DNA of 64,000 nt from Janibacter alkaliphilus (GTDB lineage: Bacteria > Actinomycetota > Actinomycetes > Actinomycetales > Dermatophilaceae): positions 124,001-188,000 of the forward strand of contig NZ_JACBZX010000001.1 in assembly GCF_013408565.1 (NCBI RefSeq), given 5' to 3'. The position numbers and the translations under genes are program-made. The first letter of the stretch is position 1; each line of letters starts with the position of its first letter. Shown piece by piece: positions 1 to 64,000 of the stretch. The notes beneath the pieces are model-generated. The model was not told the DNA's origin. It was given only the letters and a program-made list of their open reading frames with translations, and searched no databases.

Positions 1-505
1 CCGGACCGGCGGCGACGAGCACGCCCTTGCCGTCGTAGCCGCCGGTGGGGGTCTTGGCGACCAGCGGCCAGCCGACCTCGGCGGCGAAGGCGTCCACCTG
101 CGCGGCGTCGGCGACCGCCGCCCACCGCGGGCAGGGCACCCCGGCGTCGGTGAGCGCCCGGCGCATCACGAGCTTGTCCTGGGCGTGCCGCAGCGCCTCC
201 GGGCGGGGGTGGACGGCGACCCCGTCGGCGACCAGCGCGGCCAGCACGTCGGCCGGCACGTGCTCGTGGTCGAAGGTGACGACGTCGCAGCCGGCGGCGA
301 AGTCGCGGACCGCCTCCAGGTCGTCGTGGGCGCCGACGGGGGCCGACGGGACCGCCAGCGCGGCCGCCGCGGTCTCGCTCTCGGCGAGGACGGAGAGGGT
401 GATGCCGAGCTCGGTGGCGGGACCGGCGCACATCCGGGCCAGCTGCCCACCACCGATGATCCCGACGACCGGGAAGCCGCCCGGGGCACGCTGAGGTCGA
501 GGCAC
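1..505 (-). CDS. purK: 5-(carboxyamino)imidazole ribonucleotide synthase PurK, N-terminal part (cut by window edge)
   Basis: ATP-dependent carboxylation of aminoimidazole ribonucleotide to N5-CAIR in purine synthesis. The frame begins at GTG 505 and reads into a glycine-rich ATP-grasp N-terminal (preATP) motif VVGIIGGGQLARM, then FDHEHVPADVL, the RHAQDKLVMR segment and the start of the ATP-grasp core (KTPTGGYDGKGV). About 168 residues are present; the C-terminal half lies beyond base 1. The start is supported by a TATCCT hexamer ending 7 nt upstream of the GTG. It is divergent from a GtrA gene with 39 bp between starts, an arrangement also seen in mycobacteria. Confidence 0.93.
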   Translation of the reverse strand, partial: MPRPQRAPGGFPVVGIIGGGQLARMCAGPATELGITLSVLAESETAAAALAVPSAPVGAHDDLEAVRDFAAGCDVVTFDHEHVPADVLAALVADGVAVHPRPEALRHAQDKLVMRRALTDAGVPCPRWAAVADAAQVDAFAAEVGWPLVAKTPTGGYDGKGVLVAAGP

Positions 506-512
506 GATGCCG

Positions 513-518
513 AGGATA
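513..518 (-). promoter_or_regulatory. Leaderless -10 element of purK
   Basis: TATCCT on the minus strand followed by 7 nt and the GTG start of purK. It fits the TANNNT consensus and the spacing shared by many genes in this window. No ribosome binding site is visible, so a leaderless transcript is inferred. Confidence 0.55.
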
Positions 519-532
519 TCGGCCGCGGCGAC

Positions 533-538
533 TACCCT
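533..538 (+). promoter_or_regulatory. Leaderless -10 element of the GtrA gene
   Basis: TACCCT followed by 6 nt and GTG 545. No Shine-Dalgarno sequence precedes this start, and the spacing would place transcription initiation at the start codon. Confidence 0.55.
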
Positions 539-544
539 GCTCGG

Positions 545-1129
545 GTGTCAGGATCAGGATCCGGGGACGAGCAGGCCACGACGCGCGCACCGCGCCGGGG
601 TCTCGTCGGCCTCGTCGACACCATCTGGCACGAGATGGCGAAGTTCGGCCTCATCGGGCTGATCAGCTTCGTCATCGACCTCGGCGGCATGAACCTGCTG
701 ACCCACACCGTCCTCGAGGACAAGGTCACCACCGCCAAGATCCTCAGCGGCGTCGCGGCCACCCTCTTCGCCTGGGTGGGCAACCGGTCCTGGACCTTCG
801 CCCACCGGCGCAGCCGCCCGGTCAGCCACGAGGTCACCCTCTTCTTCGTGGTCAACGGGCTCGCCCTGGGCATCTCGACGCTGTGCCTGGTGATCTCGCA
901 CTACGTGCTCGGCTTCGAGTCGCGGCTGGCCGACAACATCAGCACGATCTTCGGGATCGGGCTGGGCACGATCTTCCGCTTCTGGGCCTACCGGGCGTTC
1001 GTCTTCGCCAACGAGCCGATGGACGTGGACACCTCGCCGCTGGCGCACGACGACGAGGCCGAGGGCGACGAGGCCGAGGGCGGGCGCGCGGACCGGGCGG
1101 GCACCGAGGCGACGCGCCAGCGCGACTGA
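545..1129 (+). CDS. GtrA family membrane protein
   Basis: A 194-residue GtrA/DPMS-type membrane protein. Four hydrophobic segments are visible (about residues 30-50, 63-83, 95-118 and 128-148), containing the family patterns FGLIGLISFVIDLGG, WVGNRSWTF and FRFWAYRAFVF. Such proteins are thought to help move polyprenyl-phosphate-linked sugars across the membrane or to anchor glycosyltransferases; the exact substrate is unknown. The C-terminal 40 residues are charged (repeated EGDEAEGG) and probably cytoplasmic. GTG 545 was chosen because it immediately precedes the conserved region and has a well placed -10 hexamer. A GtrA gene next to purK is also found in mycobacteria. Confidence 0.85.
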   Translation: MSGSGSGDEQATTRAPRRGLVGLVDTIWHEMAKFGLIGLISFVIDLGGMNLLTHTVLEDKVTTAKILSGVAATLFAWVGNRSWTFAHRRSRPVSHEVTLFFVVNGLALGISTLCLVISHYVLGFESRLADNISTIFGIGLGTIFRFWAYRAFVFANEPMDVDTSPLAHDDEAEGDEAEGGRADRAGTEATRQRD

Positions 1130-1179
1130 CCCGCAGGCGGACTGCCGAGGTCGCCGGAGGTCGCCAGGGCACCGCCGGG

Positions 1180-2169
1180 TCAGCGCGAGCGCGGGCCGGC
1201 GAGGAAGACCGAGAAGATCGCCGGGCGCGCCTGCACCAGCTCCAGCCGGCCACCGTTGCGCAGCGCGATCTGGCGGGCCAGGGCCAGACCGATGCCCGAG
1301 CCGCGCGAGGTGACCGAGCGCTCGAAGATGTGCGGGGCGATCGCCGCCGGGATCCCGGTGCCCTCGTCGCGCACCTCGACGAGCACCGCGAGCCCGCGCC
1401 GCGAGACGTCCACGGTCACCGTGCCGGCCCCGTGCTCCAGGGCGTTCTCGACGAGGGTCTGCATGACCTGGGCCAGGTCGGCCGGCGCGGCCCGCACCAG
1501 CAGACCGCGCTCCCCCTCCACCCGCATGCTGCGCCGCGCGGCGGTGAAGGCCGGCTGGTACTCGCGCTGCAGCCCCGCCAGCACCGAGTCCAGCGAGATC
1601 TCCGGCAGCGCCGCGTCACCGTCCTTGCTGCGGGCCAGCAGGGTGTCGACGACCCCGGTGAGCCGCTCCACCTGGGCCATGGCGATGCCCGCCTCGTCCC
1701 GGGCGACGGCGAGGTCGTCGGTGTCCACGATCTCCTCCAGCCGCATCTGCAGCGCGGTCAGCGGGGTGCGCAGCTGGTGCGAGCCGTCGCGCACCGCCTC
1801 CTGGGCGCTCGCCTGCCGCCGGGCGACGGCGGCGGCCCGCTCGGCCAGCTGCTGGTTGGCCTCGTCGATCTCCTGCAGGCCCACCGGCTCGCCGGCCCCG
1901 GCCTGCGGCCCGTCCCCGAGCGCGTCGACCTGGGAGCGCAGCCGCTGCATGCCCCGCTCGTGCCGACGCAGCACGACCTCCGCCGCAGCCAGCCCGAGCC
2001 CCGCGGCCAGGGCGGCCGCGGCGACGGCGGCGGCGAGCACCACCGCGCCGTCGCCCTCGGACCGCCCGGCGAGGCGCAGCACGAGGACGTGACCGAGCAC
2101 GGCCAGGCCCGCGGCCACCACCGCCACGCCGACGACCAGCCGCCGCAGCACCTGCCGCAGGCCGGTCAC
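1180..2169 (-). CDS. Two-component sensor histidine kinase
   Basis: A 329-residue membrane histidine kinase. Two N-terminal hydrophobic segments (about residues 11-33 and 43-65) enclose only a very short loop, so it probably senses something in or near the membrane. An HisKA box SHQLRTPL carries the phospho-accepting His near residue 130. The HATPase domain has an N-box (LVENALEHG), G1 (DEGTGIP) and G2 (GSGIGLALA). The GTG start overlaps the stop of the upstream response regulator (GTGA), so the two are co-translated. There is no HAMP domain of clear length. The signal is unknown. Confidence 0.9.
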
Positions 2170-2837
2170 GGGTCGAACCGGAAGCCGATCCCGCGCACGG
2201 TCGCGATGTGCCGGGGCGCCGCGGGGTCGTCGCCGAGCTTGCGGCGCAGCACGGAGACGTGCATGTCGAGGGTCTTGGTCGACCCGAACCACTCGGTCTC
2301 CCACACCTCGGCCATGAGCTGCTCGCGCGAGACCACCTTGCCGCTCTCGCGGACCAGCACCCGGAGCACCTCGTACTCCTTCGTCGTCAGCGGCAGCTCC
2401 TCGCCGTGGAACCAGGCGCGGCGAGCCTCCGGGTCGACCTGGACGGTGTCCTCGGCCGGGCGCTGCTGCTCGCTCGGCTGGCGCCGCAGCAGCGCCCGCA
2501 CCCGGGCCATCAGCTCGGCCAGCCGGAAGGGCTTGGTGACGTAGTCGTCGCCGCCGGCGTCCAGTCCGACGACGGTGTCCACCTCGTCGGCGCGGGCGGT
2601 GAGGATGAGCACCGGCACGGTGGCGCCGGTCGCCCGCAGCCGGCGGCAGACCTCGAGCCCGTCGAGCGTGGGCAGCCCGAGGTCGAGGATCACCAGGTCC
2701 GGCTCCTGGGTGGTCGCCGCCTCGAGGGCGGCCTGCCCGTCCGCGTGCGCGGTGACCTGGTAGCCCTCGCGCAGCAGGGCGCGCGAGAGCGGGTCGGCGA
2801 TGCTCGCATCGTCCTCGGCGAGCAGGACGCGTGTCAT
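2166..2837 (-). CDS. OmpR/PhoB-family response regulator
   Basis: A 223-residue regulator. The receiver domain (1-115) has the acidic pair EDD near the N-terminus, phospho-acceptor Asp in LVILDLGLP (about residue 52), conserved Thr in LILTARA and Lys in YVTKPF. The C-terminal winged-helix domain (about 128-223) has [12 protein letters not shown] and the recognition helix region ending VRGIGFRF. It pairs with the kinase that overlaps its stop codon. A TAGGAT hexamer 7 nt before the ATG suggests a leaderless operon promoter. Confidence 0.93.
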
Positions 2838-2844
2838 GCGGGTG

Positions 2845-2850
2845 ATCCTA
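2845..2850 (-). promoter_or_regulatory. Leaderless -10 element of the two-component operon
   Basis: TAGGAT on the minus strand, 7 nt before the ATG of the response regulator; same spacing as other leaderless candidates in the window. Confidence 0.5.
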
Positions 2851-2876
2851 GGTGGTCGTGGCGCGGCCGGCCGGGA

Positions 2877-4007
2877 CTACGGGTGGACACCGGGCTGCGG
2901 TCCGCGGACGCCGGTGACCCGGACCAGCCGGGAGGGCACCACCTCACCCAGCCCGCGCAGGGTGCGCCGCCGGGTCGGGGTCGTGGAGAAGGCGCTCAGC
3001 GGTGCCAGCAGCCGGGCCAGCGGGTCGTCGACGAAGACGCCGCTGGCCGGGGCCGCGGCGGTCAGCCGGCTGGCCCGGTTGACGGTGGTGCCGAAGACGT
3101 CGCCGAGCCGGTGCACGACGTTGCCGTGGGCCATCCCGACCCGGGCGTCCGGCAGCAGGTCGTCGGCGGCCATCGCCTCGACGAGGTCCAGCGCGATGGC
3201 CGCGGCCGGGGCCGCCTCCGCGGTGGAGAACATCACCTCGTCGCCGGCGGTCTTGACCACCCGGCCGCCGTGGGCGGTGACGATGTCGGTGCACAGGTCC
3301 TCGAAGCGCTGCACCATCCGGGCCAGGTCGCGCTCGTCGAGGCGGCGCACCACCGAGGTGAAGCTGACCAGGTCGGCGAAGCCGATGACCAGCGGCTGCG
3401 CGGCGGGGTCCTCGTCGCTGGAGGCGGTGGTGATGACCTGGTTGATGGCCGCCGAGAGCTGACGGCGCCAGACGTAGGCCAGCAGCGGCTCGAGGTCGTC
3501 GACGTGCTCGGCGACCCGGATCGCGGTCTCCTCGGTGATCGCCGCGGTGGCCTCGCGGGACGGCTCGAGGTCGCCCAGCTCGCGGGTCACCTCCTCCAGC
3601 AGCAGCTGGGTCTGCCAGCTGGCCAGCCGGTCCATGGTGCGGGCCAGGGCGCGGGTCATCGCCAGCGCGAACTCCTCCTCGACCTCGCCGCGGCGGACCA
3701 GGTCGGCGACCCGCTGCAGCGCCTCGAGGTCGGCCTCGGTGAACATCGCGTCGCCCTCGCCGACCAGCGGGAAGCCGAGGGCGTGCCAGAAGCGGCGGGC
3801 CGAGCGCACCGAGACCCCGGCGCCGCGGGAGACCTGGCGCCGACCGAGCGAGGCCGGCCGGCCCAGCAGAGCACGCTCGAGCACGTCGGGCAGCGGGTCC
3901 CGCCCCAGCCGCTTGGTCCCGTCGTCGGCGCGCGCCCCGGGGTCCGCCTCGCTCGCGTCCGACGGGGTGCTCGGGGGCGCCGAGGGCTCGCGGTCGTCCG
4001 CGTCCAT
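2877..4007 (-). CDS. Class III adenylate cyclase with Rv1264-like regulatory domain
   Basis: Makes cyclic AMP from ATP. The 376-residue protein has an N-terminal helical regulatory region (about 35-190) resembling the pH-sensing domain of mycobacterial Rv1264, then a class III catalytic domain. Residues expected for catalysis are present: metal-binding Asp212 (GFADLVSFT) and Asp256 (KTAGDEVM), purine-selecting Lys252 and Asp303, and the transition-state pair Asn310/Arg314 (VNRASR). Adenylate specificity is therefore likely. No membrane segment is visible. A GAAGGAGGG ribosome binding site precedes the ATG. It stands alone, with birA upstream on the same strand after a 54-bp gap. Confidence 0.9.
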
Positions 4008-4061
4008 CCTGCGCCCTCCTTCGTCCGCTGTGCTCGTCGGTGCCCGGGTGACGCGCCGGCC

Positions 4062-4847
4062 TCAGCCGGACGCTGCGTCCGTGCCCGGCGGCCGGATGTG
4101 GTGCACGTCACCGGCGCTGAGGCTATCGAAGCGCCCCCGCAGCCGCAGGCCCCCGTCGTCGGCCACGCCGTCGACGTGGTGGCGCTGCACGCTGCCGTCC
4201 GGCAGGTGCACGTCGACCTCGCGCCCGATCGTCACGCACGCCGAGCGGTACTCCTCCCGCACGGCGGCCGCCTGCGTGCCGCCCGCGCGCACCGCGGCGT
4301 GCCGGCGACGCAGCCCGATCAGCAGCCGGGCCGCCAGCCCGGTCCGGTCCACCGTCCCGCCGGCCAGCCGCACCGAGGTGGCCCCCGGGACCGGCAGCTC
4401 GTCGCGGTCGTGGTCGACGTTGACCCCCGCGCCGACCACCACGAGGTCGGTGCCCGGCACCAGCTCGCAGAGGATGCCGCAGGTCTTGCGGTCCTCGTCG
4501 GCCGGCAGCAGCACGTCGTTGGGCCACTTCAGGTCTGCCTGGACGCCCGCGGCCGCGACGGCCTCGCGCACCGCGAGCCCGGTCACCAGCGGCAGCCAGC
4601 CGTCCGGCTGCACCCGGGGCACGAGCACCGAGACGGCCACCCCGGCCCGAGGCACCTCGCCCCAGCGCCGCCCCAGGCGGCCCCGGCCCGCGGTCTGCTG
4701 CTCGGCCAGCACCGGCTGCCAGGGCACCCCGAGGCGGCGGGCCTCGACGTTGGTCGAGCCCACCTCGGCCAGCACCACCGGGGGCTGCCAGCCGTCCTGC
4801 CCGGGCAGGGCCTGCGTCAGCCGACGGACGTCGACGGATGTCCTCAC
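4062..4847 (-). CDS. birA: Biotin--[acetyl-CoA-carboxylase] ligase BirA
   Basis: Attaches biotin to the carboxyl-carrier domain of acyl-CoA carboxylase via biotinyl-AMP. The 261-residue protein has the ligase domain only, with no N-terminal HTH repressor domain, so it should not regulate transcription. Visible motifs: [11 protein letters not shown], the biotinyl-AMP loop [22 protein letters not shown] and VVGAGVNVD. The GTG 4847 start gives the usual length and is preceded by TAGCCT at 7 nt. It is divergent from accD, with only 24 bp between the start codons and back-to-back -10 elements, so ligase and substrate carboxylase are probably expressed together. Confidence 0.93.
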
Positions 4848-4854
4848 CCGGGCA

Positions 4855-4864
4855 AGGCTAGGGT
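4855..4864. promoter_or_regulatory. Overlapping divergent -10 elements for birA and accD
   Basis: The ten bases AGGCTAGGGT read as TAGCCT toward birA (7 nt from its GTG) and as TAGGGT toward accD (7 nt from its ATG). The two hexamers share two bases, so polymerase cannot occupy both at once. Confidence 0.5.
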
Positions 4865-4871
4865 GGGCCGC

Positions 4872-6518
4872 ATGTCGCAGAGCACCGAGTCCTCCGTGGA
4901 GGCCAACCAGAGCATCGGTGGGACCGACGTCCCCGCGGACATCGACATCCACAGCACCGCCGGCAAGCTCGCCGACCTCAAGCGCCGGGTCGCCGAGGTC
5001 GCCCACGCCGGGTCCGAGCGGGCGGTGGAGAAGCAGCACGCGCGAGGCAAGAAGACCGCGCGCGAGCGGATCGCGATGCTCCTCGACGAGGGCAGCTTCG
5101 TCGAGATGGACAAGTACGCCCGGCACCGCAGCACGAACTTCGGCCAGGAGGCGAACCGTCCCTACGGCGACGGCGTGGTCACCGGCTACGGCACCGTCGA
5201 CGGTCGCCAGATCGCCGTCTTCGCCCAGGACTTCACCGTCTTCGGCGGCTCCCTCGGTGAGGTCTTCGGAGAGAAGATCGTCAAGATCATGGACTTCGCG
5301 ATGAAGATCGGCTGCCCGGTGGTCGGCCTCAACGACTCCGGCGGCGCCCGCATCCAGGAGGGCGTGGTCTCGCTCGGCCTCTACGGCGAGATCTTCAAGC
5401 GCAACGTGCACGCCTCCGGGGTCATCCCGCAGATCAGCCTCATCATGGGCCCGTGCGCCGGCGGGGCGGTCTACTCCCCCGCGGTCACCGACTTCACCGT
5501 CATGGTCGACCAGACCTCGCACATGTTCATCACCGGCCCGGACGTCATCAAGACCGTCACCGGCGAGGACGTAGAGTTCGAGGACCTCGGCGGCGCCCGC
5601 AGCCACAACACCAAGTCCGGTGTGGCGCACTACATGGGCAGCGACGAGGAGGACGCCATCGACTACGTCAAGGCGCTGCTGTCCTACCTGCCGAGCAACA
5701 ACCTCGAGGACCCGCCGGTCTACGGCGAGGAGCTCGACCTCGCGGTGACCGACGAGGACCGCTTCCTCGACACGGTGATCCCGGACTCGGCGAACATGCC
5801 CTACGACATGAAGGGGGTCATCGAGCACGTCGTCGACGACGGCGAGTTCCTCGAGGTGCACCCCCTCTTCGCGCCGAACATGATCTGCGGCTACGCCCGG
5901 ATCGAGGGCCGCTCGGTCGGGGTCGTGGCGAACAACCCGATGCAGTTCGCCGGGACGCTGGACATCGACGCCTCGGAGAAGGCGGCCCGCTTCGTGCGCA
6001 CCTGCGACGCCTTCAACGTGCCGGTGCTCACCTTCGTCGACGTCCCCGGCTTCCTGCCCGGAACCGACCAGGAGTGGGACGGCATCATCCGGCGCGGCGC
6101 CAAGCTCATCTACGCCTACGCCGAGGCGACCGTGCCGCTGGTCACCGTCATCACCCGCAAGGCCTACGGCGGCGCCTACGACGTCATGGGCTCCAAGCAC
6201 CTCGGCGCCGACATCAACCTCGCCTGGCCGACCGCGCAGATCGCCGTGATGGGCGCCCAGGGCGCGGTGAACATCCTCTACCGCAAGCAGCTGGCGGCGG
6301 CCGAGAGCGAGGGTCGGGACGTCGAGGAGGCGCGGCAGGAGTTCATCACCGCCTACGAGGACGCGCTGGCCAACCCGTACGTGGCGGCCGAGCGCGGCTA
6401 CATCGACACGGTGATCACCCCGAGCAACACCCGGATGAACGTCTCCCGGGCGCTGCGCGCGCTGCGCAGGAAGCGGGAGAGCCTGCCGGCCAAGAAGCAC
6501 GGGAACATCCCGCTGTGA
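4872..6518 (+). CDS. accD: Acyl-CoA carboxylase carboxyltransferase (beta) subunit
   Basis: Transfers the carboxyl group from carboxybiotin to acetyl- or propionyl-CoA, giving malonyl- or methylmalonyl-CoA. The 548-residue crotonase-fold protein has the paired N and C carboxyltransferase halves: acyl-CoA oxyanion region [34 protein letters not shown] in the N half, and [13 protein letters not shown] with [17 protein letters not shown] in the C half. It is the AccD5/PccB type. The ATG at 4872 follows a TAGGGT hexamer. The stop overlaps the accE start (GTGA). The partner biotin carboxylase, accA, lies about 38 kb away at 44558. Confidence 0.95.
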
Positions 6519-6805
6519 CCCGGTCGCCTGCTGAGGGATCTGACCCGGAGGCCACGGAGGCCACGGAGGCCACGGAGGCCACGGAGGCCACGGACGAGCC
6601 GACCTCGGTGCGCGCCATCGAGGTGCTCGGCGAGGCCACCGACGAGCAGGTCGCCGCGCTGCTGGCCGTGATCAGCGGCCTCGGCGGCGGAGAGCCGGAG
6701 GAGGCTCCGCGCCCCGTCTCGCGCTGGGCCTCGCGCGAGCGCCTGGTGCGTCGCCCGGTCTCCCCCGGTCCGGGCGGCTGGCGGGCCTCGGCCTTCCCCC
6801 GCTGA
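6515..6805 (+). CDS. accE: Acyl-CoA carboxylase epsilon subunit AccE
   Basis: Small 96-residue subunit that in actinobacteria bridges AccA and AccD and raises activity. The conserved part is the central helix ([23 protein letters not shown]) and the C-terminal tail [11 protein letters not shown]. The N-terminus is a low-complexity EAT tract encoded by five tandem 9-bp units. It is translationally coupled to accD by a GTGA overlap. The repeat tract replaces what is usually a poorly conserved segment, so function should be intact. Confidence 0.9.
6548..6592 (+). repeat. Five tandem copies of a 9-bp unit inside accE
   Basis: GAGGCCACG is repeated five times without mismatch and encodes (Glu-Ala-Thr)5. 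Slippage would change length by whole tripeptides and stay in frame. Confidence 0.95.
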
Positions 6806-6832
6806 CCCTCCCCGTCACCCCCTCCGCCTCTG

Positions 6833-6879
6833 GGTCGAGGTGATACCCACCCCCTTCGACGGCGTGGATCACCTCGACC
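6833..6879. repeat. 47-bp palindromic element, copy 1 (subtype A)
   Basis: Arms GGTCGAGGTGAT (6833-6844) and ATCACCTCGACC (6868-6879) are perfect inverted repeats around a 23-nt loop. Copy 2 at 7889-7935 differs by one base. The TGA stop of the adjacent minus-strand gene lies at 6869-6871, inside the right arm. The site is between convergent genes and may also act as a terminator. Confidence 0.95.
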
Positions 6880-7783
6880 GCCGCGGTCTCGCGAGCATGC
6901 TGCGGATCTGCGCGGCGAACCGACCTTCGTACAGCCGCAGCCCCAGCAGGTCCACCCGCAGCAACGGCTCGCCCCCGATGACCAGGTCGTTGGTGCGCAG
7001 GTGGTCCAGGGCCACGTGCGCGCCCGCGCGGTGACCGCTGCCGTCGACCTCGATGCCGAAGCCCGCCTCCTCCCAGAAGGCGTCGAGGTAGCAGCGACCT
7101 CCCGGCGTCTCGCGCACCACCTGGCGGGACGGGGGCGGCAGCGCGTGCCGCCGGCACATCGCCCCCAGGTCGAGCTCGCCGATCGACTCGACCCCGCCGT
7201 GCACCGCCTCCCCGATCTCCCGCAGGTGACGCCGGCGCGTCCGACCCGGAGGCTGCCGGGTCAGGTCTCGCAGCGCGGCGGCATCGACGAGGCGCTGCTG
7301 CACGGGCATGACCAGCAGCAACGCAGCCTGGCGGTCGCTGACCGCCCAGTGCCCCGCCCGAACGCTCGCCCACAGCGGTGCTGTCACCGGCACCGCCCGG
7401 GCGAGCACCTCTCCCGCCGCGCGGCGCGCCACCTTGTGCAGCACGACGTCGCCGGGGGCGCTCACCCGTGCCGTGTGCGGCACCGAGACGTGCACCCGCT
7501 CGTCCTGGTACCCGGTCAGCCCGTGCCAGGCCAGCGCCGACACCCCGTCCAGCGCGGCCACCCGTTCCCCCACCTCCCACACCGCGCGCACGGCACGTCC
7601 TCGGGCGCTCAGCGGGCCGTTGTGCAGGGCCACCGCCTGCTGCCCCTGCACGACCCAGCGACCGGCCCGGACCTCCCGACGCACCTGCTTGTGGGTCCAG
7701 CCGTGCTCGCGCAGCTGCCGGCGACCGAGCACCAGCCCGCTGGCGGAGGCGAGGTCCCGGAGCGTCTCGACCGAGGTAGCCAT
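6869..7783 (-). CDS. AbiEi-like N-terminal / DUF559-like nuclease-fold protein
   Basis: A 304-residue protein of a type very common in actinobacteria. The N-terminal 60 residues look like the AbiEi antitoxin winged-helix segment (RQLREHGWTHKQVRREVRAGRW). The middle third has ALDGVSALAWHGL and a VHVSVP strand. The C-terminal 80 residues resemble DUF559/Vsr-type PD-(D/E)XK folds: Asp in YLDAFW, then Glu-Val-Asp-Gly in FGIEVDGSGHR, a conserved His, and a final helix with RVDLLGLRLYEGRF. The active-site Lys of classical members is not evident. No toxin gene is adjacent. Its last codons and stop come from the flanking 47-bp element, and a near-identical element lies 105 bp upstream of its start. 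Function is not established; antitoxin, nuclease or repeat-maintenance roles are possible. Confidence 0.75.
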   Translation of the reverse strand: MATSVETLRDLASASGLVLGRRQLREHGWTHKQVRREVRAGRWVVQGQQAVALHNGPLSARGRAVRAVWEVGERVAALDGVSALAWHGLTGYQDERVHVSVPHTARVSAPGDVVLHKVARRAAGEVLARAVPVTAPLWASVRAGHWAVSDRQAALLLVMPVQQRLVDAAALRDLTRQPPGRTRRRHLREIGEAVHGGVESIGELDLGAMCRRHALPPPSRQVVRETPGGRCYLDAFWEEAGFGIEVDGSGHRAGAHVALDHLRTNDLVIGGEPLLRVDLLGLRLYEGRFAAQIRSMLARPRRSR

Positions 7784-7888
7784 GCCTGAGGGTCACCCCC
7801 GGCAGATCGCCCTGGCCCCCCACGGTCGCGCATGGTGGACGGGACCTCGACCAGCCGACCCCCTGTGCATGACGCGCGTCCACCCGTG

Positions 7889-7935
7889 GGTCGAGGTGAT
7901 ACCCACCCCCTTCGACGGCGTGTATCACCTCGACC
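7889..7935. repeat. 47-bp palindromic element, copy 2 (subtype A)
   Basis: Same arms as copy 1 (7889-7900 and 7924-7935) and the same 23-nt loop except for one base, in direct orientation. Here the pairing extends by one more A-T pair. It lies between divergent genes, so it cannot simply be a terminator. Confidence 0.95.
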
Positions 7936-7955
7936 ACCGCATCGCGCGCGCCCGC

Positions 7956-7961
7956 TACGGT
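7956..7961 (+). promoter_or_regulatory. Leaderless -10 element of the MOSC gene
   Basis: TACGGT followed by 6 nt and ATG 7968. It starts 20 bp past palindromic element copy 2, so the element sits where the -35 region would be. Confidence 0.5.
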
Positions 7962-7967
7962 GGCGCC

Positions 7968-8630
7968 ATGGCCAGCGTGCTCTCCACCAACGTCGGACGA
8001 CCGATGCAGCAGGCGGTGCCGAAGGGGCGCCCCACCGGCATCGGCAAGCAGCCCGTGGAGCAGATCACCGTCGCCGACCCCGGCCCCAAGCGGGAGGGAC
8101 CGGCGGGCGAAGGGGTCAGCGGCGTGGCCGGCGACTTCATCGGCGAGGGCCGTCACCACGGCGGCAGCGACCAGGCGGTCTACGCCGTGGCCCGCGCGGA
8201 GCTGGACCACTGGGCGGACGAGCTCGGTCGCGCGATGCCGGACGGGTTCTTCGGCGAGAACCTCACCATCACCGGCCTGGACGTCGATGCCGCCGAGATC
8301 GGCGACGTCTGGCGGATCGGCTCGGCCGTGCTGCAGGTGAGCGCGCCGCGGATCCCGTGCGCCACCTTCGCCGCCCGGATGCAGGAGAAGGGGTGGGTCC
8401 GCCGGTTCGCCGAGCGGGGCCGCGTCGGCGCCTACCTGCGGGTGCTGCAGCCGGGCACGATCCAGCCCGGTGACCCGGTGCTCGTCGAGCCGGCCGGCTC
8501 CGGGGTGGACGTCCCGACGAGCCTGCGGGCCTTCATGGGCGACACCGAGGCCGCACAGACGGCTCTGGACGCCGGGGTCTTCGCGGGGTCCGACCGGGAC
8601 GATCTGGAGCAGGTGCTCGCCCGCGGCTGA
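7968..8630 (+). CDS. MOSC domain protein (YiiM-like)
   Basis: A 220-residue MOSC-fold protein of the YiiM type, a family tied to molybdenum-cofactor sulfur chemistry and to reduction of N-hydroxylated compounds. Visible family features are GDFIGEGRHHGGSDQAVYAVA (about 54-74), FFGENLTITG, and the conserved Cys in PRIPCATFAARM expected to bind the cofactor. The ATG is supported by a TACGGT -10 at 6 nt. It is a stand-alone gene, followed after 75 bp by a DUF885 gene with its own promoter. The redox partner cannot be deduced here. Confidence 0.85.
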   Translation: MASVLSTNVGRPMQQAVPKGRPTGIGKQPVEQITVADPGPKREGPAGEGVSGVAGDFIGEGRHHGGSDQAVYAVARAELDHWADELGRAMPDGFFGENLTITGLDVDAAEIGDVWRIGSAVLQVSAPRIPCATFAARMQEKGWVRRFAERGRVGAYLRVLQPGTIQPGDPVLVEPAGSGVDVPTSLRAFMGDTEAAQTALDAGVFAGSDRDDLEQVLARG

Positions 8631-8692
8631 GCGCTGCAGGATGCTGGTCTGAGCGGCCGGCGCCTGCACGGGTGGTGCACCGCCGGGGCCGG

Positions 8693-8698
8693 TAGCGT
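8693..8698 (+). promoter_or_regulatory. Leaderless -10 element of the DUF885 gene
   Basis: TAGCGT followed by 7 nt and ATG 8706. Confidence 0.5.
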
Positions 8699-8705
8699 CG
8701 GGCAG

Positions 8706-10391
8706 ATGAACGCGCCGAGCGACGGGCCACGCCAGCAGACCGAGATCGACCGCATCGCCGAGGCGCACCTCGACGCCGAGGTGGCGCTCAGCCCGATCGA
8801 GGCCACCTACCTCGGCCTCCCGGGCGGTGAGGACCGGCTCGACGACCTCTCCCCCGACGGGCTCGCCGAGCACTCCGCGCTGCGCCGCCGCACGCTGGCC
8901 GCCCTCGACCGCGCGGCCCCGCAGGACGAGATCGACCGGGTGACCCTCGAGGCGATGCGCGAGCGGCTCGGGCTCGCCGAGGAGATGCATGCCGCCGGGG
9001 AGGACCTGGCGGATCTCAACGTCATCGCCTCCCCCGCCCAGGGCATCCGGGACGTCTTCGACGTCATGCCCACCTCGTCCGACGACGACTGGCGCACCAT
9101 CGCCCGACGGCTCGGCCAGGTCCCCGCCGCGCTGGAGGGCTGGCTGGCCTCGCTGCACGCCGGTCTGGACACGGGCCGGGCGCCGGCCCGCCGTCAGGTG
9201 GACGCGGTCGCCCAGCAGGCGCGCGACCTCACCGCCGCCGACGGCTACTACGCAACCCTGCTGCGCGGTGCCAGCGCCGACGGCCGGGCGCTCGACCCAG
9301 CGGTGGCCGACGCGCTCCGCCACGGCGTCGAGGCGGCTGCGGCCGCCTACGCCGCCCTCCCGGACCGGCTGCGCCGGGTGCGGGCGGCGGCGCCCGAGCG
9401 GGACGCGGTCGGTCGCGAGCGCTACCAGCTGCACTCGCGGCAGTTCCTCGGTGCGCAGATCGACCTCGAGGAGACCTACGCCTGGGGCCAGGAGGAGCTG
9501 GCCCGGATCGACGGGCTGATGCGCGAGACCGCCGAGCGCATCCGTCCCGGGGCGAGCGTGAAGGAGGCGGTGGCGCTGCTCGACGCCGACCCCCGCTACC
9601 AGCTGCACGGCACCGAGGCGCTGCGCGCGTGGATGCAGCAGCGGGCCGACGAGGTCGTCGACCGGCTGGACGGGGTGCACCTCGACGTCCCCGACCCGGT
9701 GCGCACCATCGAGTGCATGATCGCCCCCACCCAGACCGGAGGCATCTACTACACCGGTCCCAGCGACGACTTCTCCCGGCCGGGGCGGATGTGGTGGTCG
9801 GTGCCGAAGGGGGTCACCACCTTCGGGACCTGGCGCGAGCTGACCACGGTCTACCACGAAGGGGTGCCCGGCCATCACCTGCAGATCGGGCAGGCGGTGC
9901 ACCGGCGCGACCTGCTCAACCGGTGGCGCCGGCTGGCCAGCATGACCTCCGGCCACGCCGAGGGGTGGGCCCTCTACGCGGAGTGGCTGATGGCCGACCT
10001 CGGCTTCATGGACGACCCCGGCGACTACCTCGGCCTGCTCGACGGGCAGTCGCTGCGCGCGGTGCGGGTGGTCATCGACATCGGCGTGCACTGCGGCTTG
10101 GACGCGCCGGCCGAGGTCGGGGGCGGCGCGTGGACCTACGAGAAGGCGTGGCAGATGCTGGACAGCTATGCCAACCAGGGCACCGAGCAGCTGCGCTTCG
10201 AGCTGGACCGCTACCTCGGGTGGCCGGGCCAGGCGCCCAGCTACAAGATCGGCGAGCGGATCTGGCTCGACCTGCGCGACGAGGCCCGGCGGGCAGAGGG
10301 AGACGCCTTCTCGCTCAAGGACTTCCACGCGCGTGCCCTGGACGTCGGCAGCGTCGGCCTGGACACCCTGCGGTCCGCGCTCTCGCCCTGA
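8706..10391 (+). CDS. DUF885 family putative zinc metallopeptidase
   Basis: A 561-residue cytoplasmic protein of the DUF885 family. The probable zinc site is visible: HEGVPGHH near residue 385 (HEXXXGHH pattern), followed about 35 residues later by GHAEGWALYAEWL supplying the acidic ligand. Family members are regarded as metallopeptidases (carboxypeptidase-like); the substrate is unknown. No signal peptide or membrane segment is present. Length is normal for the family. The gene ends 5 bp before palindromic element copy 3. Confidence 0.85.
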   Translation: MNAPSDGPRQQTEIDRIAEAHLDAEVALSPIEATYLGLPGGEDRLDDLSPDGLAEHSALRRRTLAALDRAAPQDEIDRVTLEAMRERLGLAEEMHAAGEDLADLNVIASPAQGIRDVFDVMPTSSDDDWRTIARRLGQVPAALEGWLASLHAGLDTGRAPARRQVDAVAQQARDLTAADGYYATLLRGASADGRALDPAVADALRHGVEAAAAAYAALPDRLRRVRAAAPERDAVGRERYQLHSRQFLGAQIDLEETYAWGQEELARIDGLMRETAERIRPGASVKEAVALLDADPRYQLHGTEALRAWMQQRADEVVDRLDGVHLDVPDPVRTIECMIAPTQTGGIYYTGPSDDFSRPGRMWWSVPKGVTTFGTWRELTTVYHEGVPGHHLQIGQAVHRRDLLNRWRRLASMTSGHAEGWALYAEWLMADLGFMDDPGDYLGLLDGQSLRAVRVVIDIGVHCGLDAPAEVGGGAWTYEKAWQMLDSYANQGTEQLRFELDRYLGWPGQAPSYKIGERIWLDLRDEARRAEGDAFSLKDFHARALDVGSVGLDTLRSALSP

Positions 10392-10396
10392 TCCTG

Positions 10397-10443
10397 GGTC
10401 GAGGTGATCCCCGACGACGCCCGCGGCGCGGATCACCTCGACC
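10397..10443. repeat. 47-bp palindromic element, copy 3 (subtype B)
   Basis: Arms 10397-10408 and 10432-10443 are identical to copies 1 and 2; the 23-nt loop differs and ends in GGCGCGG. It lies between two genes on the same strand, downstream of the DUF885 gene and upstream of a lipoprotein gene. Confidence 0.95.
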
Positions 10444-10488
10444 GGCAGGGGGTTCGCTCGGACTACTCCGCAGATCGTGGCAGCGCCC

Positions 10489-10494
10489 TAGCCT
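10489..10494 (+). promoter_or_regulatory. Leaderless -10 element of the lipoprotein gene
   Basis: TAGCCT followed by 6 nt and ATG 10501. Confidence 0.55.
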
Positions 10495-10500
10495 GACCTC

Positions 10501-11331
10501 ATGCGCGTCGTCGCGGCGGGGGCCGCAACCTTGACCGTCCTGCTCACCGGGTGCTCGCTCGGCACGTCCGAGCAGAGCTCCGACTCCTCGAGCACGGTCA
10601 CCGTGACCGAGTCCTCGACCCCGGCCAGCGACTCGTCCTCCGCCGCGCCGGCGACGAGCTCGGCATCGACCAGCACCGCGACGACGAGCACGAGCAGCGC
10701 CCCGGCACCGGACGCCGGTGGCGAGCTGCCGGGCGACCCCGGCGAGTACGCCGACGCCTTCGTCCGCGCCTGGGGGGTCGGCGACCGGGTCGAGGCCGAG
10801 CGCTACGCCACCGGCGACGCCGTCGACTCCCTCTTCGCCTACGACGGCCGGGGCGGCAGCACGTGGACCCGCGACGCGGTCACCAGCCAGGACGGCCGCA
10901 CCCAGGTCGGCTACACCGACGGCACCGGGCAGTCCCTCTACGTGCTGCTGGACACCGTCACGGTCGGCGCGCCGGACGCGGTGGTCAGCGCGAACGTCGA
11001 GTGGGAGGGCACCAGCGAGGACGCCGCGGCGGAGGAGGACCCCGGCGCCGCGACCGGTCTGCCCAGCGACGTCGGCGACTACGGCGACGCGCTGGTGCGC
11101 GCCTGGGGCGTCGGCGACCGGGACGCCGCCGACGCCTACGCCACGGCGTCGGTGCTGTCCACGCTCTTCGACGGGTACGGCACCGGTGGCAGCGACTGGA
11201 GCCGCACCGGGAGCACCGCCGACTCGATCACCTACACCGACTCCTTCGGAGACACGGTCACCATCTACGTCGACGCGGCGACCGTCTCGGCCGGGCGGGG
11301 CGACGCGGCCTACCTGGCCGTCTTCTCCTGA
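10501..11331 (+). CDS. Putative lipoprotein with a tandemly duplicated domain
   Basis: A 276-residue exported protein of unknown function. The N-terminus is a signal peptide ending in the lipobox LLTGC (Cys at about 18), then a Ser/Thr-rich linker of about 55 residues. The rest is two similar domains of about 90 residues: the first begins LPGDPGEYADAFVRAWGVGD and the second LPSDVGDYGDALVRAWGVGD. Both continue with a conserved YAT, a Phe-containing turn and a Trp-X-Arg, and each ends in Val-rich strands. The duplication is clear by eye. The gene is bracketed by palindromic elements 3 and 4. No enzymatic motif is seen; a surface-exposed binding role is a guess. Confidence 0.75.
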   Translation: MRVVAAGAATLTVLLTGCSLGTSEQSSDSSSTVTVTESSTPASDSSSAAPATSSASTSTATTSTSSAPAPDAGGELPGDPGEYADAFVRAWGVGDRVEAERYATGDAVDSLFAYDGRGGSTWTRDAVTSQDGRTQVGYTDGTGQSLYVLLDTVTVGAPDAVVSANVEWEGTSEDAAAEEDPGAATGLPSDVGDYGDALVRAWGVGDRDAADAYATASVLSTLFDGYGTGGSDWSRTGSTADSITYTDSFGDTVTIYVDAATVSAGRGDAAYLAVFS

Positions 11332-11365
11332 CCGCAGCACACCACCGCGCCCGCCGCGAGCGCCG

Positions 11366-11412
11366 GGTCGAGGTGATCCACGCCGACGTGCGCGGCGCGG
11401 ATCACCTCGACC
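11366..11412. repeat. 47-bp palindromic element, copy 4 (subtype B)
   Basis: Arms 11366-11377 and 11401-11412; the 23-nt loop is related to that of copy 3 (shared GCGGCGCGG end). Located between the convergent lipoprotein and lipase genes. Confidence 0.95.
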
Positions 11413-11430
11413 CGTGGGGCGTCGGCCCGG

Positions 11431-12699
11431 TCAGCGCACCGCCCAGCAGTTGCTGCGCAGCGCCTTGCCCTCGAAGCGGTCCTCGAGGAAGGGGATCACC
11501 TGCGAGCTGTTCGGCAGGATCCCGCCGAGGTGCAGCGGGGCCCAGTTCGGGCTCCAGCGCAGGTTCGTGCCGCTGGCGCACCAGTCGCGGGCCAGCTGCT
11601 TGCCGACGCCGTAGGGGATGGTGTCGTCCAGCCGGCTGTGGGTCAGCAGCACCGGCACGTCAGGGGTGCGCTCGCCGATCGTGTTCTCGGCGATCACGCT
11701 CTTGAAGGGCTCCTCGTCGAGGTAGTCGGTGATCGGCCGACCGTCGGCGGAGTAGTCGGCGGACTCGGTGAAGGCGTACTCGCCGAAGTTCGTCACGCAG
11801 GCGCTCTCCACCTTCTCGGCGAGCGCCTTGCCGTCCTCGTTGAGGTAGGCGGGCAGGTCGACGTGGTGCCCCTGGCTCAGCCCGACGAGGGCGAAGTAGA
11901 GGAAGGCCGCCCAGAAGGAGCCGTCGAGGTTCTCGGCGACCTTCGCCAGGTCGGCGGGCACCGCGCCGGCGACGACTCCCTTCACCGGCAGCTCCGGGGC
12001 GTACTCGGCCCGCAGCTCGGCGGCGGAGGCGGCCGCGCCGCCGCCCTGGGAGTAGCCGACGATGCCGATCGGGCTGGTGGCCAGGCCGCTGCGGGGCAGC
12101 GCCCGGGCGGCACGGGCCATGTCGAGCACCGCGTGCCCCTGCACCTCCCGGTTCATGTAGGTGTGCGCGCCGGGCGTGCCCAGCCCCTGGTAGTCGGTCA
12201 TCGCCACCGAGTAGCCCTCGGCCAGCAGCGAGCTGAAGAAGAGCGACTCGTACTCGAAGCTGTCCGAGAGGAAGCGGGTCGGCGCGCAGCCGTCACCCAT
12301 CCCCTGGGTGCCGGGGGCGTAGCTGACCACCGGGCGCTCGCCCTGACCGGTCCAGGCCTTCTTCGGGGTGATGACGATGCCGGTGACGGCGATCGGGGTG
12401 CCCTCCCGGTCCAGCGAGGAGTACATCACCCGGCGGGCGTCGAAGTGGGCTGCCTTGAGCCCGAGCGGGTCGAGGACCGAGGTCGACGGCTCCTCCTTGA
12501 GGACGGTGCCCGGCGTGGCCGGGATGTCCTCCGGCGGCTCGTAGAAGTCGCGCCGCTCCGGCTCGGCGACGCCGGTGAGGGTCTCCGCGCCAGCGGTGCC
12601 GGGCACGTCGTTCTCGTCGGCGCCGGCGGCACCGACGGCCGGGACGGACAGGGCGAGCGTCAGCGTGGCGCCGGTGAGGGTTCGTGCGGTCCGGGACAT
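11431..12699 (-). CDS. Secreted lipase (secretory lipase / LIP family)
   Basis: A 422-residue exported alpha/beta hydrolase. The signal peptide spans about residues 1-27 with an AGA cleavage region. The nucleophile is in GYSQGG (about residue 217), with the acid Asp in HSRLDDTIPYG and the His in APLHLGG, matching secretory lipases that act on triacylglycerols. Length is typical. A ribosome binding site (GGAGG) precedes the ATG, so this gene is leadered, unlike many neighbours. It is divergent from the antiporter, and an imperfect inverted repeat lies between them at 12753-12774. Confidence 0.88.
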   Translation of the reverse strand: MSRTARTLTGATLTLALSVPAVGAAGADENDVPGTAGAETLTGVAEPERRDFYEPPEDIPATPGTVLKEEPSTSVLDPLGLKAAHFDARRVMYSSLDREGTPIAVTGIVITPKKAWTGQGERPVVSYAPGTQGMGDGCAPTRFLSDSFEYESLFFSSLLAEGYSVAMTDYQGLGTPGAHTYMNREVQGHAVLDMARAARALPRSGLATSPIGIVGYSQGGGAAASAAELRAEYAPELPVKGVVAGAVPADLAKVAENLDGSFWAAFLYFALVGLSQGHHVDLPAYLNEDGKALAEKVESACVTNFGEYAFTESADYSADGRPITDYLDEEPFKSVIAENTIGERTPDVPVLLTHSRLDDTIPYGVGKQLARDWCASGTNLRWSPNWAPLHLGGILPNSSQVIPFLEDRFEGKALRSNCWAVR

Positions 12700-12752
12700 G
12701 TGTCCTCCAGGTGGCGGGCGTCCGGGCCGCGAAGGGGGCGACGACGACCCGC

Positions 12753-12774
12753 GTACCTACGGAACAGTAAGTTA
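12753..12774. promoter_or_regulatory. Possible TetR-type operator between lipase and antiporter
   Basis: An AT-richer segment with half-sites TACCTAC and GTAAGTTA around GGAACA, an imperfect inverted repeat in otherwise GC-rich sequence. It resembles operators of TetR regulators of lipid genes but is too degenerate to assign. Confidence 0.3.
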
Positions 12775-12817
12775 CCGAGGGTCAGCGGGTTCGGCAGCGG
12801 CTGTGGCGTGCCGCACA

Positions 12818-14728
12818 ATGTCCTGCGTGGACCCCCTCTCGATCGCTCTGCTCCTCGTCGGCGTCACGGTCACCGTCATCGTCGTGGCCCGCGCCTGCGA
12901 GCCGATCGGCCTGCCCAGCCCGCTGGTCCTGCTCGGCGTCGGCGCGGTCGGCTCGCTGCTGCCCGTCGTCCCGCAGATCTCGATGTCCCCCGAGCTCGTG
13001 CTCTACGGGCTGCTGCCGCCGCTGCTCTACGCGGCGGCGATCAGCACCTCCCTGGTGGACATCCGCACCAACGCCGTCCCGATCCTCGGGCTGTCGGTGG
13101 GGCTGGTCCTCTTCACCGCGCTCGGGGTGGCCCTGGTCGCTCAGGCGCTCATCCCGGACCTGCCCTTCGCGGTCGCCTTCGCCCTCGGTGCCATCGTCGC
13201 TCCCCCGGACGCGGTCGCCGCGACCGCGGTCGCCCGGCAGATCGGTCTCCCCCGTCGGATCACCACCCTGCTCGAGGGCGAGTCGCTGCTCAACGACGCC
13301 ACCGCCCTGGTGTCGCTGCGCACCGCGCTGGCCGCCGCCGGGCTGGCGGTGCACGGCGCGGGCAGCGAGGAGGTGAGCGTCGCCGGGGTCGCCGGCGACT
13401 TCGTGTGGGCGGTCGTCGGCGGCGTCGGGATCGGGGTGCTCACCTTCGTCGTCGTCGGGATGCTGCGCCGCTACCTCACCGAGAGCGCCGCGGACACCGC
13501 GCTCTCCTTCGCCAGCCCCTTCATCGCCTTCGTCCCGGCGGAGTCGCTGGAGGCCTCCGGGGTGCTGGCCGTGGTCACCGCCGGTCTGCTGCTGGCCCAC
13601 AAGGCCCCGCGGCTGCAGAGCTCGTCCTCCCGGCTGGCCGAGCGGATCAACTGGACCACGGTCACCTTCGTCCTGGAGAACGCGGTCTTCCTGCTCATCG
13701 GCCTGCAGCTGCAGGAGATCCTGCAGGCGCTGGACGACGCCCAGGACCTCACCTTCGGCCGGACCATGCTCATCAGCCTCGTCGTGCTGGCCACCGTGCT
13801 CCTGCTGCGGCCGCTGTGGATGGTGCCCTTCGCCTGGGTCTACACCCGGGTGGACGGGGTGCCCGGGCACTCCCGGGTGCGGGAGAGCCTCGTCGGGTCG
13901 TGGGCCGGGATGCGCGGCGTGGTCACCCTGGCCGCCGCCTTCACCCTGCCCGAGGGCACCCCGCACCAGCCGGTGCTGGTGATGATCGCGCTCGTGGTCA
14001 CCGTCGGCACCCTGCTGCTGCAGGGGCTCAGCCTGCCCCGGGTGGCGGCCGCGCTGGGCGTCGAGGGCCCCGACCCGCGCCAGGACGCGCTCGTCGAGGC
14101 CAGCGTCGTCGGCGCGATCACCGGCGCCGGGCTGCGCGAGCTCGAGGCCGACCCGGACTCCGACCCGGACGTGCTCGCCGAGCTCAAGGAGCAGTCGACC
14201 ATCCGGGTCAACCGCACCTGGGAGCGGCTGGGCAGCCTCAGCGAGAGCGAGGGCGAGACCCCGGCCGAGGCGAGCGCCCGGATGCGCACCCAGATGATCG
14301 ACGCCGAGCGGGCCGAGCTGCTGCGCATCCGCAGCCAGGGCCAGGTGGACCAGGAGGTCCTCGCCGGGGTGCTGCGCCAGCTCGACGCCGAGGAGTCGGC
14401 GATCTCCTACGGCGCGGACAAGGCCGCCCGGATCCGCCGCTCGCCGCTGCTGCCGCCGCCGGAGGTGGCGCCCGGCTGCGAGCACCTGGCGGCGCAGCCA
14501 GCCAGCGTCACCCCGACCACCCCGGAGGGCTGCCAGGAGTGCGTGGCCGCCGGGCAGCGCTGGGTGCACCTGCGGGTGTGCACGCAGTGCGGGCACGTCG
14601 GCTGCTGCGACTCCTCGCCGGGCCGGCACGCCAGCACCCACCACCACGAGACCGGGCACCCGGTGATGGCCAGCCTGGAGCCGGGCGAGGCCTGGCGGTG
14701 GTGCTTCGTCGACGACGTGCTGGGCTGA
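12818..14728 (+). CDS. Na+/H+ antiporter (CPA1) with C-terminal UBP-type zinc finger
   Basis: A 636-residue cation/proton antiporter. About twelve hydrophobic segments fill residues 1-410; the ion-binding motif is in FALGAIVAPPDAVAATAV (Asp in APPDA) and GESLLNDATALV. A charged cytoplasmic tail of about 145 residues follows, then a Cys/His-rich domain from about residue 545 (CEHL, CQEC, CTQCGHVGCC, HASTHHHETGHPV, WCFVDD) matching the UBP zinc finger that binds ubiquitin C-termini in eukaryotes. Bacteria of this group have no ubiquitin, so the finger presumably binds another C-terminus or is structural. ATG 12818 was taken; GTG 12827 in the same frame is possible. Confidence 0.88.
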   Translation: MSCVDPLSIALLLVGVTVTVIVVARACEPIGLPSPLVLLGVGAVGSLLPVVPQISMSPELVLYGLLPPLLYAAAISTSLVDIRTNAVPILGLSVGLVLFTALGVALVAQALIPDLPFAVAFALGAIVAPPDAVAATAVARQIGLPRRITTLLEGESLLNDATALVSLRTALAAAGLAVHGAGSEEVSVAGVAGDFVWAVVGGVGIGVLTFVVVGMLRRYLTESAADTALSFASPFIAFVPAESLEASGVLAVVTAGLLLAHKAPRLQSSSSRLAERINWTTVTFVLENAVFLLIGLQLQEILQALDDAQDLTFGRTMLISLVVLATVLLLRPLWMVPFAWVYTRVDGVPGHSRVRESLVGSWAGMRGVVTLAAAFTLPEGTPHQPVLVMIALVVTVGTLLLQGLSLPRVAAALGVEGPDPRQDALVEASVVGAITGAGLRELEADPDSDPDVLAELKEQSTIRVNRTWERLGSLSESEGETPAEASARMRTQMIDAERAELLRIRSQGQVDQEVLAGVLRQLDAEESAISYGADKAARIRRSPLLPPPEVAPGCEHLAAQPASVTPTTPEGCQECVAAGQRWVHLRVCTQCGHVGCCDSSPGRHASTHHHETGHPVMASLEPGEAWRWCFVDDVLG

Positions 14729-14750
14729 GCACGAACCCGGCGCGCCCGGC

Positions 14751-14788
14751 GTCGGCGACCGCTGGGTCGGCGACCGCTGGGTCGGCGG
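14751..14788 (+). repeat. 15-bp tandem repeat, 2.5 copies
   Basis: GTCGGCGACCGCTGG occurs twice head to tail (14751-14765, 14766-14780) followed by a partial third unit, in the gap between the convergent antiporter and ABC transporter genes. No clear function. Confidence 0.85.
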
Positions 14789-14813
14789 CCCGGGGTCGGC
14801 CGGTGGCCCCGGG

Positions 14814-15653
14814 TCAGCCGGTGGTCGCGGCCTCGGGCTCGGCGCCTGTGGTGACCGGCCCGTGGTGCCGCCCGATCGGCAGCACCAGCGGCTTGCCGGA
14901 GACCGGGTCGGGGATCACCTGGCTGCGCATGCCGAAGACCTCGGCGACCGTCTCCGCGGTGAGCACGCGGTCGGGGGCGCCGCTGGCGACCATCCGACCG
15001 CCGCACATGGCCACGAGATGGTCGGCGTAGCGCGCGGCGAGGTTGAGGTCGTGCAGCACGATGACGATCGTCGTGCCTCGCTCACGGTTCAGGTCGGTGA
15101 GCAGGTCGAGCACCTCGACCTGGTGGCTGATGTCGAGGAAGGTCGTCGGCTCGTCCAGCAGCAGGATGTCGGTCTGCTGGGCCAGCGCCATGGCGATCCA
15201 CACCCGCTGTCGCTGACCGCCGGAGAGCTCGTCCACCGCGCGGTCCGCCAGCTCGGCGGTGGCGGTGAGGTCCAGCGCCTCGGCGACCGCCTCGTCGTCC
15301 GCCGACGACCAGCGGCTGAGCATCCGCTGGTGCGGGCTGCGGCCGCGGGCGACGAGGTCACCGACGACGATTCCCTCCGGGGCGATCGGCGACTGCGGGA
15401 GCAGTCCCAGGGTGCGAGCGAGCTCCTTGGTCGGCAGCCGGTGCAGGTCCTGGCCGTCGAGCACCACGGTGCCCTCGGCGGGGGTCAGCAGCCGCGACAG
15501 CGAGCGCAGCAGGGTGGACTTGCCGCAGGCGTTCGCCCCGACGATGACGGTGATCTCCCCGGGGGGCACGAGCAGGTCCAGGCCCTCGACGACGGTGCGC
15601 TCGCCGTAGCCGAGGGTGACCTGCCGGGCGTGCAGGGTGTGGTCGTCGGTCAC
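14814..15653 (-). CDS. Iron-siderophore ABC transporter ATP-binding protein
   Basis: A 279-residue FecE/FepC-type ATPase that powers ferric-siderophore import. Walker A GANACGKST, Q-loop LLPQSP, signature LSGGQRQRVW, Walker B ILLLDEPTTFLD and the switch HDLN are intact. It is the last gene of a four-gene operon (binding protein, two permeases, ATPase) joined by GTGA overlaps throughout. Start GTG 15653 overlaps the upstream permease stop. Confidence 0.93.
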   Translation of the reverse strand: MTDDHTLHARQVTLGYGERTVVEGLDLLVPPGEITVIVGANACGKSTLLRSLSRLLTPAEGTVVLDGQDLHRLPTKELARTLGLLPQSPIAPEGIVVGDLVARGRSPHQRMLSRWSSADDEAVAEALDLTATAELADRAVDELSGGQRQRVWIAMALAQQTDILLLDEPTTFLDISHQVEVLDLLTDLNRERGTTIVIVLHDLNLAARYADHLVAMCGGRMVASGAPDRVLTAETVAEVFGMRSQVIPDPVSGKPLVLPIGRHHGPVTTGAEPEAATTG

Positions 15654-16744
15654 AGCGAACCTCCGGCGCGGTTGGTGCGGATGAGCAGGTAGACGAGGTA
15701 GGGCGCGCCGAGGGCGCCGGTGATGACGCCCACCGGGTAGCGGCTGCCGAAGGCGTTCTGCCCGAGCAGGTCGGCGCCGAGCACGAGCAGCGCACCGACG
15801 AGGGCCGCCGGGACCATCAGCGAGCCGCCGGAGCCGGTGATCCGGGCGGCGATCGGGCCGGCGAGGAAGGCGACGAAGGCGATCGGGCCGGCCGCCGCCG
15901 TGGCGAAGGCGATGAGCGCGACGGCCGCGAGGATGGCCACCAGCCGGGTGCGCTCCACCGGCACCCCCAGCGCGGAGGCGGCGTCGTCGCCGAGCTGCAT
16001 CAGCCGCAGCCCCGAGGACTGGCTGAGCAGCACCGGGGTGAGCACGAGGACCGCGGCCAGCAGCGGCAGCACCGTGGACCAGCTGGCGCCGTTGACGCTG
16101 CCGCTGAGCCAGCGCATCGCCACCTGCACGTCCCACGCCGCGGCCTTGACGATGACGTACCCGACGAGCGCGTCGAGCATCGCCGCGATGCCGATGCCGA
16201 TGAGGATGAGCCGGGTGCCCAGCACCCCGCCCTCGTAGGCGAGCGCGTAGATGAGCCCGGCGACGCCCATCGCGGCGAGGATGGCGACGACCGAGGTGAT
16301 CGTCTCGTCGAGGTGCAGCACGACGAGGCAGAAGACCGCGGCGGCGCTGGCGCCGCTGGAGATGCCGATGATGTCCGGCGAGGCCAGCGGGTTGCGCAGC
16401 ATCGTCTGGAAGGTGACCCCGCCGAGGCCGAGCGCGACCCCGGCCAGCACCGCCAGGACCGCCCGCGGCAGGCGCAGGGTGCCGACGGTGAAGGAGGCCC
16501 CGGGCACGTCCTGACCGGCGATGACCTGCAGCACCTCGCCCGGCCCGTAGAAGCGTTCGCCGACCATGAGGCTGGCCATGAAGAGCACGAGCACCGCCGC
16601 GCCCATGGCCAGGCAGGCCGTGAGGCGGGAGCGGGAGCGCCGGGTGCGGCCGGCGCGGAACCGCTGCCGCGTGCCGACGGCGGCGTCCGGCGACGCGTCC
16701 GACGGCGAGGCGGGCGGGGGCGAGGCGGGCGAGGTGGTGGTCAC
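15650..16744 (-). CDS. Iron-siderophore ABC transporter permease (FecCD family)
   Basis: A 364-residue membrane protein with about ten transmembrane segments after a basic, Ser/Pro-rich cytoplasmic N-terminus of about 45 residues. FecCD family markers include LRLPRAVLAVLAGVALGLGG, RNPLASPDIIGISSGA and the ATPase-coupling loop LGVPVERTR. It is the second permease of the heterodimer. GTG start overlaps the stop of the first permease. Confidence 0.92.
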   Translation of the reverse strand: MTTTSPASPPPASPSDASPDAAVGTRQRFRAGRTRRSRSRLTACLAMGAAVLVLFMASLMVGERFYGPGEVLQVIAGQDVPGASFTVGTLRLPRAVLAVLAGVALGLGGVTFQTMLRNPLASPDIIGISSGASAAAVFCLVVLHLDETITSVVAILAAMGVAGLIYALAYEGGVLGTRLILIGIGIAAMLDALVGYVIVKAAAWDVQVAMRWLSGSVNGASWSTVLPLLAAVLVLTPVLLSQSSGLRLMQLGDDAASALGVPVERTRLVAILAAVALIAFATAAAGPIAFVAFLAGPIAARITGSGGSLMVPAALVGALLVLGADLLGQNAFGSRYPVGVITGALGAPYLVYLLIRTNRAGGSL

Positions 16745-17793
16745 AGGGCACGCGCCTTCTGCCGGCGGACGATGAGGATGAAGATCGGCGCCCCGACGAG
16801 CGCGGTGACGATCCCGACGTCGACCTCCGAGGGGCGGGCGACCACCCGGCCGATGACGTCGGCCGCGGTGAGCAGGACCGCCCCGACGACCATCGAGAAG
16901 GGCAGCAGCCACCGGTGGTCGAGCCCGACGACCAGGCGGCAGGCGTGCGGCACGACGAGCCCGACGAAGGCGATCGGCCCGGCCGCAGCGGTGGCCCCGC
17001 CGAGCAGCAGCACCGCCGCGGCCGTCGCCAGCCCGCGGATCAGCCCGACCCGCTCGCCGAGCCCGGAGGCCAGCTCCTCGCCCAGCGCCAGCGCGTTCAG
17101 ACCCCGGGCGATGGCCATGGCCAGCAGGGCCCCGAGGACGAGGAAGGGCAGCACCTGCATGATCCGGGTGAGCGAGGCGCCGCCCACCCCGCCGATCTGC
17201 CAGAAGCGGTAGGAGTCCATGACGTCGACCCGGGGAAGCAGGATCGCCGTGCTCATCGACTGGAAGGCGGCTCCGCTGGCCGCCCCGGCCAGGGCCAGCT
17301 TCAGCGGTGTCGCGCCGCCCCGGCCCATCGAGCCGATGGTGTAGACGAAGACGGCCGCGACCGTGCACCCGGCGCTGGCGACCAGGACGTAGCCGGTCGG
17401 CGAGCTGAGCCCGAAGAAGGCCATGCCGACGACGACGAAGAGCGCGGCGCCGGGGGTGATGCCGAAGATCACCGGGTCGGCCAACGGGTTGCGGGTCAGC
17501 CCCTGCAGCACGACGCCAGCCGCGCCCAGGGCGGCGCCGACGAGCATGGCCAGCACGGTGCGCGGGATGCGCTTGGTCACCGCGGCCTGGCCGATGGTGT
17601 CCTGCGCCCCGCCGAGGGCGGCGACCGCGTCGTCCAGGCTCACCCCGCGGTTGCCGAGCACGAGCGAGAGCAGGCCCACCCCGGCCAGCACGGCCAGGGC
17701 GAGCAGCATCCAGCCCAGGCGCGCCGCCGCCGCAGACCGGGTCCCGGTCTGCGGCGGCGACTCCGGCTCGGCCGGGCTGAGGGTCGTGCTCAC
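16741..17793 (-). CDS. Iron-siderophore ABC transporter permease (FecCD family)
   Basis: A 350-residue FecCD permease with about ten membrane segments. Shares KRIPRTVLAMLVGAALGAAG, TRNPLADPVIFGI and the coupling loop region GLGERVGLIRG with its partner. It is the first permease in the operon and overlaps the stop of the binding-protein gene by GTGA. Confidence 0.92.
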   Translation of the reverse strand: MSTTLSPAEPESPPQTGTRSAAAARLGWMLLALAVLAGVGLLSLVLGNRGVSLDDAVAALGGAQDTIGQAAVTKRIPRTVLAMLVGAALGAAGVVLQGLTRNPLADPVIFGITPGAALFVVVGMAFFGLSSPTGYVLVASAGCTVAAVFVYTIGSMGRGGATPLKLALAGAASGAAFQSMSTAILLPRVDVMDSYRFWQIGGVGGASLTRIMQVLPFLVLGALLAMAIARGLNALALGEELASGLGERVGLIRGLATAAAVLLLGGATAAAGPIAFVGLVVPHACRLVVGLDHRWLLPFSMVVGAVLLTAADVIGRVVARPSEVDVGIVTALVGAPIFILIVRRQKARAL

Positions 17794-18818
17794 TTCGCCT
17801 TCGCGGCGGCCTCGTCGAGGATCGTGAGGTACTCGTCCAGGCCCCAGTCGATGGACAGCGGCGACGGGTTGGCCGAGGCGGCCAGCGGCGTGCCGTCCTC
17901 GAGCACGGCTACCGAGCCGTTCTCGACGGCCGGGATCTGGGAGAGCAGCGCGTCGTCCTGCAGGGTCGAGAGCAGCGTGTCGTCGCCGTAGGAGATCATC
18001 AGGTCGACGTCCTCGAAGTCGTCGGCCTGCTCCGAGCTCACCGTGGTGTAGAACTCCTCGCTCTCCTCGGCGGCGGTGCTGACCATCTCCGGGGTGGTGA
18101 AGCCGAGGTCCTCGAGGAAGACCGCGCGCGGGTCGTTGGTGTTGTAGTACCCGACCTGGGAGAGGTCCTTCGGGTCGAGGTAGGCGAAGACCGCGCTCTT
18201 GTCGGCGAGGTCGGGGTGGTCGGCGACGGTCTCCTCGATGGTCGCGTCGAGCTCGGAGATGAGCTCCTGGCCCTCGGCCTCCATGCCGAGCGCCGTGCTG
18301 TTCATCTCGATCATCTCGTCCATCGTCGTGCCCCAGGCGATGTCCGGGTAGGCGACGACCGGAGCGATCTCGCTGAGGGTGTCGTAGTCCTCCTGGGTCA
18401 GGCCGGAGTAGGAGGCGAGGATGACGTCGGGCTCGGTGTTGGCCACGGCCTCGAAGTCGATGCCGTCGGTCTCGTCGAATAGCTCCGGGGTCTCGGCGTC
18501 CAGCTCGGTGAGCTTCTCCTCGACCCACGGCAGCACGCCGTCGCCGTCGTCGTCGCCGTAGTCGGCCTTGGCCATGCCCACCGGGACCACGTCGAGCGCC
18601 AGCGGCACCTCGTGGTTGGCCCAGGCCACGGTGGCCACCCGCTCCGGCTTCTCCTCGATGGTGGTCTCGCCGAAGGCGTGCTCGATGGTCACCGGCCAGG
18701 CACCGGAGCCCCCGTCGCCGCCGGAGGTCGAGTCGGCGTCGTCGGACGAGCTCCCGCAGGCGGCGAGGGCGAGCGTCGCGACCGCCGCGACGGCGGCGCT
18801 GAGGATGCGCGTGGACAT
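17790..18818 (-). CDS. Iron-siderophore ABC transporter substrate-binding lipoprotein
   Basis: A 342-residue FepB/FhuD-type lipoprotein. Signal peptide with lipobox ALAAC (Cys about 21), an acidic Ser/Asp/Gly linker, then the TroA-like fold: PERVATVAWANHEVPLALDVVPVG, EPDVILASYSGLTQEDY and DPRAVFLEDLGF. It captures the ferric siderophore at the cell surface. AGGAGCT precedes the ATG. A DtxR/IdeR-type iron box lies 33 bp upstream, so the operon should be repressed when iron is plentiful. The siderophore is not identifiable and no synthesis genes are in the window. Confidence 0.92.
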   Translation of the reverse strand: MSTRILSAAVAAVATLALAACGSSSDDADSTSGGDGGSGAWPVTIEHAFGETTIEEKPERVATVAWANHEVPLALDVVPVGMAKADYGDDDGDGVLPWVEEKLTELDAETPELFDETDGIDFEAVANTEPDVILASYSGLTQEDYDTLSEIAPVVAYPDIAWGTTMDEMIEMNSTALGMEAEGQELISELDATIEETVADHPDLADKSAVFAYLDPKDLSQVGYYNTNDPRAVFLEDLGFTTPEMVSTAAEESEEFYTTVSSEQADDFEDVDLMISYGDDTLLSTLQDDALLSQIPAVENGSVAVLEDGTPLAASANPSPLSIDWGLDEYLTILDEAAAKAK

Positions 18819-18850
18819 GGAGCTCCTAGGAAGGTGGTCGGGCGGACCCG

Positions 18851-18873
18851 AGATAGGTAAGGCGAGCCTATCT
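18851..18873. promoter_or_regulatory. DtxR/IdeR iron box
   Basis: The dyad has arms AGATAGG and CCTATCT around TAAGGCGAG. Its central 19 bp match the classical DtxR consensus at 14 of 19 positions by my count. It lies 33 bp upstream of the siderophore-binding protein start, where a repressor would block the promoter. Confidence 0.88.
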
Positions 18874-18931
18874 AACACGATGGGCGGCGTGCGCGCGAAA
18901 CGCGACGCGGTGCGGCTGGTTCGATGGGGAC

Positions 18932-19555
18932 GTGCCCCGTCAGCTCGTCCTCGCCTCCGCCTCCCCCGCCCGCCTCGGCCTGCTCCGCGCCGCGGGCATC
19001 GAGCCGGGGGTCGTCGTCAGCGAGGTCGACGAGCGCGCCGTCGAGGACCAGGCCCGGCGCGAGCAGCCCGAGCTCACCCCGGCAGCCCTGGCCCAGCTGC
19101 TCGCCGAGGCGAAGGGGGCGGATGTCGCCGCCCGGCTCGGCGGCGACGACCGGCTGCTGCTGGCCGGCGACTCGGTGCTGGAGATCGACGGGGCGGTGCA
19201 CGGCAAGCCCGGTACCGCGCCGGAGGCCACGCGGCGGTGGCGGGCGATGCGTGGGCGCCGCGGGGTGCTGCACTCGGGCCACCGGCTGATCGACCTGGCC
19301 ACCGGACGGGCGGTGGGACGCCCGGCCTCGGCAGCGGTCTCCTTCGCCGAGATCAGCGACGCCGAGATCGAGGGCTACGTGGCCACCGGAGAGCCGCTGC
19401 ACGTCGCCGGCGGCTTCACGCTCGACGGGCTGGGCGCCCCCTTCGTCACCACCGTCGAGGGCCACCCGAGCACGGTCGTCGGGCTGAGCCTGCCGCTGCT
19501 GCGCGAGCTGCTCGCCGAGCTGGACGTGCCCTGGTGGCAGGTGGCTGCCGGCTGA
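18932..19555 (+). CDS. maf: Maf family nucleotide pyrophosphatase
   Basis: A 207-residue house-cleaning enzyme that hydrolyses non-canonical or modified nucleoside triphosphates. Motifs: the N-terminal LVLASASPARLGLLRAAG loop, the catalytic region LAGDSVLEIDG with KPGTAPEA, and GGFTLDGLGAPFV. The GTG start lacks a strong ribosome binding site. In mycobacteria maf follows accE directly; here about 12 kb separates them. Confidence 0.92.
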   Translation: MPRQLVLASASPARLGLLRAAGIEPGVVVSEVDERAVEDQARREQPELTPAALAQLLAEAKGADVAARLGGDDRLLLAGDSVLEIDGAVHGKPGTAPEATRRWRAMRGRRGVLHSGHRLIDLATGRAVGRPASAAVSFAEISDAEIEGYVATGEPLHVAGGFTLDGLGAPFVTTVEGHPSTVVGLSLPLLRELLAELDVPWWQVAAG

Positions 19556-19607
19556 CCGCGGCGACGCGGCACAGACCGGGGACCGCCGACGCCGGACGTG
19601 ACCCGGC

Positions 19608-21179
19608 TCAGCCGGCGGCGCGGTCCTGCTCGCGCAGCGCGCCCTTGACCACCTTGCCGCCGGCGTTGCGCGGCAGCGGCTCCCGGCTGACGACGAGGTC
19701 CTTGGGCAGCTTGAAGGAGGCGATCCGCCCGGACACGTGCTCGTTGAGGTCGCTCAGCGTCAGCTCCGCGGCCTGGGCGCCGATCGTCACGTAGGCGACC
19801 GGAACCTGGCCCCAGCGCTCGTCGGAACGGCCGATCACCGCGACCTCGAGCACGTCCGGGTGCGAGGCGACCGCGTTCTCCACCTCGGCGCAGTAGATGT
19901 TCTCGCCGCCGCTGATGATCATGTCCTTCTTGCGGTCGACCACCCAGAGGTAGCCCTCCTCGTCCTGACGGACCAGGTCCCCGGAGTGGAACCAGCCGCC
20001 GTCGAAGGCGGCCGCGGTCTCCTCGGGCTTGTTCCAGTAGCCCTGCATGACGTTGGGCCCGCGGTAGACGATCTCGCCGACCTCGCCGGCCGGCACGTCA
20101 CGCATCTCCTCGTCGACGACCCGCACCTGCATCGAGGGGATCGGCCGGCCCACCGACCCGAGCTTGCGGCGGGACTCGGCCCCGCGCAGCACGCAGGTGA
20201 TCGGCGAGGTCTCGGTCTGCCCGAAGACCGCGACGTTGAGCGCGTCCGGGAACTGCTCCCCCATCGCCTGCAGGGTGGCGTCGCTGGCCGGCGCCGCCCC
20301 CCAGCTGATGATCCGCAGCCGCAGGTCGCGCTCGGCGATGTCCGGCTGGGCGCAGATGAGGTCCCACTGCTGGGGCACGTTGAAGACGACGGTCGCCCCC
20401 TCGGCCTCGTAGGCGTCGAGCACCGCGGCCGGGTCGAAGGCACCGAGCGGATGGATCACGGTGGTGGCGCCGACGAGCAGGTTGGCCACCGTGGAGCCGA
20501 GCCCGGCGATGTGGAAGAAGGGGGCGGTGAGGAAGCCGACGTCGGAGTCGTCGAACATCTCCATCGCCCGGATGCAGGTCAGCGCCTGGACCTGCAGGTT
20601 GCGGTGGGTGAGCATGACCCCCTTCGGCCGGCCGGTGGTGCCGGAGGTGTACATGATCAGCGCGACGGCATCCTCCGGCACGTCGGGGACGTCGATCGGC
20701 TCGTGCGCGGCGACGAGCTCCTCGAAGGGCTCGCCGGCGACCGGCTGCTCGGCCTCGCCCACGACGACGGTGGCGCCCACGGCGGCGGCCTGCTCGGTGG
20801 CCGCGAGCAGCGGCGCCAGCGGCGCGTCGACGACGACGGCCGCCGGGGTGCAGTCGGCGAGGATGTAGTCCAGCTCGGGCGGTGCCAGCCGGAAGCTCAG
20901 CGGAACCGCCATCGCGCCGAGGCTGTTGGCCGCCAGCACGGCCTCGACGAACCAGGGGTGGTTGAGGGTGAGCAGGGCGACCCGGTCGCCCTCGCCGACG
21001 CCACGCTCGGCCAGCGCTGCCGCCAGCCGACGGGAGCGGTCGGAGAGCTGGGCCCAGCTGGTGCTCTCCCCGCGGAAGCGGAGCGCGGGCCGCTCCGGGC
21101 GCATCAGGGCGTGCGTCGCGACGTGCGCGACCCAGTGGTTGCGGAACGTCCAGGCCGGGGCGGTGGTGGTGCTCGTCAT
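19608..21179 (-). CDS. fadD: Fatty-acyl-CoA synthetase / AMP-dependent ligase
   Basis: A 523-residue ANL-superfamily ligase that activates a carboxylic acid to its CoA thioester through an acyl-adenylate. P-loop MYTSGTTGRPKGVMLTH, the A5 motif GQTETSP, A7 HSGDLVRQDEEG, A8 hinge DRKKDMIISGG and the catalytic A10 Lys in PRNAGGKVVKG are all intact. Chain-length preference is not evident; medium- or long-chain fatty acids are likely given the beta-oxidation genes nearby. GGAGGATCC precedes the ATG. A candidate operator at 21257-21274 resembles one before the acyl-CoA dehydrogenase at 27271. Confidence 0.9.
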   Translation of the reverse strand: MTSTTTAPAWTFRNHWVAHVATHALMRPERPALRFRGESTSWAQLSDRSRRLAAALAERGVGEGDRVALLTLNHPWFVEAVLAANSLGAMAVPLSFRLAPPELDYILADCTPAAVVVDAPLAPLLAATEQAAAVGATVVVGEAEQPVAGEPFEELVAAHEPIDVPDVPEDAVALIMYTSGTTGRPKGVMLTHRNLQVQALTCIRAMEMFDDSDVGFLTAPFFHIAGLGSTVANLLVGATTVIHPLGAFDPAAVLDAYEAEGATVVFNVPQQWDLICAQPDIAERDLRLRIISWGAAPASDATLQAMGEQFPDALNVAVFGQTETSPITCVLRGAESRRKLGSVGRPIPSMQVRVVDEEMRDVPAGEVGEIVYRGPNVMQGYWNKPEETAAAFDGGWFHSGDLVRQDEEGYLWVVDRKKDMIISGGENIYCAEVENAVASHPDVLEVAVIGRSDERWGQVPVAYVTIGAQAAELTLSDLNEHVSGRIASFKLPKDLVVSREPLPRNAGGKVVKGALREQDRAAG

Positions 21180-21256
21180 CGCGGGGATCCTCCGATGCTG
21201 CGCTGCTTCGGTCTCTGCTCAGCATGCCAGCCGGACCACCCGCTGGGAAGGGGTTT

Positions 21257-21274
21257 TGTTAATCGCGAATCACA
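21257..21274. promoter_or_regulatory. Candidate fatty-acid regulator operator, site 1
   Basis: TGTTAAT, CGCG, AATCACA form a 7-4-7 imperfect inverted repeat in the divergent region between fadD and the double TetR gene. The site shares the layout, the AAT half-site and a CACATG edge with 27333-27350. Confidence 0.5.
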
Positions 21275-21365
21275 TGGGTGCGTCTCACTGGTCGGCTGCC
21301 CGGACCACAGGCGGGCGTGGTTGACTGCCGGGCATGGGAACCCTGGGGGCCGGGCGGCGAGCCGG

Positions 21366-22556
21366 ATGAGTCGTCGACCCGCGGCACCAGGGAGCCGCCC
21401 GCGCAACCGCAAGGAGCTCATCCTGCTGGCGGCCGGTCGAGCCTTCGCCGCCGGCGGCTACCCGGGCACCTCGATGGAGGACATCGCCCGCGCGGTGGGG
21501 ATCACCGCCGCCGCCCTCTACCGGCACGTGCCGAGCAAGTACGAGCTCTTCCGGCAGTGCACCGAGGTCATGGTCGGCTCGCTCGCCGAGACGCTGGCAG
21601 AGCAGGAGGCCGACGCCGACCTGGGGCAGGTCCTGCTGGCGCTGGCCCGCACCACCGTGGCCGACCGGGCTACCGGCAGCCTCTACCGCTGGGAGGCCCG
21701 GTACCTCGACGCCGACGACCGGGCGTCGCTGCGGGCGCGCTTCGCCGAGGTCGTGGAGGGGGTGGACGCCCACGTGGGTCGTGCCGCCCCGGAGCCAGCT
21801 GCCAGCCGCAGCAGCCGCACGGCGGCCGCGCTGGGCGCGATCGGCTCGGTGACGGTGCACCGCACCAGCCTGGCCGCGCGACGCCTGGAGCGGCTGGTCA
21901 CCGAGGCCGCGCTGCGGGCGGCCACCGCGGACGTCGACCTGCACGCCGACGACCGGGGAGGCGCGGGCTCCGGCGAGACGTCGGTGGCGTCGGTGCTCGC
22001 CCCCGGCGCCGGCCGGCGCGAGCAGATCCTCGCCGCCGCGGTGCCGCTCTTCCACCGGGAGGGATTCGCCCAGGTGACGATGAGCCGGATCGCCGCGGAC
22101 GTCGGGCTGACCCCGTCCGCGCTCTATCGGCACTTCGACGGCAAGACCGAGATCCTCGCCGCCGCCTGCCTGCAGGCGGCGGACTCGCTGCAGGCGGCGG
22201 TGCAGGCCCGGGTGGACGTCGACACGGCACCGCGCCTCGCTCTGGCCGGGCTGGCCGAGGCCTACGTCGACCACGCCTTCGCCTGCACCGCGCTCACCGC
22301 GGTGGCCGAGGCCGAGGTGCTCGGACTGCCGGAGGATCTGCGGCGCCCGGTGGTGCAGGTCCAGCGTGACCACGTGGGTCTGTGGACCGAGCAGCTGCGG
22401 CGGCACCGCCCGGAGCTCGAGGTCCGCGAGGCGCGGGTGCTGGTGCACGCCGCGCTCGGGGTCGTCGTCGAGGTGGGCCGCCACCTGCACTGGCAGGACA
22501 GCCCGGGGCACCGACGGGTCACCCGCGAGCTCATGCTCCGCGCCCTGGACGCCTGA
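21366..22556 (+). CDS. Double TetR-family transcriptional regulator
   Basis: A 396-residue protein containing two complete TetR DNA-binding domains. The first is at about 15-62 (LAAGRAFAAGGYPGTSMEDIARAVGITAAALYRHVPSK), the second at about 217-265 (LAAAVPLFHREGFAQVTMSRIAADVGLTPSALYRHFDGK). Each is followed by a helical ligand/dimerisation region of 120-140 residues. One chain could therefore behave like a normal TetR dimer or bridge sites. It is divergent from fadD, so fatty-acid or acyl-CoA control is inferred. The ATG 21366 start leaves a short basic N-terminus. The gene ends 16 bp before a palindrome array. Confidence 0.88.
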   Translation: MSRRPAAPGSRPRNRKELILLAAGRAFAAGGYPGTSMEDIARAVGITAAALYRHVPSKYELFRQCTEVMVGSLAETLAEQEADADLGQVLLALARTTVADRATGSLYRWEARYLDADDRASLRARFAEVVEGVDAHVGRAAPEPAASRSSRTAAALGAIGSVTVHRTSLAARRLERLVTEAALRAATADVDLHADDRGGAGSGETSVASVLAPGAGRREQILAAAVPLFHREGFAQVTMSRIAADVGLTPSALYRHFDGKTEILAAACLQAADSLQAAVQARVDVDTAPRLALAGLAEAYVDHAFACTALTAVAEAEVLGLPEDLRRPVVQVQRDHVGLWTEQLRRHRPELEVREARVLVHAALGVVVEVGRHLHWQDSPGHRRVTRELMLRALDA

Positions 22557-22572
22557 CCCCTCCCCCGACTGC

Positions 22573-22658
22573 GCAAATGCCCGGGCAGTTGCGGACCTTC
22601 GCGTGAATTGCCCGGGCAGTTGCGGACCTTCGCGTGAATTGCCCGGGCAGTTGCGGAC
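22573..22658. repeat. Orphan three-unit array of the TGCCCGGGCA palindrome
   Basis: Cores at 22578-22587, 22609-22618 and 22640-22649, exactly 31 bp apart, flanked by AATT on the left and GTTGCGGACCT on the right. Orientation matches the array downstream of the nuclease-like gene at 30902. It fills the gap between convergent genes. Confidence 0.95.
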
Positions 22659-22665
22659 CTGGGGG

Positions 22666-24837
22666 TTAGCGGTAGGTCTGGCCTGCCGCCGCCAGCTCGA
22701 CCAGCGACTCCGGCGGAGCCAGGTGCGGACCGTAGGCGTCGGCCAGCTCGCGGGCCCGCTCGACGAAGCCGGCCGGTCCGCCCTCGTACTGGTTGATGTA
22801 CTGCAGCACCCCGCCGGTCCACGCCGGGAAGCCGATCCCCTGGATCGAGCCGACGTCGGCGTCGGCGACCGAGCGCAGCACCCCGTCGTCCAGGCACCGC
22901 ACGCTGTCGACCGCCTCGGCGAAGAGCATCCGCTCCTGCAGGTCGGTCATCGGCACCTGGGCGCTGCCGGAGGTGAAGGCCTCGCGCAGCCCCGGCCACA
23001 GCCCGGTCCGTCGCCCGTCGGCGTCGTACTCGTAGAAGCCGGCCCCGCCGGCGCGCCCGGTGCGCCCGTGCTCGTCGATCATCGCGTCGACCACCGGCTC
23101 GGCGCCGTGCTCGGTCCACGTGCCGCCGGCCGCCTCGGTCGCCGCCCGGGTCTCCTTGCGGATGGTGCGCGGCAGGGTGAGGGTGAGCTCGTCCATGAGC
23201 TGCAGCGGCCCGGTCGGGTAGCCGGCCTGCAGCGCGGCCTGCTCGACCAGGGCCGGCTCCACCCCTTCGCCGACGGCGGCGATGCCCTCGTCGATGAAGC
23301 GGCCGATCACCCGAGAGGTGAAGAACCCGCGGCCGTCGTTGACCACGATCGGCGTCTTGCGGATCTGCCGCCCGAGGTCGAAGGCGGCCGCGATGCTCTC
23401 GTCGCTGGTCTGCTCGCCGACGACGATCTCGACCAGCGGCATCTTGTCCACCGGGGAGAAGAAGTGGATCCCGACGACCCGCTCGGGGCGCTGCACGCCG
23501 GCCGCCAGGTCGCTGATCGGCAGGGTCGAGGTGTTGCTGCCGAGGATCGCGTCCGGGGCCACCTCCTCGACCCGGCGCAGCACCTCGTGCTTGACCGGGA
23601 CGGACTCGGCGACCGCCTCGATCACCAGGTCGATGCCGGCCATGTCGGCCAGGTCGTCGGTCGGGGTGATCCGGGCGAGCAGCTCGGCGGAGCGCTCGGC
23701 CGTCGTCCGCCCGCGCTCGACCGCCGCGCGCTCCCGCTGCTCGGCGTACCCCTTGCCGCGACGCGCCGTCTCCAGGTCGAGGTCGCTGAGCACGACCTCG
23801 ATGCCGGAGCGGGCACACACGTAGGCGATCGCCGCACCCATCATCCCGGCACCAACCACCCCGACCCGGCGGGCGGCGAAGGGGGCCGGCCCGTCCGGCC
23901 GCGAGGCCCCGCCGTTGACCCGCTGGGTGGCGAAGAAGACGCCGATCATGTTCTTGGCGACCTGCCCGGTGATCAGGCTGACCAGGTAGCGGGACTCGAT
24001 CCGGGTGGCGGTGTCGATGTCGACGAGGCTGCCCTCGACCGCGGCCGCCAGCGCCGCCCGCGGCGCCGGGTAGGGCGCCCCCTTCGTCTGCTTGCGCAGG
24101 TTCGCGGCGAAGGCGGGTAGCACCGAGGCGACCTTCGGGTGGTCGGCGCCGCCGCCGGGGATCCGGAAGCCCTTGACGTCCCACGGCTGCGCCGCCTCCG
24201 GGTTCTCCCGGATCCAGGCGGCCGCCGCCGGCACCAGCTCGGACTCGTCGCTGACCAGCTGGTCCAGCACCCCCTTCTCGGCCGCCGCGGACGCACGGTG
24301 CTGGGTGCCGGTGAGGATCCAGTCCATCAGCGCCGGCTGCAGACCGAGCATGCGGACCAGGCGGGTGACGCCGCCGCCGCCGGGCAGCAGACCGAGGGTG
24401 ACCTCGGGGACCCCGACCTTGAGGTCGCGGCGGTCCACGGCGACCCGGTGGTGGCAGGCCAGCGCGATCTCCAGGCCGCCGCCGAGCGCCGAGCCGTTGA
24501 GCGCGGCGACGACCGGCCGGCCGAGCTGCTCCAGCCGGCGCATGTCGGCCTTGATGGCGTCGATGTGCGCGGTGAGCTCGGCGGCCCGGTCCGGGGTGCC
24601 CTGGGAGAGCAGGGTGAGGTCACCCCCGGCGAACCACGTGGACTTGGCGCTGGTGAGCACCACACCGGTGATGCTCTCGCGCTGCGCCTCCAGCCGGTCG
24701 ACCATCGCCGAGAAGCCGGCCGACCAGGTGTCGTTCATCGTGTTGACGCTCTGGTCGGGGTCGTCCATCGTCACCACGACGATGCCCTCGGCGTCCTGCT
24801 CCCAGTGCAGACCGGGGATCTCCTGCTGCGTGCTCAT
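22666..24837 (-). CDS. fadJ: Bifunctional enoyl-CoA hydratase / 3-hydroxyacyl-CoA dehydrogenase
   Basis: A 723-residue beta-oxidation enzyme. The N-terminal crotonase domain (about 1-200) has the CoA-binding NGSALGGGLEIALAC and catalytic Glu in GVPEVTLGLLPGGGG. The NAD-binding domain follows near residue 325 (VGVVGAGMMGAAIAYVCARSG) with the dehydrogenase His in GIHFFSPVDKMPLVEIV, then the C-terminal dimerisation part. It hydrates enoyl-CoA and oxidises the 3-hydroxyacyl-CoA. It is last in the operon acyl-CoA dehydrogenase, thiolase, fadJ, after an 86-nt gap with its own GAGAGGA ribosome binding site. Confidence 0.93.
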   Translation of the reverse strand: MSTQQEIPGLHWEQDAEGIVVVTMDDPDQSVNTMNDTWSAGFSAMVDRLEAQRESITGVVLTSAKSTWFAGGDLTLLSQGTPDRAAELTAHIDAIKADMRRLEQLGRPVVAALNGSALGGGLEIALACHHRVAVDRRDLKVGVPEVTLGLLPGGGGVTRLVRMLGLQPALMDWILTGTQHRASAAAEKGVLDQLVSDESELVPAAAAWIRENPEAAQPWDVKGFRIPGGGADHPKVASVLPAFAANLRKQTKGAPYPAPRAALAAAVEGSLVDIDTATRIESRYLVSLITGQVAKNMIGVFFATQRVNGGASRPDGPAPFAARRVGVVGAGMMGAAIAYVCARSGIEVVLSDLDLETARRGKGYAEQRERAAVERGRTTAERSAELLARITPTDDLADMAGIDLVIEAVAESVPVKHEVLRRVEEVAPDAILGSNTSTLPISDLAAGVQRPERVVGIHFFSPVDKMPLVEIVVGEQTSDESIAAAFDLGRQIRKTPIVVNDGRGFFTSRVIGRFIDEGIAAVGEGVEPALVEQAALQAGYPTGPLQLMDELTLTLPRTIRKETRAATEAAGGTWTEHGAEPVVDAMIDEHGRTGRAGGAGFYEYDADGRRTGLWPGLREAFTSGSAQVPMTDLQERMLFAEAVDSVRCLDDGVLRSVADADVGSIQGIGFPAWTGGVLQYINQYEGGPAGFVERARELADAYGPHLAPPESLVELAAAGQTYR

Positions 24838-24923
24838 GCTCGCGTCCTCTCGGGTGGTCTCGCTGCGGCGCTCGGCCGCGTCGTCGCTGCTGCGTTGGGT
24901 GGACCAGCGGCCCTGCGCGTCGC

Positions 24924-26122
24924 TCAGACGCGCTCGATGACGGTGGCGACGCCCATGCCGGCGCCGACGCACAGGGTGGCCAGGCCGGTGCTGAGGTCGC
25001 GCCGCTCCATCTCGTCGAGCAGGGTGCCCAGGATCATCGCGCCGGTCGCGCCGAGCGGGTGGCCCAGGGCGATCGCGCCGCCGTTGACGTTGACCTTGTC
25101 GTGCGGGATCTTCAGGTCCTTCATCCACTTCAGCACGACCGCGGCGAAGGCCTCGTTGAGCTCGAAGAGGTCGATGTCCGAGACGCTCATCCCGGCCCGG
25201 GCGAGCACCTTCTCGGTGGCCGGGGTGGGGCCAGTGAGCATGATCGTGGGCTCCGAGCCGACGACGGCGCTGGCGACGACCCGGGCGCGCGGGGCGATCC
25301 CGGCGCGCCGTCCGGCGTCCTGGCTGCCGACGAGGGTGAGGGCGGCGCCGTCGACGATCCCGGAGGAGTTCGCCGCGGTGTGCACGTGCTCGATCCGCTC
25401 GACGTGCGGGTAGCGCTGCCGGGCGACCGCGTCGAAGCCGCCCTGGTCGCCGATGCCGGCGAAGGCGGGACGCAGCCCGGCCATCGACTCAGTGGTGGCG
25501 TCCGGGCGGGGGTGCTCGTCCCGCTCCAGCACCGGGACCCCGTTGAGGTCGCGGACCGGGACCAGGCTGCGGTCGAAGCGTCCGGCCGCGACCGCCTCGG
25601 CCGCCCGGCGCTGCGAGGTGAGCGCGTACTCGTCGACGTCTTCGCGGGTGAACCCCTCGAGGGTGGCGATCAGGTCGGCACCGATGCCCTGCGGGACGAA
25701 GTAGTGGTCGTAGGCGGTGGTCGGGTCCTGGTGGTAGGCGCCGCCGTCGCTGCCCATCGGCACCCGGGACATCGACTCGACGCCGCCGCCGAGGACGAAG
25801 GAGTCGCCGGCCAGCACCTTGGCCGCGGCGGTGTTGACCGCCTCCAGCCCGGAGGCGCAGAAGCGGTTCAGCTGCACCCCGGCGACGCTCTCCGGCAGGC
25901 CGCCGACCATGGCCGCGGTGCGGGCGATGTCGCCGCCCTGCTCACCGACCGGCGAGACCACCCCGAGCACGATGTCGTCGATCTCGCCGAGGTCCAGGCC
26001 CGGGTTGCGCGGGGTCAGCTCGTGCAGCAGCCCGGCGACCAGGTCGACCGGCTTGGTGCCGTGCAGGGCGCCGCCGCGGTTCTTGCCGCGCGGGGTGCGC
26101 AGGGCGTCGTAGATGTAAGCGG

Positions 26123-26126
<4 letters not shown>
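24924..26126 (-). CDS. fadA: Acetyl-CoA acyltransferase (thiolase)
   Basis: A 400-residue thiolase for the final thiolytic step of beta-oxidation. Nucleophile Cys is in [12 protein letters not shown] (about residue 90), the catalytic His in [14 protein letters not shown], and the second Cys in [16 protein letters not shown] is also conserved. The GTG start overlaps the stop of the upstream acyl-CoA dehydrogenase (GTGA), so the two are co-translated. Confidence 0.93.
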
Positions 26127-27271
<1,145 letters not shown>

Positions 27272-27332
27272 CACGATCCTTGCTCGTCGGGGCCACGCTG
27301 CCGCCCCCATCATGCCCACGAACCGACCGCTT

Positions 27333-27350
27333 TGTAAATGGGGATTCACA
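27333..27350. promoter_or_regulatory. Candidate fatty-acid regulator operator, site 2
   Basis: TGTAAAT, GGGG, ATTCACA: 7-4-7 inverted repeat with six of seven pairs matching. Located 62 bp upstream of the beta-oxidation operon start and related to site 1 next to the double TetR gene. Confidence 0.55.
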
Positions 27351-27366
27351 TGATGCGGGTCACCGC

Positions 27367-28959
27367 TCAGACCGGCGGGATGCTGCGCCGCTTCGTGGCG
27401 AAGTGCCGCTCGCGGCCCCGGGCGTGCGCGATCCGCCGGACGAGGTCGGCCCGCAGGTCCTCGGCCTCGACGACGTCGTCGATGACCAGGTCGGCGGCCA
27501 GCCGCTCGAGATCGACGTCCTGCTCGTAGTCCTCGCGCCGGGCCGCGACGAAGGCGTCCCGCGCCTCGGCCCCCTCGCTCGCCTCGATCGTCGCGATGGT
27601 GTTGGCGTAGACCGCGTTGACCGCGGCCTCGGGCCCCATCACCGCGATCCGGGCGGTCGGCAGGGCGATCGTCGCGTCCGGGGCGAAGCCGGGACCGCCC
27701 ATCGCGTAGAGCCCGGCGCCGTAGGCCTTGCGGACGACGACGCAGACCTGCGGCACGGTGGCCGCCGAGACGGCGTGCACCATCTTCGCGCCGTGCCGGA
27801 TGATCCCGCCCCGCTCGACCTCGCTGCCGATCATGAAGCCGGGCACGTCGGCCAGGTAGATCAGCGGGATCGAGTAGGCGTCGCACATCCAGATGAACCG
27901 GGCGGCCTTGTCGGCGCTGTCGGCGAAGAGGACCCCGCCCTTGGCCATCGAGTTGTTGGCGACGATGCCGACGGTCTGCCCCTCCAGGCGACCCAGCCCG
28001 ACGACGAGCTCGGGGGCGAAGAGCGCCTTGACCTCGAAGAAGGAGTCGTCGTCGAGCAGGCCGTCGATGACCTCGTGGATGTCGAAGGGCTGGCTCTCCC
28101 GCTCCGGGACCACCGCCCGGGTCAGCGGCTGCGTCGGCGGCTCGACCTGGTAGCTCGGGACCTCGCCGCGCCAGGACAGCGGCAGGTAGCTCAGCCACAG
28201 CCGGGCCAGCTCGATCGCCTCGGCGTCGTCGCCGACGAGCACGTCGCCGCAGCCGGAGACGGTGCAGTGCATCCGGGCACCACCCATCTCCTCCAGGCTG
28301 ACCCGCTCGCCGACGACCATCTCGGCCATCCGCGGGCTGCCCAGGTACATCGAGGCGTTGCCCTCGACCATGATGACCAGGTCGGTGAAGCTGGGGATGT
28401 AGGCGCCGCCGGCGGCGCTCGGCCCGAAGAGGCAGCAGACCTGCGGGACCTTGCCGGAGAGGGCGACCTGGTTGTGGAAGATGTGCCCGGCGCCGCGCCG
28501 CCCGGGAAACATCTCCACCTGGTCGGTGATCCGGGCACCCGCGGAGTCGACGAACCAGAAGACCGGGAGCTCCTCGCGCAGCGCGGTCTCGGTGGCCCGC
28601 ACGATCTTCTCGACGGTGCGTGCGCCCCACGAGCCGGCCTTGACGGTCGGGTCGTTGGCGATGACGATGACCGGCCGCTCGTCGACCAGCCCGCGGCCGG
28701 TGACCACCCCGTCGGCGGGCAGCCCGTCGGCGAGCGCGTTGGCGTACCGGCCGTCCTCGACGAAGCTGCCCTCGTCGAGCAGCAGCGCGATCCGGTCCCG
28801 GACGTAGAGCTTGCCCTGGGCCTCGAGCTTGGCGGCCGCCTTCTCGGTGGGCGCGGCGGAGGCGGCGTGCGCCTGCTGCAGCCGGGCCCGGACGTCGGCG
28901 ACCCGCGGGTCGCCCGGGTGCTCGGCGGGGTGCTGGCTGGGGTGTCCTGCCGGGGACAT
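27367..28959 (-). CDS. Acyl-CoA carboxylase carboxyltransferase subunit (MccB/AccD1-like)
   Basis: A 530-residue biotin-dependent carboxyltransferase. Motifs FVDSAGARITDQVEMFPG, GPSAAGGAYIPSFTD, NNSMAKGGVLFADSADKAARF and VRKAYGAGLYAMGG place it with methylcrotonyl-CoA carboxylase beta and AccD1 proteins. It is coupled by ATGA overlap to an acyl-CoA dehydrogenase, the pairing seen in leucine and branched acyl-CoA catabolism. No dedicated biotin carboxylase is adjacent, so it may borrow AccA (44558) or a distant subunit. The substrate is therefore uncertain. Confidence 0.88.
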   Translation of the reverse strand: MSPAGHPSQHPAEHPGDPRVADVRARLQQAHAASAAPTEKAAAKLEAQGKLYVRDRIALLLDEGSFVEDGRYANALADGLPADGVVTGRGLVDERPVIVIANDPTVKAGSWGARTVEKIVRATETALREELPVFWFVDSAGARITDQVEMFPGRRGAGHIFHNQVALSGKVPQVCCLFGPSAAGGAYIPSFTDLVIMVEGNASMYLGSPRMAEMVVGERVSLEEMGGARMHCTVSGCGDVLVGDDAEAIELARLWLSYLPLSWRGEVPSYQVEPPTQPLTRAVVPERESQPFDIHEVIDGLLDDDSFFEVKALFAPELVVGLGRLEGQTVGIVANNSMAKGGVLFADSADKAARFIWMCDAYSIPLIYLADVPGFMIGSEVERGGIIRHGAKMVHAVSAATVPQVCVVVRKAYGAGLYAMGGPGFAPDATIALPTARIAVMGPEAAVNAVYANTIATIEASEGAEARDAFVAARREDYEQDVDLERLAADLVIDDVVEAEDLRADLVRRIAHARGRERHFATKRRSIPPV

Positions 28960-30155
28960 CAGGAGACCAGCCCGAGGTGGCGGGCGATGACCATGCGCTG
29001 CACCTCGGAGGTGCCCTCGCCGATCTCGAGGATCTTGGCGTCCCGGTAGAAGCGGGCCACCGGGTACTCCTCCATGAAGCCGTTGCCGCCGAAGATCTGG
29101 GTGGCGATCCGGGTGGCGGTCACCGCCGCCTCGCTGGTGTAGAGCTTCGCGATGCTCGCCGCCTTCGCCACCTCGGCGGCGCTGCGCCGACCGCGGTCGG
29201 CCTCGTCCTTGAGCCAGGCCGCCTTGTAGGTCAGCGCCCGGGAGGCCTCGACCATGACGGCCAGGTCGGCGACCTGGAAGGAGACGCCCTGGTTGGCGCC
29301 GATGGGGCGGCCGAAGGCGGTGCGGGTGCCGGCGTACTCGGTGGCCAGCTCGAGCATCCGCTGGGTCAGGCCCAGGGCCAGCGCGGAGATCGCGATGCGA
29401 CCGTCGTCGAGGGTCTTGAGGAACTGCCGGAAGCCCTCCCCCTCGGCGCCGAGCAGGTTCTCGGCGGGGACCCGGCAGCCGTCGAAGGTCAGCCCGTGGG
29501 TGTCGCTGATGTGCCAGCCGAGCTTGTCGTAGGCCGGCTCCACGGTGAGGCCCGGGGTGCCGGAGGGGACGATGATCGCCGAGATCTGCGGGCGGCCGGC
29601 GTCGCTGGTGCCGGTGCGGGCGGTGACGGTGACGCACGAGGTGATGTCGGTGCCGGAGTTGGTGATGAAGGCCTTGGCGCCGTCGATCACCCAGTCGGCG
29701 CCGTCACGCACCGCCTTCGTCCGGGTGCCACCGGCGTCGGAGCCGGCGTCCGGCTCGGTGAGGCCGAAGCCGGCCAGCGCCCGACCGGCGACGAGGTCCG
29801 GGAGCCAGGTCGCCTTCTGCTCGTCGCTGCCGAAGGTGAGGATCGGGTTGATCCCCAGGCCGACCCCGGCGGAGAGCGTGATGCCGATCGACTGGTCGAC
29901 CCGGCCGAGCTCCTCGATGGCCAGGCAGAGCGCGGTGAAGTCGCTCTGCACCACCCCGTCGACGGTCTCGGCGCTGCCGCCGTGCTCCTCGGGGACGACC
30001 AGGCCGAAGAGGCCGAGGTCGCCCATCCGGGCGACCACCTCCAGCGGCAGGTGGTGCTCCCGGTCCCAGCCGGCCACGTGCGGCTCGATCTCGCGGGTGG
30101 CGAACTCGCGCACGCTCGCGCGGAAGTCCTCGTGGTCCTGGCTCAGCTCGAACAT
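28959..30155 (-). CDS. Acyl-CoA dehydrogenase (short/medium-chain type)
   Basis: A 398-residue flavoprotein. FAD loop GFGLTEPDAGSDAGG, the [10 protein letters not shown] segment, and a C-terminal IGEGTSEVQRMVIARHLG that places the catalytic Glu at the common MCAD/SCAD position. The alternative position used by isovaleryl-CoA dehydrogenase holds Gly (LDDGRIAI), so an isovaleryl-CoA role is less likely despite the MerR and carboxyltransferase neighbours. ATG 30155 has GAGGACGACG upstream. It is divergent from merR across a perfect 16-bp operator. Confidence 0.9.
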   Translation of the reverse strand: MFELSQDHEDFRASVREFATREIEPHVAGWDREHHLPLEVVARMGDLGLFGLVVPEEHGGSAETVDGVVQSDFTALCLAIEELGRVDQSIGITLSAGVGLGINPILTFGSDEQKATWLPDLVAGRALAGFGLTEPDAGSDAGGTRTKAVRDGADWVIDGAKAFITNSGTDITSCVTVTARTGTSDAGRPQISAIIVPSGTPGLTVEPAYDKLGWHISDTHGLTFDGCRVPAENLLGAEGEGFRQFLKTLDDGRIAISALALGLTQRMLELATEYAGTRTAFGRPIGANQGVSFQVADLAVMVEASRALTYKAAWLKDEADRGRRSAAEVAKAASIAKLYTSEAAVTATRIATQIFGGNGFMEEYPVARFYRDAKILEIGEGTSEVQRMVIARHLGLVS

Positions 30156-30228
30156 CGTCGTCCTCGCGTCGGTGGAGGCTCCTGGGGGTCGCCCCGGAGC
30201 ACGGTCTGGCACGTCGGTCTGGTGCTTG

Positions 30229-30244
30229 ACGTTGACGTCAACGT
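30229..30244. promoter_or_regulatory. MerR-type operator, perfect 16-bp palindrome
   Basis: ACGTTGACGTCAACGT is fully palindromic and lies between the divergent acyl-CoA dehydrogenase and merR genes, 19 bp from the merR start. It resembles LiuR-type sites described upstream of branched-chain amino-acid degradation genes. Confidence 0.75.
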
Positions 30245-30262
30245 AAAGCATGCTCACGGGTC

Positions 30263-30655
30263 ATGACAAGCACGCGCGAGGAGCAGCGCACGTGGAGCAT
30301 CGCGGAGGTGGCCGAGGAGCTCGGGATCACCCACCGGACGGTGCGCCACTACGAGCAGCTGGGCCTGGTCTCCCCGGCGCGGGAGGGCACCCGGCGGGTC
30401 TACCGGCGGCGCGACCGGACCCGCCTCGGCCTCGTGGTGCGCGGGCGGCGGCTGGGCTTCCCGCTGGAGGAGATCGCCAAGATCATCGACCTCTACGACG
30501 CCCCGCGCGGGCGCACCAGCCAGCTGGAGTACGTGCTCTCCCAGATCGACGAGCGCCGCGCCGACCTCGAGCAGCGCCGTCGGGACGTCGAGGCGGCCCT
30601 CACCGAGCTGGACACCTTCGAGCAGCGCTGCCGCGACGAGCTCGCCTCCCGCTGA
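30263..30655 (+). CDS. MerR-family transcriptional regulator
   Basis: A 130-residue regulator. N-terminal winged helix WSIAEVAEELGITHRTVRHYEQLGLVSPAREGTRRVY, then a long coiled-coil dimerisation helix (about 80-125). No Cys cluster for metals is present, so an acyl-CoA or redox-independent ligand is more likely. By context it controls the divergent acyl-CoA dehydrogenase/carboxyltransferase operon, in the manner of LiuR-type MerR proteins. Confidence 0.9.
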   Translation: MTSTREEQRTWSIAEVAEELGITHRTVRHYEQLGLVSPAREGTRRVYRRRDRTRLGLVVRGRRLGFPLEEIAKIIDLYDAPRGRTSQLEYVLSQIDERRADLEQRRRDVEAALTELDTFEQRCRDELASR

Positions 30656-30671
30656 CCCTCCCCCTCCCCCT

Positions 30672-30824
30672 CCGCAACTGCCCGGGCAAATCACACGGCC
30701 TCCCTCGCAACTGCCCGGGCAAATCACCACCCTCCCTCGCAACTGCCCGGGCAAATCACCACCCTCCCCCGCAACTGCCCGGGCAAATCACACGGCCCCT
30801 CCGCAACTGCCCGGGCAATTCACC
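30672..30824. repeat. Left five-unit palindrome array of the second nuclease-like gene
   Basis: Cores TGCCCGGGCA at 30679, 30712, 30744, 30776 and 30808 (start positions; spacing 33, 32, 32, 32). Each unit reads CGCAAC, core, AATCAC (last unit ATTCAC), followed by a C/T-rich filler. The array fills the space between merR and the nuclease-like gene. Confidence 0.97.
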
Positions 30825-30852
30825 ACGGTGGAGCCCGCGCGGAGTCGCGCCC

Positions 30853-30861
30853 TGTGGATAA
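30853..30861 (-). other. Consensus DnaA box
   Basis: TGTGGATAA, the complement of TTATCCACA, between the left palindrome array and the nuclease-like gene. A single box does not indicate an origin. Confidence 0.45.
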
Positions 30862-30901
30862 CCCCACGGGGCTCGGCCCCGAAGTCGGCAGCCTGGCCTT
30901 C

Positions 30902-31831
30902 GTGACCACCACGCTGCACGTCGACCTCACCAACGTCGGGGACCTGCCCGTCTTCAGCCGGGAGCAGGCCAGGGGGTGGGGCATCTCCGACCGCGACCTC
31001 GCCGCGCTGTGCCGAAGGGGCAGCTTCCGGCGTCTCGCGCGCGGTTGGTACTCGTCGCGCATGGACGCCACGCCTGAAGAGCTCCATGTCCTCCGGACCG
31101 TCGCCAACATCCGCCTGCATGCTGGCCGATCCGTCGCGGTCCGCCACTCGGCAGTCCTGCTGCACGGGCTCCCGCTGGCCAAGGCTGATCTCGACATCGT
31201 CGAGCTCGCCCGCGCCGGGCAGGGCCATGGCCGGATACGTGCTGGCGTCCGCGAGAGCCTGCTGGAGGGGCGCCCCACGACGCAGGTCGAGCTGCCGGAC
31301 CTCGGCGCCGGCGCATCTCTCGTCACGGTCCCGCACGCGATCGTGGGCACCGCACAGACCAACAATCCCTCGGCCGCCCTCGTCGCCGGCGACCACGCCC
31401 TTCGCCTCGGCCTGTGCACGCCCGCCGAGATCCACGAGGCGCTCGCCGATGCCGCAGGGCAGACGGGGGTCGGCCAGGCGCGCCTGGCGCTGGCGCATCT
31501 CGACGGCCGTCACGAGTCACCCGGCGAGACGCTGACCGCAGTGATCCTGCGGACGCTCGGGTGGGACGTCGACCCGCAGGTCGAGGTGGTGGCCGCTGGC
31601 CGGCTCTACCGTCTGGACTTCGCTCTGCGTGCCTACCGGGTCGCCATCGAGTTCGACGGCCAGGTGAAGTACAACGATCCAGCGGCGCACCTCGCCCAGG
31701 AGCGCCGCGAGGCGGACCTCAGATCCGTCGGTTGGGCCTTCGCGCGGTTGGGCTGGGACGACCTCGACGACCCGGCGATCCTCGGCGGGCGCATCCGTTC
31801 GGCGATCGCCGAGCTGGACCCGGTCGCCTGA
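30902..31831 (+). CDS. AbiEi-like N-terminal / DUF559-like nuclease-fold protein, array-bracketed
   Basis: A 309-residue protein with the same layout as the one at 6869-7783. N-terminal AbiEi-type winged helix (PVFSREQARGWGISDRDLAALCRRGSFRRLARGWY), a middle domain with RHSAVLLHGLPL, and a C-terminal DUF559/PD-(D/E)XK-like domain: Asp in RLDFAL, Glu-X-Asp-Gly in AIEFDGQVKY with a following Lys, then RREADLRSVGWAFARLGWDDL. The putative active-site set (D, ExD, K) is more complete here. GTG 30902 places the start just before the first domain; GTG 30854 would add 16 residues overlapping a DnaA box. Five-unit palindrome arrays flank it on both sides in opposite orientation. No cognate toxin is adjacent. 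Confidence 0.75.
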   Translation: MTTTLHVDLTNVGDLPVFSREQARGWGISDRDLAALCRRGSFRRLARGWYSSRMDATPEELHVLRTVANIRLHAGRSVAVRHSAVLLHGLPLAKADLDIVELARAGQGHGRIRAGVRESLLEGRPTTQVELPDLGAGASLVTVPHAIVGTAQTNNPSAALVAGDHALRLGLCTPAEIHEALADAAGQTGVGQARLALAHLDGRHESPGETLTAVILRTLGWDVDPQVEVVAAGRLYRLDFALRAYRVAIEFDGQVKYNDPAAHLAQERREADLRSVGWAFARLGWDDLDDPAILGGRIRSAIAELDPVA

Positions 31832-31845
31832 CGCCAGCGGCCGAT

Positions 31846-31993
31846 GTGATTTGCCCGGGCAGCTGCCCCCTTCTGGTGATTTGCCCGGGCAGTTGCGCAC
31901 CCCTCGGTGATTTGCCCGGGCAGTTGCGGAGGCGGCGTGTGAATTGCCCGGGCAGTTGCGGAGGGGCCGTGTGAATTGCCCGGGCAGCTGCGG
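31846..31993. repeat. Right five-unit palindrome array of the second nuclease-like gene
   Basis: Cores at 31852, 31882, 31913, 31945 and 31977 (spacing 30, 31, 32, 32). Units read GTGATT or GTGAAT, core, GTTGCG: the reverse complement of the left array. It begins 14 bp after the gene's stop codon and ends 14 bp before a convergent methyltransferase gene. Confidence 0.97.
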
Positions 31994-32007
31994 AGGGGGC
32001 GGGCGGG

Positions 32008-32841
32008 TCAGAGGCGGACGACGTGGGCCTTGGCCCGGTGCTCGATGCGGAACTCGGGACGGGCGGCGAAGAAGTCCTGCGTCGCCTGGCGCGATCCGTC
32101 CCAGTAGTAGTAGTCGTCGAGCACGATGCGCCCGCCACGCACCAGCTGCGGGGCGACCCGCTCCAGGCAGACCATCGTCGAGTCGTACCAGTCGCCGTCC
32201 AGGTGGGCCAGCGCCACCGGTCCCTCGACGTGCAGCGTGTCCTCGAAGAGACCCGCCACCAGCTCGACCCGGTGCTCGGGAGCCGGGACGCCCAGCCGGT
32301 CGAAGGAGGCGCAGACCTCGCCGAGCAGATCCTCCCGGTAGCCGTAGTAGGTGTCGTCGCCGATGCCCGACGACCGCCCGGAGACGATCTGCCGGTACCG
32401 AGCGTGCACCGCCTCGGGGTCTCGCTCGGACGGCTCCGGGATCATCCCGAAGACGTCGTAGACCGCCATCGGCCGTTCCCGCGACTTGGCCGCGGCGAGC
32501 ACGATCGCCGACCCGCCCAGGGCGGTGCCGGCCTCGATGATCTGCCCCTCCCGACCGGAGCGCTCGATCTCCCCGACCAGCGCCGCGAGCGCCCGCAGGT
32601 CCTCGGCCCGCAGATAGGTCAGCCGTTCCTGCCGCACCCGGGCCACCACCTCCTCGACGCTCTCCGGGAGGTCGTCGCCGAAGGGGTAGCGGGTCGCCGC
32701 CCGGAGCAGCTCCAGCTCTGCGGTCATCCGCTCGCGCTGCTCGTCCGATCGCGTGAGCCTCCCCCGCAGCCGGGAGAGCTCGCGACGCAGGTCCTCCTCC
32801 GGAGCTGGGGACGTCTCTGCACGGGACCGTTCGTCGGGCAC
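32008..32841 (-). CDS. TylF/MycF-like class I SAM-dependent methyltransferase
   Basis: A 277-residue protein. Residues about 15-50 form a heptad-rich coiled coil (LRRELSRLRGRLTRSDEQ). The Rossmann domain follows with the SAM-binding IIEAGTALGGSAIVLAAA, and then LAHLDGDWYDSTMVCLERVAPQLVRGGRIVLDDYYYWDG, typical of TylF-type sugar O-methyltransferases that use a metal-bound Asp pair. Related proteins modify macrolide sugars or surface glycans; there is no biosynthetic cluster here, so a glycan target is a guess. GAGAGGAG precedes the GTG start. Confidence 0.8.
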   Translation of the reverse strand: MPDERSRAETSPAPEEDLRRELSRLRGRLTRSDEQRERMTAELELLRAATRYPFGDDLPESVEEVVARVRQERLTYLRAEDLRALAALVGEIERSGREGQIIEAGTALGGSAIVLAAAKSRERPMAVYDVFGMIPEPSERDPEAVHARYRQIVSGRSSGIGDDTYYGYREDLLGEVCASFDRLGVPAPEHRVELVAGLFEDTLHVEGPVALAHLDGDWYDSTMVCLERVAPQLVRGGRIVLDDYYYWDGSRQATQDFFAARPEFRIEHRAKAHVVRL

Positions 32842-32885
32842 GGTGCGTCTCCTCTCGTGTCCTGTCGTGGCAGGCGCCGCCCAAC

Positions 32886-33884
32886 CTAGCCGGAGACCTG
32901 CCGGGCCAGGTAGGCGTCGATCTCGGCGTGGCCGGGAGCGGTGGTCGGCCCGCGCCGGGTCACCTTGACCGCCGCGGCGGCGTTCGCCCGTCGGCACGCC
33001 TCGACCCACCCGGTCCCCCGGGCACGTTCGGCGACGAGCACGCCGGTGTGCGTGTCGCCCGCCCCGTTGGTGTCCACCGCTCGCTCCGGGAAGCCCGCGA
33101 GGACGGTCGCGCCCGCATCGCACACCGAGACCGCGCACCCGGCCGGACCGTCCCGCACGATCGTCACCGCACCGGCCGGCAGCAGGGCCCGCACCGCGTC
33201 CGCGGCATCGGCCATCCCGCTGGCCCCGGTCAGCGCGCTCGCCTCGTCGAGGTTCGAGGTCCACACGCTCGTCCGCGCGAGCACCTGCGTCACGAGCTCG
33301 GCCGGCAGGCCCTCGAGGGCGTCCCCGGGGTCGAGGACGACGACGACCCCCTCTGGCAGCCCGGCGAGCCAGGTCAGCAGCGGCTCGCGGGTGCGGCCGT
33401 GCAGGCTGTAGCCGCTGACGCACACGAGGTCCCCGGGCCGAGGGTGCGCCGCGTCCAGCGACGCGACGCTGATCTCGCGCTCCGCCTCGTGGGTGGTGAC
33501 GAAGGTGCGCTCCCCACCCGGCTCCAGCAGCACCAGGCACGAGCCGGTGTCCTGGTCGAGGACCGGCGGGCTCGCCAGCTCCACCCCGTCGTCGGCGAGG
33601 GCGGAGCGGACCATGTCGCCGTGCGGGCCGGTGCCGTGGGCCCCGGCGTGCACGCACCGGGCGCCCGAGCGGGCCGCCGCCAGCAGGATCGTCACCGCGC
33701 CGCCGGCGTGCCGCGCGCACCCGTGCGCCACGACGTTGCCGCCGCGGCGCGGCAGCCCGGGCACCTCGAGCACCACGTCGACGAGCGCCTGGCCGGTGTG
33801 GATCACCCGCGGGGCCGGGTCCGCCACGTCGCCGCCGGCACCCACGTCACCCCGCCCGTCCCCGACGCCTCGGTCGAGGCTCAC
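32886..33884 (-). CDS. PfkB-family carbohydrate kinase
   Basis: A 332-residue ribokinase-fold sugar kinase. GGNVVAHGCARHAGGAV is the N-terminal substrate motif and VDTNGAGDTHTG carries the anion hole and catalytic Asp. The phosphate acceptor is unknown. The GTG start overlaps the stop of tag (GTGA), so the two are co-transcribed although functionally unrelated. The first 20 residues look disordered, and a later start cannot be excluded. Confidence 0.85.
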   Translation of the reverse strand: MSLDRGVGDGRGDVGAGGDVADPAPRVIHTGQALVDVVLEVPGLPRRGGNVVAHGCARHAGGAVTILLAAARSGARCVHAGAHGTGPHGDMVRSALADDGVELASPPVLDQDTGSCLVLLEPGGERTFVTTHEAEREISVASLDAAHPRPGDLVCVSGYSLHGRTREPLLTWLAGLPEGVVVVLDPGDALEGLPAELVTQVLARTSVWTSNLDEASALTGASGMADAADAVRALLPAGAVTIVRDGPAGCAVSVCDAGATVLAGFPERAVDTNGAGDTHTGVLVAERARGTGWVEACRRANAAAAVKVTRRGPTTAPGHAEIDAYLARQVSG

Positions 33885-34501
33885 CCGGGCACCTGGGTGG
33901 CCGCCCGCTCGGCCAGGCACGGCTCCCGGCGCCAGCACCCGACCATGTGGTCGTCGACGATGCCCATCGCCTGCATCGCCGCGTAGGCGGTGGTCGGTCC
34001 GACGAAGCGGAAGCCGAGCCGCTTGAGGGTGCGCGAGAGCGTCACCGACCCGTCGGTGACCGCCGGCACGTCCTCCACCCGCCGGGGGGCAGGCTGGGTC
34101 GACGGCTCCGCCGACCACATCACCCGGGCCAGGCTGTCGCCCTGCCCGTGCAGCGCCAGCAGCGCCCGGGCGTTGCCGATGGTGGCCTCGATCTTGCCGC
34201 GGTGCCGGATGATCCGGGCGTCGGTCAGCAGCCGCTCCACGTCGCCCTCGCCGTACGCGGCGACCCGCTCGGGGTCGAAGCCGGCGAAGACCTCCCGGAA
34301 CGCCTCCCGCTTGCGCAGGATGGTGATCCACGAGAGCCCGGACTGGAAGCCCTCCAGACAGAGCTTCTCGAAGAGGGCCCGCTCGTCCGTCGTCGGGCGC
34401 CCCCACTCGGTGTCGTGGTACGTCACGTAGTCCTCGGCCTCACCCGCCCAGGCGCACCGCTGCCGCCCGTCCGCTCCCGCCAGGAGCCCGTCGCTGCTCA
34501 T
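33881..34501 (-). CDS. tag: DNA-3-methyladenine glycosylase I
   Basis: Removes 3-methyladenine from alkylated DNA. The 206-residue protein shows the Tag signature: zinc-ligand Cys in RCAWAGEAEDYVTYHDTEWG, GFQSGLSWITILRKREAFREVF, and the C-terminal zinc-binding HMVGCWRREPC. TAGCCT lies 7 nt before the ATG, suggesting a leaderless transcript that also carries the PfkB gene. Confidence 0.93.
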   Translation of the reverse strand: MSSDGLLAGADGRQRCAWAGEAEDYVTYHDTEWGRPTTDERALFEKLCLEGFQSGLSWITILRKREAFREVFAGFDPERVAAYGEGDVERLLTDARIIRHRGKIEATIGNARALLALHGQGDSLARVMWSAEPSTQPAPRRVEDVPAVTDGSVTLSRTLKRLGFRFVGPTTAYAAMQAMGIVDDHMVGCWRREPCLAERAATQVPG

Positions 34502-34508
34502 GAGCGGC

Positions 34509-34514
34509 AGGCTA
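34509..34514 (-). promoter_or_regulatory. Leaderless -10 element of tag
   Basis: TAGCCT on the minus strand, 7 nt before ATG 34501. Confidence 0.5.
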
Positions 34515-34564
34515 GACCCGAGCACCGACGACGCCGGCCCGACCCGTCGGGCACACTGGGCGGC

Positions 34565-35473
34565 ATGGCACCTGAACCCCGCTTCACCTCGGTGGACGAC
34601 GTCCGCGAGCGCCTGGCCGCGGTCGGCTACCTCGCCTCGGACGCCATCGCGACCACCGTCTACCTCGCCGACACCCTGGGCAAGCCGCTGCTGGTCGAGG
34701 GGCCGGCCGGCGTCGGCAAGACCGCGCTGAGCACCGCCGTCGCCGCGGCCACCGAGGCCGAGCTCATCCGGCTGCAGTGCTACGAAGGGGTCGACGAGGC
34801 CCGCGCCCTCTACGAGTGGAACCACGCCAAGCAGCTGCTGCGGATCACCGCCGCCGGCGCCCACCACGACGCCTCCGGCGACGACGAGGCCGACTGGAGC
34901 AGCGTCAAGGAGGACATCTTCACCGACGAGTTCCTGCTCGACCGGCCGCTGCTGAAGGCGGTGCGCAGCGAGCGCCCCAGCGTGCTGCTCATCGACGAGC
35001 TGGACAAGGCCGACGTGGAGATCGAGGGCCTGCTGCTCGAGGTGCTCTCCGACTTCCAGGTGACCGTCCCCGAGCTCGGCACCATCCAGGCGCGGCACAC
35101 CCCCTTCGTCGTGCTCACCTCCAACGCCACCCGCGAGCTCTCCGAGGCGCTGCGGCGCCGCTGCCTCTACCTGCACATCGACTACCCCGAGGCCACCCTG
35201 GAGCGCCAGATCGTCGACCTGGCGGTGCCCGGCCTGGACGACGCCCTCGCCGACTCGGTGGTCCGGCTCGTCGGGGCGCTGCGCGAGATGCGGCTGCGCA
35301 AGTCGCCGTCGGTGGCCGAGACCGTGGACTGGGCCCGCACCCTGCTCGCCCTGGGCGCCGGCAACGACCTCGACCCGGCGATGCTGCGCGAGACCCTCGG
35401 CGTCGTGCTCAAGCACCGCGACGACATCGAGACCGCCGCGGCCCGTCTCGAGCTGGACCGTGAGCTCGCCTGA
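34565..35473 (+). CDS. MoxR-family AAA+ ATPase
   Basis: A 302-residue AAA+ ATPase with Walker A EGPAGVGKTA, Walker B VLLIDELDKAD and sensor 1 in VVLTSNATRELS. MoxR ATPases work with a VWA-domain partner to insert metals or remodel enzyme complexes; the CoxD/CoxE pair of CO dehydrogenase is the best known case. The next gene is such a partner and overlaps by 14 bases. No dehydrogenase genes are near, so the client is unknown. Confidence 0.92.
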   Translation: MAPEPRFTSVDDVRERLAAVGYLASDAIATTVYLADTLGKPLLVEGPAGVGKTALSTAVAAATEAELIRLQCYEGVDEARALYEWNHAKQLLRITAAGAHHDASGDDEADWSSVKEDIFTDEFLLDRPLLKAVRSERPSVLLIDELDKADVEIEGLLLEVLSDFQVTVPELGTIQARHTPFVVLTSNATRELSEALRRRCLYLHIDYPEATLERQIVDLAVPGLDDALADSVVRLVGALREMRLRKSPSVAETVDWARTLLALGAGNDLDPAMLRETLGVVLKHRDDIETAAARLELDRELA

Positions 35474-36956
35474 GGTCGCGCTCGAGCCGGGCGCGCTGGG
35501 CGCCCGGCTGGTCGAGCTGGGCCGGTCGCTGCGGCGCCACGGGGTCACCGTCGGCACCTCCGAGGTCGCCGACGCGGCCGCGGCCGCGCACGCCCTCGGC
35601 CTGACCGACCGGGAGCGGCTGCGCGCCGGGGTGGCCGCCTCGATGATGCGCCGGGCCGGTGACCGCACCGTCTTCGACCAGCTCTTCGACCTGCACTTCC
35701 CGGCCGCCCTCGGCGAGCGGGCAGCCCCTGAGCCGGAGATCGAGGGCACCGACCGGGAGCGGGCCGAGGCCATCCGCGAGCGCCTGGTGCAGGCCCTGGC
35801 CGACGGCGACGAGGACGAGCTGGAGCGGCTGGCCGCACTGGCCCTGCGCGAGCTCGGTGCGCTGGCGAACCAGGCCACCATGGGCGGCTGGTCGGCCGGT
35901 CAGGCGCTGGACCGGCTGGCCCCGCAGACGGCGATCGCGGCCGCCCTGGAGCGGGCCCGGGACGCCGGAGAGGTGCCCGGCGGCTCCGGCGAGGGCAGCG
36001 GCGGTGGTGGCGAAGGGGGTCAGGGCGCCACCGGCAGCGGCGCCGGCGGCGGCTCCGGCTCGCCGTGGCGCCCGGAGCGGATGACCGACCGGATCGACCG
36101 CGACGAGATCCGCGGCCGGGTGGCCGCCTTCCGACGGGCGGTGGAGACCGAGGCGGCCCGACGCAACGCCGAGGTCCGCGGCCGCGACCGGATCGCCCGC
36201 TACGGCGTGCGGGACCCGTTGGAACGCAAGGACTTCCTGCTCACCGGCCGGACCGAGGCGGCCGAGCTGCAGGCGGCCATCGCGCCGCTGTCGCGCAAGC
36301 TCGCGGCGCGGCTGGCCGCCCGCCAGCGGCGCAGCGGCCGCGGCGGCATCGACATCCGGCGCACCCTGCGCGCGGCGATGTCCACCGGCGGGGTCCCGGT
36401 GCGCCCGGCGCACCGACGCCGGCACCGCAGCCGCGCCGACGTCGTGCTGCTGTGCGACATGTCCGGCTCCGTCTCGGGCTTCTCCCGCTTCACCATCCTG
36501 CTGCTGCAGTCGCTGGCCGGGCAGTTCCGCCGGGTGCGCTTCTTCGGCTTCGTCAACGTCACCGACGACATCACCGACATCGTCCGCGAGTCCCGGGTCG
36601 GGGAGGACATCAGCCGACAGATCGCCGAGCAGGCCACCCTCTCCCGGTGGCACGGCAGCAGCGACTACGGCGGGGCGCTGGCCGACTTCGCCGAGCGGCA
36701 CCTGGACGCGGTCGGTCCGCGCAGCACCGTGCTCATCCTCGGCGACGCCCGGACCAACGGCACCGCCCCGCGGCCGGAGGCGCTGCGCGAGATCGTCGCC
36801 CACGCCCAGCACGTCGTCTGGCTCAACCCGGAGGCGGCCCGGCAGTGGGACAGCGGCGACTCGGTCGCCGGGGTCTACGGGCGGGTGGTGGACATGCACG
36901 AGTGCCGCAACATCGACCAGCTGCGCCACTTCGTCACCCGGGTGCTGCCGACCTGA
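35460..36956 (+). CDS. VWA domain-containing CoxE-like protein
   Basis: A 498-residue partner of the MoxR ATPase. The N-terminal half is helical and charged with a Gly/Ser-rich linker (about 175-200). The VWA domain starts near residue 320 with the MIDAS motif DMSGSVS, the second Thr in the following helices, and SSDYGGALADF. The GTG start lies inside the end of the MoxR gene, so the pair is translationally coupled. Confidence 0.9.
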   Translation: MSSPEVALEPGALGARLVELGRSLRRHGVTVGTSEVADAAAAAHALGLTDRERLRAGVAASMMRRAGDRTVFDQLFDLHFPAALGERAAPEPEIEGTDRERAEAIRERLVQALADGDEDELERLAALALRELGALANQATMGGWSAGQALDRLAPQTAIAAALERARDAGEVPGGSGEGSGGGGEGGQGATGSGAGGGSGSPWRPERMTDRIDRDEIRGRVAAFRRAVETEAARRNAEVRGRDRIARYGVRDPLERKDFLLTGRTEAAELQAAIAPLSRKLAARLAARQRRSGRGGIDIRRTLRAAMSTGGVPVRPAHRRRHRSRADVVLLCDMSGSVSGFSRFTILLLQSLAGQFRRVRFFGFVNVTDDITDIVRESRVGEDISRQIAEQATLSRWHGSSDYGGALADFAERHLDAVGPRSTVLILGDARTNGTAPRPEALREIVAHAQHVVWLNPEAARQWDSGDSVAGVYGRVVDMHECRNIDQLRHFVTRVLPT

Positions 36957-37047
36957 GCCTGGCTCCGCGGCTGCCGACCGGCGCCGCGCCCGGGGCACCG
37001 GCCCGACCGGCCCGCAGACACCGGGCGCGGCACCGCTCCGGCAGGCG

Positions 37048-37053
37048 TAGCAT
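37048..37053 (+). promoter_or_regulatory. -10 element of the tmsA-tmsB operon
   Basis: TAGCAT followed by 8 nt and ATG 37062 (5 nt to GTG 37059). Confidence 0.45.
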
Positions 37054-37061
37054 CACTGGTG

Positions 37062-38525
37062 ATGGCTGCTGCGAGAACGACTTTGACCGCCCTGCGGGAG
37101 CTGGTCCGCCCGACCGTCGGCAGCCGTGAGACCGGCTGGGAGCAGCACCGCGAGGGCGTGCAGCGGCTGCTCGACTCCTTCGCCGCCGTCCCGGCCAGCC
37201 AGCAGGTGCGCCTGGCCAAGCGCACCTCGAACCTCTTCCGGCACCGCGCCGCGACCACCGGGCCCGGCCTGGACACGACCGGGCTGACCGGGGTGATCGA
37301 GGTCGACCCGATCGCGCGCACCGCCGACGTGCAGGGGATGTGCACCTACGAGGACCTCGTCGACGCGACCCTCGCGCACGGGCTGATCCCGCTGGTGGTC
37401 CCGCAGCTGAAGACGATCACCCTCGGCGGCGCGGTCACCGGCCTGGGCATCGAGTCGACGAGCTTCCGCAACGGCCTGCCGCACGAGTCGGTGCTGGAGA
37501 TGGACGTGCTCATCGGCACCGGCGAGATTGTCACCGCCCGGCCGGACGGCGACGAGCACGAGCGCCGGCTGTGGCGCGGCTTCCCCAACTCCTACGGCAG
37601 CCTCGGCTACGCCGTGCGGCTGCGGATCCGGCTGGAGGAGGCGCCCCCCTTCGTCGCCCTGCGGCACCTGCGCCTGCACGACCTGGACAGCCTGCAGCAG
37701 ACGATGACCGAGATCGTCGAGGCGGGCGAGCACGACGGCGAGCGGGTGGACGCGATCGACGGCGTCGTCTTCGGCGCCGAGGAGAGCTACCTCGTGCTGG
37801 CCCGGTGGAGCCACGAGCCGGGGCCGGTCAGCGACTACACCGGCCAGCAGATCTTCTACCGCTCGCTGCAGCACCCGCGCGGGACCACCCGTGACCGGCT
37901 GACGATCCGGGACTACCTGTGGCGCTGGGACACCGACTGGTTCTGGTGCTCCCGGGCCTTCGGCGCGCAGAACCCGCGGGTGCGCCGGCTGTGGCCGCGG
38001 CGGCTGCTGCGCAGCAGCATCTACTGGAAGATGGTCGCGGTCGACCAGCGCCACGACGTCGCCGACCGGCTGGAGGCCCGCAAGGGCCTGCCCCCGCGGG
38101 AGCGGGTGGTCCAGGACGTCGAGGTGGACATCTCCCGCACCGCCGACTTCCTGCGCTGGTTCCTCGCCGAGGTGCCGATCGAGCCGATCTGGCTGTGCCC
38201 GCTGCGGCTGGCCGAGACCACCGCTGCCGAGGGCAGCGAGCGCCCCTGGCCGCTCTACCCGCTGGAGCCGAACCGCACCTACGTCAACATCGGCTTCTGG
38301 TCGACGGTGCCGATCACCACCGACGACCCGACCGCGTGCAACCGGGCCGTCGAGGCGCAGGTCAGCGCGCTCGGCGGGCACAAGTCGCTCTACTCCGACG
38401 CCTTCTACGACGAGGCCACCTTCGCCCAGCTGTACGGCGGCGAGCACGCCGCCGCGCTGAAGGCCACGCTCGACCCCGACTCCCGATTCCCCACCCTCTA
38501 CGACAAGGCGGTGCGCCGACGATGA
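37062..38525 (+). CDS. tmsA: FAD-binding oxidoreductase for 10-methyl fatty acid synthesis (TmsA/BfaA-like)
   Basis: A 487-residue VAO-type flavoprotein. The FAD-binding segment holds IEVDPIARTADVQGMCTYEDLV, PQLKTITLGGAVTGLGIESTSFRNG and SYGSLGYAVRLRI. Homologues paired with a cyclopropane-synthase-like methyltransferase (Rv0449c and Rv0447c in M. tuberculosis) reduce the 10-methylene intermediate of oleoyl phospholipid to tuberculostearic-type 10-methylstearate. The next gene is exactly that methyltransferase and overlaps by ATGA. No third (tmsC) gene follows. GTG 37059 is an alternative start one codon earlier. Confidence 0.85.
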   Translation: MAAARTTLTALRELVRPTVGSRETGWEQHREGVQRLLDSFAAVPASQQVRLAKRTSNLFRHRAATTGPGLDTTGLTGVIEVDPIARTADVQGMCTYEDLVDATLAHGLIPLVVPQLKTITLGGAVTGLGIESTSFRNGLPHESVLEMDVLIGTGEIVTARPDGDEHERRLWRGFPNSYGSLGYAVRLRIRLEEAPPFVALRHLRLHDLDSLQQTMTEIVEAGEHDGERVDAIDGVVFGAEESYLVLARWSHEPGPVSDYTGQQIFYRSLQHPRGTTRDRLTIRDYLWRWDTDWFWCSRAFGAQNPRVRRLWPRRLLRSSIYWKMVAVDQRHDVADRLEARKGLPPRERVVQDVEVDISRTADFLRWFLAEVPIEPIWLCPLRLAETTAAEGSERPWPLYPLEPNRTYVNIGFWSTVPITTDDPTACNRAVEAQVSALGGHKSLYSDAFYDEATFAQLYGGEHAAALKATLDPDSRFPTLYDKAVRRR

Positions 38526-39829
38526 CCCGGCTCGAGGACTCCCCCACCGACGCCGGCGAGACGATGAGCGTCGGGGAGATCATCGGCGCCTTCCTGCCGC
38601 CGGACGTGCCGCTGCGCTTCCGCGCCTACGACGGCTCCACCTTCGGCCCCGCGGACAGCCCGCTCGAGCTCGAGGTGGTCTCGCCGCGGGCGCTGCAGTA
38701 CGTCGTCACCGCCCCCGGCGACCTCGGGCTGGCCCGGGCCTACCTCATGGGCGAGCTGGTGGTGCACGGCGTCCACCCCGGGTCGCCGCACGACCTCTTC
38801 GCCGCGCTGGAGCAGGTGCGCAAGGAGACCGCCACCCGCCCGGACGCGCGCACCCTCGCTCGGATCGCCCGCTCGCTGGGCTTGGAGTCGCTGCACCGGC
38901 CGCCGGTGCCCGAGATGGAGGTGGCGCCCGGCTGGCAGCGCTACCTCAAGGGCCTGCGGCGGCACTCCAAGGAGCGCGACTCCGAGGTCGTCTCCTACCA
39001 CTACGACATCTCCAACCGCTTCTACGAGCTGGTGCTGGGGCCGTCGATGACCTACACCTGCGCCTGCTACCCCGAGCCCGGCGCGAGCCTGGAGACCGCC
39101 CAGGAGAACAAGTACCGGCTGGTCTTCGACAAGCTGCGGCTGCAGCCCGGGCAGCGTCTGCTCGACGTCGGCTGCGGCTGGGGCCAGATGGTGCTCTACG
39201 CCGCCCGCCGCGGGGTGCACGCCCTCGGCGTGACGCTCAGCGAGCAGCAGGCGGCCTGGGCGCAGGAGCAGATCGCGAAGGAGGGTCTGTCGCACCTGGC
39301 CGAGGTGCGGCTGCAGGACTACCGCGACGTGTCCGAGTCCGGCTTCGACGCGGTCAGCTCGATCGGGATGACCGAGCACATCGGGCAGAAGCAGTACCCG
39401 GCCTACTTCGGCGCGATGCTGGCCCGGCTGCGCCCGGGCGGGCTCTTCCTCAACCACTGCATCACCCGGCGGGACAACACCGACACCTCCGGGGCGGGGC
39501 AGTTCATCAACCGCTACGTCTTCCCCGACGGCGAGCTGTGCGGCGCCGGCACGGTGCTCGGCGCGATCCAGGACGCCGGGATGCCGGTGCTGCACGAGGA
39601 GAGCCTGCGCCCGCACTACGCGCTCACCCTGCGGGACTGGTGCGCCAACCTCACCGAGCACTGGGAGGAGTGCGTCGCCGAGGTGGGTGAGCCCACCGCC
39701 CGGCTGTGGGGGCTCTACATGGGCGCCTGCCAGTACGGCTTCGAGGACGGCCGGGTCGAGCTGCACCACGTGCTGGCGGTCGCCCCGGGCGGCGAGGAGC
39801 TGCCGCTGCGGCCGTGGTGGGCCGCCTGA
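38522..39829 (+). CDS. tmsB: SAM-dependent fatty-acid methyltransferase (TmsB/BfaB, cyclopropane-synthase family)
   Basis: A 435-residue CFA-synthase family enzyme. The N-terminal 150 residues are the lipid-associated region; the catalytic domain begins with VSYHYDISNRFYELVLGPSMTYTCA. SAM binds at LLDVGCGWGQMVLYAARRG, and SIGMTEHIGQKQY and the FINRYVFPDGEL segment are conserved. It transfers a methyl group to the double bond of oleoyl phospholipids; TmsA then reduces the product. Co-translated with tmsA. Confidence 0.87.
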   Translation: MTRLEDSPTDAGETMSVGEIIGAFLPPDVPLRFRAYDGSTFGPADSPLELEVVSPRALQYVVTAPGDLGLARAYLMGELVVHGVHPGSPHDLFAALEQVRKETATRPDARTLARIARSLGLESLHRPPVPEMEVAPGWQRYLKGLRRHSKERDSEVVSYHYDISNRFYELVLGPSMTYTCACYPEPGASLETAQENKYRLVFDKLRLQPGQRLLDVGCGWGQMVLYAARRGVHALGVTLSEQQAAWAQEQIAKEGLSHLAEVRLQDYRDVSESGFDAVSSIGMTEHIGQKQYPAYFGAMLARLRPGGLFLNHCITRRDNTDTSGAGQFINRYVFPDGELCGAGTVLGAIQDAGMPVLHEESLRPHYALTLRDWCANLTEHWEECVAEVGEPTARLWGLYMGACQYGFEDGRVELHHVLAVAPGGEELPLRPWWAA

Positions 39830-39889
39830 GCCGTCCGATCTCCAGAGGATCTCCACATCTGCCTCCCGTCTTCGGCACAGGGGCCTGCC

Positions 39890-39895
39890 TAGCCT
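39890..39895 (+). promoter_or_regulatory. Leaderless -10 element of the second two-component system
   Basis: TAGCCT followed by 6 nt and ATG 39902. Confidence 0.55.
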
Positions 39896-39901
39896 GACGC
39901 C

Positions 39902-40704
<803 letters not shown>

Positions 40705-40708
<4 letters not shown>

Positions 40709-43458
40709 GCCGCGAGGAGCCGCTGAGCCGGCTCACCTCGATCCGCGCCCGGCTGGCGGCGCTGGTTGCCGCCGGGGGCCTGGTGGCCGTGCTCGTCGGG
40801 GCCGTCGGCAGCCGCGCCGGCGTGCCCGTGTGGCTGGCCGTGCCGGCCACCCTGGCGGTGGCCGTGATGATCACCCGGTGGCTGGCCACCGGGCTCACCC
40901 AGCCGCTGCGGGAGATGACCGAGGCCGCCGAACGGATGGCCGCCGGCGACTACGACGTGCAGATCACCACGACGGCGCGGGACGAGGTCGGCGTGCTGGC
41001 CCAGGCCTTCACGACCATGGCCCGCCGGCTGGGCGAGGCCGAGGAGCACCGCCGCCGGCTGGTGGCCACGGTCAGCCACGAGCTGCGCACCCCGCTCAGC
41101 GCCCAGCAGGCGCTCCTGGAGAACCTCGCCGACGGCGTCACCACCCCCGACGAGCCCAGCCTGCGGGCCGCGCTGGCCCAGTCGGAGCGGCTGGGCGCGC
41201 TGGTCGGTGACCTGCTCGACCTCTCCCGCGGCGACGGGCGCGGGGTGCCGCTGCACCCCGAGCCGATCCCCGTCGGCGCGCTGCTGGAGCAGGCCGCCGC
41301 CGAGGGCGCGCTGCAGGGTCGTGACGTCAGCCTGGCGCTCGACGTGCAGCCGGCCGACCTCGTGGTGACCGCCGACCGCGGCCGGCTGGCCCAGGTGGTG
41401 GCCAACCTGCTGGACAACGCCGTGCGGCACAGCCCGGCCGGCGGCACGGTCACCCTGGCCGCCCGGCACGTCACCACCGGCGTGCCCCGCTGGTCGCTCG
41501 TCGTCAGCGACGAGGGACCGGGGCTGAGCCCGGAGCGGGCCGAGCACCTCGTCGACCGTTTCGGTGCCGGCGGCGACTCCGGCGGCGGCACCGGGCTGGG
41601 CCTGGCCATCGCCGGCTGGGTGGTCACCATGCACGGCGGCCGGATCGAGGCGCTGCCGCCGCTCGACGGGCGGGTCGGCGCCCGGATCAGGGTCACCCTG
41701 CCGATCGAGCCGGATCTCTCCGGCGCCACCCGCACCGACCAGACCGCCCAGACCGCAAGGCCCATCCAGGCCGAGAAGGAGATGACCATGTCCCCGGCCG
41801 ACCGCCCGGAGAGCACCTCCCGCCCCGCAACAGCTGCCCGTCCGGCAGGCACCGGCACGGCGGGCGCCCCCCGCCCTGCAGGCAGCCGCGCGGTCGCCAC
41901 CCACCCTGCGCCGGCGCTCCCCCCTCAGGGTGCGTTACGGGCGACGGCGCCGGCCGCCCCAGGGCTCGCGACGCTGGCCCGGTGGTGGCCCGAGCGCGAC
42001 TCCACGCCGCAGCCCGGGATGCTGCTGGCGGCGCTCTCGGTCGGGCTCGCCGCGGCCGTCCTCGTCGTCGACGCCGAGGTCGGGCTCGGTCTGCTGATCG
42101 TGCTGGCCCTGGGTGGGGTGCTCATCTGGCGCGCCTCGCCGCACCGCGCGACCCGGTGGTCCTGGCTCACCGCCGCGCTGGCGCTGCCGCTGGGACTGAC
42201 CACCGTGCTGCGGGCCGACGTCGGCTACGTGCTGCTGGCCATGCTCACCGCCGGGACGCTGGCCGCGATCGCCTGCACCCGCGCGACCACCCTCGTCGGG
42301 ATGGCGCTTAGCGTGGCCGCCTGGCCCACCGCCGGGCTGCGCGGGCTGCCGCTGCTGGACCGCACCGTGCGCCGGCTCGGACGGCGCGGCAACCTCTGGT
42401 CCGGCGCCCGCATCCTCGTCGTCAGCCTCGCCCTGCTGCTCGTCTTCGGCGGGCTGCTGGCCTCGGCCGACGCCGTGCTGGGCTCGTGGGCCGCGCACCT
42501 GGTGCCGACCCTCAGCGACGTCCTCGTCCTGCGGGTCTTCACCGCGGTCTTCTTCACCGGGATCACCCTCTGCGGCCTCTACCTCGCGCTCAACCCGCCG
42601 CGGGTCGAGGGGCGCTCCCCCACCGAGCTGGTCTCCTCCCGGATCCCGGTGCGGGAGTGGCAGATCCCGATGCTCGTCGTCATCGCCGTCTACCTCGCCT
42701 TCCTCGCCGCCCAGGTGGCCGCGGTCACCGGCGGGCACGACTACGTGCTGCGCACCACCGGCCTGACCTACGCCGACTCGGCCCGGCAGGGCTTCGGGCA
42801 GCTCACCCTGGCCACCCTGCTCACCGTGCTGCTCGTCGCCGGGGTGCGCGCCTGGGGCCGGGTGGAGACCGCCCGCGACCGGCACCGCATGCAGCTGACC
42901 TGCGCGGCGCTGTGCCTGCTGGCGCTGGGCGTCGTGGTGTCGGCGCTGCGGCGGATGGCCCTCTACCAGGAGGCCTACGGCTACACCGTGGCCCGGGTGC
43001 TGGCCGACCTCGTCGAGGTGTGGTTCGGCCTCGTGCTGCTGGCCCTGCTCGTCTCGCTCTTCGCACCGTCTCGCCGGTGGCTGGGCCGGGCGGTGCTGCT
43101 CACCGGGGTGGCCGCGGTGCTCGCCTTCACCGTGGGCGGGACCACGGGGTTCGTCGCGGAGCGCAACCTCGACCGGTACGCCGACGGGTCACCGGTGGAC
43201 GTCGCCCACCTGGCCCGGCTGGGCGACGAGGCGGTGCCGGCGGTGCACGCTTCTGCCCTGCCGACGCGGGTCAAGGCGTGCATCCTGCTCGACCCGGAGC
43301 TGCGCGGGGTCCGGACCGCGGACCCCGGCGCCGAGGACACCGCGACCGGGCTGTCCCGGCTGGCCGGGTGGAACCTGTCCCGCGACCGGGCTGCGGAGAT
43401 CCGCGCCGGCTACACCCTCCCCGACGACTGCGCGAGCGACCGGGAGCGCGTGCGGTGA
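40705..43458 (+). CDS. Histidine kinase fused to a DUF4153/DUF4173-type membrane protein
   Basis: One uninterrupted 917-codon frame. Residues 1-350 are a HAMP-containing sensor kinase: two membrane segments (about 15-35, 38-56), HAMP to about 110, HisKA with VSHELRTPLSAQQ (about 122), N-box LLDNAVRH, G1 DEGPGLSP and G2 GGGTGLGLAIAG. A Pro/Ala/Thr-rich linker (about 350-430) leads into a polytopic domain with roughly ten hydrophobic segments and a short extracytoplasmic C-terminal domain. In relatives the kinase and membrane protein are, to my knowledge, usually separate genes. A strong internal ribosome binding site (AAGGAG at 41776-41781) precedes in-frame ATG 41788, so the membrane part may also be made alone. 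Confidence 0.85.
41776..41790 (+). promoter_or_regulatory. Internal ribosome binding site and start within the kinase fusion
   Basis: AAGGAG, 6 nt, then ATG 41788, in frame with the long reading frame and exactly at the junction of kinase and membrane domains. This is one of the best Shine-Dalgarno sequences in the window. Confidence 0.6.
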
Positions 43459-43501
43459 GCGGGGCGCCAGCCCGGCGGAGGCCGTCGGCCCGCCCGCCGC
43501 G

Positions 43502-44359
43502 TCAGCTGCCGGGGGCGTCGTAGGCGAAGTCGGCCGGCACCGGGCCGATCCGGCCGCCCCGGTCCAGGCCGGAGATCGCGGCGACGTCGTCCTCGTCGAG
43601 GCGCACGTCCAGGCTGGCGTGGTTCTCCACGATCCGGCTGGGGGTCACCGACTTCGGGATGACGACGTTGCCGATCGCCAGGTGCCAGGCGATGACCGCC
43701 TGGGCCGGGGTGATGCCGTGCTTGGCGGCCACCTGCGCGATCACCTCGTCGTCGAGCAGCCCGCTGCCCTGCCCGATCGGGGCCCACGCCTCGGTGACGA
43801 TGCCGTGCTCCTCGTGGAAGGCGCGCAGCTCGGCCTGGGCCAGGTAGGGGTGCAGCTCGACCTGGTTGATCGCCGGCCACTCGCCGGTCTCGTCGTGCAG
43901 CCGCTGCAGGTGCTCGATGTCGAAGTTGCACACGCCGATGGCCCGGGTCAGGCCCTCGTCGCGCAGGGTGCGCAGCGCCTGCCAGCTCTGCACGTAGCGG
44001 TCGACCGAGGGCATCGGCCAGTGGATGAGGTAGAGGTCGGCCTGCTCCAGGCCGAGCCGCTCCAGCGAGCCGGTCAGCGCGGCGCGCGCCGTGCCGTGGT
44101 CGCCCTGGTCGGCGTTCCACAGCTTGGTGGTGACGAAGACGTCCTCGCGGGCCACCGGGGAGTCGGCCAGCGCCCGACCGACGCCGGCCTCGTTGCCGTA
44201 GACCTTCGCGGTGTCGATGTGCCGGTACCCGGCCTCCAGCGCGGCGGTGACCGGCGCGACGACCCCGTCGTCGTCGACCTGGAAGACACCGAAGCCGAGC
44301 TGCGGGATCGAGACCGTGCCGGACGGGGTGGTCAGCGGGGTCAGCGGGGAAGCAGTCAT
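43502..44359 (-). CDS. Aldo/keto reductase
   Basis: A 285-residue NADPH-dependent oxidoreductase of the AKR5-like group (2,5-diketo-gluconate reductase type). The catalytic tetrad is visible: Asp in YRHIDTAKVYGNE with Tyr 5 residues later, Lys in VTTKLWNADQG, and His in LYLIHWP. The NADP-binding tail has VIPKSVTPSRIVEN. The physiological carbonyl substrate is not predictable. TACGGT lies 6 nt before the ATG. It is divergent from accA. Confidence 0.92.
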   Translation of the reverse strand: MTASPLTPLTTPSGTVSIPQLGFGVFQVDDDGVVAPVTAALEAGYRHIDTAKVYGNEAGVGRALADSPVAREDVFVTTKLWNADQGDHGTARAALTGSLERLGLEQADLYLIHWPMPSVDRYVQSWQALRTLRDEGLTRAIGVCNFDIEHLQRLHDETGEWPAINQVELHPYLAQAELRAFHEEHGIVTEAWAPIGQGSGLLDDEVIAQVAAKHGITPAQAVIAWHLAIGNVVIPKSVTPSRIVENHASLDVRLDEDDVAAISGLDRGGRIGPVPADFAYDAPGS

Positions 44360-44365
44360 CCACCC

Positions 44366-44371
44366 ACCGTA
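44366..44371 (-). promoter_or_regulatory. Leaderless -10 element of the aldo/keto reductase gene
   Basis: TACGGT on the minus strand, 6 nt before ATG 44359. Confidence 0.5.
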
Positions 44372-44422
44372 GGACCCTGCCCACCCTCGCCGCACATCCC
44401 GCACCACACCTCACCCGCCTCC

Positions 44423-44447
44423 CCTTTATCGGGTAACCCGATAAAGG
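44423..44447. promoter_or_regulatory. Perfect 25-bp palindrome between aldo/keto reductase and accA
   Basis: Arms CCTTTATCGGGT (44423-44434) and ACCCGATAAAGG (44436-44447) around a single A. AT-rich ends and position between divergent promoters suggest an operator rather than a terminator. I do not recognise the regulator. Confidence 0.6.
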
Positions 44448-44545
44448 CTCGCTCGCCGGAGAAGGCTTCCCCCGGGAACGAGAGGTTCTCGCCGGCCGCG
44501 GACGACGCCCGGCCCACCTCGCCGCAGCCCCCCGCGCGCTGCCGA

Positions 44546-44551
44546 TAGGCT
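44546..44551 (+). promoter_or_regulatory. Leaderless -10 element of accA
   Basis: TAGGCT followed by 6 nt and ATG 44558. Confidence 0.55.
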
Positions 44552-44557
44552 CCGCTC

Positions 44558-46318
44558 ATGGCCATCAGCAAAGTCCTCATCGCCAACCGCGGCGAGATCG
44601 CGGTGCGCATCGCCCGAGCCTGCAAGGACGCGGGCATCGCCTCGGTCGCCGTCTACGCCGAGCCCGACCGTGACGCCCTGCACGTCAAGGTCGCCGACGA
44701 GGCCTACGGTCTCGGCGGCCAGACCCCGGGCGACAGCTATCTCGTCCAGGAGAAGCTGCTCGAGGTGGCGAAGGAGGCCGGCGCCGACGCGGTGCACCCC
44801 GGCTACGGCTTCCTCGCCGAGAACGGCGACTTCGCCCAGGCGGTGCTCGACGCGGGCCTGATCTGGATCGGCCCCAGCCCGGAGGCGATCGACGCCCTCG
44901 GCGACAAGGCCAAGGCCAAGCACATCGCGGTCGCCGCGGACGCCCCGCTGGCCCCCGGCACCAAGGACCCGGTCAAGGACGCCGACGAGGTCGTCGCCCT
45001 CGCCGAGGAGTTCGGCCTGCCCATCGCCATCAAGGCGGTCTACGGCGGTGGTGGTCGCGGCCTGAAGGTGGCCCGCACCATGGAGGAGATCCCCGAGCTC
45101 TACGACTCCGCGGTGCGCGAGGCGGTCTCCGCCTTCGGCCGCGGCGAGTGCCTCGTCGAGAAGTTCCTCGACAAGCCCCGCCACGTCGAGACCCAGTGCC
45201 TGGCCGACCAGCACGGCAACGTGGTCGTCGTCTCCACCCGGGACTGCTCGCTGCAGCGGCGCAACCAGAAGCTCGTCGAGGAGGCCCCGGCCCCCTTCCT
45301 CACCGACGAGCAGCACGCCGAGCTGGTCCGAGCCTCCAAGGCCATCCTCAGCGAGGCCGGCTACGTCGGCGCGGGGACCTGCGAGTACCTCGTCGCCGCC
45401 GACGGCACGATCTCCTTCCTCGAGGTCAACACCCGCCTGCAGGTCGAGCACCCGGTGACCGAGGAGGTCACCGGCATCGACCTGGTGCGCGAGATGTTCC
45501 GCATCGCCGACGGCGAGGTGCTCGGCTACGAGGACCCGGTGGCGCGCGGGCACTCCTTCGAGTTCCGGATCAACGGCGAGGACGCCGGCCGCAACTTCAT
45601 GCCGGCCCCGGGCACGGTCACCCGCATGCGGGTGCCGCACGGCCCGGGCGTGCGCTGGGACGCCGGGATCGAGGAGGGCGACACCGTCGCCGGCGCCTTC
45701 GACTCGATGATCGCCAAGCTCATCGTCACCGGCTCCTCCCGCGAGCAGGCGCTGGAGCGCTCCCGACGCGCGCTGGCCGAGCTCGAGGTCGACGGCATGC
45801 CCACGGTTCTCCCCTTCCACCAGGCGGTCGTCTCCGACCCGGCCTTCGCCCCCGAGGGCGGCGAGCCCTTCGCGGTGCACACCCGGTGGATCGAGACCGA
45901 GTTCGACAACCAGATCGCGCCCTACGGCGGTGAGACCGGCGAGGCCGAGGAGGACGAGGAGCGGCAGCGGATCACCGTCGAGGTCGGCGGCAAGCGGCTC
46001 GAGGTCGTGCTGCCCGGCGGCCTCGCCCTGGGCGGCGGCGGCCAGGCGAAGAAGAAGGCCCCGAAGCGCTCCGGCGGCTCCGGCGGCGGCGCCGCGGCCT
46101 CCGGCGACAGCCTCACCGCGCCGATGCAGGGCACCATCGTCAAGCTCGCCGTCGAGGAGGGCCAGGAGGTCGCCGAGGGCGAGCTGGTCGTGGTCCTCGA
46201 GGCGATGAAGATGGAGCAGCCGATCAACGCGCACAAGGCCGGCACGGTCGGCAACCTGCAGGCCGAGGTCGGCGCCACCGTGAGCAACGGTGGGGTCATC
46301 TGCGACATCACCGACTGA
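44558..46318 (+). CDS. accA: Acyl-CoA carboxylase alpha subunit (biotin carboxylase + biotin carrier)
   Basis: A 586-residue AccA3-type subunit. The biotin carboxylase domain (1-450) shows [21 protein letters not shown]-grasp loop [11 protein letters not shown], and catalytic [14 protein letters not shown]. An acidic and Lys/Gly-rich linker (about 465-510) follows. The C-terminal carrier domain has the biotinylated Lys in VLEAMKMEQ (about residue 551). It works with AccD/AccE at 4872-6805 and needs BirA for biotinylation; it may also serve the carboxyltransferase at 27367. Upstream lies a perfect 25-bp palindrome; a terminator follows. Confidence 0.95.
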
Positions 46319-46353
46319 GGTCGCACCGACCCAGGGTCCCGCCGGACGGCGAA

Positions 46354-46388
46354 AGGGGGCCCCGACCAGATCTGGTCGGGGCCCCCTT
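46354..46388. terminator. Bidirectional terminator between accA and the M23 peptidase
   Basis: A long GC-rich hairpin with arms beginning AAGGGGGCCCC and ending GGGCCCCCTT, meeting at AGATCT with essentially no loop and a one-base bulge. It lies between convergent genes. Confidence 0.8.
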
Positions 46389-46421
46389 CGTCGTTCGGGT
46401 GACGTCGCTGCTGACCCGTTC

Positions 46422-47438
46422 TCAGCGACCGCCCTTGAGCTTGGCCCAGGTGGCCGGGCCGACCACGGCGTCGGCGGTCAGCCCCCGCAAGCTCTGGTAG
46501 CGCTTGACCGCGGCGGCGGTGGTCGAGCCGAACTTGCCGTCCACCTTCATGGTCGTGCCGAGGTTGGCGTTGATCCCGCGCTGCAGGTACTTCACCTCCA
46601 TGCCCTCCGAGCCCTGGCGGAGCTTGGTCCCCTTCGCCGGGGCGGTCTCCAGGGCGCCCCAGGTCTTCGGGCCGACGACACCGTCGGCCTTGGTGCCGAT
46701 CTTCTTCTGGAAGGCCTTGACGGCCGCATCGGTGGCCGAGCCGAAGGAGCCGTCGGCGGTCACCTTGTGCCCGGCGGTGGTCAGGTGCACCTGCAGCCTC
46801 TTGACGTCGTTGCCCCGGTCGCCCTTGCGCAGCTTGGGGTAGTTGGGGTTGCTGCTGCTGGAGCTGCCGCCGGGCAGCCCGGGGAAGCTGTAGGTGATGG
46901 CCTTGCCGCGGCTGACCGTGCTGCCGCAGCGGAAGTCGTTGAGCAGCGAGGACGAGCGGATGACCGCGTCGTTGCGCTCGACCTGGAAGTGCAGGTGGTT
47001 GCCGGTGGAGTTCCCGGTGCTGCCCACCTTCCCGATGACCTGTCCCTTGGTGACGGTCTGCCCGGTGCGCACCGACTTGCTACTCAGGTGCAGGTACCGG
47101 GTCTCCCACCCGCCGGCGTGGTCGATGACCACCCGGTGGCCGGGGCTGGAGGCGTAGTCGGCCTGGCGGACCTTGCCGTCCGCGGCCGCGACCACCGTGG
47201 TGCCGGCGGGGGCGGCGATGTCGAAGCCCTCGTGCGCGTTGCCGGAGCTGCAGTAGCCGCTGGGGTTGCCGGTGATCCGGCCGCTGGCGGGGACGATCAT
47301 CGCCCCGTCCTCGGCCTGGGCGGCACCGGCGCCGACGGTGGTGAGGCCGAGGCCGGCAGCGGCCGTCGCCGAGACGGCGGCGGCCAGCATCCGGCGCGAA
47401 CGGCTGGGTCGTGCGGTGACTGTCCATGGTGTCGTCAT
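46422..47438 (-). CDS. Secreted M23 peptidase with two peptidoglycan-binding domains
   Basis: A 338-residue exported cell-wall hydrolase. Signal peptide about 1-43 with AGAAQAED cleavage region. The LytM/M23 domain (about 60-150) has HEGFD and HLHF zinc-site motifs. Two PG_binding_1 domains follow (about 198-260 and 268-338), each with a LRxGxxGxxVKxLQ start and GxFGxxTxxAVKxxQ core. It probably cleaves peptide crosslinks in peptidoglycan. GAGAGGAA precedes ATG 47438. Confidence 0.9.
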   Translation of the reverse strand: MTTPWTVTARPSRSRRMLAAAVSATAAAGLGLTTVGAGAAQAEDGAMIVPASGRITGNPSGYCSSGNAHEGFDIAAPAGTTVVAAADGKVRQADYASSPGHRVVIDHAGGWETRYLHLSSKSVRTGQTVTKGQVIGKVGSTGNSTGNHLHFQVERNDAVIRSSSLLNDFRCGSTVSRGKAITYSFPGLPGGSSSSSNPNYPKLRKGDRGNDVKRLQVHLTTAGHKVTADGSFGSATDAAVKAFQKKIGTKADGVVGPKTWGALETAPAKGTKLRQGSEGMEVKYLQRGINANLGTTMKVDGKFGSTTAAAVKRYQSLRGLTADAVVGPATWAKLKGGR

Positions 47439-47791
47439 CGTGGGTTCCTCTCGATGGTGCACACGTCGTGGTATGGCATGGCGAGATCGCCTCGGAAGGG
47501 TGGAAGGCGTTGGGGCACACCGCGACCGGCCGATGGATCACACCCGCTCAGGGGCGGCTCGGTGCTCCCGTGAGCACGCTAGCGGGATGTCGTCGGACGC
47601 GCGCGGCGAACGGCCCCACCCGGCCATCCCCCTTTGCTCCCCCTCCGCTCCTCAGAGCAGCCGCACCCCAGGACACCGCGCCCCAGATATCGACCTACCA
47701 CGCAGTAAGTGTCGTGATCACAGCACTTACTGCGTGGTAGCCCGGTCGGTGGGGGGCGTCGTGCCCGGGCGGGGTGGGTCGGGAAGGGGGG
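47439..47791. other. Gene-free stretch, 353 bp
   Basis: No reading frame here has recognisable coding character. The stretch carries the leader of the M23 peptidase gene and the 46-bp palindrome at 47695-47740. The rest shows nothing I can identify. Confidence 0.7.
47695..47740. repeat. 46-bp perfect palindromic element (third family)
   Basis: 17-bp arms (CTACCACGCAGTAAGTG at 47695-47711 and its exact complement at 47724-47740) around a 12-nt loop containing GTGATCAC. It is less GC-rich than its surroundings. It occurs once in the window and is unrelated to the two other palindrome families. Confidence 0.95.
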
Positions 47792-49192
47792 TCAGTCCGT
47801 GGGGTGCAGCCGGCGCGCCGCCTCGGCGATCGAGCCGCTCAACGAGGGGTAGACGGTGAAGGTCGAGGCCAGCTGGTCGACCGACAGGCGGTTCTGAACG
47901 GCGATCGCCACCGGGTAGATGAGCTCCGAGGCCCGGGGGGCGACGATGACGCCGCCGGTGACTGTGCCCGCACCGCGGATGGCGAAGAGCTTGACGAAGC
48001 CCTCGTGGATGCCGAGCATCTTCGCCCGCGGGTTGGTCGAGAGCGGCATCGTCACCGCGTCGACGTCCGCGTTCTCCTCGGCCTGCTCCGCAGTCATCCC
48101 GACGGTGGCGATCTCCGGGTCGGTGAAGACGTTGCTGGAGACCGTCGGCAGACGCAGCGGCGCCACCGCGTCACCGAGCGCGTGCGACATCGCGATCCGG
48201 CCCTGCATCGCGGCCACCGACGCCAGCGCCAGCACCCCGGTGCAGTCCCCGGCGGCGTAGATGCCGCGCACGCTGGTGCGCGAGACCCGGTCGACGACCA
48301 CGTGGCCCGAGTCGCTGAGCTCGACCCCGACGTCCTCCAGACCCAGCCCCTGAGTCTGCGGCACCGCGCCGACGGCGATGAGCACGTGGCTGCCCTCGAC
48401 CTCGCGGCCGTCCTCGAGGGTCACCACCACCCCGTCCCCGCGGCGCTCGGCCGAGGCCATCCGGGACCGGTTGAGCACGGTCATCCCGCGGCGACGGAAG
48501 ACGTCCTCGATGACCTGGGCAGCGTCGCTGTCCTCGCCGGGCAGCACGAGGTCGCGTGAGGAGACCAGGGTGACCCGGGCCCCCAGCCCGAGGTAGCCCT
48601 GCGCCAGCTCGGCGCCGGTCACGCCGGAGCCGACGACGATCAGGTGCTCGGGCAGCGAGGGCAGGCCGTAGATCTGCTGCCAGGTGAGGATCCGCTCGCC
48701 GTCCGGCTGCGCGGTCGGCAGCACCCGCGGGGTGGCCCCGGTGGCGAGCAGCACGATGTCTGCCTCGATCCGCTCCCCTGCGGCATCGCCGCTCTCCACG
48801 ACGACGCAGGTGGCCGAGTCCAGCCGACCCGCGCCGCGGACGATCCGCACGCCGTCCGCCTCCATCCGGGAGGCGATGTCCTCCGACTGGGCCGAGGCCA
48901 GGCCGAGGACCCGCCGGTTGACCTGGGCCAGCTCGGCCCGGGCGTCGGCGACGTGGTCCCCCTCGTCGTCCTCGAGGTGGACCCCGAGGTCGGAGGCGGC
49001 GTCGAGCTCGCTCATCGCGTCGGCGGTGGCGATGAGGGTCTTGCTGGGCACGCAGTCGGTGAGCACCGCGGCGCCGCCGACGCCGTCCCGGTCCACGACC
49101 GTCACCCGGGCACCCAGGTGCGCGGCCACCAGGGCCGCCTCGTACCCACCCGGCCCGCCGCCGAGGATCACCACAGAGCTGGATCGTGTCAC
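47792..49192 (-). CDS. lpdA: NAD(P)H-quinone reductase LpdA (Rv3303c-like)
   Basis: A 466-residue flavoprotein disulfide reductase family member. FAD-binding VVILGGGPGGYEAALVAA, NAD-binding VVGSGVTGAELAQGY and the C-terminal FAD motif YAAGDCTGV are present. The redox site reads GGAAVLTDCVPSK: only one of the two Cys of lipoamide dehydrogenases remains, as in mycobacterial LpdA, which reduces quinones rather than lipoamide. So it is not a pyruvate dehydrogenase E3. Its position between accA and the nucleoside phosphorylase gene matches mycobacterial order. Confidence 0.9.
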   Translation of the reverse strand: MTRSSSVVILGGGPGGYEAALVAAHLGARVTVVDRDGVGGAAVLTDCVPSKTLIATADAMSELDAASDLGVHLEDDEGDHVADARAELAQVNRRVLGLASAQSEDIASRMEADGVRIVRGAGRLDSATCVVVESGDAAGERIEADIVLLATGATPRVLPTAQPDGERILTWQQIYGLPSLPEHLIVVGSGVTGAELAQGYLGLGARVTLVSSRDLVLPGEDSDAAQVIEDVFRRRGMTVLNRSRMASAERRGDGVVVTLEDGREVEGSHVLIAVGAVPQTQGLGLEDVGVELSDSGHVVVDRVSRTSVRGIYAAGDCTGVLALASVAAMQGRIAMSHALGDAVAPLRLPTVSSNVFTDPEIATVGMTAEQAEENADVDAVTMPLSTNPRAKMLGIHEGFVKLFAIRGAGTVTGGVIVAPRASELIYPVAIAVQNRLSVDQLASTFTVYPSLSGSIAEAARRLHPTD

Positions 49193-49275
49193 CGGTCCAT
49201 CCAACCACCCCGGCCCCACCGGTCCCGACCCCGCGGCCCCTCCCCACGGTGCCGAGGTCGGCCCCGGCCCGCTAG

Positions 49276-49281
49276 TACATT
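49276..49281 (+). promoter_or_regulatory. Leaderless -10 element of the purine nucleoside phosphorylase gene
   Basis: TACATT followed by 6 nt and GTG 49288. Confidence 0.5.
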
Positions 49282-49287
49282 GCCGGG

Positions 49288-50121
49288 GTGAACGACGCCA
49301 CCGCCGCCCCCGCACCCAGCACCGAGACCCCCCAGCAGCTCGCGGAGGAGGCCGCCGCGGTGATCGCCGAGCGCACCGGCCGCCCGCGCCACGACATCGC
49401 CCTGGTGCTGGGCTCGGGCTGGGCCGGCGCCGCCGACCTGCTCGGCGAGACCACGACGACCATCGACAACGCCGACGTGCCCGGCTTCGCGCCGGCCGCC
49501 GTGGCCGGCCACTCCGGCTCGATGCGCTCGATCACCGTGGCCGGCTCGGGGCGCCAGGCCCTCGTCTTCGGGACCCGCACCCACTTCTACGAAGGGCGGG
49601 GCGTGGCGGCGGTGGTGCACGCCGTGCGCACCGCGGCCGCAGCCGGCTGCAGCACCCTCGTGCTGACCAACGGGTGCGGCGGGCTCGACCCCGACCGGGC
49701 GCCCGGCACCCCGGTCCTCATCCGGGACCACATCAACCTCACCGCGGCCACCCCGCTGGAGGGGGCCACCTTCGTCGACCTCACCGACCTCTACACCCCC
49801 CGGCTGCGCGAGCTGGCCCGCGAGGTCGACCCCACCCTGGACGACGGGGTGTACGTGCAGTTCCGCGGACCGCAGTACGAGACCCCGGCCGAGGTGCGGA
49901 TGGCCGGCATCCTCGGCGGCGACCTCGTCGGGATGAGCACCGCCCTGGAGGCCATCGCCGCCCGAGAGGCCGGCATGGACATCCTCGGCATCTCGCTGGT
50001 CACCAACGCCGCCGCCGGGGTCAGCGACCACCCGCTCTCCCACGAGGAGGTCGTGGCCGCCGGCCAGGCCGCGGCCGGGCGCTGCAGCCGGCTGCTGGCC
50101 GACGTGGTCGGGCGGATCTGA
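49288..50121 (+). CDS. punA: Purine nucleoside phosphorylase (trimeric type)
   Basis: A 277-residue enzyme that splits inosine and guanosine (and deoxy forms) into base and ribose 1-phosphate. Motifs: LVLGSGWAG, the phosphate-binding region with GRTHFYEG-like RTHFYEGRG, TNGCGGLDP, GPQYETPAEVRM with MST, and the base-binding TNAAAGVS. The substrate-orienting Asn lies in VTNAAAG. The next gene, a phosphohexomutase, starts within its stop (TGATG), so the products of phosphorolysis can be isomerised by the co-expressed enzyme. Confidence 0.92.
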   Translation: MNDATAAPAPSTETPQQLAEEAAAVIAERTGRPRHDIALVLGSGWAGAADLLGETTTTIDNADVPGFAPAAVAGHSGSMRSITVAGSGRQALVFGTRTHFYEGRGVAAVVHAVRTAAAAGCSTLVLTNGCGGLDPDRAPGTPVLIRDHINLTAATPLEGATFVDLTDLYTPRLRELAREVDPTLDDGVYVQFRGPQYETPAEVRMAGILGGDLVGMSTALEAIAAREAGMDILGISLVTNAAAGVSDHPLSHEEVVAAGQAAAGRCSRLLADVVGRI

Positions 50122-51845
50122 TGGGCTCACCCGCCGCCGGCGACCCCCGAGGGCCCGCACCCGCCGTGGCCGGGCTGATCGACGAGGTGCGCGCCTGGAT
50201 CGCCCAGGACCCCGACGAGGCCGCCCGCGCGGAGCTGGAAGGGCTCGTCGAGGCGGCCACCGGTACGGGCGAACCGGCCGCCGAGGCCGTGACCGATCTG
50301 CGCGACCGGTTCGACGGGACGCTGGAGTTCGGCACCGCCGGCCTCCGGGGAGCCCTCGGCGCGGGCCCGAACCGGATGAACCGGGCCGTGGTGATCAAGG
50401 CCGCCGCGGGGCTGCTGGCCCACCTGCGGACCACGGTGGACGAGCCCACCGTGGTCATCGGCTTCGACGCCCGGCACGGCTCCGACGTCTTCGCCCGGGA
50501 CACCGCCGCCGTGGTCGTCGCCGGGGGCGGTCGGGCGATGGTGCTCCCCGAGCCGCTGCCGACGCCTGTGCTGGCCTTCGCCGTGCGCCACCTCGGCGCC
50601 GACGCCGGGGTGATGGTCACCGCCAGCCACAACCCGCCCCAGGACAACGGCTACAAGGTCTATCTCGGCGACGGTCGGCAGATCGTCCCCCCGGCCGACG
50701 CCGAGATCGCCGCACAGATCGACCAGGTCGGGCCCGCCGACGAGGTACCGCTGGCCCGTGACGGCTGGGAGACCCTCGGCGGCGACCTGCTCGATGCCTA
50801 CGTCGAGCAGGTCGCCGGCCTCGTCTCCCCCGGCCCCCGCGAGCTGTCCGTGGTGCACACCGCGCTGCACGGCGTCGGCACGCAGACCCTGCGGCGGGTG
50901 CTGACGACGGCCGGCTTCGCCGAGCCGGTGGTGGTGACCTCGCAGGCCGAGCCGGACCCCGACTTCCCGACCGTGGCCTTCCCCAACCCCGAGGAGGACG
51001 GCGCGCTCGACCTCGCCCTGGCTCAGGCCGAGGAGGTCGGCGCGGACCTGCTCGTCGCCAACGACCCGGACGCCGACCGGTGCGCCGTCGCCGTGCCGGC
51101 CCCCGAGGGAGGCTGGCGCCTGCTGCGCGGCGACGAGCTCGGCGCGATCCTGGGCCACCACGTGCTCGCCCAGGGTGTCGGCGCCGACGCGGCCTTCGCC
51201 TGCTCGATCGTCTCCTCCCGGCTGCTCGCCGCGCTGTGCGCCGGCGCCGGGGTGCGGCACGAGGAGACCCTCACCGGCTTCAAGTGGATCGCCCGCGCCG
51301 AGGGCCTGCGCTACGGCTACGAAGAGGCGATCGGCTACTGCGTGGCGCCGGACGTCGTGGCCGACAAGGACGGGATCAGCGCGGCGCTGCTCGTCGCCGA
51401 GCTGGCCGCGGCGCTGCGCGCGCAGGGCCGCACGCTGCTCGACGTCCTCGACGACATCGAGACCGCGCACGGGGTGCACGGCACCGACGCCTTCTCGGTG
51501 CGGGTGGCCGACCTCGGCCAGATCGAGCAGGTGATGCAGCGCCTGCGCGCGGCTCCCCCGGAGCAGGTCGCCGGGCGTGCGGTGAGCCGCCTCGACGACC
51601 TGGCCACCGGGGACGGCGGCCTGCCGCCCACCGACGGCCTGCGCTGGTACCTCGACGACGGGTCGCGGGTGATCGTGCGCCCGTCGGGGACCGAGCCGAA
51701 GCTCAAGGTCTACCTCGAGGCGGTCGTCCCGGTGGACGGTCGCGACGGGCTCGCAGCGGCCCGCGACGAGGCCCGCGGCACCCTGGCGGCGCTGCGCTCG
51801 GACCTGCAGCGGCTGACCGCGATCGACGGGACGACGACCGACTGA
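50121..51845 (+). CDS. Phospho-sugar mutase (PmmB-like phosphoglucomutase/phosphomannomutase/phosphopentomutase)
   Basis: A 574-residue alpha-D-phosphohexomutase. Active-site phosphoserine is in VTASHNPPQDNGYK (about residue 169), the metal loop in NDPDADRCAVA, sugar-binding GYEEAIGY and phosphate-binding RPSGTEPKLK. Coupled to purine nucleoside phosphorylase and close to deoC and deoA, so acting as a phosphopentomutase on (deoxy)ribose 1-phosphate is plausible. Family name alone would suggest a phosphomannomutase. Confidence 0.88.
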   Translation: MGSPAAGDPRGPAPAVAGLIDEVRAWIAQDPDEAARAELEGLVEAATGTGEPAAEAVTDLRDRFDGTLEFGTAGLRGALGAGPNRMNRAVVIKAAAGLLAHLRTTVDEPTVVIGFDARHGSDVFARDTAAVVVAGGGRAMVLPEPLPTPVLAFAVRHLGADAGVMVTASHNPPQDNGYKVYLGDGRQIVPPADAEIAAQIDQVGPADEVPLARDGWETLGGDLLDAYVEQVAGLVSPGPRELSVVHTALHGVGTQTLRRVLTTAGFAEPVVVTSQAEPDPDFPTVAFPNPEEDGALDLALAQAEEVGADLLVANDPDADRCAVAVPAPEGGWRLLRGDELGAILGHHVLAQGVGADAAFACSIVSSRLLAALCAGAGVRHEETLTGFKWIARAEGLRYGYEEAIGYCVAPDVVADKDGISAALLVAELAAALRAQGRTLLDVLDDIETAHGVHGTDAFSVRVADLGQIEQVMQRLRAAPPEQVAGRAVSRLDDLATGDGGLPPTDGLRWYLDDGSRVIVRPSGTEPKLKVYLEAVVPVDGRDGLAAARDEARGTLAALRSDLQRLTAIDGTTTD

Positions 51846-51856
51846 CCCGGTCTGGG

Positions 51857-51862
51857 TAGGCT
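51857..51862 (+). promoter_or_regulatory. -10 element of the uridine kinase-like gene
   Basis: TAGGCT followed by 8 nt and ATG 51871, inside the short gap after the phospho-sugar mutase. Confidence 0.45.
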
Positions 51863-51870
51863 CCCGCCCC

Positions 51871-52497
51871 ATGACCGGCGCCCCCTCCCCCGTCGGCCGG
51901 GTGGTCCTGCTGGCCGGACCCAGCGGATCCGGCAAGTCCCGGCTCGCCGACCGGCTGCACGCCGCGCACGGGTGGCCGGTGGTCCGCCTGGACGACTTCT
52001 ACCGCGACGGCGACGACCCGGACCTCCCGCTGAGTCCCGAGCTGGGCATCCCGGACTGGGACGACCCGGCCAGCTGGGACGCGCAGGCGGCCTGCCACGC
52101 CCTGGCCGAGCTGGTCGGCACGGGGTGCACCCGGACCCCGGACTACGACATCGCCACCAGCCGGGCGGTCGGGCACCGCGAGATCACCGCCGCACCGGAC
52201 GACCTCGTCGTCGCCGAAGGGATCTTCGCCGCCGAGATCGTCGACCGGCTGCGTGCAGACGGCCTGCTGCACTCCGCCTGGTGCGTGCGCCACCACCGGC
52301 TGCAGACCTTCGCGCTGCGGCTGGTGCGCGACCTGCGGGAGCGGCGCAAGCCGCCGCTGACCCTGCTGCGCCGGGGGCTGCGGCTGCTGCGCGACGAGCC
52401 GGCCGTGGTCGCCGCGCTGGTGGCCCGCGGCGCCCGCCCGGCCTCCCCGCGCCAGGTCGAGCGGGCGCTGTCCGGACCCGTAGGCTCGCCGTCATGA
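51871..52497 (+). CDS. Uridine kinase-like P-loop protein
   Basis: A 208-residue P-loop kinase of the uridine kinase/phosphoribulokinase superfamily. Walker A LLAGPSGSGKSRLADRL, substrate Asp pair in VVRLDDFYRDGDDPDLP, TPDYDIATSRAVG, and VAEGIFAAEIV. Nucleoside phosphorylation fits the setting (nucleoside phosphorylase, deoC, cdd, deoA nearby), but actinobacterial members are rarely characterised. It overlaps deoC by ATGA. Confidence 0.8.
   Translation: MTGAPSPVGRVVLLAGPSGSGKSRLADRLHAAHGWPVVRLDDFYRDGDDPDLPLSPELGIPDWDDPASWDAQAACHALAELVGTGCTRTPDYDIATSRAVGHREITAAPDDLVVAEGIFAAEIVDRLRADGLLHSAWCVRHHRLQTFALRLVRDLRERRKPPLTLLRRGLRLLRDEPAVVAALVARGARPASPRQVERALSGPVGSPS
52481..52486 (+). promoter_or_regulatory. 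Possible internal -10 element of deoC
   Basis: TAGGCT, 7 nt before ATG 52494, within the 3' end of the kinase gene. It could give deoC an independent leaderless transcript. Confidence 0.35.
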
Positions 52498-53282
52498 CCC
52501 CTGCCGTCCCGGACCGCCGGCCCGCCTACGCCCCCGGCACGACGATCACCACCCGTGACGTCGCCGACCTCGTCGACCACGCCCTGCTCAAGCCCGAGCT
52601 CACCCCGGACGAGGTCGCGGACTCGGTGCGCGAGCTGGCCGGTCGGAGCATCTGGAGCGTGTGCGTGCGGCCCAGCGACGTCGCCCTCGCGGCGGCCACC
52701 ATCGGCGAGGTCGAGGGCAGCAGCACCGCGGTGTGCACGGTCATCGGCTTCCCGCACGGCACCACCAGCACGACCGCGAAGGTGGCCGAGGCCCGGCAGG
52801 CGCTGACCGACGGCGCCACCGAGCTCGACATGGTCCTCAACGTCGGCCGGCTGCGCGGCGGCGACCTCACCGCGGTCCGCGACGACATCGCCGCGGTCGT
52901 CGAGGTCGGCCACGAGGCCGGCGTGCTCGTCAAGGTGATCTTCGAGACCGCGCTGCTGGACGAGCAGCAGACGGTGGACGCCTGCCGGGCGGCCGCGGAC
53001 GCCGGGGCCGACTTCACCAAGACCTCGACCGGCTTCGCCGGCGGCGGCGCCACCCTGCCCGACGTGCGCCTGATGCGGGCGCGCACCCCGGAGCGGATGG
53101 AGGTCAAGGCCTCCGGCGGGGTCCGTGACATCCCGACCCTGCTGGCGATGCTCGCCGAAGGGGTCACCCGGATCGGCACGTCCAGCACGGCGGCCCTGCT
53201 CGCCGAGGCGGAGGCCCTGGCCGCCGACGAGCTCGTCGTCCCCGAGCCGGGTCAGGACGTGCCCGCCGGAGAGGGCTACTGA
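52494..53282 (+). CDS. deoC: Deoxyribose-phosphate aldolase
   Basis: Cleaves 2-deoxyribose 5-phosphate to acetaldehyde and glyceraldehyde 3-phosphate. The 262-residue TIM barrel shows VDHALLKPELT, ELDMVLNVGRLRGGD, LVKVIFETALL with the Schiff-base Lys region (VKV) and DFTKTSTGF, and MEVKASGGVRD. It completes deoxynucleoside catabolism with the phosphorylase genes. Translationally coupled to the upstream kinase. Confidence 0.94.
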   Translation: MTPAVPDRRPAYAPGTTITTRDVADLVDHALLKPELTPDEVADSVRELAGRSIWSVCVRPSDVALAAATIGEVEGSSTAVCTVIGFPHGTTSTTAKVAEARQALTDGATELDMVLNVGRLRGGDLTAVRDDIAAVVEVGHEAGVLVKVIFETALLDEQQTVDACRAAADAGADFTKTSTGFAGGGATLPDVRLMRARTPERMEVKASGGVRDIPTLLAMLAEGVTRIGTSSTAALLAEAEALAADELVVPEPGQDVPAGEGY

Positions 53283-53358
53283 GCCAGACGCGGGCCACCG
53301 CGTCGCTGCACGTCTGCTGCACCGCTGCGCAGCTGCTGCGTCCCGCCCGGCGACGACG

Positions 53359-54570
53359 TCACTGCGCCCCGAGGACCTCGTAGACCGGCTTGATGACGTC
53401 CTCGATGAGCACCATCCGCTCGTCGAAGGGCAGGAAGGCCGACTTCATCGCGTTCGTCGTCACCCAGCGCAGGTCCTGCAGCGTCCACCCGGTCTCGGTG
53501 ACCAGGGCGTACATCTCCTGGGTCATCGAGGTCCCGCTCATCAGCCGGTTGTCGGTGTTGAGGGTGACCCGGTAGCGCAGCCGCGCCAGCAGGGTGATCG
53601 GGTGCTCGGCGATGGAGCGGGCGGCGCCGGTCTGCACGTTGCTGTGCGGGCACATCTCCAGCGGCACCCGGGTGTCCCGGACGAAGGCGGCCAGGCTGCC
53701 CAGCCGCAGCCGGTCGCTGCCGTCGGTCACCGCGGCCGCGGCGGCCACCGGGTCGTCCGCCGCCGGCTGCTCCCCCAGGGCGATGTCGTCGACGATCCGC
53801 ACCCCGTGGCCGAGCCGGTCGGCGCCGCACACCTGCAGCGCCTCCCAGATGCTCGGCAGGCCGAAGGCCTCCCCGGCATGGATGGTGAAGTGGGCGTTGT
53901 CCGCCTTCATACGGTCGAAGGCGTCCAGGTGACGGCTCGGCGGGAACCCGGCCTCGGCCCCGGCGATGTCGAAGCCGGCCACCCCGTGGTCGCGGTAGCG
54001 GACGGCCAGCTCGGCGATCTCGGCGGAGCGGGCGGCGTGCCGCATCGCCGTCAGCAGCGCCCGCACGACGATCGGGCGCCCGGCCGCCGCGGCCTCGCGC
54101 TCGCCGTCGCGGAAGCCCGCGTTGACCGCCTCGATCACCTCCTCCAGGCTCAGCCCGCCCTCGAGGTGCTGCTCCGGCGCGTAGCGGGACTCGGCGTAGA
54201 CGACGCCGTCGGCGGCCAGGTCGAGCACGCACTCCTTGGCCACCCGGTGCAGCGCCTGCGCGGTCTGCATGACCCCGACGGTGTGCACGAAGGTCTCCAG
54301 GTAGCGCTCCAGCGAGCCGGAGTCGGCCGCGCGGCGGAACCACTCGCCGAGGCCCTCGGCGGTGCGCTCGTCGCCGCTGACCGGCAGCTCGTGGCCGGTC
54401 TCGTCGGCGATCTCCAGGACCGTCGCCGGGCGCACCCCGCCGTCGAGGTGGTCGTGCAGCAGCACCTTCGGCAGCGAGCGGATCCGCTCCCAGGTCAGCT
54501 CGACGGGGGCGGCGGCGCCACCCGCAGGGTCGTCTCCGGTGCTCGCGGCGATCTGGGTCGTGGGGGGCAT
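53359..54570 (-). CDS. add: Adenosine deaminase
   Basis: Converts adenosine and deoxyadenosine to inosine forms. The 403-residue metal-dependent amidohydrolase has [11 protein letters not shown] (zinc His pair), catalytic [26 protein letters not shown], and the Asp pair in [14 protein letters not shown]. The first 25 residues are a low-complexity extension. TAGGGT lies 6 nt before the ATG. In mycobacteria add is followed directly by deoA; here a malonate gene block separates them. Confidence 0.94.
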
Positions 54571-54576
54571 GGCGAC

Positions 54577-54582
54577 ACCCTA
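54577..54582 (-). promoter_or_regulatory. Leaderless -10 element of add
   Basis: TAGGGT on the minus strand, 6 nt before ATG 54570. Confidence 0.5.
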
Positions 54583-54610
54583 GGGCCAGGCACCGACCAC
54601 CACCGACCGC

Positions 54611-56026
54611 TCACTCCTCGATCAGGGACTTCTTGACGACCTTCCCCATGGCGTTCCTCGGCAGCTCGGCGACGAAGCGCACCTCGCGCGGCCGCTTGTG
54701 CCAGGAGAGGTCGGTGCTGACGTGCTCCACGAGCGCCCGGGCGAGCGGCTCGTCGGCGGTTCCGCTGGGGACGACCCAGGCGACGATGCGTTGCCCGAGG
54801 TCGGCGTCGGCGACCCCGGCCACCGCCACCTCGGCCACCTCCGGCCGGGCCAGCAGCGAGGTCTCGATCTCGCCGGCCCCGATGCGGTAGCCGCCCGACT
54901 TGATGAGGTCGACCGACTCGCGTCCGACGATCCGGTGGAAGCCGGTCTCGTCGACCGCCGCCAGGTCGCCGGTGACGAACCAGCCGTCGTCGGTGAAGGA
55001 CTCCGCCGTCGCCTCCGGACGGCCGAGGTAGGCGTCGAAGACCATCGGGCCGGTGACCTCGAGCCGACCGATGCTCTGCCCGTCGGGGGCCACCGGCGCC
55101 CCGTCCTCGCCGCGGACGCGGGTGCGCGCCCCCCGGACCGGGAGCCCCACCCAGCCGGCCCGACGCTCGCCGTCGGCCCGCGCGCTGAGCGTGATCATCG
55201 TCTCGGTCATCCCGTAGCGCTCCACCGGCGCCTGACCGGTCAGCGCCGCGACCCGGTCGAAGACCGGCGCCGGCAGCGGCGCGCTGCCGGAGACCAGAAG
55301 TCGGGCCGAGGAGAGGGCCCGGGCCGACGCGGGGTCCTCGGCGATCCGGGACCAGACCGTCGGCACGCCGAAGTACATGCTGCCGCTGGTCTCGGCGTAG
55401 CGCTCCGGACGGGGGCGCCCGGTGTGCCGCAGCCTCCCCCCGACCCGCAGCGGCCCGAGGACCCCGAGGCAGAGCCCGTGGGTGTGGAAGAGGGGCAGCC
55501 CGTGCACGAGCACGTCCGCTGCCGTCCAGTCCCAGGCGTCGATCAGGCCGTCCAGGCCGGCCGCCAGCGCTCGATGGGTCAGCGCCACCCCCTTCGGGGC
55601 ACCGGTGGTCCCCGAGGTGTAGAGGATGATCCCCGCCGCGTCCGGAGCCGGCGACGGGGGCAGCCCGCCGGAGACGTCGAGCCGGACCGGGACCTGCGGC
55701 AGGTCGACCCCGTCCCGCGCGGACCCGACCCATGCGGTGGCTGCGGAGTCGGTGAGCACGTGCCGGACCTCGCCGGGCCCGGCGTCGGGCGGCACCGGCA
55801 CCACCGGCACGCCGGCGAGGAGACCGCCGACGACCGCGACCAGGGTCTCCGGGCGCGGCTCGGCGAGCACCGCGACCGGCCCCTCGTCGGGCAGCGACGC
55901 GGCCCAGGCCGCGGCCGCACCGACCAGCCTCTCCCGGGAGAGGGTCACGCCGTCGATCTCGACGACGTCGGGCAGGTCCGGGCCGTCCAGCAGACCGGTC
56001 AGCAGGTGGGTGGTCGTGGGGGTCAT
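54611..56026 (-). CDS. matB: Malonyl-CoA synthetase (MatB-like acyl-CoA ligase)
   Basis: A 471-residue ANL ligase, short for the family as MatB proteins are. P-loop ILYTSGTTGAPKGVALTH, LPLFHTHGLCLGVLGPL, A5 RYGMTETMI, A7 GWFVTGDLA, hinge IVGRESVDLIKSGGYRIGAGEIE, and catalytic Lys in LPRNAMGKVVKK. The TETMI context and the coupling to a MatC-type carrier point to malonate activation. It overlaps the carrier gene by ATGA. No malonyl-CoA decarboxylase (MatA) is present, so malonyl-CoA may feed fatty-acid synthesis directly. Confidence 0.82.
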   Translation of the reverse strand: MTPTTTHLLTGLLDGPDLPDVVEIDGVTLSRERLVGAAAAWAASLPDEGPVAVLAEPRPETLVAVVGGLLAGVPVVPVPPDAGPGEVRHVLTDSAATAWVGSARDGVDLPQVPVRLDVSGGLPPSPAPDAAGIILYTSGTTGAPKGVALTHRALAAGLDGLIDAWDWTAADVLVHGLPLFHTHGLCLGVLGPLRVGGRLRHTGRPRPERYAETSGSMYFGVPTVWSRIAEDPASARALSSARLLVSGSAPLPAPVFDRVAALTGQAPVERYGMTETMITLSARADGERRAGWVGLPVRGARTRVRGEDGAPVAPDGQSIGRLEVTGPMVFDAYLGRPEATAESFTDDGWFVTGDLAAVDETGFHRIVGRESVDLIKSGGYRIGAGEIETSLLARPEVAEVAVAGVADADLGQRIVAWVVPSGTADEPLARALVEHVSTDLSWHKRPREVRFVAELPRNAMGKVVKKSLIEE

Positions 56027-57384
56027 CCGAGCACCATGCCAGGGATGATCAGGGTGAGGGTGAGCACCAGCGGCCCGATGACGACCATCGACAGGCCCCA
56101 GACGCTGAGCAGCTTCGTCATCCGTGGCCGGTCGGCCTCCTCGGCGGCGGCGACGTAGGTGGCCCCGACGGTGGAGAAGGGCGAGACGTCGACGATCGAC
56201 GAGCAGACGCCGATGGCGCAGATCATCGCCCAGCCCGGGATCGAGCTGTCCCCGATGAGCGGCAGCGCCAGCGGCACCAGGGCCGCCAGCATCCCGGTGG
56301 TCGAGGCGAAGGCGGAGACGAGCCCGGCCACCGCGCACAGCAGGACCGCGGCCAGCAGCGGGGTGCCGATGGCCGCCGCGCTCTCGCCGAGCATGTCCAG
56401 GACGCCCATCTCGGTCAGCACCCCGACGTAGGTGATGATCCCGCCCACAAGCAGCACCGAGCCCCAGTCGATCCGGCTGGTGGCGCTCTTCCCGGCGTCC
56501 GGGTCGACGACGGCCAGCAGCGCGGCGAAGGCGAACCCGAGCACACCGATGTCTGGCTCGTGGCCGGTGATGCTGAGCACGACGACGGTGGCCACGAGGA
56601 GCACGATGGCGACGAGGGTGAGCAGCTGGACGCGGGTCAACGGGGCCGGCGCCTCGGTGTCGGCCCCGGTGTCGGCGTCCGACGGGACGACCAGCGAGGA
56701 CTGGCCGTAGCGGCTCAGCGGTCGGCCGGTCGGCGACCCGCCGGCAGCGGCCCCGGCGGGGACCACGGTCTCGGCCGCGGTGCCGGCCGCGACGGTCCCG
56801 CGACCGAAGAGGAGATAGGCGACCGCCAGCAGGATGAGGTTGGCGATGATCGCCACGGCCGCCAGCAGCAGCGGGCTCAGCTCGATCCCGGCGGCGTCCG
56901 CGGTGCCCCAGGTGATGATCCCGAAGAGGCTGGTGGGCATGAAGGCTCCGGCGCTCAGCCCGGTGCCCATCGCCAGGGCCATGAGCATCGGATCGAGGCC
57001 GCGGCGCGCGGCGACCGTCATCCCCACCGGCGCCACCACCAGGCCGCCCAGCGGGGCACCCATCGCCGAGATCATCGCCGTGAGCAGGAAGAAGACGAGC
57101 GGGTAGAGCCGGTCGCGTCCGCTGACCTTGGCGATGGTCGCGGCCACCACCCACTCGATGGTGCCGTTGCTGTGGGCGATGCCGAAGAAGTACGTGACCC
57201 CGACGAGCAGGACGAGGATGGACAGCGGGAAGCCGCCGATCACGTCCTCCAGGGCCATGTCCGCCAGGCTCAGACCCACCGCCGCGGCGAAGGGGAACAT
57301 GACGATCCCGATGTTGACGTTGCGGATCGCGCCGATGGCGAAGACCGCCACGAAGATCCCCAGCGCGACGAGCTGAGCGGTCAT
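56023..57384 (-). CDS. matC: Malonate/dicarboxylate carrier (MatC-like)
   Basis: A 453-residue membrane protein with about twelve hydrophobic segments and a central cytoplasmic Ala/Gly/Ser/Thr-rich loop (about 200-255). The N-terminal 150 residues match the MatC N-terminal family (AIRNVNIGIVMFPFAAAVGLSLA, GVTYFFGIAHSNGTIEW, GAPLGGLVVAPVG), and the C-terminal part has FSTVGATYVAA. It should import malonate or a related dicarboxylate. AAGGGAG precedes ATG 57384. Divergent from an IclR regulator. Confidence 0.85.
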   Translation of the reverse strand: MTAQLVALGIFVAVFAIGAIRNVNIGIVMFPFAAAVGLSLADMALEDVIGGFPLSILVLLVGVTYFFGIAHSNGTIEWVVAATIAKVSGRDRLYPLVFFLLTAMISAMGAPLGGLVVAPVGMTVAARRGLDPMLMALAMGTGLSAGAFMPTSLFGIITWGTADAAGIELSPLLLAAVAIIANLILLAVAYLLFGRGTVAAGTAAETVVPAGAAAGGSPTGRPLSRYGQSSLVVPSDADTGADTEAPAPLTRVQLLTLVAIVLLVATVVVLSITGHEPDIGVLGFAFAALLAVVDPDAGKSATSRIDWGSVLLVGGIITYVGVLTEMGVLDMLGESAAAIGTPLLAAVLLCAVAGLVSAFASTTGMLAALVPLALPLIGDSSIPGWAMICAIGVCSSIVDVSPFSTVGATYVAAAEEADRPRMTKLLSVWGLSMVVIGPLVLTLTLIIPGMVLG

Positions 57385-57429
57385 GGAGACTCCCTTGTCC
57401 CGGTTCGCTGATGCCGGTGCTGACATCAC

Positions 57430-57466
57430 GGTCCACCTGATGGCACAATGTGTCATCTATTGGACC
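57430..57466. promoter_or_regulatory. IclR-type operator, nested 37-bp dyad
   Basis: Inner half-sites ATGGCACA and TGTGTCAT flank a central A (7 of 8 pairs match); outer GGTCCA and TGGACC sit symmetrically 4 bp further out. It lies between matC and the IclR gene, ending 41 bp before the chosen regulator start. Confidence 0.75.
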
Positions 57467-57506
57467 GCGGGCGTACCGTAGTGCAGCCGTGGAAGGGGTG
57501 CAACGG

Positions 57507-58247
57507 GTGGCGACGACGAGCGTGCAGAACGCCTTCCTCGTGCTGGAGGCCGTGGCCGACCTGCAGCCGGCCGGGCTGACGGCGGTGGCGCGTGCGGTCG
57601 GGCTGCCCAAGAGCACCACCCAGCGCATGCTGCTGACCCTGGCCGAGGTGGGCTGGCTGCGGGCGACCGACGACTCCCCCACGCGGTGGGTGCTCACCTA
57701 CCGCGCGCTGCGCGTGGCCGGTCAGGTGGACGGTCGCCACGGTCTGCGCGAGACGGCGCTGCCCGAGATGAGCGCGCTGCAGCACGCCACCACCGAGACC
57801 GTCCACCTCACCGCACCCGACGGCGACCACCTCGTCCTCCTGGAGCGGCTGGACACCCCGCACCACCTGCGCGCCTTCCTCCCTCTGGGAGAACGCATCC
57901 CGTACCACGCATCGGCCACCGGGCAGGCCTACCTCGCCGCCAGCACCGACCTCGTCGTGGATCGTCTGACCGCGCGACCGTTGGACGCGCGCACGTCGGG
58001 CACGATCACCGACCCCGTGCTCCTGCGCGCCCGGCTCGAGGAGATCCGCGAGCGGGGGTGGTCGATCAACGTGGGCGGCCTCTCCAGCGGGATCACCGCT
58101 CTCGGCGCGGCGATCGTCGGCCACGACGGTCTCCCGCTCGGCGCGGTCTCCGTCTCCGGACCGAGCAGCCGGATCACCGCCGACCGCTTCGCCGACCTCG
58201 GGACGGCCGTGGCGCGCTCGGCCGCGCGGATCAGCGCGGGGCTCTGA
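57507..58247 (+). CDS. IclR-family transcriptional regulator
   Basis: A 246-residue regulator. The N-terminal winged helix covers about 1-60 (AFLVLEAVADLQPAGLTAVARAVGLPKSTTQRMLLTL), the ligand-binding GAF-like domain about 80-246 (LLERLDTPHHLRAFLPLGERIPYHASATGQAYLA, GALGAAIVGHD-type region). GTG 57507 was chosen because GGAAGGGG lies 8 nt upstream; in-frame GTGs at 57450 and 57489 are possible, but the first would overlap the operator. By context it controls matC-matB, probably in response to malonate. Confidence 0.88.
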   Translation: MATTSVQNAFLVLEAVADLQPAGLTAVARAVGLPKSTTQRMLLTLAEVGWLRATDDSPTRWVLTYRALRVAGQVDGRHGLRETALPEMSALQHATTETVHLTAPDGDHLVLLERLDTPHHLRAFLPLGERIPYHASATGQAYLAASTDLVVDRLTARPLDARTSGTITDPVLLRARLEEIRERGWSINVGGLSSGITALGAAIVGHDGLPLGAVSVSGPSSRITADRFADLGTAVARSAARISAGL

Positions 58248-58266
58248 GCGGGAGCGGCCGTGGGCG

Positions 58267-59565
58267 TCAGCCCTCCGCGGAGATCCGGTCGAGCACGACG
58301 GTGCGGCGGGCAGGAGCCTGGTCGCCGATGCTCCAGGCCCCGGCGAGCGCCTCCCGGGCCCGCGCGAACCGCTCCGGGGTGTCGGTGTGCAGGGTGAGCA
58401 GCGGCTGACCGGCCCGGACCGGCTCGCCGACCACCGCGTGCAGCTCGACCCCGGCCCCGGCCTGCACCGGGTCCTCCTTGCGCGCCCGACCGGCGCCGAG
58501 GCGCCAGGCGGCCACGCCCACGGCGAAGGCGTCCATCGCGGTCAGCACGCCGTCGGCCTCCGCGGTGAGCACCTCCCGCTCCCGGGCCACCGGCAGCGCC
58601 GCGTCCGGGTCGCCGCCCTGGGCGGCGATCATCCGCCGCCACACGTCCATCGCCCGGCCGTCGCCGAGCGCGGCGGCGACCTCGTCGCGGGCCACCTCGC
58701 GGCCGGCCGCGGCGAGCATCTCGTGGGCCAGGGCCACGGTGAGCTCGACGACGTCCTCCGGGCCGCCACCGGCGAGCACCTCGACGGACTCGCGCACCTC
58801 CAGCGCGTTGCCGGCGGTGCGTCCGAGCGGGGTGGACATGTCGGTGAGCAGGGCGACCGTCGAGACCCCGGCGTCGGTGCCGAGATCGACCATGGTCCGG
58901 GCCAGCTCGGTGGCGTCCTCACGGGTCTTCATGAAGGCCCCGGAGCCGACCTTGACGTCGAGCATGAGCGCACCGGTGCCCTCGGCGATCTTCTTGCTCA
59001 TGATCGAGGAGGCGATCAGCGGCACCGCCTCGACGGTCCCGGTGACGTCGCGCAGCGCGTAGAGCTTCTTGTCCGCCGGGGCCAGCCCGGAGCCGGCGGC
59101 GCAGATCACCGCGCCGACCTCCCCCAGCTGGCGCATCATCGCGGCGTTGCTCAGGTCGGCCCGCCAGCCGGGCACGGCCTCGAGCTTGTCCAGGGTCCCG
59201 CCGGTGTGCCCCAGGCCCCTGCCGGAGAGCTGCGGCACGGCCACCCCGAAGGCGGCGACCAGCGGGGCCAGCGGCAGGGTGATCTTGTCGCCGACGCCGC
59301 CGGTGGAGTGCTTGTCCGCGGTCGGGCGGGACAGCGCGGAGAAGTCCATCCGCTCGCCGCTGGCGATCATCGCCGCGGTCCACCGGGAGATCTCCGCCCG
59401 GGTCATCCCGTTGAGCAGGATGGCCATCGCCAGCGCCGACATCTGCTCCTCGGCGACCGCCCCGCGGGTGTAGGCGTCGATCACCCAGTCGATCTGGGCG
59501 TCGGCGAGGCCGGTGCCGTCCCGCTTGGCCCGGATGATGTCGACGGCGTCGTGCGCCTCGCTCAC
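58267..59565 (-). CDS. deoA: Thymidine phosphorylase
   Basis: A 432-residue pyrimidine nucleoside phosphorylase. Family signature SGRGLGHTGGTLDKLEAVPG, phosphate-binding KHSTGGVGDKITLPLAPLVAAFGV, and metal/substrate LMLDVKVGSGAFMK. It splits thymidine or deoxyuridine to base and deoxyribose 1-phosphate, feeding deoC through a mutase. The GTG start overlaps the cdd stop (GTGA). Last gene of the nucleoside uptake operon. Confidence 0.94.
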   Translation of the reverse strand: MSEAHDAVDIIRAKRDGTGLADAQIDWVIDAYTRGAVAEEQMSALAMAILLNGMTRAEISRWTAAMIASGERMDFSALSRPTADKHSTGGVGDKITLPLAPLVAAFGVAVPQLSGRGLGHTGGTLDKLEAVPGWRADLSNAAMMRQLGEVGAVICAAGSGLAPADKKLYALRDVTGTVEAVPLIASSIMSKKIAEGTGALMLDVKVGSGAFMKTREDATELARTMVDLGTDAGVSTVALLTDMSTPLGRTAGNALEVRESVEVLAGGGPEDVVELTVALAHEMLAAAGREVARDEVAAALGDGRAMDVWRRMIAAQGGDPDAALPVAREREVLTAEADGVLTAMDAFAVGVAAWRLGAGRARKEDPVQAGAGVELHAVVGEPVRAGQPLLTLHTDTPERFARAREALAGAWSIGDQAPARRTVVLDRISAEG

Positions 59566-60020
59566 GCCTCCCCCTTCGCTGCCGTGTCCTGGCCGGCGAC
59601 CGGCTCGGAGCCGAGTGCCGTGGCGTCGAAGGCCTGCGGCAGCACCTGGTCCAGGCCCTGCTCGCCGGCCGGTGTCTGGATCCGGCAGTCGGCGCCGCCG
59701 TGCTCCCACAGCAGCTGGCGGCAGCGGCCGCAGGGCATGATCGTGCGGCCGGAGCCGTCGACGCACCACACCGCGACCAGCCGCCCACCGCCACCGCGGT
59801 GCAGCTCGCTGACCAGGCCGCACTCGGCGCACAGCCCCACCCCGTAGGCGGCGTTCTCGACGTTGCAGCCGGAGATCGTGCGGCCGTCGTCGACCAGCGC
59901 CGCCACCCCGACCGGGTAGCCGGAGTAGGGGGCGTAGGCGGTGCCCATCGCCTCGACGGCGAGGGCGTGCAGCCGCTGCCAGCCCGCCTCGTCGAGCGCG
60001 TCGAGCGCGGCGGGTGCCAC
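59562..60020 (-). CDS. cdd: Cytidine deaminase
   Basis: A 152-residue zinc deaminase. Zinc ligands and catalytic Glu are in CNVENAAYGVGLCAEC (NVENA, CAE) and MPCGRCRQLL (PCGxCRQ). It converts cytidine and deoxycytidine to uridine forms for deoA. The last 20 residues (GSEPVAGQDTAAKGEA) are a short extension. It follows the permease gene by one base. Confidence 0.94.
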   Translation of the reverse strand: MAPAALDALDEAGWQRLHALAVEAMGTAYAPYSGYPVGVAALVDDGRTISGCNVENAAYGVGLCAECGLVSELHRGGGGRLVAVWCVDGSGRTIMPCGRCRQLLWEHGGADCRIQTPAGEQGLDQVLPQAFDATALGSEPVAGQDTAAKGEA

Positions 60021-60021
60021 G

Positions 60022-61287
60022 TCAGTTCCCTTCGCCGCGGCGGTAGACCTTGCCCACGGCCGCGGGTGGTCGCAGCCGTTGGCTGGCCAGGGCGAGCACG
60101 AGCAGCGTGGTCAGGTGCGGGGCGAAGTTGGTGACGTCGGCGACGACGGTGTCGGTGAGCAGCCAGAGCAGCCCGACGAGCACGCCGGCGGCGATGGCGA
60201 CGCCGCCCTGCAGGGCGCGCCCGTTGCGGACCACCTGCCAGACGCCGATGACCACCAGGAGCAGCGCGATGAGCAGCAGCAGGGCGTGCAGCCCGGCCCC
60301 GCCGCCCCGCAGCTGCAGCGCGTCCATGTACCCGAAGAGCCCCGAGCCCATGAGCAGCCCGCCGGGGCGCCAGTTGCCGAAGATCATCGCCGCCAGACCG
60401 ATGTAGCCGCGCCCGTCGACCTGGGACTCGCGGTAGATGTTCGAGGCGACCATCGCCAGGAAGCCGCCGCCGAGACCGGCCAGCGCACCGGAGATGGTCA
60501 CCGCGACGTACTTGTAGAGGTAGACGTTGACGCCGAGGGTCTCCGCCGCGACCGGGGACTCGCCGCAGGCGCGGATGCGCAGGCCGAAGGGGGTGCGCCA
60601 GAGCACGAGGTAGGTGCCGACGATGAGCAGCAGCCCGATGACGGTGAGCACCGAGAGCCCGCCGGTCAGCGCCCGGAGCAGGGCCGCGGCGTCGGAGACG
60701 ACGAACCAGCCCTGCGACTCCACGTCGGCCAGCGGCTCGTTGATGAAGGGCACCTCGAGCTTGGGCAGCGCGGGCAGCGGCGGCGACTGCACGTCGCTGC
60801 CGCCCTCGAGCTCGCCGAAGAAGCGCGCCGCGAGATAGCTGGCCACGCCGAGGGAGACGATGTTCAGCGCGACGCCGGAGACGATGTGGTCGACGCCGAA
60901 GGTGACCGTGGCCAGGGCGTGCACCAGCCCGCCGAGGGCGCCGCACACGATCGCGCCGACCACCCCCGTCCACGGGCCGCCGTTGAGCGCGCCGAAGGCG
61001 GCCCCCCAGGTCCCGAGGATCATCATCCCTTCGAGCCCGATGTTGATCACCCCGGCCCGCTCGGCCCACAGCCCGCCGAGACCGGCGAAGGCGATCGGCA
61101 TGGCCGCGGCCAGCGCGGCGCTGAGCGTGCCGGAGGAGGCGATGTCGCCGCGTCCGGTGATGAGCCGGATCGACGAGAGCAGCACGATGGCCGCGGCGAT
61201 GCCGAGCAGCCACACCCACAGCGGGGCGCGGCGCCGACGGGCGGCCGGGGCGGCGGTGCTGGCGCCGACCTGCAGGTCGCTGCTCAT
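60022..61287 (-). CDS. Nucleoside ABC transporter permease (BMP-type system, second subunit)
   Basis: A 421-residue permease of the branched-chain/ribose-like family with about ten membrane segments. ERAGVINIGLEGMMILG is the family signature, and RIRACGESPVAAETLGVNV is the ATPase-coupling loop. C-terminal hydrophobic segments extend beyond the core. With the upstream permease and ATPase it resembles BmpA-type nucleoside importers, which the adjoining cdd and deoA genes support. Overlaps the upstream permease by ATGA. Confidence 0.88.
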   Translation of the reverse strand: MSSDLQVGASTAAPAARRRRAPLWVWLLGIAAAIVLLSSIRLITGRGDIASSGTLSAALAAAMPIAFAGLGGLWAERAGVINIGLEGMMILGTWGAAFGALNGGPWTGVVGAIVCGALGGLVHALATVTFGVDHIVSGVALNIVSLGVASYLAARFFGELEGGSDVQSPPLPALPKLEVPFINEPLADVESQGWFVVSDAAALLRALTGGLSVLTVIGLLLIVGTYLVLWRTPFGLRIRACGESPVAAETLGVNVYLYKYVAVTISGALAGLGGGFLAMVASNIYRESQVDGRGYIGLAAMIFGNWRPGGLLMGSGLFGYMDALQLRGGGAGLHALLLLIALLLVVIGVWQVVRNGRALQGGVAIAAGVLVGLLWLLTDTVVADVTNFAPHLTTLLVLALASQRLRPPAAVGKVYRRGEGN

Positions 61288-62387
61288 GCCGAGGCTCCTT
61301 CGGTCGCGGCGGGGGCGTCGAGCTCGGCGGCCACCTGCCGCTGCTCCATCCGCTGCTCGATCCGGCGGACCACCTCGTAGGCGACGACGACGGCGAGCAG
61401 GATGGTGCCCTGGATGATGTAGACCAGCGCCGGCGAGACGTCCGCCTGCAGCTGCAGCCCGTCGCTGGCCTTCTCCAGCCAGGACCACAGCAGCGCGGCG
61501 AAGGCGATGCCGACCGGGTGGTTGCGGCCGAGCAGGGCCACCCCGATGCCGACGAAGCCGACCCCGTCCTGGAAGTTCGCGCCGTAGGCGTGGTCCAGGC
61601 CGAAGAAGGCCGGCATCCCGATCAGCCCGGCGACGGCTCCGGAGGCCAGCATGGCGATGAGCACCATCCGCTTGACCTTGACCCCGCTGGCCACGGCGGC
61701 GGTCTCGGACTCGCCGGTGGCCCGCAGGTCGAAGCCGAAGCGGGTCTTGTTGATGACGAACCAGTAGGCGAGGCCGACGACGACCGCCAGCAGCAGGAGC
61801 GTGTAGACGCGCACCGGGGTGTCCGGCACCAGCGCCAGACCGTCGAGCTGGCTGGACTCGGGGATCTCGGTGGTGCTGCGGGCGTTGCTGCCCTCGGCGC
61901 GCGAGCCCCAGCTGCGCAGCCCCCAGGCGACCAGGCCCGCGGAGATGGTGTTGAGCATGATCGTCGAGATGACCTCGGAGACCCCGCGGGTCACCTTCAG
62001 CCAGCCGGCGATGCCGGCCCACACGGCGCCGACGGCCATCGCCACGAGCAGCGCGAGGATGACGTTGAGCGGGCCGGGCAGCCAGGCGTGGCCGGCGACC
62101 AGCGCGGCGGCGAAGGTGGCGATCCGGTACTGCCCGTCGACACCGATGTTGAAGAGCTTCATCTTGAAGCCGATGGCCACCGCGACGGCCGCGATGTAGT
62201 AGGTGACCGCGCTGTTGACGATGTTGACCATCGTCCGCGGCCGGGGCTCGGTGAGCAGGGTCTGCCAGACCAGGCCGACCGGGTCGCCGACGGCCACCAG
62301 CACCAGGCTGGTGATGATGAAGGCGACGACGATCGCCAGCGCCGGCGCGGCCAGGGTCAGGCCCAGGCGCCGCAGGTTGAGGGTCAT
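61284..62387 (-). CDS. Nucleoside ABC transporter permease (BMP-type system, first subunit)
   Basis: A 367-residue permease with about nine membrane segments. KLFNIGVDGQYRIATFAAALVAG is the conserved motif and LRATGESETAAVASGVKVKR the coupling loop. It heterodimerises with the following gene product. Overlaps the ATPase stop by ATGA. Confidence 0.88.
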   Translation of the reverse strand: MTLNLRRLGLTLAAPALAIVVAFIITSLVLVAVGDPVGLVWQTLLTEPRPRTMVNIVNSAVTYYIAAVAVAIGFKMKLFNIGVDGQYRIATFAAALVAGHAWLPGPLNVILALLVAMAVGAVWAGIAGWLKVTRGVSEVISTIMLNTISAGLVAWGLRSWGSRAEGSNARSTTEIPESSQLDGLALVPDTPVRVYTLLLLAVVVGLAYWFVINKTRFGFDLRATGESETAAVASGVKVKRMVLIAMLASGAVAGLIGMPAFFGLDHAYGANFQDGVGFVGIGVALLGRNHPVGIAFAALLWSWLEKASDGLQLQADVSPALVYIIQGTILLAVVVAYEVVRRIEQRMEQRQVAAELDAPAATEGASA

Positions 62388-63979
62388 GACGCGTCCTTCC
62401 CGGCGCCGGTCATCGCGCTGCCGAGCTCCTGGCTGGTCACCGTGTCCGGGTCGAACTCGCCGGTGATCCGGCCCCGCAGGATGACCTTGATGGTGTCGCT
62501 GAGCCCGATGAGCTCCTCGAGGTCGGCGCTGATCAGCAGCACCGCCAGGCCCTCGCGTCGGGCCTCGCGGATCTGGTCCCAGATCGCCGCCTGCGCCCCG
62601 ACGTCGACGCCGCGGGTGGGATGGGCGGCGACGAGGACGGTGGGCTGGTGGCTCATCTCGCGGCCGACGATGAGCTTCTGCTGGTTGCCTCCGGAGAGCG
62701 AGCCGGCGGTGACGTGGATGCTCGGGGTGCGCACGTCGTACTCGCGCACGATGCGCTCGGTGTCCGCCTTCGCCGGTCCGGCGGTGATCATGCCGTGGCC
62801 GGCGTTGGGGGCCTGGGTCTGGTGCCCGAGCACCCGGTTCTCCCACAGCGGGGCGTCCAGCAGCAGGCCGTGCCGGTGCCGGTCCTCGGGGATGTAGCCG
62901 ACCCCGGCCTCGCGGATCGCCCGCACGCTCCAGGAGGAGACGTCCTGGCCCTCGAGCTCGACGCTGCCGCGGCTGGCCGGGCGCATGCCCATGAGCACCT
63001 CGACGAGCTCGGCCTGCCCGTTGCCCTCGACGCCGGCGATGCCCAGCACCTCGCCGGCCCGGATGGTCAGGTCGACGTCGTCGAGCAGGTCGCGGCGGCT
63101 GCCGGCTCCCCCGGCCAGGGTGACGCCACGGACCTGCAGCACCACCCGGTCGGTGACCGTGGACTCCTCGGTGGCCGGCGTGGGGAGCTCGCTGCCGACC
63201 ATGAGCTCGGCCAGCTGGTGCGCGGTGACCTCCGCCGGGTCGACCGTGTCGACCGTGCTGCCGCGACGGATGACGGTGACCGCGTCGGCGACGGAGAGCA
63301 CCTCGTCGAGCTTGTGCGAGATGAAGATGACGGTCAGGCCCTCGGCCTTGAGGCCGCGCAGGTTCTCGAAGAGCTCGTCGACCTCCTGCGGGACGAGCAC
63401 CGCGGTCGGCTCGTCGAGGATGATCGTGCGGGCGCCGCGGTAGAGGACCTTGAGGATCTCCACCCGCTGCCTGGCGCCCACCCCGAGCTCGCCCACCAGG
63501 GTGCCCGGCTCGATGTCCAGCCCGTAGGCCTGCGAGAGCCGGTCGATCTCGGCCCGCGCGCCGCCGCCGATGCCGTGCATGCCCTCGGCGCCGAGCACGA
63601 CGTTCTCGGCGACGGTGAGGTTGTCGGCGAGCATGAAGTGCTGGAAGACCATGCCGATCCCCTGCCGGATCGCATCGGCCGGGGAGCGCATCTCGACGGC
63701 CGAGCCGTCCACCTCGATGGTGCCCTCGTCGGGTCGCTGGACCCCGTAGAGGATCTTCATGAGGGTGGACTTGCCGGCGCCGTTCTCGCCGACGATGGCG
63801 TGCACGCTGCCGCGCGCCGCGGAGAAGGTGACGTCCTTGTTGGCGACGACCCCGGGGAAGCGCTTGGTGATGCCCTCGACCCGCACCGCGGGGACAGCGT
63901 CACCCGCGCTCGGGGACGGGGTGCTGGCTGCCGTGCTGATGTCGGCCTCCTCGTGGTGCGGGCAGGGCCCGGGGCGCAC
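62384..63979 (-). CDS. Nucleoside ABC transporter ATP-binding protein (duplicated ATPase)
   Basis: Two ABC cassettes in one chain of about 518-531 residues. The first has Walker A GENGAGKSTLMK, the divergent signature LGVGARQRVE and Walker B TIILDEPTAVL. The second has a degenerate P-loop GVEGNGQAELVE, signature LSGGNQQKLIVG and VLVAAHPTRGVD. This asymmetry is normal for ribose/nucleoside-type importers. The start is uncertain: GTG 63979 opens the frame but has no ribosome binding site, whereas GAGGAGG (63946-63952) lies 5 nt before an in-frame ATC at 63938-63940. The substrate-binding lipoprotein would be outside the window. Confidence 0.88.
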   Translation of the reverse strand: MRPGPCPHHEEADISTAASTPSPSAGDAVPAVRVEGITKRFPGVVANKDVTFSAARGSVHAIVGENGAGKSTLMKILYGVQRPDEGTIEVDGSAVEMRSPADAIRQGIGMVFQHFMLADNLTVAENVVLGAEGMHGIGGGARAEIDRLSQAYGLDIEPGTLVGELGVGARQRVEILKVLYRGARTIILDEPTAVLVPQEVDELFENLRGLKAEGLTVIFISHKLDEVLSVADAVTVIRRGSTVDTVDPAEVTAHQLAELMVGSELPTPATEESTVTDRVVLQVRGVTLAGGAGSRRDLLDDVDLTIRAGEVLGIAGVEGNGQAELVEVLMGMRPASRGSVELEGQDVSSWSVRAIREAGVGYIPEDRHRHGLLLDAPLWENRVLGHQTQAPNAGHGMITAGPAKADTERIVREYDVRTPSIHVTAGSLSGGNQQKLIVGREMSHQPTVLVAAHPTRGVDVGAQAAIWDQIREARREGLAVLLISADLEELIGLSDTIKVILRGRITGEFDPDTVTSQELGSAMTGAGKDAS

Positions 63980-63989
63980 CGGGCAGGGG

Positions 63990-63995
63990 TGAGAC
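63990..63995 (-). promoter_or_regulatory. Candidate -10 element of the nucleoside transporter operon
   Basis: TAGTCT on the minus strand at the window's right edge. It is too far from GTG 63979 (12 nt gap) to be leaderless and would give a leader that includes GAGGAGG. Confidence 0.35.
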
Positions 63996-64000
63996 TAGCG

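Follow-up and report, generated by a model that had tools for sequence, protein, structure and literature searches.

What relationship links two nuclease-like genes, here called P1 and P2, to the short palindromes that stand on both sides of each in a 64,000-nucleotide stretch of Janibacter alkaliphilus DNA (the window, meaning the whole stretch analyzed)? An earlier note on this DNA had described each gene as flanked by its own, unrelated repeat family with orphan copies elsewhere, and had likened the arrangement to RAYT transposases and their REP repeats, except that the enzyme would have a restriction-type fold and no HUH motif.

Genes and repeats in the window

The private repeat families and their orphan copies are present as described (Table 1). 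P1 is bracketed by two copies of a 47-nt inverted repeat, GGTCGAGGTGAT-n23-ATCACCTCGACC, and P2 has on each side an array of five 21-nt units at 30-33 nt spacing. Across the genome (3.32 Mb), the P1-type repeat occurs in 17 copies with 11-nt arms or 18 with 10-nt arms, and the P2-type unit gives 167 forward and 152 reverse matches with up to 3 mismatches, against 0 whole-genome matches for both the reversed-pattern control of the P1 type and the control pattern of the P2 type. Among the orphan copies, the check for extragenic position covered the two of P1 type in the window, and both lie outside genes. The whole genome carries one copy of the P1 gene and four of the P2 gene; beyond these, more distant DUF559 matches are also present.

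Table 1. Enzyme genes and repeat copies along the window
Feature	Positions	Strand	Remarks
P1-type inverted repeat, copy 1	6833-6879		3' of P1, overlapping the gene's 3' end and holding its TGA stop codon
P1 gene	6869-7783	minus	304 aa; AbiEi-like region 1-195, Vsr/EDxHD nuclease 200-302
P1-type inverted repeat, copy 2	7889-7935		5' of P1
P1-type inverted repeat, orphan	10397-10443		directly past the stop of a DUF885 gene
P1-type inverted repeat, orphan	11366-11412		between convergent genes
P2-type array, orphan	22572-22654	minus	3 units, 31-nt spacing
P2-type array 5' of P2	30674-30823	plus	5 units, 32-33 nt spacing
P2 gene	30854-31831	plus	325 aa; AbiEi-like region, MTES_1575/DUF559-type nuclease
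P2-type array 3' of P2	31846-31991	minus	5 units, 30-32 nt spacing, opposite in orientation to the array 5' of P2
Orphan palindrome	44423-44447		same as beside the genome's third enzyme (P2 paralogue at C1:2805004)

In both proteins, a DNA-binding region of AbiEi type is joined to a nuclease of Vsr/EDxHD type, as identified by fold search, their top structural matches being AbiEi and Vsr/homing nucleases. Family libraries alone were misleading here (Pfam gave no match above cut-off for the P1 nuclease domain, and the P2 matches to DUF559, MTES_1575 and AbiEi_4 all fell below it), so the fold search decided domain identity. PADLOC AbiEi models match both P1 and P2 (best 5.4e-11 and 5.7e-08). 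The active-site residues are conserved in all 97 of 97 P1 relatives, and we read the E, D, H and D among them as a putative EDxHD motif. The restriction-type fold anticipated for these enzymes was therefore confirmed, and so was the lack of HUH: Pfam returned no Y1_Tnp match on P1 or P2, and a search of 16 genomes of the genus for the HUH/Y1 transposase (PF01797, E up to 0.001) found none, with the positive control detected in 5 of 14 known genomes. Given this absence, a RAYT as the mover of the repeats was rejected. P1 lies near genes for ACC_epsilon, MOSC and DUF885 proteins, and P2 near those for MerR, an acyl-CoA dehydrogenase and a TylF methyltransferase; the neighbors scanned within the window included neither an AbiEii nucleotidyltransferase toxin nor a partner from any known system.

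Repeats beside the relatives and in the genus

The association between enzyme and flanking palindrome is real and general. A word of at least 14 nt common to both 300-nt flanks was found in 63 of 95 P1 relatives and 43 of 92 P2 relatives (many of them from one bacterial family), compared with 30 of 1,094 control positions. These controls were taken at steps that overlap one another, in the window and in six stretches from five further genomes of the genus; they cover all DNA types instead of intergenic DNA alone, and so only approximate the random intergenic regions over which the earlier note expected an excess. Such a word was missing from 32/95 P1 and 49/92 P2 relatives. At least 13 paired positions occurred in either flank of 81/95 P1 relatives, 64/90 P2 relatives and 200/549 controls, and in both flanks of 48/95, 25/90 and 22/549, respectively; the shared-flank word was chosen as the main statistic because the single-hairpin excess is weak. 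Lineage by lineage, in part of the relatives, the enzyme is flanked by its own palindromic repeat, and the repeats are dispersed and genome-specific (one of the dispersal scans used overlapping stretches, its 247,407 bases being 187,681 distinct ones).

Furthermore, the repeat follows the protein across genera, as had been predicted: in the 82 P1 loci (of 97) where a hairpin was detected, none of 2,000 permutations was as high. Among the 34 loci whose arm reads T-GA-GT, all 7 with TCGATGT have Asn at residue 104 and none of the 27 with TCGAGGT does, a contrast that spans two separate clades and represents the best of a scan across all columns, with the same loci serving for scan and count. A looser half-site scan found T-GATGT half-sites without Asn 104 in L034 (2/4), L029 (1/2) and L025 (1/4), and these three mixed loci speak against the rule. 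Arm base 2 (C or G/T) had no clear matching residue.

Within the genus, the home genome of P1 contains 18 copies of its repeat and the 15 other genomes contain 0, and no P1-type repeat appeared in the orthologous spacers read for the two window orphans (5 for the one at 10397-10443, 4 for the one at 11366-11412). At the accE-MOSC junction, the 14 cases comprise seven with repeat-P1-repeat, three with a lone hairpin, one with another repeat and three with nothing evident. The repeat-P1-repeat arrangement occurs there in both orientations and in at least three lineages, and P1 could be ancestral at this junction and then lost, instead of gained. As the flanks are too diverged, neither a target-site duplication nor an exact insertion point was readable from the junction comparisons. 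Repeat copy number is associated with enzyme presence (4 versus 12 genomes, p=0.012, a value restricted to enzymes at the accE-MOSC junction and taking in one 41-nt match, G101:C1, which may be coding), and this association is only suggestive; one genome (G123) is without P1 at the junction yet has four copies.

Competing explanations

We lean towards the view that P1 and P2 represent a large actinobacterial family of single-gene AbiEi plus Vsr/EDxHD units that are bounded by, recognize and spread a private palindromic repeat. It takes as its ground the architecture, the conserved active-site residues, the two-sided repeats, their dispersal and species-specific presence, and the co-variation described above. 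The protein likely reads its own palindrome, and from the pattern of presence and absence we infer that it also mobilizes it, with the nuclease driving the spread. Probably two protein molecules would sit on the two half-sites (about 33 nt apart in P1, near three helical turns), and the nuclease would nick or cut the repeat or a related site. Repair or recombination might then copy the repeat, and occasionally the whole repeat-gene-repeat unit, to new places, while recombination between the two palindromic ends could delete the gene, leaving one hairpin, or invert it. Several points count against this view. A nuclease whose active site is intact must be kept in check in some way in a genome with so many targets. 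The relatives lacking a word common to both flanks, the three mixed loci, the only suggestive association with copy number and the possible loss of P1 at the junction weigh on the same side. The inner arms of 17 of the 18 own-genome P1-type copies (one 41-nt copy was dropped) showed no compensatory pairing, so hairpin formation is not general, and as a universal rule it is unsupported by these copies.

The palindromes may alternatively be operators through which the AbiEi-type domain represses its own gene and, via the dispersed copies, other genes, with a separate role for the nuclease. Autoregulation through binding of 23-bp inverted repeats is established for AbiEi and Rv2827c (PMC7319586), P1 and P2 each have an upstream repeat, and the 30-33 nt spacing of the P2 arrays resembles a phased binding array. 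However, repeats also occur at gene 3' ends, one of the two P1-type window orphans follows a stop codon and the other lies between convergent genes, lone hairpins stand at sites without the gene, and the species-specific multiplication would be left unexplained; we regard regulation of this kind as unlikely. Less credible again is a reading of the hairpins as terminators, or as bystander repeats maintained at gene ends for unrelated reasons, where these genes merely settle. Several hairpins do come after stop codons, in four species hairpins of three different families occupy one orthologous spacer (the outer alignment parts being unreliable in one panel of this comparison), and an unrelated terminator-like hairpin was seen by eye in 3 of 4 congener spacers at the 11366 site. 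The TCGAAGAAG hairpins, too, retain their pairing via compensatory changes (26 distinct 42-nt copies from 34 matches), as expected of a transcript hairpin. Mere settlement would not account for a repeat that follows the protein across genera, to a single residue, and is missing from 15 other genomes of the genus; moreover, a consensus scan of 6500-12000 found no terminator-like site, although with loops limited to 8, a narrow range, it would miss many such hairpins, and a known RNA was ruled out, Rfam having no match in 6000-33000.

We give very little credence to a chromosomal defense or self/non-self nuclease, in which the palindromes would label the chromosome as the host's own, or hold the enzyme, and DNA lacking them would be attacked. 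The PADLOC matches, the active-site residues kept in every P1 relative and the lack of P1 or P2 matches in 72,556 plasmid records (E up to 1e-10) would fit such a role, but the scanned neighbors include no known-system partner, and a missing gene and lone repeats are common inside one genus. A mobile replicon as carrier was rejected on the plasmid result; phage records contained no match to P2 and one unannotated match to P1, at 42.5% identity.

Relation to known systems

RAYTs are described as chromosomal enzymes flanked by their own palindromic repeat, lineage-specific and with the repeats dispersed (PMC3116915). The resemblance to RAYT-REP/REPIN proposed earlier holds for the dispersed repeats private to each enzyme lineage. 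It fails for the enzyme, which is an AbiEi plus EDxHD nuclease and not HUH/Y1, and for the P2 repeat, which is a phased array of short units, not a single REP-like hairpin. I-Bth0305I, an EDxHD (Vsr-like) homing endonuclease, binds a long target as a dimer (PMC3943268); P1 and P2 share the nuclease fold and the conserved acidic and His residues but do not split their presumed target, having a complete repeat on each side and many dispersed copies. If the repeat is taken as the recognition site, the gene does not disrupt it, and where the gene is missing one complete hairpin can stand alone. AbiE type IV toxin-antitoxin systems have in common with P1 and P2 the AbiEi fold and DNA inverted repeats beside the gene, but not the extra nuclease domain, and AbiEii is absent from the neighbors scanned. 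As in MITEs and insertion sequences, inverted repeats bound the genes and gene-less copies exist elsewhere, but here each end is a complete palindrome and the lone copies are single repeats. The P1/P2 system acts like RAYT-REP without being a RAYT, a homing endonuclease or an AbiE toxin-antitoxin as defined. That the repeat also stands alone elsewhere and changes together with the protein points to a partnership for spreading repeats of a kind not yet described, and no report of such a nuclease-palindrome system was found in the literature.

A more tentative extension, quite possible though one that we would not fully adopt, is a convergent counterpart of RAYT-REPIN: an AbiEi-guided EDxHD nuclease that multiplies a private palindrome, converts hairpins of other families in place and carries readable specificity residues (104 for arm base 5), with many such pairs across Actinomycetota and several per genome. 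If true, the enzyme and dispersed-palindrome lifestyle of HUH transposases would have arisen again from a homing/restriction-type nuclease. Many actinobacterial genes annotated as 'very-short-patch-repair endonuclease', DUF559 or AbiEi-like would gain a function, and many dispersed palindromes of these bacteria an explanation. The family would also provide DNA readers whose specificity could be decoded from natural co-variation, beginning with residue 104.

Private repeats of P1 and P2 and their excess over controls

The genome of Janibacter alkaliphilus (G000, 3.32 Mb, with the window at G000:C1:124001-188000) carries P1 and P2, two genes that each join an AbiEi-like DNA-binding region to a Vsr/EDxHD-type nuclease; the closest named relatives of P2 are from Janibacter. 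Orphan repeats of both types, lying away from the genes, are present inside the window. Genome-wide, the P1-type repeat has 18 copies and the P2-type repeat 167 forward and 152 reverse matches, and the reversed-pattern control gave 0 for each. The P2-type units are clustered, 2 to 17 per group in 20 stretches chosen among the listed places, and their spacing is 30-33 nt in 102 of the 107 successive pairs from these stretches and the window's three groups. The arrays around P2 are oppositely oriented, the upstream one on the plus strand and the downstream one on the minus strand. The stop codon of P1 (6869-6871) comes from its flanking inverted repeat.

Genes and orphan palindrome in the window
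Feature	Position	Strand	Remarks
P1 gene	6869-7783	minus	flanked on each side by a 47-nt inverted repeat
P2 gene	30854-31831	plus	an array of five 21-nt units on each side
Orphan palindrome, 25 nt, CCTTTATCGGGTAACCCGATAAAGG	44423-44447		same repeat adjoins another AbiEi-nuclease gene of this genome (C1:2805004)

Flanking repeats were in excess among homologues of both proteins. Taking the longest word common to both 300-nt flanks, with a threshold of at least 14 nt, 63 of 95 P1 relatives and 43 of 92 P2 relatives shared such a word, versus 30 of 1,094 control positions. Controls, here and in the hairpin comparison, overlap one another, include coding DNA and come from the window and six stretches of five other genus genomes. 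Hairpins occurred in both flanks of 48/95 P1 relatives, 25/90 P2 relatives and 22/549 controls, and in either flank of 81/95, 64/90 and 200/549, respectively; a hairpin in either flank is less telling than a word common to both.

Co-variation of repeat and protein

Along the P1 tree, neighbors tend toward the same repeat family and distant proteins toward another. Protein identity and hairpin similarity were correlated over all P1 pairs (0.400; 0 of 2,000 permutations as high) and over different-genus pairs only (0.403; best permutation, 0.151). Furthermore, two P1 genes within one genome had different repeats in 16 of 19 pairs. With a stricter signature, and with pairs having homologous outer flanks removed, the signal was weaker yet still stood for both P1 and P2. 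Among P2 relatives, one clade carries variants of a CGGGTnACCCG palindrome across several genera; the orphan at 44423 is a copy of the form found in our genome. Position 104, which belongs to the second part of the AbiEi-like region, carries Asn at 7/7 loci with TCGATGT arms but at 0/27 loci with TCGAGGT arms; the former are spread over two clades, each adjacent to TCGAGGT loci. Against this rule, L034, L029 and L025 lack Asn yet have some T-type half-sites.

Presence, absence and turnover across the genus

The junction between accE and the MOSC gene, where P1 lies, was readable in 14 genus genomes, including our own. P1 stands there between repeats in seven; five of these (own, G127, G124, G120 and G125) show a clear repeat on either side, and in two (G101 and G121) the repeats are imperfect. 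Relative to accE, its direction is opposite in four and the same in three, and the seven proteins belong to at least three tree lineages. Three genomes (G123, G075 and G126) have a lone single hairpin, that of G123 being similar to the repeats around P1 in G124. In G117 (L077) the spacer is filled by a different, long inverted repeat, possibly a MITE, and nothing was evident in the other 3 of the 14.

Of 15 genomes, our own was the only one in which P2 was found at its site, at most 1,500 nt from the acyl-CoA dehydrogenase gene. Here the MerR block is separated from the next conserved block by P2 with its arrays and by a methyltransferase gene; these blocks are 26-69 nt apart by BLAST in G123, G101 and G125, an arrangement to which G075 is similar by eye. 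In G126 (L089, G126:C144), three units of a different palindrome with a CCTTAAGG core, spaced by ~32 nt, follow MerR at the P2 position, and the adjoining frame is, by eye, not AbiEi-like. In another genus, a P2 homologue (50.8% identical) adjoins the same acyl-CoA dehydrogenase gene with a different palindrome.

The repeats themselves differ in distribution. The P1 repeat is present in 1 of the 16 genus genomes and the TCGAAGAAG repeat in 10; copies of the latter number 10, 6, 4 and 1 with a matching enzyme at the junction versus a total of 13 in the remaining 12 genomes (p=0.012). In 288,631 distinct bases sampled from other genus genomes, no P2 repeat was found. The P1-type orphans at 10397 and 11366 are absent from all five and all four congener spacers read, respectively, and three of the latter four hold an unrelated terminator-like hairpin. 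At one orthologous spacer (L278-L281) in four close congeners, the repeat family has changed in place, with a TTCGAAGAAG hairpin in G123 and G120, TCAAAGACACC in G127 and TGAAATACGACC in G124. At five other compared places between two and four species retain the TCGAAGAAG hairpin, and its inner arms vary at some of these places. Additionally, a P1 relative (42.5% identity) is encoded in MT837139.1, a 'Bacteriophage sp.' record without annotation that derives from human faecal samples and may represent a bacterial contig.

Known systems and possible mechanism

The way of life of the P1/P2 system resembles that of RAYT-REP, in which an HUH/Y1 transposase has its own dispersed palindromic repeat (a comparison based on PMC3116915). 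The 16 genus genomes yielded no Y1 transposase. For each of the nearest known kinds, a defining feature was tested, and the P1/P2 system lacks it. A literature search that mostly did not extend to subscription papers and preprints returned no paper linking DUF559 or AbiEi proteins to dispersed palindromes, which does not prove novelty.

Direct observations cover the parts, their privacy and dispersal, where they are present or absent, the occurrence of either orientation at a single site, and co-variation. In the mechanism that we infer from them, the AbiEi module would bind the palindrome, the EDxHD module would nick or cut, and copying would proceed through repair. A simple hairpin model is disfavored because the inner arms of 17 own-genome P1-type copies do not co-vary. 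The inner arms of 26 TCGAAGAAG copies co-vary at positions 10, 12 and 16-18, and a dimer on two half-sites is compatible with both patterns.
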